Shown in pieces: positions 1 through 33,179 of a DNA stretch of 33,179 bases. The notes beneath the pieces were generated by a model, which ran no database searches, was not told the origin of the DNA, and worked only from the letters and a program-made list of their open reading frames with translations. The stretch is taken from positions 1 through 33,179 of IMG/VR virus record IMGVR_UViG_3300008952_000174; one strand, given 5' to 3'. Source of the DNA: a virus. The number at the start of each line of letters is the position of its first letter. Positions within the stretch are counted from its first letter, which is position 1. The translations under genes were made by a program, and so were the position numbers.

Positions 1-3000
1 CCGGCTTCTGATACCAGGCCGTTCTCGTCGAGACCAGGCCCTGCACCGGTTATTGGCTTGTCGGCGTCGTCCGTAGTTGGAGTACCCCATTCTGTAACAG
101 TCGAATCGTCGGTTTCTGAATCTGGGAAATGGACGCTCATATCGCCAGAGCAATCGCCTCCACTACACCCTATAGCAATATGAGTGCTATCGACCCACCC
201 CTGTGACAGTGCTTGTTCCCATGTCGTTGGAATTGATCCAGAAGGGACGATTGTATCAGTTGCAGTAACATACCACCAGTCCGATGATAGATAATGAATA
301 ACCGCATCGCGATTCTCAGGATAAGTTACCTCGTCGGCAGTCCAGCCTGACCATTGATCGAATAAAGCCGATGTTCCGGTTGCATCACCAAATGATGGAT
401 TAGTAATAAATCCACTCTTGCCCATCTCAATCACGTCACGGAAAGTATAACGAGTTGTGACACCTTGGATGAACTTATACGTGAGATACACCTTATCAGC
501 CTGGGCTACGTTATAACGTGCATAGGAGCCAGATACTGGGGCTGGAGAACCTGATTCTTTTAGGTCAGCATTATGAACTACCAACGCATGAGACCAACTA
601 CCAGGAGCAAAAGAGGTACCGTCTGGGCGTTCAGTGAATGGCGTAAATAAGACGTTCTCAGCTGGGTGTGTATTGAATTCGGTAAAGGGGTCGGTGTTGC
701 CAAGGCCATCGCCATCTACATCATAGTTACCTTCGATGGCGATATATCTCCACTCGACCCCTTGGGTCCAGCCGGTAGACGGAGGACTACTATTATCATA
801 CTGGCCACGGAGGCTTAAACCTCCGCCGATATTATTAACAGCAACAGGAGAATCAGAGAACGTACTCGGTACCTCCGCTTCGGTTATCGTACCAGAAACC
901 TCCACCATGGCCAATAAGAGGAGAGATGCAGCTGGATCACTATTAATAGCGGCCGCAATCGCAGTGATTGTTGAACCACCTGCAGCTATATCGACTGTGA
1001 CAGCATGATCAGTTACATCCACACTTAGCGCGCCCCCGGAGGCCGCGAACGTCAATGTAACATCTAATTCTGTTGTTTGATCTTGCACGTTCAAGATCCC
1101 GTCATCTATAGAGGGACCAAAGTCTTTGTTATTTGTAACAAATTCCTCAAAGAAGTTGGTCCATGTATCCCCCGTAAGGCCGTTTGATCCACCAAGCGAC
1201 GCAGTCAAGAAATTGTCGCCGGCTAACTTGATAGAATAATCGAATGTTGTTGTGTCTACACCATCAGGTAGCTCCCAAGGCGAAGAGGCTGTTACAACCG
1301 GAACCGAGGCCGTTGCCGTTGGATCCGCACCATAATCAATATATGACCAATTATCGTATATCAATGCTGGGCCATCGCCAAAGCTAGGTGCAAATAAATC
1401 AATGGCCGAACCGTCGACTTTGGTCTGATTAAATCGATACCAGCATATTAGATCAGCACCCTTAGAATAGGGATAATCATGACCATCCCACATGTATCGG
1501 TTATGTGCATTATTAGAACTGGTGTGGGTAACGTTGCGACGATAGTCAGGCTTACCCCAACGTGTTACTGATTGGCCATCGGCTGCATAGTCATAATCAC
1601 CTACCCATTGTCGCTGGTTGAGGATGAAGAAGCTATTAAGGGCGGCCTTATTATTAAAGTTGCCGTCCTCATCACTGCGTTGTAGTGTTCCAGAAGATGA
1701 GACATCATACATCACAGTCCGCTTAGAATAATCACTACCCTCTGCCCATGCAGCCTCATACTCAAAGACAAACTTTTCTAAGATAAACGGTCGAGCAATA
1801 AAGCTGTCCATGGATATTACTTGATCATCTGTCGCGGTAAATTTCGGGTGAGATGGAAATCCAAAGTTAGTAATGGGTAATGCACCAGCTCTTGTGCCTG
1901 TTTGTATTAATTCTACACCACGAGAGAAACCAAGACATGCATCCTCAAAAAATCCTTTATGCCCTTCGGCACCCTGGGGCTGTGTTGTTATTCCAGGCCC
2001 AATCTCATCCCACTCCTTGGTGGTGAAATTGTAGTATGCCATGTTATTGAACAACTTTGTTTTATCATCATCCGGATCTACTGCAGTATCGGTACCAAAG
2101 CTGTACGCCTTAGGCCAGACACGCATATAAACCTGATTGACCCCGTAGTCAACCTCTGTGCCTGGTATGCACTCGACCTTTGTTACTGTGCCCTTAGGTA
2201 ATACAATTACTGCATGTGGGTTACCAAAATCAAAATAAGAATATGGGCCCTTACGGCGTGGTGACAGTCCTTGGTCTGGGCCGCCTAATTCGAATTCGAA
2301 TTCAAGGGGTGGTGGGGGGACCTCTTCGTTAGCATCATAAGTAAGAGGGTTTTCAATATCGTACTGGCCAGGATAGTTTGTCTCAAGCCAGGTTGCTTCA
2401 GTATCAAGTGTATAACCAGCGTTTAGTTCATCATCAGTCGTTGCAGCCTCAACGGATACCGAATCGCCCTGGGCATCTGTATAACCTGTCCCTCCAAGGC
2501 TGCCGGTTGTTACGTAACGATGGTATCGATAGAAACGATTGTCACTTAGCTCAGAAGTTAATGACTTAAACAAGTTTTGGCGTGGAAACTGGCCGTGCCA
2601 GTCAATCGTCATCTTAAAGACTTCCTCGCTTGGATCCTTTGAGCGACCATCGATATCACCACGAGCATAAAATACAAAATAGTTCTTAGAATCGCCTGTA
2701 AGCTCGAGGTCACTTTCTAAAACGATTGCGGGGGCGGTAGACCAGCCACCCGGGTCCTCCGTCGGCCATTCGATTCTCCATTTATGACCCACCTTTTCGA
2801 AAAAGTCAAACTTATAAGCCCTAAATCCCACACCTTCGACTTTGCCGCTGCGATATCTTTGCTTCGTATCATACCCAAGCGTGGTGGGTGACACTGTCTC
2901 TAAGTCAATAATGACCTGAGTCTTGCTGCGTAGCGGACTAGACAGGCCCTCATATATCTCATGAGATGTGCCTTCATCATAGAACTCATTCTCAATATCA

Positions 3001-6000
3001 ATATCAACTCGATCATCAACAAACGGAGTCGTGGAATAGTCTTCATGCAAATACTGGGGATTGAGAGGATCTGTTATAAAATGCCTATCAACTCCTACCG
3101 GTGGGCTATCAAAATTTAATAATGCATCAGAGACGCCCTTGACACAAGCTCCAGTGGTGATTAGGCCGGCCTCGACAAGGCCGCGGCCAGGATCTAAGCT
3201 CTGTGAATTTGGAGACATAATGCGATGATCAAGCCACGGAGACTCTATATGTACTCCTTCTGTCAATCCTTCATATGTTAACCACTCTGCCTCGGATAAT
3301 GATGCAGGGGTGTATGGCGGATCCCTATCAGCCATATATTCATCTTCTGTTACACCTGATGAGTCGGTCCAGCCGGCGCCTATATCTGCAGATGTTGCGA
3401 TGTGGCCGTTAGTATCGATGTATAGCTTATTCCCACTTGAGTCTAAGCCAAAGGGTGTTGTTAGCATCCCAGCGGCCCGGGCAGAAGCTACATGACCAGT
3501 CGAAGAGGAATATATTAGAGCTCCGTCCGTATCAATCATTTGGACCCGAGCTGGTAAGAGTGTGGGGTAAGATACCAAGTAATCATCACCGCCTGCAAAA
3601 CTACCGGTTACCTCACCCTTGGCACCTGATTGAAAAAGCTTTGAATTAGAAATATGGCAACGTGCGCGGGTGTCAGCGTGAATCTCAAGATTGCCAACGG
3701 CACCTGGTACCGTCTGGGTTAGTAATACTTTTTCGCCATCGCTCTTAGCTACAATTTGTAATCCAGACTGATTCACAGCACGGGCGAAAGTATCGTTAAT
3801 TTGATCCCGCTTTCTCATCTTTTGGATCTCGACAGCGGTATACGCAGGGTTTACTATTCGCCCACGGTTAAACTCGAATGTCTCTTTAGTAGAGTCTTCA
3901 ACATGAACTGTCCAGAATCCATAACCATGACCAATGAAGTTTTCCCATGAAAGCCTTATGTTATTTCCATCGGCTGTGTCATTATCAATGTCATCAAAAT
4001 ACCAGAACCTACCCTTGAAGATTGCAGCCAGCTTAATTTGGCATCGTCCCCATGAAACCTTTGTTCCAGGTTTTACTCTGAAATATAATTGTGTAGGCCC
4101 ATACTCATCTGTATCGTGGCGATCAGTGGCTGGTGTATATATGGGGAGGCCTTCAAGCTCGTGCCCCGTGGGGTATACAATACTACCTATGTATGTTTTG
4201 AGCGCCGACGAAGAGGTCTCTGTCGGGCTAGAATAATAGCCAAGTGTCGATCCCGGGGTATAGTCCGGATCATAGTACCACTCGCTAGGATGGACACCGG
4301 TATATGGAAGCGTGCTATATGCGCCATCATCAATAACGTCCCACCCTACGGAGACATGCTCTATTAACTCATCATCCCAAGCATATCGAATCTTTCGCCA
4401 AAGGGCTAAGCCAGAACCGGCGTATGTTGGTCCGGTCCCAGCTACTGGATCTGAATAATAAAAATATGAAGCATCAGTATACTGTTGGTCCCCTAATGCG
4501 ATATATGCAGTAACTTCTGTTTGTGTTATAAGTCCCGCATCACGAGCCTCCTGGTACATCATATATGAGGGAATATTGTACGTTGGAGTATCAGTAAATG
4601 CCTTATTTGAGGGATGCCATGCCCGGGCTATGCCGGTGGTGTGGGCCACAGCGTCACCATCGGTGGTAGTATTCGGGTAACTCCAGTCAGTCTCTGTAAG
4701 GTGTGGTGCATCCGGCATCGCGGTATAGAGTGGATCACCATCATCATCTTTTGGAACGTGCTGCAACTCATCTTTCGTAAACGTGTGACCATCTGCGAAA
4801 GGTGCATATGCCATTGGGCCAGCCCATCGGCCGGCATACACCCCAGCATTAGGGTCATCATCCTCGTGAGAATAAGGGGAATATTCATATGTCCCAGTAT
4901 CGTCCTTTGAGGTATCATATGGGGACTTCTGTGCATCCTTTAGATGGTTAAAGTCAGCCTGTGTTCCAATAGGATGCCACGTCTGCTTATCAAATCCAAA
5001 CTCAAGTTCGTAATATTCTTCTTCATAGTTTGAGTCTGCGGTGGCAGATGAACTAATATCACCGCGGATATATACATCAGCCTCGAAGGAATCAGGGATC
5101 GACCCGCTTATGTGATCGATCGTATTCAGGGGATGACCGTCAGAGATTATGTATCCATCATCATCTACCTTAGAGTATGTCAGATCTTTAAGTACGTATT
5201 CTCTGCGGACATTTCCTGCACCTATGTACTGCCCAGTATACTCCCATTCGCCATCCGAGTTCTCAGCACCAGGATACCACTCAGTCCATGCATTACGACC
5301 GGTGTATGTATCAAGATTTGCCTTACGCCATAAAAACTTGTCTGGTGGGCTTAATGTAACATTCCAGAACTCTTCTGCACCGGCGCCGTCGAGGCTTGAG
5401 TCGCAAAGCGGAGCATATTCAATGTCATCTGAGTCTATGTCTGTGTTAGCACCTCCATCGCTATTATATGGATTGGGCCAGGAAATCTTAATTCCTTCGA
5501 ACATATCATTCTCAGTGCCTGGTGCCGCAAGATCATTTAAGTACTGCTCCTCGGAATCCATTAGAAGATTAGTAAGGGTAGCTAACTCAACAGGGGCGAC
5601 AGGCGGGGATGCTGCGGGATCACCGGCAGTATATAGCGTCGCGCTGAAGGCACCTACATGAGAAGTACCAACTGGAACAAATTCTGTGTTCCAGGTACCT
5701 GAAGATAAATCAGCTGGGGCTAGATGACCATCAGGGTCAGCAGACGCAATAACTAGCTCGGAAGCGCCGACTGGTATCTCGTCAATTCCACCGGTGAGGT
5801 TTGTATTTGTCCCATCAAGAAAACCTACACCCTCAGTACCATCGCCAGATCCGATAGATATTGCAACGGTGTCTAAAAATACAGCATTATTAATGAGGCC
5901 GACGTCGGTGGAAAGAAAATGTTCTAGATCATCAGACGGTACCATAAAGAATGATACCACATCTGCTAAAGTATTTTCACTACGCACTTTTAATAAAAGG

Positions 6001-7796
6001 ATCGGCGTTGAGCCGGGCCCGCCATCGCCATTAGGAAGCCACGTCGAATCCTTGAGTTCATAGGAGCCATCATCCACTGAAATTTGTATATTGATATCAT
6101 TACCAGCAATACCTGCAGACAATGACGTAAATACTATAGAGTTGGTTGTCCCGGATAGGCTCAAGGATGCCGCAACACCCTCGGTGGCACTATGGTTGTT
6201 TATTGCAGTAACAATCTCTTGGATAGAGGTCGTAGGATCGGTACCGTAGGTTCCGTTATCAAAATCAGCGGTGACCGTTATCTCTTCACCACTCACGCTA
6301 ATCTTGGGCAGCCCGTCTCCAGAATCTACCGTGGCAAGATCGGCATCATTGTCAAACTTTATCTTTACCCCGGGGTTATAAGCCTGGATAATTAATTTAC
6401 CGGTATCAGCAGAAGCAATCTCATGAGTATATTGGTCAGTGGCACCGTCGAGTGGATCGGGTGTGCCCAGGGTGGTCACCTGGATCTTTAATGTTAGGCC
6501 GGACTGATCATCACCAATCCATGGTGTATAATTGCCTGGTGCCTCTAAGATAATATTTTCTGTGCCGACGGCAACATATTTAATACCGGTCCAATTTCCA
6601 GATACAACTGGAAAGTCTGCGGTCGTGAATATATGGCCGGAAACCCCTGGATCTTGCAACGTCATCGATGCTTTTGTGTATGACAAAATCTGATAGGTTT
6701 GTTCGACCTTTAACTCATCATTAGCGGTGACAGTTAAGTCGTCTAACGTCGTCCAAGTCGCTGCTGTTGCCGGCAGTAAATCAATACTGCCGGCCGGATC
6801 ATGTAAAGTGATGGTCGAGGCATCCCTAGGGCGGCCATAAAACCTTATCCATGCGTTTGCATATGCCGAATCAAATACAACGGTCTTAGAGTCATCGTAA
6901 GGACGGACCGGATCACTACATGATCCTATGTCTGGTCCAGCTCTTCGGATCGTCGGATAAGAGTTAGGAGAATTGTCAAGCTCATCTAGCAATACTCGAG
7001 CAGGATATCCCATAAATCCAGAACGCTCATACCGCATCTCAGTATACAACTTGTATAGTGGCCTTACCTCATTTAAAGAAAGCTTGCTATTCCACGTTGC
7101 TAGATCACTAATTGAGAATGCAGGATAAAAATAACTTGTTCCTGTGGGGAGGGATAAACTCAGGGTATCAGAACTAGCATATATCTCTTCTTCTTGATAT
7201 TCTCCCACTAGATCGGCGTCTAAGTATAACGTATTTGTTGCCGTCTCCCTATCATACGTATATGTGATATAATGCCACTCATCATCATTAACGGACTGAG
7301 AAGATGACACCCTGTCTTTTAGTACAAAACTTTCTGCGTCTTCCCCTTCAATAATCCCTAATTGCAATATCAACTTACCGGCTACAACCGAAATTTGTAC
7401 CCTGTTATTACCCAATAATAATAGCCGTGCGTCAGACGTGGATAGCGGAAACTTGACCCACATTGCAACCGATATATCACTATCGATCAAGCCTATTGTA
7501 CCCATATTAGGGAGTTCTGCATATGTAGCACCTGGAAAGTGCGCTGCGCTAGCTTGGCCTGGGGCGGACGTGAATGTTATATTTTCAACAGCTCCCCTAT
7601 ATACTCCATGATTATTGCCTGTTGCATAATCATAAATTAACGTATCATTTTCAGTGATCGTTGCTAGCTCTTCGAATTTCCACCAGCCAGTTAAAGACTC
7701 AGATGATCCGTAGTTATAGCTATTTGCAGTATCACGGTGTGAATGAGTAAAGTCCCTAGTTAGATCAACTTCGTTTATTTTATAGCTCTTAGACAT
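1..7796 (-). CDS. Giant LamG-containing phage structural/adhesin protein, C-terminus cut by window edge
   Basis: Starting at ATG 7796-7794, I read this strand codon by codon to position 1 and met no stop: at least 2598 codons plus two bases. The ATG overlaps the TAA of the preceding gene (TAATG), with GGAAG as a plausible ribosome site. Residues about 25-250 look like a LamG/concanavalin-type jellyroll: LTGWWKFEE near the start, then DEWHYITYTYDRETATNTLYLDADLVGEY. Downstream are beta-rich, Asp/Tyr/Trp-rich segments. Three contain an 'AIN' helix (SIQEIVTAINNH near 6230, DTFARAVNQSG near 3790, ITAIAAAINSD near 950); the first two are followed by a GND/GNL strand. There are also an SEAEW segment (about 3270-3303), a Pro-rich EEVPPPPLEFEFEL linker near 2300 and an Asp-rich DVDGDGLGNTD near 710. 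The likely role is a tail- or baseplate-attached host-binding protein. Gene presence is nearly certain; function is inferred from LamG and context. Confidence 0.9.
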   Translation of the reverse strand, partial: MSKSYKINEVDLTRDFTHSHRDTANSYNYGSSESLTGWWKFEELATITENDTLIYDYATGNNHGVYRGAVENITFTSAPGQASAAHFPGATYAELPNMGTIGLIDSDISVAMWVKFPLSTSDARLLLLGNNRVQISVVAGKLILQLGIIEGEDAESFVLKDRVSSSQSVNDDEWHYITYTYDRETATNTLYLDADLVGEYQEEEIYASSDTLSLSLPTGTSYFYPAFSISDLATWNSKLSLNEVRPLYKLYTEMRYERSGFMGYPARVLLDELDNSPNSYPTIRRAGPDIGSCSDPVRPYDDSKTVVFDSAYANAWIRFYGRPRDASTITLHDPAGSIDLLPATAATWTTLDDLTVTANDELKVEQTYQILSYTKASMTLQDPGVSGHIFTTADFPVVSGNWTGIKYVAVGTENIILEAPGNYTPWIGDDQSGLTLKIQVTTLGTPDPLDGATDQYTHEIASADTGKLIIQAYNPGVKIKFDNDADLATVDSGDGLPKISVSGEEITVTADFDNGTYGTDPTTSIQEIVTAINNHSATEGVAASLSLSGTTNSIVFTSLSAGIAGNDINIQISVDDGSYELKDSTWLPNGDGGPGSTPILLLKVRSENTLADVVSFFMVPSDDLEHFLSTDVGLINNAVFLDTVAISIGSGDGTEGVGFLDGTNTNLTGGIDEIPVGASELVIASADPDGHLAPADLSSGTWNTEFVPVGTSHVGAFSATLYTAGDPAASPPVAPVELATLTNLLMDSEEQYLNDLAAPGTENDMFEGIKISWPNPYNSDGGANTDIDSDDIEYAPLCDSSLDGAGAEEFWNVTLSPPDKFLWRKANLDTYTGRNAWTEWYPGAENSDGEWEYTGQYIGAGNVRREYVLKDLTYSKVDDDGYIISDGHPLNTIDHISGSIPDSFEADVYIRGDISSSATADSNYEEEYYELEFGFDKQTWHPIGTQADFNHLKDAQKSPYDTSKDDTGTYEYSPYSHEDDDPNAGVYAGRWAGPMAYAPFADGHTFTKDELQHVPKDDDGDPLYTAMPDAPHLTETDWSYPNTTTDGDAVAHTTGIARAWHPSNKAFTDTPTYNIPSYMMYQEARDAGLITQTEVTAYIALGDQQYTDASYFYYSDPVAGTGPTYAGSGLALWRKIRYAWDDELIEHVSVGWDVIDDGAYSTLPYTGVHPSEWYYDPDYTPGSTLGYYSSPTETSSSALKTYIGSIVYPTGHELEGLPIYTPATDRHDTDEYGPTQLYFRVKPGTKVSWGRCQIKLAAIFKGRFWYFDDIDNDTADGNNIRLSWENFIGHGYGFWTVHVEDSTKETFEFNRGRIVNPAYTAVEIQKMRKRDQINDTFARAVNQSGLQIVAKSDGEKVLLTQTVPGAVGNLEIHADTRARCHISNSKLFQSGAKGEVTGSFAGGDDYLVSYPTLLPARVQMIDTDGALIYSSSTGHVASARAAGMLTTPFGLDSSGNKLYIDTNGHIATSADIGAGWTDSSGVTEDEYMADRDPPYTPASLSEAEWLTYEGLTEGVHIESPWLDHRIMSPNSQSLDPGRGLVEAGLITTGACVKGVSDALLNFDSPPVGVDRHFITDPLNPQYLHEDYSTTPFVDDRVDIDIENEFYDEGTSHEIYEGLSSPLRSKTQVIIDLETVSPTTLGYDTKQRYRSGKVEGVGFRAYKFDFFEKVGHKWRIEWPTEDPGGWSTAPAIVLESDLELTGDSKNYFVFYARGDIDGRSKDPSEEVFKMTIDWHGQFPRQNLFKSLTSELSDNRFYRYHRYVTTGSLGGTGYTDAQGDSVSVEAATTDDELNAGYTLDTEATWLETNYPGQYDIENPLTYDANEEVPPPPLEFEFELGGPDQGLSPRRKGPYSYFDFGNPHAVIVLPKGTVTKVECIPGTEVDYGVNQVYMRVWPKAYSFGTDTAVDPDDDKTKLFNNMAYYNFTTKEWDEIGPGITTQPQGAEGHKGFFEDACLGFSRGVELIQTGTRAGALPITNFGFPSHPKFTATDDQVISMDSFIARPFILEKFVFEYEAAWAEGSDYSKRTVMYDVSSSGTLQRSDEDGNFNNKAALNSFFILNQRQWVGDYDYAADGQSVTRWGKPDYRRNVTHTSSNNAHNRYMWDGHDYPYSKGADLICWYRFNQTKVDGSAIDLFAPSFGDGPALIYDNWSYIDYGADPTATASVPVVTASSPWELPDGVDTTTFDYSIKLAGDNFLTASLGGSNGLTGDTWTNFFEEFVTNNKDFGPSIDDGILNVQDQTTELDVTLTFAASGGALSVDVTDHAVTVDIAAGGSTITAIAAAINSDPAASLLLLAMVEVSGTITEAEVPSTFSDSPVAVNNIGGGLSLRGQYDNSSPPSTGWTQGVEWRYIAIEGNYDVDGDGLGNTDPFTEFNTHPAENVLFTPFTERPDGTSFAPGSWSHALVVHNADLKESGSPAPVSGSYARYNVAQADKVYLTYKFIQGVTTRYTFRDVIEMGKSGFITNPSFGDATGTSALFDQWSGWTADEVTYPENRDAVIHYLSSDWWYVTATDTIVPSGSIPTTWEQALSQGWVDSTHIAIGCSGGDCSGDMSVHFPDSETDDSTVTEWGTPTTDDADKPITGAGPGLDENGLVSEA
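2287..2303. repeat. Short TTCGAA tandem/palindrome in the Pro-rich linker
   Basis: AATTCGAATTCGAATTC is a hexamer repeated almost three times; its first 16 bases are also a perfect palindrome. It encodes LEFEFEL next to a PPPP run in the giant left-edge protein, so it is a coding low-complexity linker. Confidence 0.4.
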
Positions 7797-10700
7797 TACT
7801 TCTTCCAACCCCCGAAGGCTACGCTGTCGGTACCATCTGGATTATTCTCAAAAACAAGGCCGCTAGTAGAAGACTTATGCCGATTTGGCTTTATATTCTC
7901 AGTTGACATATTCATCGCAACGATTGCATCACTTACATAAGGACCAGCATTATAGCCGCTGTGGAAATTTTGTGCTATAACATTGCCGGCAATATCATCA
8001 TTATAGTGGTGAAACTGAATAAGCGTATTTCCTTCTGGGCCCGGTGTATTTTGATATAATAATAATCCAGCCCTCCCATCAATAAAATCATATGATGATG
8101 TATCGAGCAACGTTTTACCGGTCACAAATATATGGTTAAACAAAGCTGGGTCACTCGTACCTAATGGAGTGTTATATCGTAATGAAGACGTAATGTCTAA
8201 TATTGAATTATTAACTATGTCGCAAGTATCAGACAGGAGAGTGTGGAATGATTTATATCCACCTGGATCTTCTATCCCTTGCGTTAGTTGAAAATCTCGA
8301 ACCTCGTTGGGTGGGGCGGGGTCAATATTCTGAAATCCAGGTTCCCACCCTTGGGCCGGTGGGACTCCGGCGGCTTCATAATCTCGGACTATATGGTAAC
8401 CTGGGTTTAAAGACTCTATCCGTATTGTATGATAACCTGGTTGCCAACCGGCTTCGGCTGCAGCAACATTAGGGGGTGACGTAGGATCAACGGCATAAGT
8501 ATTGAACCAAGTTGTATCAATCTTGACCAGCCTTTCCGGATCATAGTCAGCAACTTTCCATATTGCACCATCATCTGGGGTAAATCCGGCAGGGTACCCA
8601 TCATCAGGTACACCATCCTCATCGGTATCAAATAGATCCCACAAATCTTCATACTCAGGTGGCTTGGCATACTTAACGCTAAATGTCTTTGACTGATTTG
8701 TATTACGGTGTTGCCGAAGCGTCCGAACTAGCTTTCTTATCATTCTAAGAATCGAGTCAGTATCTCTAACTTTTACTTCAATTAGCTGGGGCACCATATC
8801 AATATAATCACTGTATGGTTGTTGTAGCTCATCAGTTGGGCCGTATGCCTCGCTGGCTTCTGTCAACGTGCATGCCATGGCAGACTCATGCCATTCTTTT
8901 TCGCTCAACGGCATCTCGTAATATCCGTTTGCAGCAGCCCATTCCTCCTCTGTCCAGGTTGATACTACGGTATCACCCTCAACACATGTAGTAGATGCAT
9001 CGTCAACTAGCTCATCAAAAAACCCTGTATATCCTGCCACAACAGCCGTTGTAACTGTAACACCATCATACGTCCACAACTTATCTCCGCCTACAATCCT
9101 ATACTCATTCTCGATGGTACCAGGATCATCAGGGATTATGTAAGATAATGTTGTCACCATTTTATCGAAGATACCGTCGCCGTCAGAATCATAATCGGGA
9201 ACATACCCAGTATAGTCAGTCCCATACCCATTCTCGACTGTGGTTGGTAATCCAGGATCCTTAAGCGTCAAGCCATAATCGGTTGTCCATCGGCCCTGAT
9301 CAGTTACACCAGTTGAGGGCTCATCGGAGCCGACAACGGAGGTCTCCTTCCCATCAGCATCTAAGGATACGACGTTGAACCACACCGCGTACCGGCGACC
9401 AATAACAGTGTTTAAGATCCCGGCCCTTTCTGCTTCTTCTTCAGCTTGATATGGTTTCTCAAGCTGATTTGTGATAATAAAGTATTTTCCAGCATAATCA
9501 GATACTGTCTCAAGGCCCAGGCTCATCTCTTCTGTAGTAGCATATACCGCGGTAAATTTATATTCTGTGACCCAGTCGGCCTCGGTGCCATCCTCAGTTG
9601 AGTTATACGCGACGTATGTGGGCGTCTCACCGGTGAATGCCGTATGAGGAGTAACCCCATCTTCTTTCATACCGCCGGATGTAAATGGGTCGGATTCAAC
9701 ACCATCGGTCCATAACAACCGCCCATTACTGGCTCTACGATGTATAATTGCATCAGTTGCGGGAAACCTTAGATAATATGATTCCGGCCGGAGCAACGGT
9801 ACCAGCATTTCCCCATCATTCTCAAGTTCCCCGTCATTATCAAACTCAAATCTACTACTAGTGCCAAAAGAATCGACCAAGGTGAAGGCCTGGGCATTTA
9901 GGCTGCCTATATAGCTCTCCTCATCCGCGAGGGCAGCAGAGATAAAATTAAAAACCAACGAACCGGTCGCGATATATTCCGTACGAACAGGATCGTTAAG
10001 GTTGATAATCTCAGCTTCTTTTTCTGCAGACTCGGTAAACGGACTTATCTTTGCCTCTTGCCATGTGAGATAACCCGGTAATACTGCTGAGCCCACATTA
10101 TCTTCATGCGATTTAGCTATAGCCTCAAAATACCATGTATCACCAGCGGTATGACCAAATGAATTCTCGAAAACAGCAGTAAGGCCTTGATCAAGTTCAA
10201 GTTGCGCTGCACGGGTCTTGAATGTGAAAATCAACTTGACAGAATTCTTATATGGAGAATCAGAATCAACAAACGCAGAGGCCATGATCCTAAATTTCAT
10301 TTTAGTGTAATCAGTATATCGGTCTGAGGTGTAATATCCACCATTCGGATCTAGATCTGTGGTACCATTCCACCCCTTGACGCCATGAGGAGTAGTGTTA
10401 TACCCCGTCCTGCTGTCAGTGTTATATGTTGGATGATATGGATCATTAAATCTGGTATAGTCTTCCCAGGTGTTTGCATATGAATTAATGAGAGTGCCAC
10501 CCTCGATATTAGGAGAATAGCCGCGGCCGTCGTCAGATGTAACTTCATCGCCACCCTCTGTAACAGTCTCTACATTTGAATAATCAGCTATAGCTCTCCA
10601 CTCCGACTCTACCTCATCATACCACTCAATACGATAGTATTCATTTTGCTGGTTTATATCACCCCTACAGTGAATTGCTAGATCCATTGAAAGAGCGCTG

Positions 10701-13700
10701 TCAGGTATCAAAAGCTCTTGCGTCGATGAATATAGCGCGTCGGGCCCAGATGGATTTGCAGTTGATAATGAAGGGATAGCTTGTAGGCCACCGAGATTTC
10801 CAAATGTCAAAATCACTTCTTTTTCTACATATCCTGTGTCATCGAGCTCGATTGCATCTGACCAATTTTCATCATCCTTCTTCCACTTCATTTTATCGAA
10901 GTAAATAATGTCATCAACTTGTGTACCTACATCCGAAACCTTGATATAATAAAACACAGCAGAAGCGCCTGTCGTACCGATATAAGACCCGGTTACAGTC
11001 ATATCGTTTGTTCCAACACCACCAAAAACGGGTGTCCTAGTAAATGATGCCGCGGCGGGGGAAGAAGCCATGTGCTCGATTCCATCCTCATAAGGATCAA
11101 ACCGATTGCCGATTACCATTTCGCCCGGGCGGAACTCATCTTTAATCATATATGTTGGCTCTATAAATTGAGATATTGGATTTGACCTCTTTCTAGAATC
11201 CTCGGCCATATTGGTCATGACCATTCCTTTTACCTCATGGGCAACAAAATATCCATCTGGCGAATTCCTTGAAGCGCGGGACCGAATTTCAAGAGGTTCA
11301 ATCGCACCATCATATTGATCCGGATCCTTCATACTAACATTGGCCATGATGATAGGATACATTAACGTCCCAATATCATCCTGGATATATGCAACCGGCC
11401 CATCTTTAGCTATCTCTGTTCCATCTTCTTGAATTTCTCTATAGCCACGATCTATACTCATCATATCTTCATATGGTATAAACTTAGCCAAGACCTTCGT
11501 AACACCCGGCTGCGTTGGAGTATAGGGTTCTTCTGAAACTTCTGCACTTAGCCCAGTATCAACGTCAGGTTTCCCAACATCCATCTCAGGTGGATATATC
11601 GTACCAGGAACAATACTTTCAATATCGACAAAATACTCGGGATCACCGTCATCAATTACGGTAAACGTCATCTCATCACCAGAAGCAGTTACTGGGAAAA
11701 TTGTAGGTGCTATATTTTCATTCTCATCCAAGACAATATGACTAACTAAACCAGGCTGCCGACTATAAATTCGGACAACACTTGAATCTTCTGACGAAAT
11801 CTCAGCATAAAAATGATGATTGATATTTCCGGCCACAATTGCTTGATACGTATAAGTGTCAGGTATCCCATCGTCGGTTGAATCATACTTTCCTACAGTC
11901 ACATATTTCTTTCCAACATCATAACATGTGCCGTTAATTCTCTCTACTAATTTCTCTGCAACTGTACCGGCATTATCATAACTGGCAACTGGTACGCGGA
12001 TTGCCCCTCCAATCTTTTGCCTGTTTGCATATGTTATTGGATCAGTTGTATAATCAGCTTCGCCGGTGACATCATCTAGTTTGCCATCGTCACCTGGGTC
12101 AGCAGAAAGATCGGCAACATCAAACCAGATATAATAGTTCAACTCCGGATGAGGCAAAAATACATACGCGGCATTTGATACTACATGAGAAAAAGCGGGG
12201 ACAGATGAATATTCCTCAAGGGCCATCCATTCATCTTCATCAACCGAATGTTCTATATAGTCAGGAATACCAGCGACTGTCTCATCTTCCATTTCCGAAT
12301 CAGACCTTCCAATAGAGTGAGCAGTTAGGGGCAAGGCACCGGCTAACGGCTCCCCGTCGTCGGCAGGATCATTCTTAATCCATATCTTGCGACCGTCGGC
12401 ATCGATAGTCATTTTATCAAATGCTCCGCTACCGGTGTCAATATTTGGTAGGTATCCGGCCTGTGTTGCAGTCTTTCTTACATCAGATGCATACTCAGTT
12501 GTCCATAGCTTTTCACCGGCAGAGTTGACCGCTTGAGGGATTCCGACTAGTTCATCACCCCACTCATAGTTAGATTTCTCAACCTTACCACCTGGATGAG
12601 AGAATCCCTCATCATCCGTCCACTCTTCTACAGTTGAGTAATCAAACAGATATCCGTCCTTCTGTTCTGCTACACAGTTAATATCATAAGTTGCATAATG
12701 TTCAATTACACGTTTGCTAGCGTTAAATCTTTGTGCAATAACTGAACTATCTTCAAACGAAAAAAGCATGGAATCAGCAACAAAGTCTCGATCTAATGAC
12801 ATAGCTGGTGTCCCGGCTAATTGAACCTCATAAGTTGCCGGTGCATTACAAATATCCACGGAATCAATCTGGTCATCTTCTAAGTTAAGAATAGGGCCAG
12901 GATCCCTTTGCTGGATCCTTATATACTCTTGGTTTCCAGGGGTGGAAGCCATAAAGGGAATCTGGAATTGTGTGCTGAGATTTATGGCTGTTTTAATTTG
13001 ATGTGCAACATTTCTATCAATCGCACGGCGTGATAGTCTGACTTCAAGTATTCTACCATTATCATGACCGTCAATTAAGTCTGCTGCATCACTATCACCA
13101 ACATCATATGACCATAGATCCGCATACCTGTTTGTTCCATCGGTTGCTATTGCCCCGGGATTTTTAGATATGCCGTCGACGTTGAACCAAATAATATGTG
13201 GCTTATAAGCGTCGATTAGGGCATAAGGCAGATACCCACCTAACTCAGCCCACTCAGACTCAGAAATTGTCGTCCAGTCAGGTTCGTCGATTGGTGTCCC
13301 TGCCTCTGTTACCCAGACCCCATCTTCACACACGCATGTATCATCAACTTCAGGCATAGGGAATTCTGGAGGATTGACTGGGACAAACTGTACTAATGTT
13401 ACCCCATCATCTCTTGACCACCACTTATGATCCTCATCTACCCAATCTGGGTGTGATGTTCCAGGAAGAAGATAATAATAAGCAGTTGAATTAAATAGCT
13501 TTATAAACTTGCCAACGCGAATAACCTTCTTAGCAGATCCAGCATCTATCACAACCCCCTCAGATGTGATAGAATCATCAACAACATAGTCATTATAGGC
13601 CAATCCTCCGTAGGTACGAAGGTAGGCCTGAAAGCCCTCTGGGGTTTCATTATTGAGACTTGCATTGCCAAAGTCGGGTTCAAAGACCCTGCCACTTTGA

Positions 13701-16501
13701 CGAAGCTCAATTTGAACAACGGTATCATCATTGTCATCCGGAATAGCCTTATACATATCCCGGGTGTCGACGCCAATACAAAAATGATGATATGGGCTTA
13801 GCCAAGCAGTAGGAATCTCACGGTTGATACGCTCAATTAACTTTGCTGCAATGTCTTTTGCCTTATCAGATCGACTCAGTCGGAGCCTAATTTCCTGGAA
13901 TTGTGAACGTGACTTATTAATAGTCACAGTATCATCATCGGTCTCATCCGGATCGTGGGTATAAACTGACTCGTCAATTGTTGGTCGGCCGGTGTCTAAA
14001 TATGCCGTATAGGCACCTGAAGGCTGGAATGCCGACGGCGGGAGTTCCCTATCATCCACGTCAAACCAAACAAAGAATCCAGCAAACTCATAGTCATATA
14101 ATGTAAAGTGTTTCCCATGGAGTAAATCCTCCATAGCAGTGTAACCCTCGCGGGTCATCCACTCATTTTCATCTAGGTACCATCGCTCGTATCCATGGTG
14201 ATCCATCCAATCAGCTTCAATCTTCGGCGAATCAACCCCAGTAGTCCCATCTAATATAACATTTCCAGCGACGTCAACAGACATGTAAGCGACAAACCCA
14301 ACAAGAAGATCACCAACAACATCATGAGAAGTAGCGTATGTTGCGAATGTTACACCACCATCATTGGACCAGGTATCCGGATCCCAACCAACAATGACAG
14401 AAGATGTTAGTGTTACGCCACCATCTTTTGTCCAAAATTCTGTTCCAGAAGAATCCTGGCCCATTTTGTCATTGGTACCAGAGCCGTCGCTGTCATAATC
14501 AGCGGCAAACCCCACGCCGGCTGCACTTCTTAGGGTTTCACCGGCATCGTTTGTCCATCCGTCCGGACCAGCCCCGAAGGGGTCGGCTTCTGCAACGGTT
14601 CCCAGCGTAGCATTGGTGCGCTTAGCATCTTCCGAATCTAGTTCATGTAAGACGTCAACATTATATACCTCATATAGGGCATCGACGGTCTCGGTCATGG
14701 AATCACCCATGGTTATATCAACTAGTTCTCTACCAGAAATATCAACCATACAGGGATCAGATAGCTGGGGCTTCGGATCACGATCGTCATACCGAGTTAA
14801 ATCCAGAGTAGTTGTATTTCCAAAGTTATACCAAACATGGTTATTACGATATGTCTTACACTTCGGGTGGAGATCATAAATCGTAAAGTAAGGGCCGACC
14901 TTACCGTCATATGACTTCTTACCGATAGCTGGTAAAAATCCATAACGTAAAACCCAGGCAGCCTCAACCAGGGGTGCTGGTGTTAACGGGATGGAGTCAG
15001 CCCAGGCCTGTTCATCAACATGACCGGCATCATTTAGTATCTCTAATATTTCAGCTTTAGTAGAATCAATCGTTATTCCCAGGCTTTCATCAATATCAAC
15101 TAATGTTCCGATACTACCATCAGCTGCAGCCCACAACTTAAACCCATAGAGATCAGTCGACATTGTGAGGGCGTCTAAGTCATCTGGCACAAATCCTACA
15201 TCGGCTCCAGAATAATTAATTTTCTTTCCGTCTATTGACATATAGAGCTGGCGGTCAGTCCCTATATACGGCACGGTTCCAATCTCAGAAGCAACCTTAA
15301 GCTCAATAGCAGCAATTTGTTGTTGTTCTACAGTCGCAATATCAAAGTCTTTATGAAACTTAGGCTGGCCGAAGTCCCGCTGTTCTGCTCGGTGATCAGG
15401 AAGGACCTCTATTTTGCCAAGGGCTTCCTGCATTGCAGTAATAGCTTGCTCAACCTTTTTAGAAGTTACGCCGAACTCCCATATGCTTTGCTCTATATTC
15501 GGGTCGGATCCATCAGAGTATCCAAGCTGGGATGGAAGCTGAATGTATATTCCTTCATGAAGATGTTGTAGGCCCATAGAAGTAGGTAAAATTCCAACTG
15601 GGCCAGAACCCGATGCAATAAGAGAACCTTCCGGTGGTTCGAATGTTAAGCCTGAAGAGTCGTCAAACTGACCTTTTCTCCACTTAAACTGTTGGGCGCC
15701 GGCTATTATCGTCCAAGAGTCGCCGGCCGAGTGCTTTTGTTCAGTACCGTGATAATAGTCTTCATAGCCATCATAATCAAATCGAACTGCAATTCGGTTA
15801 TTACCGTCCTCTAAAACGTTTCCGCTGTCTGTGTTTATGACTTCACCATCAGCGGATGAAGATACTAATTCATTATTCTTATACCAGATTACCCGGTCTG
15901 CAGACCCGTCATCCGCAGAGGCTATTTCTATCTTATATGTAGTTATACCTTGAGATGCATCATATGAACTAGATGCTATTAGTACAGTTTCCTCGCCGGT
16001 GTCAGATGTCTCGGTGTGATCTTCAAGAAGTACTGATAGGTCATCTAAATGATCGATGCTCGTTTCGCCGACTGCTAATATTGCATTAAAGGTTGGCTGG
16101 CCCAGGGTATATACATCATCGTCATCAGGATCTGCAATCTGAATTCTATACGTTGCATCCTCCGCACCATCATATGTACCGGTAACGGTTAGCTTAAATA
16201 TTCCTTGGTCTTCTAGATCATATTGTTCTATAAACTTATCTTCATCATCGACGAAAAAATATACAGGATGAATCTGTGCTACATCAGGTGTTATTGTACC
16301 TGGGCCAAGGCCCATTTTCGAGTCGTCAAAATATACATCAGAATCAGGTGCATTACCCGAAACAACAAGCCTTGCTCGAGTTCCGGCCGACATTTTCGGA
16401 AGCATTCCCTGGAGTTGGTGAGCCATTGTGACTACACTAACTCCCTGCCTGAATACTACCGCTTCATCTATTGTACCCGAAATAGAAGATGCTATTGACA
16501 T
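7796..16501 (-). CDS. 2901-aa modular phage structural protein (putative tail/baseplate-associated adhesin)
   Basis: I do not recognise this protein as a whole. It is acidic, beta-rich and built of degenerate modules. IWF(N/D)VD-type segments have their Trp at about residues 557, 812, 1105, 1459 and 2374. FDKM segments preceded by Asp/Gly-rich loops lie near residues 667, 1353 and 2434. Others are W-x-DGGVTL segments, (S/D)xEWxxxxGY segments, and GTYDG...TYRIQI strands near residues 110, 171 and 1835. Most IWF modules are followed by an amphipathic helix of the form VAEKLVERING. The C-terminal ~150 residues look distinct (ITSSLRYNTPLG to AFGGWKK) and could be a folding or attachment domain. 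No signal peptide or membrane segment is visible. The start is 7 nt beyond the previous gene, and its Shine-Dalgarno-like AGAGGT lies in that gene's last codons. Position after gp6-like and LamG genes suggests a virion fibre or baseplate appendage. Confidence 0.88.
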   Translation of the reverse strand: MSIASSISGTIDEAVVFRQGVSVVTMAHQLQGMLPKMSAGTRARLVVSGNAPDSDVYFDDSKMGLGPGTITPDVAQIHPVYFFVDDEDKFIEQYDLEDQGIFKLTVTGTYDGAEDATYRIQIADPDDDDVYTLGQPTFNAILAVGETSIDHLDDLSVLLEDHTETSDTGEETVLIASSSYDASQGITTYKIEIASADDGSADRVIWYKNNELVSSSADGEVINTDSGNVLEDGNNRIAVRFDYDGYEDYYHGTEQKHSAGDSWTIIAGAQQFKWRKGQFDDSSGLTFEPPEGSLIASGSGPVGILPTSMGLQHLHEGIYIQLPSQLGYSDGSDPNIEQSIWEFGVTSKKVEQAITAMQEALGKIEVLPDHRAEQRDFGQPKFHKDFDIATVEQQQIAAIELKVASEIGTVPYIGTDRQLYMSIDGKKINYSGADVGFVPDDLDALTMSTDLYGFKLWAAADGSIGTLVDIDESLGITIDSTKAEILEILNDAGHVDEQAWADSIPLTPAPLVEAAWVLRYGFLPAIGKKSYDGKVGPYFTIYDLHPKCKTYRNNHVWYNFGNTTTLDLTRYDDRDPKPQLSDPCMVDISGRELVDITMGDSMTETVDALYEVYNVDVLHELDSEDAKRTNATLGTVAEADPFGAGPDGWTNDAGETLRSAAGVGFAADYDSDGSGTNDKMGQDSSGTEFWTKDGGVTLTSSVIVGWDPDTWSNDGGVTFATYATSHDVVGDLLVGFVAYMSVDVAGNVILDGTTGVDSPKIEADWMDHHGYERWYLDENEWMTREGYTAMEDLLHGKHFTLYDYEFAGFFVWFDVDDRELPPSAFQPSGAYTAYLDTGRPTIDESVYTHDPDETDDDTVTINKSRSQFQEIRLRLSRSDKAKDIAAKLIERINREIPTAWLSPYHHFCIGVDTRDMYKAIPDDNDDTVVQIELRQSGRVFEPDFGNASLNNETPEGFQAYLRTYGGLAYNDYVVDDSITSEGVVIDAGSAKKVIRVGKFIKLFNSTAYYYLLPGTSHPDWVDEDHKWWSRDDGVTLVQFVPVNPPEFPMPEVDDTCVCEDGVWVTEAGTPIDEPDWTTISESEWAELGGYLPYALIDAYKPHIIWFNVDGISKNPGAIATDGTNRYADLWSYDVGDSDAADLIDGHDNGRILEVRLSRRAIDRNVAHQIKTAINLSTQFQIPFMASTPGNQEYIRIQQRDPGPILNLEDDQIDSVDICNAPATYEVQLAGTPAMSLDRDFVADSMLFSFEDSSVIAQRFNASKRVIEHYATYDINCVAEQKDGYLFDYSTVEEWTDDEGFSHPGGKVEKSNYEWGDELVGIPQAVNSAGEKLWTTEYASDVRKTATQAGYLPNIDTGSGAFDKMTIDADGRKIWIKNDPADDGEPLAGALPLTAHSIGRSDSEMEDETVAGIPDYIEHSVDEDEWMALEEYSSVPAFSHVVSNAAYVFLPHPELNYYIWFDVADLSADPGDDGKLDDVTGEADYTTDPITYANRQKIGGAIRVPVASYDNAGTVAEKLVERINGTCYDVGKKYVTVGKYDSTDDGIPDTYTYQAIVAGNINHHFYAEISSEDSSVVRIYSRQPGLVSHIVLDENENIAPTIFPVTASGDEMTFTVIDDGDPEYFVDIESIVPGTIYPPEMDVGKPDVDTGLSAEVSEEPYTPTQPGVTKVLAKFIPYEDMMSIDRGYREIQEDGTEIAKDGPVAYIQDDIGTLMYPIIMANVSMKDPDQYDGAIEPLEIRSRASRNSPDGYFVAHEVKGMVMTNMAEDSRKRSNPISQFIEPTYMIKDEFRPGEMVIGNRFDPYEDGIEHMASSPAAASFTRTPVFGGVGTNDMTVTGSYIGTTGASAVFYYIKVSDVGTQVDDIIYFDKMKWKKDDENWSDAIELDDTGYVEKEVILTFGNLGGLQAIPSLSTANPSGPDALYSSTQELLIPDSALSMDLAIHCRGDINQQNEYYRIEWYDEVESEWRAIADYSNVETVTEGGDEVTSDDGRGYSPNIEGGTLINSYANTWEDYTRFNDPYHPTYNTDSRTGYNTTPHGVKGWNGTTDLDPNGGYYTSDRYTDYTKMKFRIMASAFVDSDSPYKNSVKLIFTFKTRAAQLELDQGLTAVFENSFGHTAGDTWYFEAIAKSHEDNVGSAVLPGYLTWQEAKISPFTESAEKEAEIINLNDPVRTEYIATGSLVFNFISAALADEESYIGSLNAQAFTLVDSFGTSSRFEFDNDGELENDGEMLVPLLRPESYYLRFPATDAIIHRRASNGRLLWTDGVESDPFTSGGMKEDGVTPHTAFTGETPTYVAYNSTEDGTEADWVTEYKFTAVYATTEEMSLGLETVSDYAGKYFIITNQLEKPYQAEEEAERAGILNTVIGRRYAVWFNVVSLDADGKETSVVGSDEPSTGVTDQGRWTTDYGLTLKDPGLPTTVENGYGTDYTGYVPDYDSDGDGIFDKMVTTLSYIIPDDPGTIENEYRIVGGDKLWTYDGVTVTTAVVAGYTGFFDELVDDASTTCVEGDTVVSTWTEEEWAAANGYYEMPLSEKEWHESAMACTLTEASEAYGPTDELQQPYSDYIDMVPQLIEVKVRDTDSILRMIRKLVRTLRQHRNTNQSKTFSVKYAKPPEYEDLWDLFDTDEDGVPDDGYPAGFTPDDGAIWKVADYDPERLVKIDTTWFNTYAVDPTSPPNVAAAEAGWQPGYHTIRIESLNPGYHIVRDYEAAGVPPAQGWEPGFQNIDPAPPNEVRDFQLTQGIEDPGGYKSFHTLLSDTCDIVNNSILDITSSLRYNTPLGTSDPALFNHIFVTGKTLLDTSSYDFIDGRAGLLLYQNTPGPEGNTLIQFHHYNDDIAGNVIAQNFHSGYNAGPYVSDAIVAMNMSTENIKPNRHKSSTSGLVFENNPDGTDSVAFGGWKK
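9159..9199 (-). repeat. Asp-rich DKM loop copy 3 (YDSDGDGIFDKM)
   Basis: YDSDGDGIFDKM near residue 2434 is closest to copy 1 (YDSDG-x-G-xx-DKM) and to the thrombospondin type-3/dockerin calcium loop (D-x-D-x-D-G). It is followed by LWTYDGVTV. Confidence 0.5.
9353..9391 (-). repeat. IWF(N/D)VD module copy (YAVWFNVVS), 2901-aa protein
   Basis: YAVWFNVVSLDADG (Trp at about 2374) is followed directly by a WTTDYGLTL segment and an FDKM loop rather than by the usual helix, suggesting module shuffling. Confidence 0.5.
12099..12136 (-). repeat. IWF(N/D)VD module copy (YYIWFDVAD), 2901-aa protein
   Basis: YYIWFDVADLSADPG (Trp at about 1459) is followed by TVAEKLVERING and VVRIYSRQPGLV, again strand-helix-strand. 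The lead-in is DEDEWMALEEY. Confidence 0.6.
12410..12445 (-). repeat. Asp-rich DKM loop copy 2 (IDTGSGAFDKM)
   Basis: IDTGSGAFDKM near residue 1353, preceded by AGYLPN and followed by DADGRKIWIKND: same layout as the other two copies, with fewer Asp residues. Confidence 0.45.
13160..13198 (-). repeat. IWF(N/D)VD module copy (HIIWFNVDG), 2901-aa protein
   Basis: HIIWFNVDGISKNPG (Trp at about 1105) is followed by an amphipathic helix (AHQIKTAINLS) and an IRIQQRDPGPI strand, the same order as in the copy at residue 809. Confidence 0.6.
14047..14077 (-). repeat. IWF(N/D)VD module copy (FFVWFDVDD), 2901-aa protein
   Basis: FFVWFDVDDRELPP lies near residue 809, about 15 residues after a DENEWMTREGY and FTLYDYEF lead-in, and is followed by EIRLRLSRSDKAKDIAAKLI. 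It is one of at least six divergent copies across two genes. Confidence 0.6.
14462..14500 (-). repeat. Asp-rich DKM loop copy 1 (YDSDGSGTNDKM)
   Basis: YDSDGSGTNDKM has the D-x-D-x-x spacing of a calcium loop. It is followed by FWTKDGGVTL and lies near residue 667 of the 2901-aa protein. Confidence 0.5.
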
Positions 16502-16507
16502 AACTTA

Positions 16508-19500
16508 CTAAAACCTCTTTACTTGGCCCACGAATTGCTGAAGTGTGATTGTACCTTTGAGCCCATGTCTATTCTTTGATCCTAAATAGGTATCGCTGTA
16601 ATTATACGTCAGCTTTGCACGTTCTAACATATGTGACTCGATAACAAAATTAACCCCCATAAAATGTGTCTTCCTTGGAATGAGCTTTTCTATCATAGTA
16701 CCAACAGCAGAATCAAACCACTTAAAAAACTCAAAGAACGATCTAATATTAACTTGGCCAGTTAGGCGGTTAAAATAAACTTCTCTTAAAGCCTGTAAGC
16801 TGGGATAACCAGTTGCAAATACTAGTTCCGGCGCGCCGATCATATTGTCTAATGTATCTAGCGTCGCAAAGATCTTTATTATATCATCATTCAGGCCCTG
16901 AAACGAAGAGACATCAATGCTGAATCTGGTATCATCATTAGGGGTTTCACTTTTAAGTATCTCATAAACCGGTGCCATGTCTGTTTGAAACTCTTCTATA
17001 TTATCAGTTTCTTGATACCCGCGTACACGAATCTTATTGTCGACACCATGCTCATCAAATTTGGCATCAATAGTGGTATAATCAAATCTCTCCGGCTTGA
17101 TGACCATTACATCTTCTTCACCAGGCCCGGAAGCATTAAATCCATATCCCATCATATGATAAGGCATATCGTTAGTTGCAGTAGTATCTCTCCAGATTGC
17201 ACCACGTGAGCCGGTAACACGGGCCTGTGAGAAGTCGAATAGCTCAACCCATCCTAGTGGAATGAGGGGTGGATCCTGGGCCAGCATAAGCTGATCGGCT
17301 AGCTCATCTTCTGTAGAGCCGGTAATAGGTTGATCAAAAGATACGTCTAATCTTAGTCGCTCAAATGATCCGGAGTTTGTAAGGGCGAAGTTAAAATTAG
17401 TATCTGGCGACTCTACCCCTACTGAAAACGGGTTCCGTACATGCTCTTTTGCCTCTTTTGTTGTCAGGCCCTTTGACCAAAATCTTAATTGGGCTATTCG
17501 GCCGGAGAAGTGTGTCGTTACCTTTTCATCATCTGAATCGTCACTATTTAATCCTATATTACCGACAGCCGTATCGTCTGGAAGATCTTGGCTACCGACC
17601 ACGATGAAAGGGCCCCACTCATTCTTTCCAGTAGTTGAGCCCCCGAGGTCTGACCAAAATGTTTGTCGGCTATCAAGTAAAGTCTCCTGAAATAGCTCTC
17701 GATCTTCGTGATATTCCCTAATCTCTCCACGGTGGTTTCTTCCTACACGCAAGAAATATGATGATGATACCTCTGAGCCATATTGATCTGCACGGTCTCG
17801 GCCAAAGGATATATGCCACATTTGGCCATTAAAAATATTAACATCCTCTACCGTAAGTTCTAACTCGCTATCGCCTGAATCCCAGCCGGGCCTGACAAAG
17901 AGTTTTACCTTTCCATCATTTGTAATAATCTCCACACCGGTATCGGCATCAAATGTAGGGTGTCTCATTGCCACTAAATTAGCTAACACCACATGATTCT
18001 CGGCAACGTCTGCAGTCGAGTGAATTCTTAATAGGCTCTGGGTAACCGGATAAAATGTCATCGTGGGCTTATCATAACGATACGTGGCCTCAGCTGTCCA
18101 GGATCCGGAAGTGAACAGGCCGTCTGAAGGTGTGAAGTCAAACCCATGGAATGTGCCACGCTCTTGAATAAAAACTTTCTCTGCCTCAGAAGAAACATCC
18201 GGGTGGTCATAACGGAGAAGCCCTAGCTCGCCCCCAGAAAATTGACCCTCTAAACCGGTAATAGGGTTTGTAACACTAACGTACTTTTTATCATACATGA
18301 TTGAAACATACCCATATTTTTCAGCAAATTGCTCTTCTGTCTCTTCTCCTAAATGCTCTTCATATAATCCTGGGATATTTGAGACGACCGTATATTCTTC
18401 AAGTAAATCACGCTCTGAGACTAATTCGCCGGTTTCTAGATTTTTCCATACGTTTATTAGGTTTCCATCGATGTCTGTAATCTGCATCTGTGGGGTCGGA
18501 TTATATCCTAAAGCTGATAATGGAAGGGCATATACAGGTTCATAACTAGCATCCACGCCTATTTTTTCATCGGCGCTAGCGCCACGGCCTATAGTAAAGT
18601 CAAATATCCCAAGTGCATGCGCATCGGCTGCCGTTACAAGGGGTAATACCGGGGTACCGTCATCATCAAAACCGTCTATGGCTTCTTGCCAAGATACAGC
18701 ACCGCCATCAGAAGAGGGTGAGTCAGTAAAGTCAAATCCATGGAAGGGGGGCTTGGAGCCATCGGTACCACGTGCAACACCTACGATAATATCACCCTCC
18801 GCTAGGCCATCAGGCCCATATGCGTAAGGAATTGGGCCCTTCCATAGAAGTTTTCCATCGACGTCAGTCATCTGCGTCGTGGCACCAGTGAGAATATCTT
18901 GGCGGCGCCACAATCTTTCATCAACAGACTTACCTGGTTCGTCGGTAACTAATTGATATTCCCCCGTAAACGTGGATTTGGCAGTATCAGTATGTTGCCA
19001 CATTTTCACCGGGAGATTGCCAACTCGGCCTCCGCGGGGTTGGATAACTTTTATTTTCCCGTTATTTTCTTCAGAGATATTGTAGGCTTCGAAGGTGGAG
19101 TTCTCATTAATGACCTCTACGATCTTCTCAGCAATCTCAACTCGGTCTAATATTCCGTCTAAGCCTACCCTAATATAAGACTCAGAATCAAGCTGTTCAT
19201 CATCATCAGTCATGAGTTCGAACATGAATATATTTCCATCCATATCCTCTAGCTCGATTACCTTTCGGTTTAACACTGACGATTCTAAAAGCATTAGCTT
19301 TGTAACATAATACTCAGTTAGGGTTGGGGTCAAGCTAAAGTCAATCTCTATCTGCATCCAGGCTTTTGGAATATTCGTGTCAGGTGTTACACTGCCAACT
19401 TCACCACGAGATCCTGAGAGGAATGGGGATATTATAAGGGGCTTATACCATGCAACCTGACTTATGTCTGTTAAGTTGTCACCGCCATCCGCAACATCAC

Positions 19501-22141
19501 CTATAACTCCTTCCCATGGATTTCTCTCGACTGTTCCGGATCCATCATCACTGGCACCACCTGGAGGGTAGAACCCAGCGAGTAAATTCCCATGCCCTCT
19601 TGCATTATTAGCTGGATTATCGATCGTGGTACTAAAGTCTAAGACGGCAGATATCTCTGTACGGTGACGCCGAATATCTTGCAAGTCCTGGGTCCTGGAT
19701 CCCCCATATTCTCTAAATCTAAACAACTTATCAGGATTAATCCCGATGGATGCCAGTAATGCTCGAATTCCATGATGAGTACCCTTCGACTGGATTATCT
19801 CATTCATATTTGTGAGCACGCGGCGCCAGATTTGATTTTGTACATATTGGAGGCTTAGATCAGATAGGCTCTGGTCGGGTGTAATATTTTCACCTTCCAT
19901 GTATTGCGGTATCGCAGCGTCACTAAAAACACGGGGGAGATCAAATCCGTAATAATTTGCCACAAAGGGCAAAAACGTGTCCGCAACAGTCTCTTCAATG
20001 TCGTAATCAACATGTAACACATTAACAAAATGATCAAGGAACATCTTAATTTCGTCAAAATAACGAGCCCAAGTAAAGAGCAGTGAGGCAATTAGGTGAG
20101 GTTGACCAAGATCACCGCCACCCGGAACGCTCAATCCTGGAATTCCAGAAAATTGTGCACCAACTTCACCTAATATGTGTTCTAGTCCATTATCTGCCTG
20201 GGCTTCGAGTAGATAATGCGGAGGAATTAGCTTTGTAATGAGATTTGGGTTATTCGTATCATACCAACCGGCCTCATCTAAAAGTTCCTCATTCAAAGCA
20301 ATAACATCTGGATGCGACGGAAACAAAATAGGGGATAACTTAAGTTTCTCAAATTTCATGGGATTCTTAAGAGGATCCTCTGGATCTCCAAAACGCCCAT
20401 CCGGTGGAGGATATAGTGGTATCTCTCTAAGACCCGGCTCTCGATCTATGATATCCATGGCATCACCAGGATCATAATTTGTAATCTTTGCATGAAGACT
20501 TTCGCCACCAGAATCTAAAACAATTTCATTTTGATCAAAGTGGCCGGAAGGCTCATTAAATCGATAACACAATCTTAGGGCGTCATCCTGACCAGAGAAT
20601 ATATTCCTGACCGACTTGCGTCTTAGGACATCTTCACTTCGTGGGGCATGCCATAATCTAAACTCATCTAATGAACCAGAAAATGTTTGTTCTGGCACCA
20701 TAGCTGAGCGTGTTATCAAGCCCCCACCAGGAAGGGGGCGGATGTCAGTTGCCTCGCCACCCGTGATGCTTATAGTCGGTAATCCATCAGCATCATATCG
20801 GGGGGGTGCACCATCCGTACCGTCCTTGAGCCAGGCTACTTCATCTATTTCATTCCATATACCTTTAAGATGTGTAGATCCGGATCCTATTAATAAAGGA
20901 GCAACATGAAATGATATTGCATCATATCCACCTGGTAAGTCATCTTCATCTATCATTGTACCCAGATCAGCCATATTATAACTTCGTTCTGAAGTTGAAA
21001 CTAAAGCTGAGTCCAGGTACATCTTGATATTATTTTCTCCGTACGTTCTATCATATGAAGCACAGACATGGTTCCATTTACCCTTAGTGAGTTCCATGGA
21101 GGCACTGAGATACGCTGTGGATCCAGAGGATACTAAAAAGGCAATATCACATACATCCTTGCCATAATCTGCTTCCTCTAAGACCGGCAGGTACGCAGGA
21201 TCATCATCGATAGAATACTGATTATGTAAAAACGGAATAAAGAGATTACCTGGCACTGCGGCAATTTCAATGTCATCTGCAAATTTATCGCCGGATCCAT
21301 CGAGCTTAAAGTGCTGATCAGCTGGAAGTGTCGTATCTAATACTGTATATGTCCATAGCTTCTCACCACTCGAATTATGGCGCTGAAAAAGGGATGCTAT
21401 ACCTTCAGCTGCCAAACCGTCGGGGTCAAGACCAGACCAAACTGGTAATCCATTTGTTGTTGACTGAATCTTTCTGTTTTTAAGACGAGAGTCTAATAGC
21501 GCTAATGTAAATCCAGTCTCACCAAAAACATCCAGCTTTTGACATATTATTTGATTTTTATTATATTTCTCAATTTCGTCAAAGTCATGCCCGTGAATAT
21601 CGTCTGGGTTGACACCCTCGCTACCCGGGGGAACGAAAATATGCATCTCTATAGATAATGATTCTTCGCGAGGATCCAATACTGGATTAGCAGCTAAGTC
21701 GCTAAGCGAGGGAAATAAGGCTCCCGCACGATCAGGTACGGATATATACGAATTTCTAAAATGGAGATCACCTGTTCTTTTTGGAAACCTGTCAAAGACA
21801 TGTCTCTCGAATCCAGTCAGCTTATCAAAAAAAGCTTCAATCTCCTCCCCATTTCCGTCAAATGGATAATTGTTAATAATTTCATCAAATGCAGTATTAA
21901 CTTTGGCTTCTGCAGAATTAAAGAATGTATGATTTTCGAAACGTGACCAGTCAATATTTAACTGTTGTGTTGATTTAAGGCCGGTGCCTGGGGCATCAAA
22001 CTTAAATGATCGATCTGAACCGATTGCTGAACCGGACAAGTGAGATAATGTTTGGTTCTTCATTTTCTCAGAATTATCGACAATTCTTCTTATAACAGAA
22101 GGTGTAAATAATCTCGATCTAGAAATACTGTCTTTGGCCAT
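16508..22141 (-). CDS. 1877-aa baseplate/tail protein with LamG regions and P2 gpI-like segment
   Basis: Residues about 160-530 resemble a LamG/ConA-like lectin fold: SLSIEMHIFVPP, then GKWNHVCASYDRT, then FSGSLDEFRLWHAPRSEDVL. Residues about 630-830 are helical and contain RRVLTNMNEIIQSKGTHHGI followed by RALLASIGI. This matches the KGT...LL..lGI pattern of phage tail protein I (P2 gpI family), which sits at the baseplate edge. A second LamG-like region spans about 1340-1580 (QMWHISFGRDRADQYG, then FSGRIAQLRFWSKGLT). Between them lies an AIN-type domain (EIAEKIVEVINEN, then GGRVGNLPV). The C-terminus (IPRKTHFMGVNFVIESHMLE) is a compact segment I associate with large-phage baseplate proteins. 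ATG overlaps the preceding TAA by one base, so the genes are coupled. Probable role: wedge or fibre-attachment protein carrying lectin domains. Gene certain; assignment is family inference. Confidence 0.88.
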   Translation of the reverse strand: MAKDSISRSRLFTPSVIRRIVDNSEKMKNQTLSHLSGSAIGSDRSFKFDAPGTGLKSTQQLNIDWSRFENHTFFNSAEAKVNTAFDEIINNYPFDGNGEEIEAFFDKLTGFERHVFDRFPKRTGDLHFRNSYISVPDRAGALFPSLSDLAANPVLDPREESLSIEMHIFVPPGSEGVNPDDIHGHDFDEIEKYNKNQIICQKLDVFGETGFTLALLDSRLKNRKIQSTTNGLPVWSGLDPDGLAAEGIASLFQRHNSSGEKLWTYTVLDTTLPADQHFKLDGSGDKFADDIEIAAVPGNLFIPFLHNQYSIDDDPAYLPVLEEADYGKDVCDIAFLVSSGSTAYLSASMELTKGKWNHVCASYDRTYGENNIKMYLDSALVSTSERSYNMADLGTMIDEDDLPGGYDAISFHVAPLLIGSGSTHLKGIWNEIDEVAWLKDGTDGAPPRYDADGLPTISITGGEATDIRPLPGGGLITRSAMVPEQTFSGSLDEFRLWHAPRSEDVLRRKSVRNIFSGQDDALRLCYRFNEPSGHFDQNEIVLDSGGESLHAKITNYDPGDAMDIIDREPGLREIPLYPPPDGRFGDPEDPLKNPMKFEKLKLSPILFPSHPDVIALNEELLDEAGWYDTNNPNLITKLIPPHYLLEAQADNGLEHILGEVGAQFSGIPGLSVPGGGDLGQPHLIASLLFTWARYFDEIKMFLDHFVNVLHVDYDIEETVADTFLPFVANYYGFDLPRVFSDAAIPQYMEGENITPDQSLSDLSLQYVQNQIWRRVLTNMNEIIQSKGTHHGIRALLASIGINPDKLFRFREYGGSRTQDLQDIRRHRTEISAVLDFSTTIDNPANNARGHGNLLAGFYPPGGASDDGSGTVERNPWEGVIGDVADGGDNLTDISQVAWYKPLIISPFLSGSRGEVGSVTPDTNIPKAWMQIEIDFSLTPTLTEYYVTKLMLLESSVLNRKVIELEDMDGNIFMFELMTDDDEQLDSESYIRVGLDGILDRVEIAEKIVEVINENSTFEAYNISEENNGKIKVIQPRGGRVGNLPVKMWQHTDTAKSTFTGEYQLVTDEPGKSVDERLWRRQDILTGATTQMTDVDGKLLWKGPIPYAYGPDGLAEGDIIVGVARGTDGSKPPFHGFDFTDSPSSDGGAVSWQEAIDGFDDDGTPVLPLVTAADAHALGIFDFTIGRGASADEKIGVDASYEPVYALPLSALGYNPTPQMQITDIDGNLINVWKNLETGELVSERDLLEEYTVVSNIPGLYEEHLGEETEEQFAEKYGYVSIMYDKKYVSVTNPITGLEGQFSGGELGLLRYDHPDVSSEAEKVFIQERGTFHGFDFTPSDGLFTSGSWTAEATYRYDKPTMTFYPVTQSLLRIHSTADVAENHVVLANLVAMRHPTFDADTGVEIITNDGKVKLFVRPGWDSGDSELELTVEDVNIFNGQMWHISFGRDRADQYGSEVSSSYFLRVGRNHRGEIREYHEDRELFQETLLDSRQTFWSDLGGSTTGKNEWGPFIVVGSQDLPDDTAVGNIGLNSDDSDDEKVTTHFSGRIAQLRFWSKGLTTKEAKEHVRNPFSVGVESPDTNFNFALTNSGSFERLRLDVSFDQPITGSTEDELADQLMLAQDPPLIPLGWVELFDFSQARVTGSRGAIWRDTTATNDMPYHMMGYGFNASGPGEEDVMVIKPERFDYTTIDAKFDEHGVDNKIRVRGYQETDNIEEFQTDMAPVYEILKSETPNDDTRFSIDVSSFQGLNDDIIKIFATLDTLDNMIGAPELVFATGYPSLQALREVYFNRLTGQVNIRSFFEFFKWFDSAVGTMIEKLIPRKTHFMGVNFVIESHMLERAKLTYNYSDTYLGSKNRHGLKGTITLQQFVGQVKRF

Positions 22142-24141
22142 TATAAGTCAACCCTAAACCGAACGTCGGACGCTGGAAGAAATATCTGATTGCCACTTTC
22201 TATAATTAAAAAGTCAATAGCATAAGATCTTCCGGGGAATAGGGAGCTCATTATGATCTCAAAATACATTCCGCCTGAATCAGTCGACATTCTAGTGCCA
22301 TCTTTATCTTGCTCGAATGGAATTATGATATCGTTAGAAATAACATCTCTAACCTGATAATATATCTCATTTAGAACTATACTATCTAACGAAACTGGCA
22401 ACCTGGTCGCAGACATCTCTGCATCAATATCCCGGGCAAAAACTCTAAACTTGGCGCGCTCTGACGTTTTGTATGCCGGCTTGGCATTAATAATCTTTAC
22501 GTCTAGCCTACGTGATATCGCATTAAAAGCAGATTGTTCTGCTGAGCTAACCTTCAATGAACCCTGTTCTAAAACGACGGATCCGTCTTCATTTTCCCAA
22601 CTTGTGTCAAATGTAACCGATCCACTGGCAATAATGTGATCTTGAATTGTCGTCTCAAAAGCCTCTTGATATATCTTAACATCAAATCCAGAATCGGCAA
22701 CATCAACATTTGCAGCAGTGTCGACTGCCGGACCATTGACGGCCAATGTTACGTGGGTGACGCCAATGCTATATGTCTCAGCAGTAAAATCTGCCTCATT
22801 ACCAATAGCGGTTGTCGCCGTAGCTGCGATTGTTTCGGCGGTGTCACCTGGGGTGACTGCGATACTTACACCGGTCCAGCCGGCATCTGGATTCGGGTCA
22901 TTATTACCACCATCCACGTTAAACCATATGTAGTACGTGTTGTCGGTAGCATCATCTGAGTACAACTTAAAATATAAGCCATCTAGATTTTCAGTGTCTT
23001 CATCATGGGCAACAAACTCTATTCGTACAATCTCTGCTTGATCTGATACTATTCTGGTTCCATCCTCTGTCGGGATAGTAAATGTACTCTCATATAGACC
23101 TAACTTATTAACTGCTGCTGCTGCGCTGCCCAGCGTTGGAAAAGCTGCATACACTCGGGTAGCAGTTTCTGTCTTGGTATAAGAACCAGACGTTAGCTTT
23201 AATACTAGCTCATTCGAGTCGTCTTCAAATTGACTTACCGCCAGGGCCCCGCGGGCCGTGGATTGTAGCATAACAGTATTTGGAATATCAAATATAGCGT
23301 TTTTGCTATTGTCGCTAAATGAATCTGACCATGACACTGTTAAGCGAGGGCGGAGGTACTGGTTCAACACATGTCTTGAGGCAAATCTCTTAAGAAAATA
23401 CGTCTTTGTATCCGTCTCTTCAATTGACGAAAAAGAAATTCGGAATCCATTGTTTGTCAAGGTTCCACCGGCTTTAATCATCTCCTTAACGGCACTAGTT
23501 ACGTCGAATGTAAATGGCTCGACGCCCTCGACAAACTCCTTGCTAGCTGATATGTCGGTTACACCGTCAGACAAGTACTGGAATGCGTCTACGGCGGCAC
23601 CGATATTTCCAACTGATCCAGCACCACCATCGGTATCTTCCCATAAAATTTCCGGAGGTGTTTGGGCTCCATCATATGATGCAGTTACCCAGTTAGGAAT
23701 ATCAAGATCACTAAACGCACCGGTATCTCTACCGATGCCCTCTGGGAAATCTGCCGCTAATGGAAAAACGTCAACATTAAAGTTCGTCGGGGCCATCTGG
23801 CCGTCGAGAATATCGAATAGCCGTAACTTACACTCAAAGCTGGTATCATTTGTAATATCTAAGTCTGTCGTCGCTAGCGTTGATAAGTCACTTAAATCAA
23901 ACTTGATTAAGATTCTAGATAGCTCAATAACAGTGTCTACAACACCGTCCGGAGGGGATGCCGTATCTAGAGCGTACGTGCCAGTGGAAGAATCAGAGGC
24001 CGGCACCTTTGATTCACCATAAAACTTAAATAAATCTAGAGTACCAGCATAGCCGGTATTCGAGTCGGTGGCCCGGAAGCGATTAGCGATTATCTTATTG
24101 TGAATGTAAGTATCTTTGCTAGCAGTAATATTCAAGTACAT
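22141..24141 (-). CDS. 666-aa structural protein with CBM96/DNRLRE-like N-terminal domain
   Basis: Residues 1-275 resemble the CBM96/DNRLRE beta-sandwich found in secreted and adhesive proteins: an early DTYIHNK strand, SRILIKFDLSDLS, W and Gly-rich loops, FDVTSAVKEMIKAGG, NNGFRISFSS and a final FASRHVLNQYLRPRLTVSW. Residues about 395-490 hold one IWFNVDGG module (Trp at about 406) followed by DTAETIAATATTAIGN, the same module seen repeatedly in the 2901-aa protein. The C-terminal ~170 residues are beta-rich and not recognised. It follows the gp6-like gene by 10 nt with AGGGAG six bases before ATG and runs into the 1877-aa gene with a one-base overlap. Position directly after gp6 suggests a baseplate wedge or fibre-base component. 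CBM96 is a fold-pattern guess; enzymatic activity is not suggested. Confidence 0.87.
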   Translation of the reverse strand: MYLNITASKDTYIHNKIIANRFRATDSNTGYAGTLDLFKFYGESKVPASDSSTGTYALDTASPPDGVVDTVIELSRILIKFDLSDLSTLATTDLDITNDTSFECKLRLFDILDGQMAPTNFNVDVFPLAADFPEGIGRDTGAFSDLDIPNWVTASYDGAQTPPEILWEDTDGGAGSVGNIGAAVDAFQYLSDGVTDISASKEFVEGVEPFTFDVTSAVKEMIKAGGTLTNNGFRISFSSIEETDTKTYFLKRFASRHVLNQYLRPRLTVSWSDSFSDNSKNAIFDIPNTVMLQSTARGALAVSQFEDDSNELVLKLTSGSYTKTETATRVYAAFPTLGSAAAAVNKLGLYESTFTIPTEDGTRIVSDQAEIVRIEFVAHDEDTENLDGLYFKLYSDDATDNTYYIWFNVDGGNNDPNPDAGWTGVSIAVTPGDTAETIAATATTAIGNEADFTAETYSIGVTHVTLAVNGPAVDTAANVDVADSGFDVKIYQEAFETTIQDHIIASGSVTFDTSWENEDGSVVLEQGSLKVSSAEQSAFNAISRRLDVKIINAKPAYKTSERAKFRVFARDIDAEMSATRLPVSLDSIVLNEIYYQVRDVISNDIIIPFEQDKDGTRMSTDSGGMYFEIIMSSLFPGRSYAIDFLIIESGNQIFLPASDVRFRVDL
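22906..22935 (-). repeat. IWF(N/D)VD module copy (YYIWFNVDGG) in the 666-aa protein
   Basis: YYIWFNVDGG at residues 403-412, followed by DTAETIAATATTAIGN. It is the same module as in the 2901-aa protein, two genes away. At DNA level the core GGTTTAACGTGGATGG resembles GGTTTGACGTGGATGA of the copy at 14047-14077. Confidence 0.6.
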
Positions 24142-24151
24142 CTATATCTCC

Positions 24152-26014
24152 CTAAGAAACGTGGCCGACGATATCATATTTGGGATACCTTAACTCAAAA
24201 ATTGAGCCTGGTGGGCCTATGACCAAACCCTTTACTGTATTGGCATCAACATTAAAACTGGCGTCGCTATATACTCTATCATCTAGAATACCGCGACGAG
24301 TTGTTAGCGTCATATCGACCAAAGTCAAAACCCCCGGGGTGTTAATTATCGTATTCATGATGTCAACTAAAATTAATGGCTGATCAATTTGAAAATTCTT
24401 TATATGCATTAATGCTTGAATTCTAGCTAAAACGTTTTGCACGACCTGATTTTTATTCGAGCGAGGTGTCGTTACAATATCAAAATCAATCTTGACATTA
24501 ATAATTATCGCATCCAAAATATCTAGAGCGTCTGATATTAGCCTGAATTCATTCAAGTATGAACGAAGATTATTCTTAAGTGCATCTGGGGCAATAATCA
24601 ATTGCTTGGTACGATCTTGACAAACAATGTACATTAAAGCCGCTAAAGGATTGTTTGGATTCTTACGTAATCCGGCCCTGAACACCCTTCCGAAGTTTGA
24701 GGGCAATGTATACACCCGCGCCAAAAGATCATCCTTTGAAACAATTCTCGATTGCATCTGCCGTACGGCCGGAATTTGTGCACGTAAGTCTTCAATGTTA
24801 GGTGATGGTGCGCCGCCGGCGGCCGGGGTGAAGTTTGTTACCTTTAACGACTTCTTAACCAGTTTAGCTGCATCTGTTTGTGTAAAAGAGGCTTCGTCCA
24901 TCGCTGGAAAACTAATGTATAGCGTCTGGATCGTTGATAAAGACCCAGCAGCAATATTATGAGAGAGGCCTCCGCCATATCGATACCGAACAGTTAATAT
25001 CGTATTTTTGGGAGCAATGCCTAATGTCTGTGTTGCTAGCATCGAGTTTGGATCGATAGAAAATCTGGAAAATATTTTCTTTCCGTAAAGAGGAAGCGAT
25101 AAATCACTAGGATCTGGTACAATGTCATCATCTAAGGTTGTTGCGTCACCGGCGCCAAATTGAAGCTCTGTCGATTTAGATTGCACATTTCCTATCTTAA
25201 TAAATCGGTAGGGGGCAGGTAGAATTTCAAGATTATGACTTACTAAGTCACCATCATCACCTAAATTAGGAATTCCTTGAAACACAGTGTCTTGAGATAA
25301 TGATTCAACTTCATAATACACGTTTCCATCGCTGTCAATAACATCGATAACTTCTGTAACATTTGGTTTTGTTAGCATTACCTTCCGGAACGGCACGTGC
25401 ATATCAGACATCTTAAACGTTTCAGATTTAATCTCTCCAGAAATACACGTAATGTCTTTCGAGACCTCGAACGTCTGGGGTACTCCTTCATCGGTAACTT
25501 TTGATATCGACACCTTTCCCGTTAGGTCACCGAGGCGATCTTCTTCCCCAAAAGGTAAATCATCCAATGAAACAAATGTAGCACCACCTCCAACAAATGA
25601 TGTACCTTCTCCAAGAAGAGGTAATACTTCCCTCATCGGGGAATATTCACCATCAACATTATCAGCCGGTACCTGTATCGATACTGTTACCGTTACAATC
25701 GCCGGGCTAGCACCATATTGCTTTACTCCAGCCTGGCGTAAGTGCCGACGAATATTTTCTGTCTCTACAGCATTTTCCCAGTTTAGCTCATTAAACTGGT
25801 GATCTAAATAGAAGGACATTGAATCGCCGACCATCGCAGCCATATCCAATAATAGACCACCAAGCCCTGCCTCAGAGAAATCCTGAATCCTGTCGCCGAA
25901 ATATGTTTTTGCATAATCATATATTTCGGCTCGGAAAGAATCAAAGTCACGAGCAAGATAAGATCTTGTGCGTGCCTTCTTTAGCTGTTTGTTAATTTGT
26001 TCTTTAATTGCCAT
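24152..26014 (-). CDS. gp6: Baseplate wedge subunit, T4 gp6-like (Baseplate_J superfamily)
   Basis: At 620 residues this is close to T4 gp6 (about 660). The N-terminal quarter carries the most typical text of the family: AGLGGLLLDMAAMVGDSMSFY, then DHQFNELNWENAVETENIRR, then LRQAGVKQYGASPA and a beta region. The middle includes an ILTVRYRYGGGLSHNIAAG strand-loop. The C-terminal part (DLRAQIPAVRQMQSRIVSKD onwards) resembles the J-like core, where these proteins dimerise and contact gp25 and gp7. In T4, gp6 forms the inner ring that triggers sheath contraction. It begins 3 nt after the gp25-like stop, with CAGGG just upstream of ATG, and the gp25-gp6 pair in this order is the standard baseplate arrangement. 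Family assignment is from recognised motifs, not from a search. Confidence 0.88.
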   Translation of the reverse strand: MAIKEQINKQLKKARTRSYLARDFDSFRAEIYDYAKTYFGDRIQDFSEAGLGGLLLDMAAMVGDSMSFYLDHQFNELNWENAVETENIRRHLRQAGVKQYGASPAIVTVTVSIQVPADNVDGEYSPMREVLPLLGEGTSFVGGGATFVSLDDLPFGEEDRLGDLTGKVSISKVTDEGVPQTFEVSKDITCISGEIKSETFKMSDMHVPFRKVMLTKPNVTEVIDVIDSDGNVYYEVESLSQDTVFQGIPNLGDDGDLVSHNLEILPAPYRFIKIGNVQSKSTELQFGAGDATTLDDDIVPDPSDLSLPLYGKKIFSRFSIDPNSMLATQTLGIAPKNTILTVRYRYGGGLSHNIAAGSLSTIQTLYISFPAMDEASFTQTDAAKLVKKSLKVTNFTPAAGGAPSPNIEDLRAQIPAVRQMQSRIVSKDDLLARVYTLPSNFGRVFRAGLRKNPNNPLAALMYIVCQDRTKQLIIAPDALKNNLRSYLNEFRLISDALDILDAIIINVKIDFDIVTTPRSNKNQVVQNVLARIQALMHIKNFQIDQPLILVDIMNTIINTPGVLTLVDMTLTTRRGILDDRVYSDASFNVDANTVKGLVIGPPGSIFELRYPKYDIVGHVS

Positions 26015-26017
26015 CGA

Positions 26018-26515
26018 TTACCCTGCCGTATATATTAATACTTCAATTTGCCTATCTTTGACCACCAGCTTAGGAATGCTATATGTTATTCTTAGGCCAA
26101 CTTTAGCAACATGATCATTATCATGCCGGTCAATTAAGGGCTCAAACGTATTTAGCTCTAAAAATGGCATATATTTCGAAACTGCTTTCCTGATTCGTTT
26201 AATAGCCTCTGTGTCACCCGACTCTGCACCTAGTTCATGAGATAACTCAGATAAATTTGCACCGAAATCGTATAAGCCAAGACGATCACCGTGATTTGTT
26301 AAAAGTAGATTACGAAAATTATCATGAATCTGTGCTATCGGATCAGTGTGCATCTTAAAGATACCTTCATGAGTCTTGCCCAGTTCCAGAGGAGTTTTAA
26401 TGCCGATCGGTACTACATTATCAACATATGTTTCTCTTGCCTGCTGATGATCTATATCCTGGACGCCTACGCTTTTAAAGCTATATGTCCTTACTGATTG
26501 ATTAACAAGACTCAT
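26018..26515 (-). CDS. gp25: Baseplate wedge subunit, T4 gp25-like (GPW/gp25 family)
   Basis: The 165-residue length fits gp25/TssE/gpW. Family-like features are DPIAQIHDNFRNLLLTNHGD followed by RLGLYDFGANLSEL, then a helix (DTEAIKRIRKAVSKYMPFLE), then the strand-turn NTFEPLIDRHD, and a final LRITYSIP hairpin. The family's conserved EPR motif reads E-P-L here, so the arginine is replaced. In T4, gp25 bridges the wedge core to the first sheath ring and nucleates sheath assembly. ATG is preceded by AGGG seven bases upstream. The gene follows a 49-nt gap, one of only two in the window, and sits immediately before gp6-like. Identification is confident by motif and order. Confidence 0.87.
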   Translation of the reverse strand: MSLVNQSVRTYSFKSVGVQDIDHQQARETYVDNVVPIGIKTPLELGKTHEGIFKMHTDPIAQIHDNFRNLLLTNHGDRLGLYDFGANLSELSHELGAESGDTEAIKRIRKAVSKYMPFLELNTFEPLIDRHDNDHVAKVGLRITYSIPKLVVKDRQIEVLIYTAG

Positions 26516-26550
26516 AATGTTTCCCTAACGTTTGTCATATCTACTAAATA

Positions 26551-26563
26551 TCACCCTGGGTGA
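26551..26563. promoter_or_regulatory. 13-bp palindrome in one of the two intergenic gaps
   Basis: TCACCCTGGGTGA is a perfect inverted repeat with a single central base. It lies one base past the stop of the 284-aa gene, inside the 49-nt gap before the gp25-like gene. No T-run follows on the minus strand, so it is not a convincing intrinsic terminator. The downstream ATATTTAGTAG is only loosely like a T4 late promoter (TATAAATA). It could be an operator, an mRNA-processing hairpin or chance. Confidence 0.25.
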
Positions 26564-26564
26564 A

Positions 26565-27419
26565 TTATCCGTAGTAATAGTCCTTTATTGAAGGCTTCCA
26601 CTCACCCTCTGGTTCCTCCTCTATAACTACACCTTTTTGGGCAGCTTTTCGTTTGGCAGCTTTTTCGGCCTCTTCTTCCTTAATTACTTTGTCTAGAGCT
26701 TTCTCCGCGGCGGCTCGAACCTTATCCTTATCTTCAAACTCTTCTTTCATGGCCTCCGGATCCATAGCTGCAAGTGCGCCAATAGGTCCGAGGGCTGCTA
26801 AAATAGGTTCTGCTAACACATCATCATCTGGAATCACTGCCTTAATCACCATTACCAATAACAAAAACGGAAGCAGGATTAATAATATGATACAAATTGC
26901 TAAATCGAGAAGACCCAGGGTAGGAAGCATAGGCGCTTCTACGCCGGGTAGCATTAAAGCTGGAATTAATAATCCCATCATTCCGTCTAAAGAAAGATCC
27001 GGCACCTTAAGCTCACAAAGGCCCAAACACATATCAAGTGGAATTGTCAGAACACCAAAAATCAAATCAAATAAAGCGGGGATTCCTGGGATGTCGACAC
27101 CCGGCCAAGAGGGAAACTCTAGAGTACCCTGGATCCCGATCGGATCAGGGAATGGGAGCGGTGGAATATCCAAGCCCAAAAACGGTAAAGATGGCAACTT
27201 ACCTGGAAGACCGGGAAGATCGGCTATCTTTACAACAGGATCTCCAAATATTTCAAGAAGAGGTAACATTGGTGCGATCGATCCAAGACCAATGTTAATC
27301 ATTAATGTACAAAATCCCATGGGTGCATACTCACCTTCCGGAGGACACTCCAGGGGTAAGCATAAAAATAAGGGTGCCGCAACTGCTGTAACTGTCCCTA
27401 CGGGATCTCCGGGATCCAT
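26565..27419 (-). CDS. Pro/Leu-rich hydrophobic protein of unknown function, between spike and gp25 genes
   Basis: Not recognised. In this 284-residue protein, residues 1-165 are strikingly rich in Pro, Leu, Ile and Gly, with repeated PGLP/PSLP/PPLP-type turns (for example DLPGLPGKLPSLPFLGLDIP) and few charges. Residues about 168-195 form a strong hydrophobic helix (LAICIILLILLPFLLLVMVI). The remainder is a highly charged helix (EEFEDKDKVRAAAEKALDKV, then KEEEAEKAAKRKAA) ending DYYYG. There is an excellent ribosome site, and it is sandwiched between spike and gp25-like genes, where contractile injection systems often encode tip or PAAR proteins; no PAAR motif is visible. It could be a baseplate-hub or membrane-contacting tip component, or a chaperone. 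The opposite-strand open frame over this gene is best read as a shadow. Gene real; function unknown. Confidence 0.8.
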   Translation of the reverse strand: MDPGDPVGTVTAVAAPLFLCLPLECPPEGEYAPMGFCTLMINIGLGSIAPMLPLLEIFGDPVVKIADLPGLPGKLPSLPFLGLDIPPLPFPDPIGIQGTLEFPSWPGVDIPGIPALFDLIFGVLTIPLDMCLGLCELKVPDLSLDGMMGLLIPALMLPGVEAPMLPTLGLLDLAICIILLILLPFLLLVMVIKAVIPDDDVLAEPILAALGPIGALAAMDPEAMKEEFEDKDKVRAAAEKALDKVIKEEEAEKAAKRKAAQKGVVIEEEPEGEWKPSIKDYYYG

Positions 27420-27422
27420 ATT

Positions 27423-27429
27423 ACCTCCT
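27423..27429 (-). promoter_or_regulatory. Consensus Shine-Dalgarno before the 284-aa gene
   Basis: Minus-strand AGGAGGT lies three bases before the ATG and overlaps the TAG stop of the spike gene (TATAGGAGGTAATATG). It is the strongest ribosome site seen in the operon, which supports the 27419 start and suggests efficient expression of the hydrophobic protein. Confidence 0.7.
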
Positions 27430-29224
27430 ATAGTAGCTTAGCTACGGTACTCCTAGCATCATCCATTTCCTGCTTAAATGTAGCAATATGGCCTGCTAAG
27501 GGTGCCATAAGCACCGGTGCGCCAAGATTGCCGACAGAAGCCAAAACAGTGTCATTCAAATTATTGGCAAAATTATGGCATGCTGTGATAAATAGGTCAC
27601 CACATAACATAGGCTCAGTAGCACCGACACCGACGCTAAATTGATTACCTTCCCCAGGCCCACGCTCGAGGCCTGAGCCTATTACGACTTTCGGGCCATC
27701 AATCATAATGACGCCATCAGGCCGGATTGTAATCATTGCTCGACCCTCGCCACCCTCATCATCAGCAATACCCTCCTTGATAAGGGTAATTGACCCTTGG
27801 ATCGGTGGATCCTGAGAGGTGTCTTGTCTGGCAATGATACGTATCTCATCTGATTTCATAACAATTGCTGCTTGGCCTACACCATCGACAAATTCTTTGA
27901 GATATATGTCTGGGGTTGCATCTTTATCAACCGGCTCTCCTGCATTGGCATCATCATCAGCGATGGGAATTCCACCCTCAGGATATTCAATTCCGAAATT
28001 GAAATCTGGTAGAGTATTCATAGATACATATATGCGTGAAGCATCATTTAAGAAATCCGGGTCGCCCTCGGTTGGATTATCCAGTCGGTTGTGTGGATCA
28101 TCTGCGTCTATTTCCGGATAATCAGCGGTCTCGGCACCAGTTGGATTCTTATCAACTTCCCACTGGCCTCGGGAGTTCTTAATTAAGCGAGGCTGCGTTA
28201 GATCTGGGGCGTCTGTCTCAGGCTCTAGCCACCGCGCGCGGCCGGCAACAATATCAATCGTGCCCATGAAAAATCTTTCATTGGGTGCAGGAAAATCAAC
28301 AGGACTATCACCTGGAGCTAAGCTGGCCTGAGTCTTGTATACACCGGCTGTATCAGGCTCTACAGGGGCAGCAAAAGACTCTTCAGCGGCTTTTGTTCCT
28401 GTTGTCGAACCAGCATGCTCCTCGAGGATAGTACCGGCAACACCAAGATTAGCAGCATCTGAAGTTTTTACGTCGGCTATTTCGGCCAGGGTATCCCTAT
28501 GCACATCTGTCGTCCAGCTAGCACGTTCTTCACCCAGGCATATCAACGTATTATTTGAACCCATAATGACAAGATCACCTGGGCGTTTCGTAAAACGAGG
28601 AACAGCCTCATACGTTACCGCATGGGAAGCAAGGCTTCCCAGGTATAGTCTTTCATACTCCCAACGACCACTAGATAATGAAAGATCATTACTATCATCT
28701 CCATTTGGAAATGAAGGCTCAGCCTCGGGTGGATCTTCCTCGCTAGTTTCCTGTTGCTCATTTCCAGCTCGGGTGATATGCTCAAATGCCCTATCAAGAT
28801 GAGTAAAATTAACATCATCTACAAAATCTGGCCCATGGACGCGGCTCATCCAATATCCCCAAGCCTTTGTTCGATCGTCAGGATTTTCTAGGAATACCCA
28901 TACCTGTTCACCAGGCTTGAGTGGTAGTGCTAAGTGAGGTGAGAAAAAAGGAAAACATAATGTATAAGGAATGTCATTTTTGTCAGCATCATTTAGTATT
29001 TTAACAATACATGAGTTTCTAGGGGCTAACTTGAAAATCTTATCTTTTCCAGCAACCTCTTTAGCAGCTGACATCCACCTGTTAGGATCATAAAGCGCTG
29101 GGTCGTAAATTACATCAATAACAACACCACGATACAGTGCGGGTGTCCCACCCGCGGCTGCCTGATCAGCATCCTCATGAGCCTTCGCAGCTTGAGCTTC
29201 TACTACTAATTCTGTATCAGCCAT
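27428..29224 (-). CDS. gp5: Baseplate hub spike, T4 gp5-like OB-fold plus beta-helix, no lysozyme domain
   Basis: 598 residues. Residues about 28-140 match a gp5-type OB fold: YRGVVIDVIYDPALYDPNRW, then PYTLCFPFFSPHLALPLKPG, then EQVWVFLENPDDRTKAWGYW. An acidic linker (about 150-185) leads to RPGDLVIMGSNNTLICLGEE, typical of spike proteins from T4-like environmental phages. Near residues 465-545 are alternating strands (AAIVMKSDEIRIIARQD, GSITLIKEG, AMITIRPDGVIMIDGPKVVI) that look like the triple-stranded beta-helix needle. The T4 gp5 muramidase domain between OB and helix is not visible. The C-terminal ~60 residues are helical. Expected role: central spike that pierces the outer membrane at the baseplate centre. 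ATG is preceded by AGAGGGG. Start chosen as the first ATG, 3 nt after the previous stop. Confidence 0.85.
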   Translation of the reverse strand: MADTELVVEAQAAKAHEDADQAAAGGTPALYRGVVIDVIYDPALYDPNRWMSAAKEVAGKDKIFKLAPRNSCIVKILNDADKNDIPYTLCFPFFSPHLALPLKPGEQVWVFLENPDDRTKAWGYWMSRVHGPDFVDDVNFTHLDRAFEHITRAGNEQQETSEEDPPEAEPSFPNGDDSNDLSLSSGRWEYERLYLGSLASHAVTYEAVPRFTKRPGDLVIMGSNNTLICLGEERASWTTDVHRDTLAEIADVKTSDAANLGVAGTILEEHAGSTTGTKAAEESFAAPVEPDTAGVYKTQASLAPGDSPVDFPAPNERFFMGTIDIVAGRARWLEPETDAPDLTQPRLIKNSRGQWEVDKNPTGAETADYPEIDADDPHNRLDNPTEGDPDFLNDASRIYVSMNTLPDFNFGIEYPEGGIPIADDDANAGEPVDKDATPDIYLKEFVDGVGQAAIVMKSDEIRIIARQDTSQDPPIQGSITLIKEGIADDEGGEGRAMITIRPDGVIMIDGPKVVIGSGLERGPGEGNQFSVGVGATEPMLCGDLFITACHNFANNLNDTVLASVGNLGAPVLMAPLAGHIATFKQEMDDARSTVAKLL

Positions 29225-29227
29225 GTT

Positions 29228-29593
29228 CTACCCCTCTTGAATTTTCGAAAACAAATCGTCCGGATCAATCTGTGCAGCTTTTTCTTCGGCTTTACCAATT
29301 AGCTCCGCTAGCTTAAGAATCTGCTCATTAGATTTACTCATTCTCTCTAAATACTTTGATAATGTTGGACCCATTGTTGAATGTTCAAATGCACCACCTT
29401 GCATTTCAGCATGTGCCTCATCTAATAACCGGCCGGCTTGGGCTCGATCCCTAAGGGCATTCTCATATATTTCCTGCCAAAGGAGCTTCTTTTTATCTTC
29501 AGACTGCTCAATCGAATTTAACAGTTCAGCAAACTTTTTTAGCTTTTCCTCTGATTTTTCAACCTTCGTTAGCATTTTCTCTTCAGCGCTCAT
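29228..29593 (-). CDS. 121-aa highly charged helical protein, unknown (next to sigma gene)
   Basis: Not recognised with confidence. It is almost entirely alpha-helical and charged: an N-terminal coiled-coil-like stretch (MLTKVEKSEEKLKKFAELLN), then DKKKLLWQEIYENALRDRAQ, a short break (AFEHSTMGPTLSKYLERM), another helix (SNEQILKLAELIGKAEEKAA) and the tail DPDDLFSKIQEG. ATG is preceded by AGGGAGG, a strong ribosome site overlapping the stop of the sigma gene. Its size and place beside a gp55-like sigma factor recall T4 gp33 (112 aa, late co-activator), but I see no sequence signature that proves this. The middle helices are also compatible with a small terminase-like or assembly chaperone protein. 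Confidence 0.8.
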   Translation of the reverse strand: MSAEEKMLTKVEKSEEKLKKFAELLNSIEQSEDKKKLLWQEIYENALRDRAQAGRLLDEAHAEMQGGAFEHSTMGPTLSKYLERMSKSNEQILKLAELIGKAEEKAAQIDPDDLFSKIQEG

Positions 29594-29602
29594 AGTTCCT
29601 CC

Positions 29603-30343
29603 CTAAAAAATATCAAACTGCCGATCTGTACCATGTACTAGAGCGCGATAATGCTTCCTTATAATAGACATAGCAACTGATAGCTGCTTAGGCGATAGGC
29701 CTGAAATATCCCTAACGTATACAAAGATTGCACGCTTATTTAGAAAATCAAGTTGATCCACTGTCTCGAATACGGTAATTACCGCATCGATACATTTCTT
29801 CTCGTTTTCTCCGGAGACGCGACTCTGAATCTCTTTAAGCACTTCCATAATCTCAGCGCGGAAGTTTTGCTTTATCATGATCTCGTCAGGGGCTAGCACC
29901 ACATCATGTGCTGCATATTTTGCCTTGTCACGTCGACTCATTCCCTCTTGGTGATCTGCGCTGACGTGCCGTCTCTCGTTTTTAATCCTTCGCCTAGAAT
30001 TTATAATCAACCAATTCTTGGCAACAACATTAAAATATGAAAAAGCCTTGGTACCCTTGCTAGGGTCCCACTTATGGAGGGTCTCAAATAGAAACGAAAC
30101 ACAGTCGCTTTTAAGGTGCTCATATGGCTCAGATTTTGACACAAACCCATATATGAATATTAGGTTTTGAGCTAGCTTGTCAAACGCCGGGAATATTCTC
30201 TCAACATATAGCTTATCTTTCTCAGCCATATCTTCAGAGTTTTGATACTCTATAATTGCAGCCTGTGTATCAGCGCTAAAATACGGATTTGAAGACGTAC
30301 CCTTGCGACGACGGCGTATTTTTCTTTTCACCTTCTTTGTCAA
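29603..30343 (-). CDS. gp55: T4 gp55-like late-transcription sigma factor
   Basis: 246 residues, longer than T4 gp55 (185). The start is TTG (30343-30341) with AAGGA eight bases upstream; no better ATG keeps the basic N-terminus (KKVKRKIRRRRKG). Residues about 45-70 resemble sigma region 2.1. The stretch FLFETLHKWDPSKGTKAFSY followed by FNVVAKNWLIINSRRRIKNE is a clear sigma region 2.2-2.4 pattern of the phage late-sigma type. Near residues 210-235, LSPKQLSVAMSIIRKHYRAL could be an HTH-like helix pair. The protein ends RQFDIF, close to the beta-clamp-binding pentapeptide QL(S/D)LF; T4 gp55 also ends in a clamp-binding segment. Role: directs host RNA polymerase to late promoters, coupled to the replication clamp. 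It lies inside a structural operon. Confidence 0.83.
   Translation of the reverse strand: MTKKVKRKIRRRRKGTSSNPYFSADTQAAIIEYQNSEDMAEKDKLYVERIFPAFDKLAQNLIFIYGFVSKSEPYEHLKSDCVSFLFETLHKWDPSKGTKAFSYFNVVAKNWLIINSRRRIKNERRHVSADHQEGMSRRDKAKYAAHDVVLAPDEIMIKQNFRAEIMEVLKEIQSRVSGENEKKCIDAVITVFETVDQLDFLNKRAIFVYVRDISGLSPKQLSVAMSIIRKHYRALVHGTDRQFDIF
29606..29620 (-). other. Candidate sliding-clamp-binding motif QFDIF at sigma C-terminus
   Basis: These are the last five codons before the TAG stop of the sigma gene: CAG TTT GAT ATT TTT. The peptide fits the bacterial clamp motif QL(S/D)LF at Q, D and final F, with conservative changes at the other two sites. Terminal placement matches the clamp-tethering tail of T4 gp55. 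Confidence 0.5.
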
Positions 30344-30356
30344 AACGTTTATCCTT
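30341..30356 (-). promoter_or_regulatory. TTG start with AAGGA ribosome site for sigma gene
   Basis: The minus strand reads GAAGGATAAACGTTTTGACA: AAGGA overlaps the last codons and TAA stop of the preceding membrane-protein gene, and eight bases later comes TTG, which opens the sigma frame. No in-frame ATG occurs before the conserved region until MAEKDK around codon 39. A TTG start implies reduced translation of a regulatory protein. Confidence 0.6.
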
Positions 30357-30672
30357 CGTACGAAACATCGGTATCGGTGCCCTCATCGCTAGTATCAGAA
30401 ACATTCGAATTAGCCACAATGATATTATGAACTGCCGCATGGCAACCCTTAATATCAGAGACGACTCTTCTAATTTGGGGATTATCATAAAAGAGAGGCA
30501 TCTCGAGAATTCTCTCCATTGATTCTTCTTTTTCCTCTAATACTGCTAATGCATCACCGACACGATCCTCCAAGTCAAATATTATAAATGCAAATTTAAC
30601 TACGAAGTATGATAGTGTAAAGATAATGGCCGTCAATATCCCTATTACTATCCACGCAACAGTCGGTGTCAT
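30349..30672 (-). CDS. 107-aa single-pass membrane protein with cytoplasmic helical tail, unknown
   Basis: Residues about 5-33 form one transmembrane helix (VAWIVIGILTAIIFTLSYFV). Then comes a coiled helix (LEDRVGDALAVLEEKEESME) followed by MPLFYDNPQIRRVVSDIKG and an Asp/Ser-rich tail. I associate this 'LEDRV...P.FYD.P..R.VV.DIK' pattern with small conserved proteins in T4-like environmental phages, where function is unknown; this is memory of a family, not a search. ATG overlaps the TGA of the preceding glycosyltransferase (ATGA), so translation is coupled, and 5 nt separate its stop from the sigma start. A host-membrane or inner-membrane assembly role is possible but unsupported. Confidence 0.82.
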   Translation of the reverse strand: MTPTVAWIVIGILTAIIFTLSYFVVKFAFIIFDLEDRVGDALAVLEEKEESMERILEMPLFYDNPQIRRVVSDIKGCHAAVHNIIVANSNVSDTSDEGTDTDVSYEG

Positions 30673-31829
30673 AACCCTAGTATTCCCCCAAGGGCCTCAT
30701 CATAAATCAAATTAATGCTTTCCTGTGAGTACTCTTTCACTAAAATCTTTTTAAGATCTTGAGCCCATTTGGTGGGCATATCCGGTTGTTCACGAAACTT
30801 TGACAATCTTCTTTTTGCATCATGCTCCAAGGGTTCTGCCCACTTTGTTCCTGGTACGAAAATCCTATTATCAATTCTTGATCTGTGTACGTCGGCTAAT
30901 TGATATTGAACCTTTAGAAATTTTCCTTTATTTAGAAAATCTAAGTGACCTGACCAGTTCGTTGCCATCACCGGTAATCCGCTAGCTGCGGCTTCCAATA
31001 AAGGCAATCCGTATCCTTCGCCACGTGTTAGTGATACTAAGGCCTTAATCTTTGGATGCCTATATAACGATGCCATTTCCTCTTGCGTCATAGCTCCATG
31101 TAGAAAATGAAGTTTAGGATTAGGGCCATCGCGAGCTTCGTCCATTAATGCAGTTAATAATTTTGTGGTAACGACCCTGTCAATCTTCGTATTTTTTCCT
31201 GAATTTGTCTTAAGAATGATTCCCACATTTTCATCATTATGGAATGTTTCGCAAATCCACTTTATAGTATTGAAAATATTCTTTCGATCATTATGTGGAT
31301 TATTTCCAGTGAGCTGGCCTACAATTAGAAAATTAAAATCAGTCGAGAAATCTATATCAAGCTTAGGAAGCTTTTTCTTTGCAATCGAGTCATAGTAGGC
31401 TTCTGGAATAATATGTAGAGGAACACTTAGGGCACCGGTAGCTTCAATACAATTCTTTACATGAGCTGATGGTACTACTATAGCATCCATTTGATTACTG
31501 GCCAAAATCCATTGTGGATTGCAACGGTCAGTTTCAACATATGCAGAAATTCCCACGTTTTTCTTTGCTAGCGTAGGATCCCACTCATTTGGAAGTTGAA
31601 CCTGAAACGATACATCTGGCTTTTTCTGTAATTGCACAGACCTCTTCATTATCTCGTTAACTAGGCCGGCTTCGTAATCCGGATTAATCATCCAGGAGGT
31701 TGCACCCCATGGAACAACTTGAGTATATACATCAACGTCCTTTGTAAGCAACCATCTAAAAACCTGCCTGGCATGGGTCCCATATCCAGAATAACTAAGT
31801 AGCGGAGCCCTAATTACAACAGACTTCAT
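30669..31829 (-). CDS. GT-B glycosyltransferase, family-4-like (386 aa)
   Basis: The N-terminus (VVIRAPLLSYSGYGTHARQV) is the glycine-rich acceptor-side loop of GT-B enzymes. The middle has a conserved-looking NFLIVGQLTGNNPHNDRKNI strand-loop, and ALVSLTRGEGYGLPLLEAAA carries the EX7E motif (Glu271 and Glu279) that binds the nucleotide-sugar donor. It continues into SGLPVMATNWSGHLDFL, typical of GT4. Length is normal and no truncation is seen. ATG overlaps the TGA of the upstream glycosyltransferase gene, so the two are co-translated. Sugar donor and acceptor are unknown. Possible targets are the virion's own large proteins, host surface glycans or phage DNA. No membrane anchor or signal peptide, so cytoplasmic. 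Confidence 0.85.
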   Translation of the reverse strand: MKSVVIRAPLLSYSGYGTHARQVFRWLLTKDVDVYTQVVPWGATSWMINPDYEAGLVNEIMKRSVQLQKKPDVSFQVQLPNEWDPTLAKKNVGISAYVETDRCNPQWILASNQMDAIVVPSAHVKNCIEATGALSVPLHIIPEAYYDSIAKKKLPKLDIDFSTDFNFLIVGQLTGNNPHNDRKNIFNTIKWICETFHNDENVGIILKTNSGKNTKIDRVVTTKLLTALMDEARDGPNPKLHFLHGAMTQEEMASLYRHPKIKALVSLTRGEGYGLPLLEAAASGLPVMATNWSGHLDFLNKGKFLKVQYQLADVHRSRIDNRIFVPGTKWAEPLEHDAKRRLSKFREQPDMPTKWAQDLKKILVKEYSQESINLIYDEALGGILGL

Positions 31830-33070
31830 ATTACTTTACACTCCCATGGCTCATATTTTTCTTTCCAATTATCAATCGTTTCACACATGGTATTATGCCA
31901 TAAGTCTACAGTCGTTTGATGATTAAACTCAGACAACACATATTCGCGTGCTTTGTTACCTAACTCTGCCCGGGCATCGGGGCCCATTTCATAAAGTTTT
32001 TCTATAGCATCAGCAACAGTTGTATGTGATACTAGATCTTCATATATGTAAGGTACCTGTTGAGATCCGACTAGCGTCTTAAACTCAACGTCTAAAGCAA
32101 TACCATTTTCACTATTATCACGATGATCAACAACTTGTCTCGTTAAGCCGCCGGTCTTGGTCGCGATAATGGGCTTACCAACCTGCATAGCTTCGAGAGT
32201 AGCTAATCCAAAACCCTCAGCATAGCTAATGTTTATCGACACATCAGATATGTTATGCAAAATATTAATCTGGTCAAATTCTAAACGATCCTTTGAAAAG
32301 ACGATCGTGTCTTTCACACCTAACATATCGCAGACTTCATATAAGTTCTGACCCTCACGATCAATAGGGTCGGTATGCAACAATAGCGTAGCATTACGAT
32401 GGCCGTGGTTTTTCTCAAGGCGCTTTATAAACTCTGCCCATGCCCAAATTAAATCACCAGCGCGCTTTCGGCGCGCATTTCTATTAATCCAAAAAGCAAC
32501 AAAATGATTTGCCCGGGCTTTTCCCAGTATTTTCGTCTTATGACGTTTTATGTCTTTCTCTGAAAGTGGTTTATATATTTCTTCCGGAAGCGCGTGGGGA
32601 ATAAAGTTAACACGATCAGGTACTAGCTCACTGCACATCTCATATGTAAGATAGGAGTGACAGTTAATTAAATCTGTCGATTCATATAGCACTTTATTAA
32701 ACTCAGGCGTGGGCCGGTTATCCCAGACATGCCAATAAGCAATGGGACATACCTGATGAATTTCATCTTCCATCTCCCACAACCAAATAAAAAACCGTGG
32801 ATCTGTAAAGATCAACACAATATCTGGTTTCTCAGTTGCTAGTGTAACCCTGAGTAGTTCTTTATTTCCGAAACCGTCGATCGGCTTGATGAAAAAATCA
32901 TCAGTGACCTTTACGGTATCATAGTTATCATGCTTAACTGCAGCGCCAAACTGACGAACTGACCATTCTTCCTTTTCAAGAAGACCAAACACTAAGTGGC
33001 GGGTTTGTACACCAACCCCGCTAGTGCTCAGAGCATGATCTGATATCAATAGTATCTTTTTCTTCTTCAT
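31826..33070 (-). CDS. GT-B glycosyltransferase, family-4-like (414 aa)
   Basis: The N-terminus KKKILLISDHALSTSGVGVQ contains the first Rossmann strand and acceptor loop. The middle (HFVAFWINRNARRKRAGDLI) is a donor-domain opening with the usual 'N.RKR' loop. VSINISYAEGFGLATLEAMQ has the EX7E donor motif (Glu285 and Glu293), followed by GKPIIATKTGGLTRQVVD. The C-terminal helix (REYVLSEFNHQTTVDLWHNT) packs back on the N-domain in this fold. ATG follows an AGGA six bases away. It is the first complete gene here, after a 53-nt gap, and overlaps the next glycosyltransferase by four bases. The two enzymes differ clearly in sequence, so they probably add different sugars or act on different acceptors. 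Confidence 0.86.
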   Translation of the reverse strand: MKKKKILLISDHALSTSGVGVQTRHLVFGLLEKEEWSVRQFGAAVKHDNYDTVKVTDDFFIKPIDGFGNKELLRVTLATEKPDIVLIFTDPRFFIWLWEMEDEIHQVCPIAYWHVWDNRPTPEFNKVLYESTDLINCHSYLTYEMCSELVPDRVNFIPHALPEEIYKPLSEKDIKRHKTKILGKARANHFVAFWINRNARRKRAGDLIWAWAEFIKRLEKNHGHRNATLLLHTDPIDREGQNLYEVCDMLGVKDTIVFSKDRLEFDQINILHNISDVSINISYAEGFGLATLEAMQVGKPIIATKTGGLTRQVVDHRDNSENGIALDVEFKTLVGSQQVPYIYEDLVSHTTVADAIEKLYEMGPDARAELGNKAREYVLSEFNHQTTVDLWHNTMCETIDNWKEKYEPWECKVI

Positions 33071-33123
33071 TAGCCGTCCTACCGCCTAGTAATAAAATAT
33101 CACATCCTGATGCGTGATAAACC
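33071..33123 (-). promoter_or_regulatory. 53-nt intergenic gap with imperfect inverted repeat upstream of glycosyltransferase pair
   Basis: On the minus strand this reads from the previous stop into GTGATATTTTATTACTAG and an AGGA ribosome site. Positions 33099-33118 (ATCACATCCTGATGCGTGAT) form an imperfect inverted repeat with a two-base bulge and a very small loop, followed on the minus strand by ATATTTTATT. It may be a weak terminator of the preceding gene or part of a promoter. I do not see a TATAAATA late-promoter box. Confidence 0.3.
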
Positions 33124-33179
33124 TTAATCATCAATTACGGCACGGCCAATCATTAACTCCCAATCTCGAGCAGCCTGGG
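33124..33179 (-). CDS. C-terminal 17 codons of an unidentified gene cut by the window edge
   Basis: The only minus-strand frame open for most of this stretch ends QAARDWELMIGRAVIDD and then TAA at 33126-33124. The composition looks protein-like and the placement fits the gene-dense layout, but 17 residues are too few to name a family. The other two minus frames stop at or before similar positions, so this is a probable rather than proven gene end. Confidence 0.4.
   Translation of the reverse strand, partial: QAARDWELMIGRAVIDD

Follow-up and report, generated by a model that had tools for sequence, protein, structure and literature searches.

Three giant proteins of a metagenomic phage contig, probably a conserved baseplate module in enlarged form

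Among the closest described systems are the baseplate gene clusters of phages T4 and P2, which run 25, 6, 7, 8 onward and W-J-I-H, respectively. Host-contact genes follow in both, the fetched regions reading 6-7-8-9-10-11-12 in T4 and J-I-H in P2. The baseplate of T4 contains six copies of the wedge. According to the usual view, phage host range changes by the swapping of tail-fibre tips. The proteins gp6 and gp7 of T4 have been described as equivalent to gpJ and gpI of P2 and to TssF and TssG (PMC6300606).

The locus analysed here encodes three consecutive giant proteins, in which growth sits in what are probably proteins of the baseplate wedge type and not in fibre tips. The reading favoured below, which we consider probable, is that large contractile-tailed phages have a conserved baseplate module and that the three giants are its version in one clade, enlarged so that a wedge protein with lectin domains (gene1) is accompanied by a modular periphery.

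Layout of the window and its baseplate cluster

The window, that is, the whole stretch of DNA that was analysed, is one complete IMG/VR contig of 33179 nt with its main genes all on the minus strand. In the order of transcription they encode two glycosyltransferases, a 107-aa protein, a late-sigma-like protein, p121, a 598-aa protein, a 284-aa protein, gp25, gp6, p666, gene1, gene2 and gene3, the 598-aa protein occupying the position of the spike/hub gene. The part that concerns the giants comprises the following genes:

26018..26515, minus strand: gp25-type baseplate wedge protein, not enlarged, its 165 aa being the length in most relatives
24152..26014, minus strand: gp6/Baseplate_J-type wedge protein, 620 aa, not enlarged
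22141..24141, minus strand: p666, 666 aa, conserved gene of the baseplate cluster, enlarged
16508-22141, minus strand: gene1, 1877 aa, probable gpI/gp7-like wedge core, two LG-type lectin domains and inserts
7796-16501, minus strand: gene2, 2901 aa, core of about 276 aa split by large inserts (core HMM A8)
3-7796, minus strand: gene3, open at the contig end, with at least 2598 aa counted from the ATG at 7796

The first-pass annotation had described three consecutive giants with these lengths and coordinates, separated by one-base overlaps or a 6-nt gap, and direct reading of the junctions shows that it was correct. TAATG junctions with 1-nt overlaps are found at 22141 (p666/gene1) and 7796 (gene2/gene3), while the gene1/gene2 junction reads TAG-taagtt-ATG, which leaves the 6-nt gap; in gene3, an in-frame TTG at 7808 lies ahead of the ATG. 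Since the window is a whole contig that ends inside gene3, the truncation of this gene reflects the assembly and not biology. Long frames arising by chance are excluded by their conservation in relatives, with gene2 sharing 40% identity over its full length with a 2696-aa protein. The contig is metagenomic and open at gene3, so the long frames could in principle be an assembly artefact or chimera; this has a negligible probability, being contradicted by two independent contigs (L060 and L004) that carry the same inserts in the same places at 40-60% identity.

The whole giant-gene stretch belongs to a gp25-gp6 baseplate cluster, and p666, just upstream, is also enlarged. Both gp25 (phrog_43) and gp6 (phrog_219, E 1.4e-11) are assigned by PHROGs to the baseplate wedge, with weaker Pfam matches (for gp25, PF04965 at E 2.9e-5, under the family cut-off).

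Several other features of the window were recorded. A pair of neighbouring glycosyltransferase genes (414 and 386 aa; 30669-33070) lies upstream of the baseplate cluster, a position kept in most relatives, and their products might modify virion or host glycans. The late-sigma-like protein (29603-30343; phrog_234, E 4.2e-4; TTG start) is encoded in the tail gene cluster, its position likewise kept in most relatives. The 284-aa protein (26565-27419), located between the 598-aa spike-position gene and gp25, is rich in proline and leucine, has hydrophobic stretches, matches no family and is unrecognisable in most relatives outside the clade. Sigma-70-like promoter matches in 15000-33179 numbered 66 against 46.0 (sd 5.5) in shuffles, an excess that may reflect composition, and promoter and terminator scans of 1-20000 gave chance levels.

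The core of gene1 and its lectin domains

Pfam, PDB profiles, AF2 and Foldseek indicate that in gene1 two domains of the laminin-G (LG)/pentraxin type flank a helical segment. The features relevant here, with the lectin domain of gene3, are as follows:

20561..21628 (approximate), minus strand: gene1 first laminin-G/pentraxin-like domain (PF13385, E 2.1e-9), with three short inserts
19619..20368, minus strand: gene1 helical segment, gpI/gp7-like, motif WRRxLxNxxEIIxSKGTxHxI
16511..17317, minus strand: gene1 conserved C-terminal region (alignment A3, 25 sequences)
7065..7532, minus strand: gene3 laminin-G-like lectin domain (PF13385, E 1.1e-12)

PF13385 is above its cut-off in both gene1 and gene3. 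In the AF2 model of a 1173-aa gene1 relative, the first LG domain corresponds to core residues 160-340 (pLDDT mostly 71-91), and Foldseek relates the domain to PTX3/PAPP-A, the best E value to LG/pentraxin-type structures being 6.9e-8. Judging from the LG fold alone, the giants may have a glycan-binding role. A sub-threshold Toxin_R_bind_N match in gene3 overlaps the laminin-G match and was rejected as a fold-level lectin resemblance, not a toxin.

The best Pfam match of the helical segment in the window's gene1 is Tail_P2_I, at E 0.037 and 14.3 bits against a cut-off of 20.6. Among 62 gene1 homologues, which are related to one another so that match counts are not independent, Tail_P2_I is matched by 34 (best E 6.6e-4) and Gp7_helical by six, and no other Pfam family is matched by more than two. 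The matching of two Pfam models of one component is the pattern expected from the equivalence of gp7, gpI and TssG (PMC6300606). In hhalign comparisons with a ten-sequence P2 gpI family, a gene1 alignment of 27 sequences gave 68.7% (P 4.6e-5) and a deeper one of 62 sequences gave 18.3% (P 0.0013), the KGT motif being aligned in both; the gene1 C-terminus, as negative control, gave 0.15%. T4 gp7 as a single sequence did not match gene1, and PDB profile searches with the core/helical segment and the C-terminus of gene1 returned nothing meaningful. AF2 predicts helices in the segment, with pLDDT mostly below 50. Furthermore, gene1 follows gp6 with only p666 between them, in the window as in its relatives, and the motif is kept in the homologues of phages Mel-JY01 and immuto.

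Weak profile matches and gene order thus combine to suggest, with good probability, that gene1 encodes a baseplate wedge protein of the P2 gpI/T4 gp7 type. Alternatively, gene1 could be some other lectin-bearing tail protein whose motif resembles that of gp7/gpI by chance, as might be argued from the window match under the Pfam cut-off, the 18.3% obtained with the deep profile and the lack of a PDB sequence match for the helical segment. This is somewhat unlikely, however, because the two models matched across the homologues describe one wedge component, the place just after gp6/J fits and the motif persists in Mel-JY01 and immuto. PHROG matches of gene1 ('DprA-like') and of its core ('head closure Hc2') were weak and inconsistent across members, and were discarded.

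Conservation and enlargement of the module in relatives

Two sets of relatives were collected, comprising 77 IMG/VR relatives of gp6 and 79 loci found through an alignment of the gene3 C-terminal domain (A6; the best 80 of 167 confirmed contigs). These were the productive IMG/VR seeds; gene2 retrieved nothing there, and gene3 itself only the contig of L060. Among the gp6 relatives, the order gp25-gp6-p666-gene1 is kept wherever the contig reaches, the most distant ones having parts replaced, and the fetched regions show gene1, gene2 and gene3 in order, the gene3 frames ranging in length from 995 to 5220 aa. Of the 79 loci in the second set (from the best 80 of 167 contigs), 71 have gene1 on the strand of gene3 and upstream of it, immediately behind gp6 and a homologue of p666, usually with a gene2 homologue between the two and frequently with 1-nt or 4-nt overlaps within the triplet; the remaining eight are mostly cut before gene1.

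Two loci contain a gene2-gene3 fusion as one continuous frame, of 1335 aa in L249:6455-10462 and of 1496 aa in L258:6236-10726, the former holding both cores (E 4e-62 and 3e-263). The fusions join gene2 with gene3 only, which argues for physical contact between the products of these two genes. Together with the conserved order and the overlaps, they uphold the earlier proposal of one coupled multi-protein unit, as does the recovery of the gene triplet in related genomes, where it had been suggested to look for it. In one group of relatives gene3 is instead two genes with overlapping ends, of about 950-1000 and 430-540 aa (L219-L223, L225, L227, L228, L230, L235, L237-L239, L243, L256 and L267). 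Other arrangements include two gene3-type genes in tandem, of 1010 and 995 aa (L208:4413-10432), and a further large gene of unassigned kind, of about 1600-2400 aa, directly after gene3 (L081-L083, L097 and others).

The proteins encoded by gene2 and gene3 constitute families without a recognised match to known ones. No meaningful Pfam match was found in the compact relatives of either that were tested, and neither PHROGs nor the PDB gave a match for the C-terminal domain of gene3. When the three giants were compared directly with annotated phages by tblastn, nothing matched; gene3, compact relatives included, matched none of 50,697 annotated phage records, and none was found in a search of 84,980 bacterial and archaeal genomes. 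No description of the gene1-gene2-gene3 module was found in the literature. The gene3 family (KYGLxN...GQFRDMLEQR), defined here, has a conserved C-terminal domain that lies past the contig end, and the membership of the window's gene3 rests on core positions 115-513 (E 7.3e-34). The gene3 structural model, of low to intermediate confidence (pLDDT 61.9), contains a beta sandwich in the N-terminal half; Foldseek returned nothing for it at E<=0.001, and the best Z score, 7.8, was to common jelly-roll domains.

Most relatives are compact, with about 1170 aa for gene1, 300 aa for gene2 and 900-1450 aa for gene3. Among non-redundant complete sequences of the second set, gene1 has 1085-1270 aa (50 sequences), gene2 247-416 aa (45 of 48) and unsplit gene3 mostly 856-1496 aa. 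Enlarged forms occur in the clade of the window, with L060 and L004 (1744, 2696 and 3976 aa for the three genes in L060), and in a second clade formed by L057, L059 and L061 (2031/1308/5186 aa in L057; 2266/1253/5220 aa in L061). The gene2 of the window is the longest among all relatives seen. No gene3 frames larger than those of 5220 and 5186 aa, in G007 (L087/L088) and G005 (L084/L085), were encountered; there, gene1, gene2 and gene3 have modules in common.

The added residues were located with core profiles of 276 positions for gene2 (A8) and 1184 positions for gene3 (A7), giving the following map:

18158..19378, minus strand: insertion site of gene1, where about 400 aa separate core residues 666 and 675
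16286..16462, minus strand: gene2 core piece 1 (aa 14-72, model 36-62)
11477..16285, minus strand: gene2 insert A (about 1600 aa), in which repeated modules at aa 643-893 find matches at 1327-1524
11066..11476, minus strand: gene2 core piece 2 (aa 1676-1812, model 83-188, i-E 6e-20)
7937..11065, minus strand: gene2 insert B, about 1040 aa
7799..7936, minus strand: gene2 core piece 3, C-terminus (aa 2856-2901, model 229-275, i-E 2.9e-11)
1605..2048, minus strand: gene3 conserved core piece (model 355-513, i-E 3.4e-17)

The A8 pieces are in order in gene2 but interrupted by about 1600 and 1040 aa (E 1.8e-34). It might be supposed that the giants are polyproteins from which proteolysis releases several unrelated proteins, given their modular make-up and the relatives in which two genes (about 950 and 480 aa) stand in place of gene3. 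This is very improbable: since the gene2 core is interleaved with inserts, cleavage would part its pieces, and no protease family is matched among the window's proteins. In the second clade, gene2 is enlarged by an N-terminal extension that leaves the core intact. In gene3, A7 matches at aa 161-316, 1589-1677 and 1921-2068 and stops at position 513 of 1184, so that the contig holds less than half of the core. Aligned to the 3976-aa relative, in which residue 1582 corresponds to residue 2186 of the window, the full gene3 protein is estimated at near 4,600 aa.

The main inserts of gene1 all fall at core residues of about 666-675, with approximately 400 aa in the window, 300 aa in L060/L004 and 640-1080 aa in L057, L059 and L061. 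They have no detectable similarity between clades; within the second clade, they have reshuffled modules in common. In the gp6 tree (printed without support values), the enlarged forms make up two separate clades, each with compact relatives, and the simplest reading is that enlargement was gained twice, apparently independently. As the base parts are of ordinary size in most relatives, the giant size was, on this comparison, acquired later, through inserts, in at least two clades. Moreover, p666 has lengthened in both clades, to 666, 783 and 791 aa in the one and 631-635 aa in the other, against mostly 494-535 aa elsewhere. The constant size of gp25 (165 aa) and gp6 (614-641 aa), while p666 and the three giants grew, suggests growth of the outward-facing parts only.

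The first-pass annotation also held that the genes share modules, which is true but weakly so. When p666, gene1, gene2 and gene3 were compared, non-self matches at E<0.05 numbered 43, whereas 20 sets of locally shuffled sequences gave 8 on average and never more than 13. Internal repeats of gene2 (773-893 with 1417-1523; 663-782 with 2431-2538) are the strongest. Matches between genes, both with E about 0.002-0.003, link gene2 2062-2193 with gene3 2156-2290 and gene1 345-396 with gene3 167-216, in the laminin-G region; such sharing is stronger in the second enlarged clade. Short D/G/W-rich repeats, e.g., SGTEFWTKDGGVTLTSSVIVGW, were noted at gene2 aa 650-790, 1330-1480 and 2430-2540, near a domain starting with YYIWFNV or a variant, and similar stretches occur in gene1, gene3 and p666.

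Proposed architecture and comparison with T4, P2 and other phages

It had been proposed that the giants form a multi-protein appendage (whiskers, branched fibres or a skirt) rather than one tail fibre. The idea of a multi-protein unit, associated with the baseplate, stands; the whisker or skirt reading gives way to that of an inflated baseplate module, in view of the wedge-like gene1 and the compact relatives. A distinct appendage on an otherwise ordinary baseplate would agree with the sheer size, the lectin domains, the modules common to the proteins and the gene2-gene3 fusion. It is nevertheless unlikely, since the compact forms (about 1170/300/900-1450 aa) are small for three long fibres and the gene1 core is wedge-like. 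The giants match no PHROG tail-fibre or Pfam fibre family, although absence of a profile match is compatible with a fibre. Given the likeness of gene1 to a wedge protein, the giants appear more likely to form a peripheral portion of the baseplate itself than a separate appendage.

Under the preferred reading of an inflated baseplate module, the gene1 core would bind gp6 in each wedge, in the role of T4 gp7 or P2 gpI. The products of gene2 and gene3 would be two further baseplate proteins, in contact with each other and docking beside gene1, a contact suggested by the gene order. LG lectins, short repeats and other beta-rich pieces would have been inserted at tolerated surface sites, separately in two clades, so that each wedge would carry an inflated modular periphery with lectin domains and inserts facing outward. 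The inserted modules might make many weak, changeable contacts with host surface glycans before tail contraction; this placement in the virion and this ligand are what we would expect from the model. Assuming six copies of the known part, with about 7,376 residues in each, the mass would come near 4.9 MDa if a residue is taken as 110 Da.

A more far-reaching suggestion, offered tentatively, is that the lineage recognises its hosts mainly via the baseplate. Six wedges, each with more than 7,000 residues of three interlocked giants, would form a several-megadalton coat that evolves by insertion and reshuffling of lectin-like modules at fixed sites and replaces exchangeable tail fibres. If the products are present in virions, growth of the wedge-type proteins would offer phages another way, besides fibre-tip exchange, of diversifying their host range, and two unnamed protein families of many uncultured phages (for gene3, 167 confirmed contigs in one scan) would acquire a function. 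The tail tip could then grow by repeated insertion of modules, some of them lectin-like, into the proteins of which it is built; in gene1 one site is used recurrently and in gene2 the small core is interrupted, with growth in two clades and apparently independently.

Like T4 and P2, the window has homologues of gp25 and gp6, with a gp7/gpI-like protein soon after gp6. It differs in the extra conserved p666 between gp6 and gene1, in the two LG domains of gene1 and in proteins several times larger, and no counterpart of gene2 and gene3 was detected in T4 or P2. Further parallels are Microcystis phage Mel-JY01 and the Flavobacterium phages vB_FspM_immuto, in whose records no homologue of the gene3 C-terminal domain was found and whose gp6 is only about 30% identical to that of the window. 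Both have homologues of gp6, p666 and gene1 in identical order, with p666 of 386 aa (WWT39509.1, E 4e-32) and 369 aa (QQO92077.1, E 5e-20) and gene1 of 1336 aa (WWT39511.1) and 1265 aa (QQO92079.1), respectively, neither gene1 homologue being enlarged. Finally, L060 and L004 in the window's clade, and L057, L059 and L061 in the second, possess a module identical in kind and likewise enlarged.
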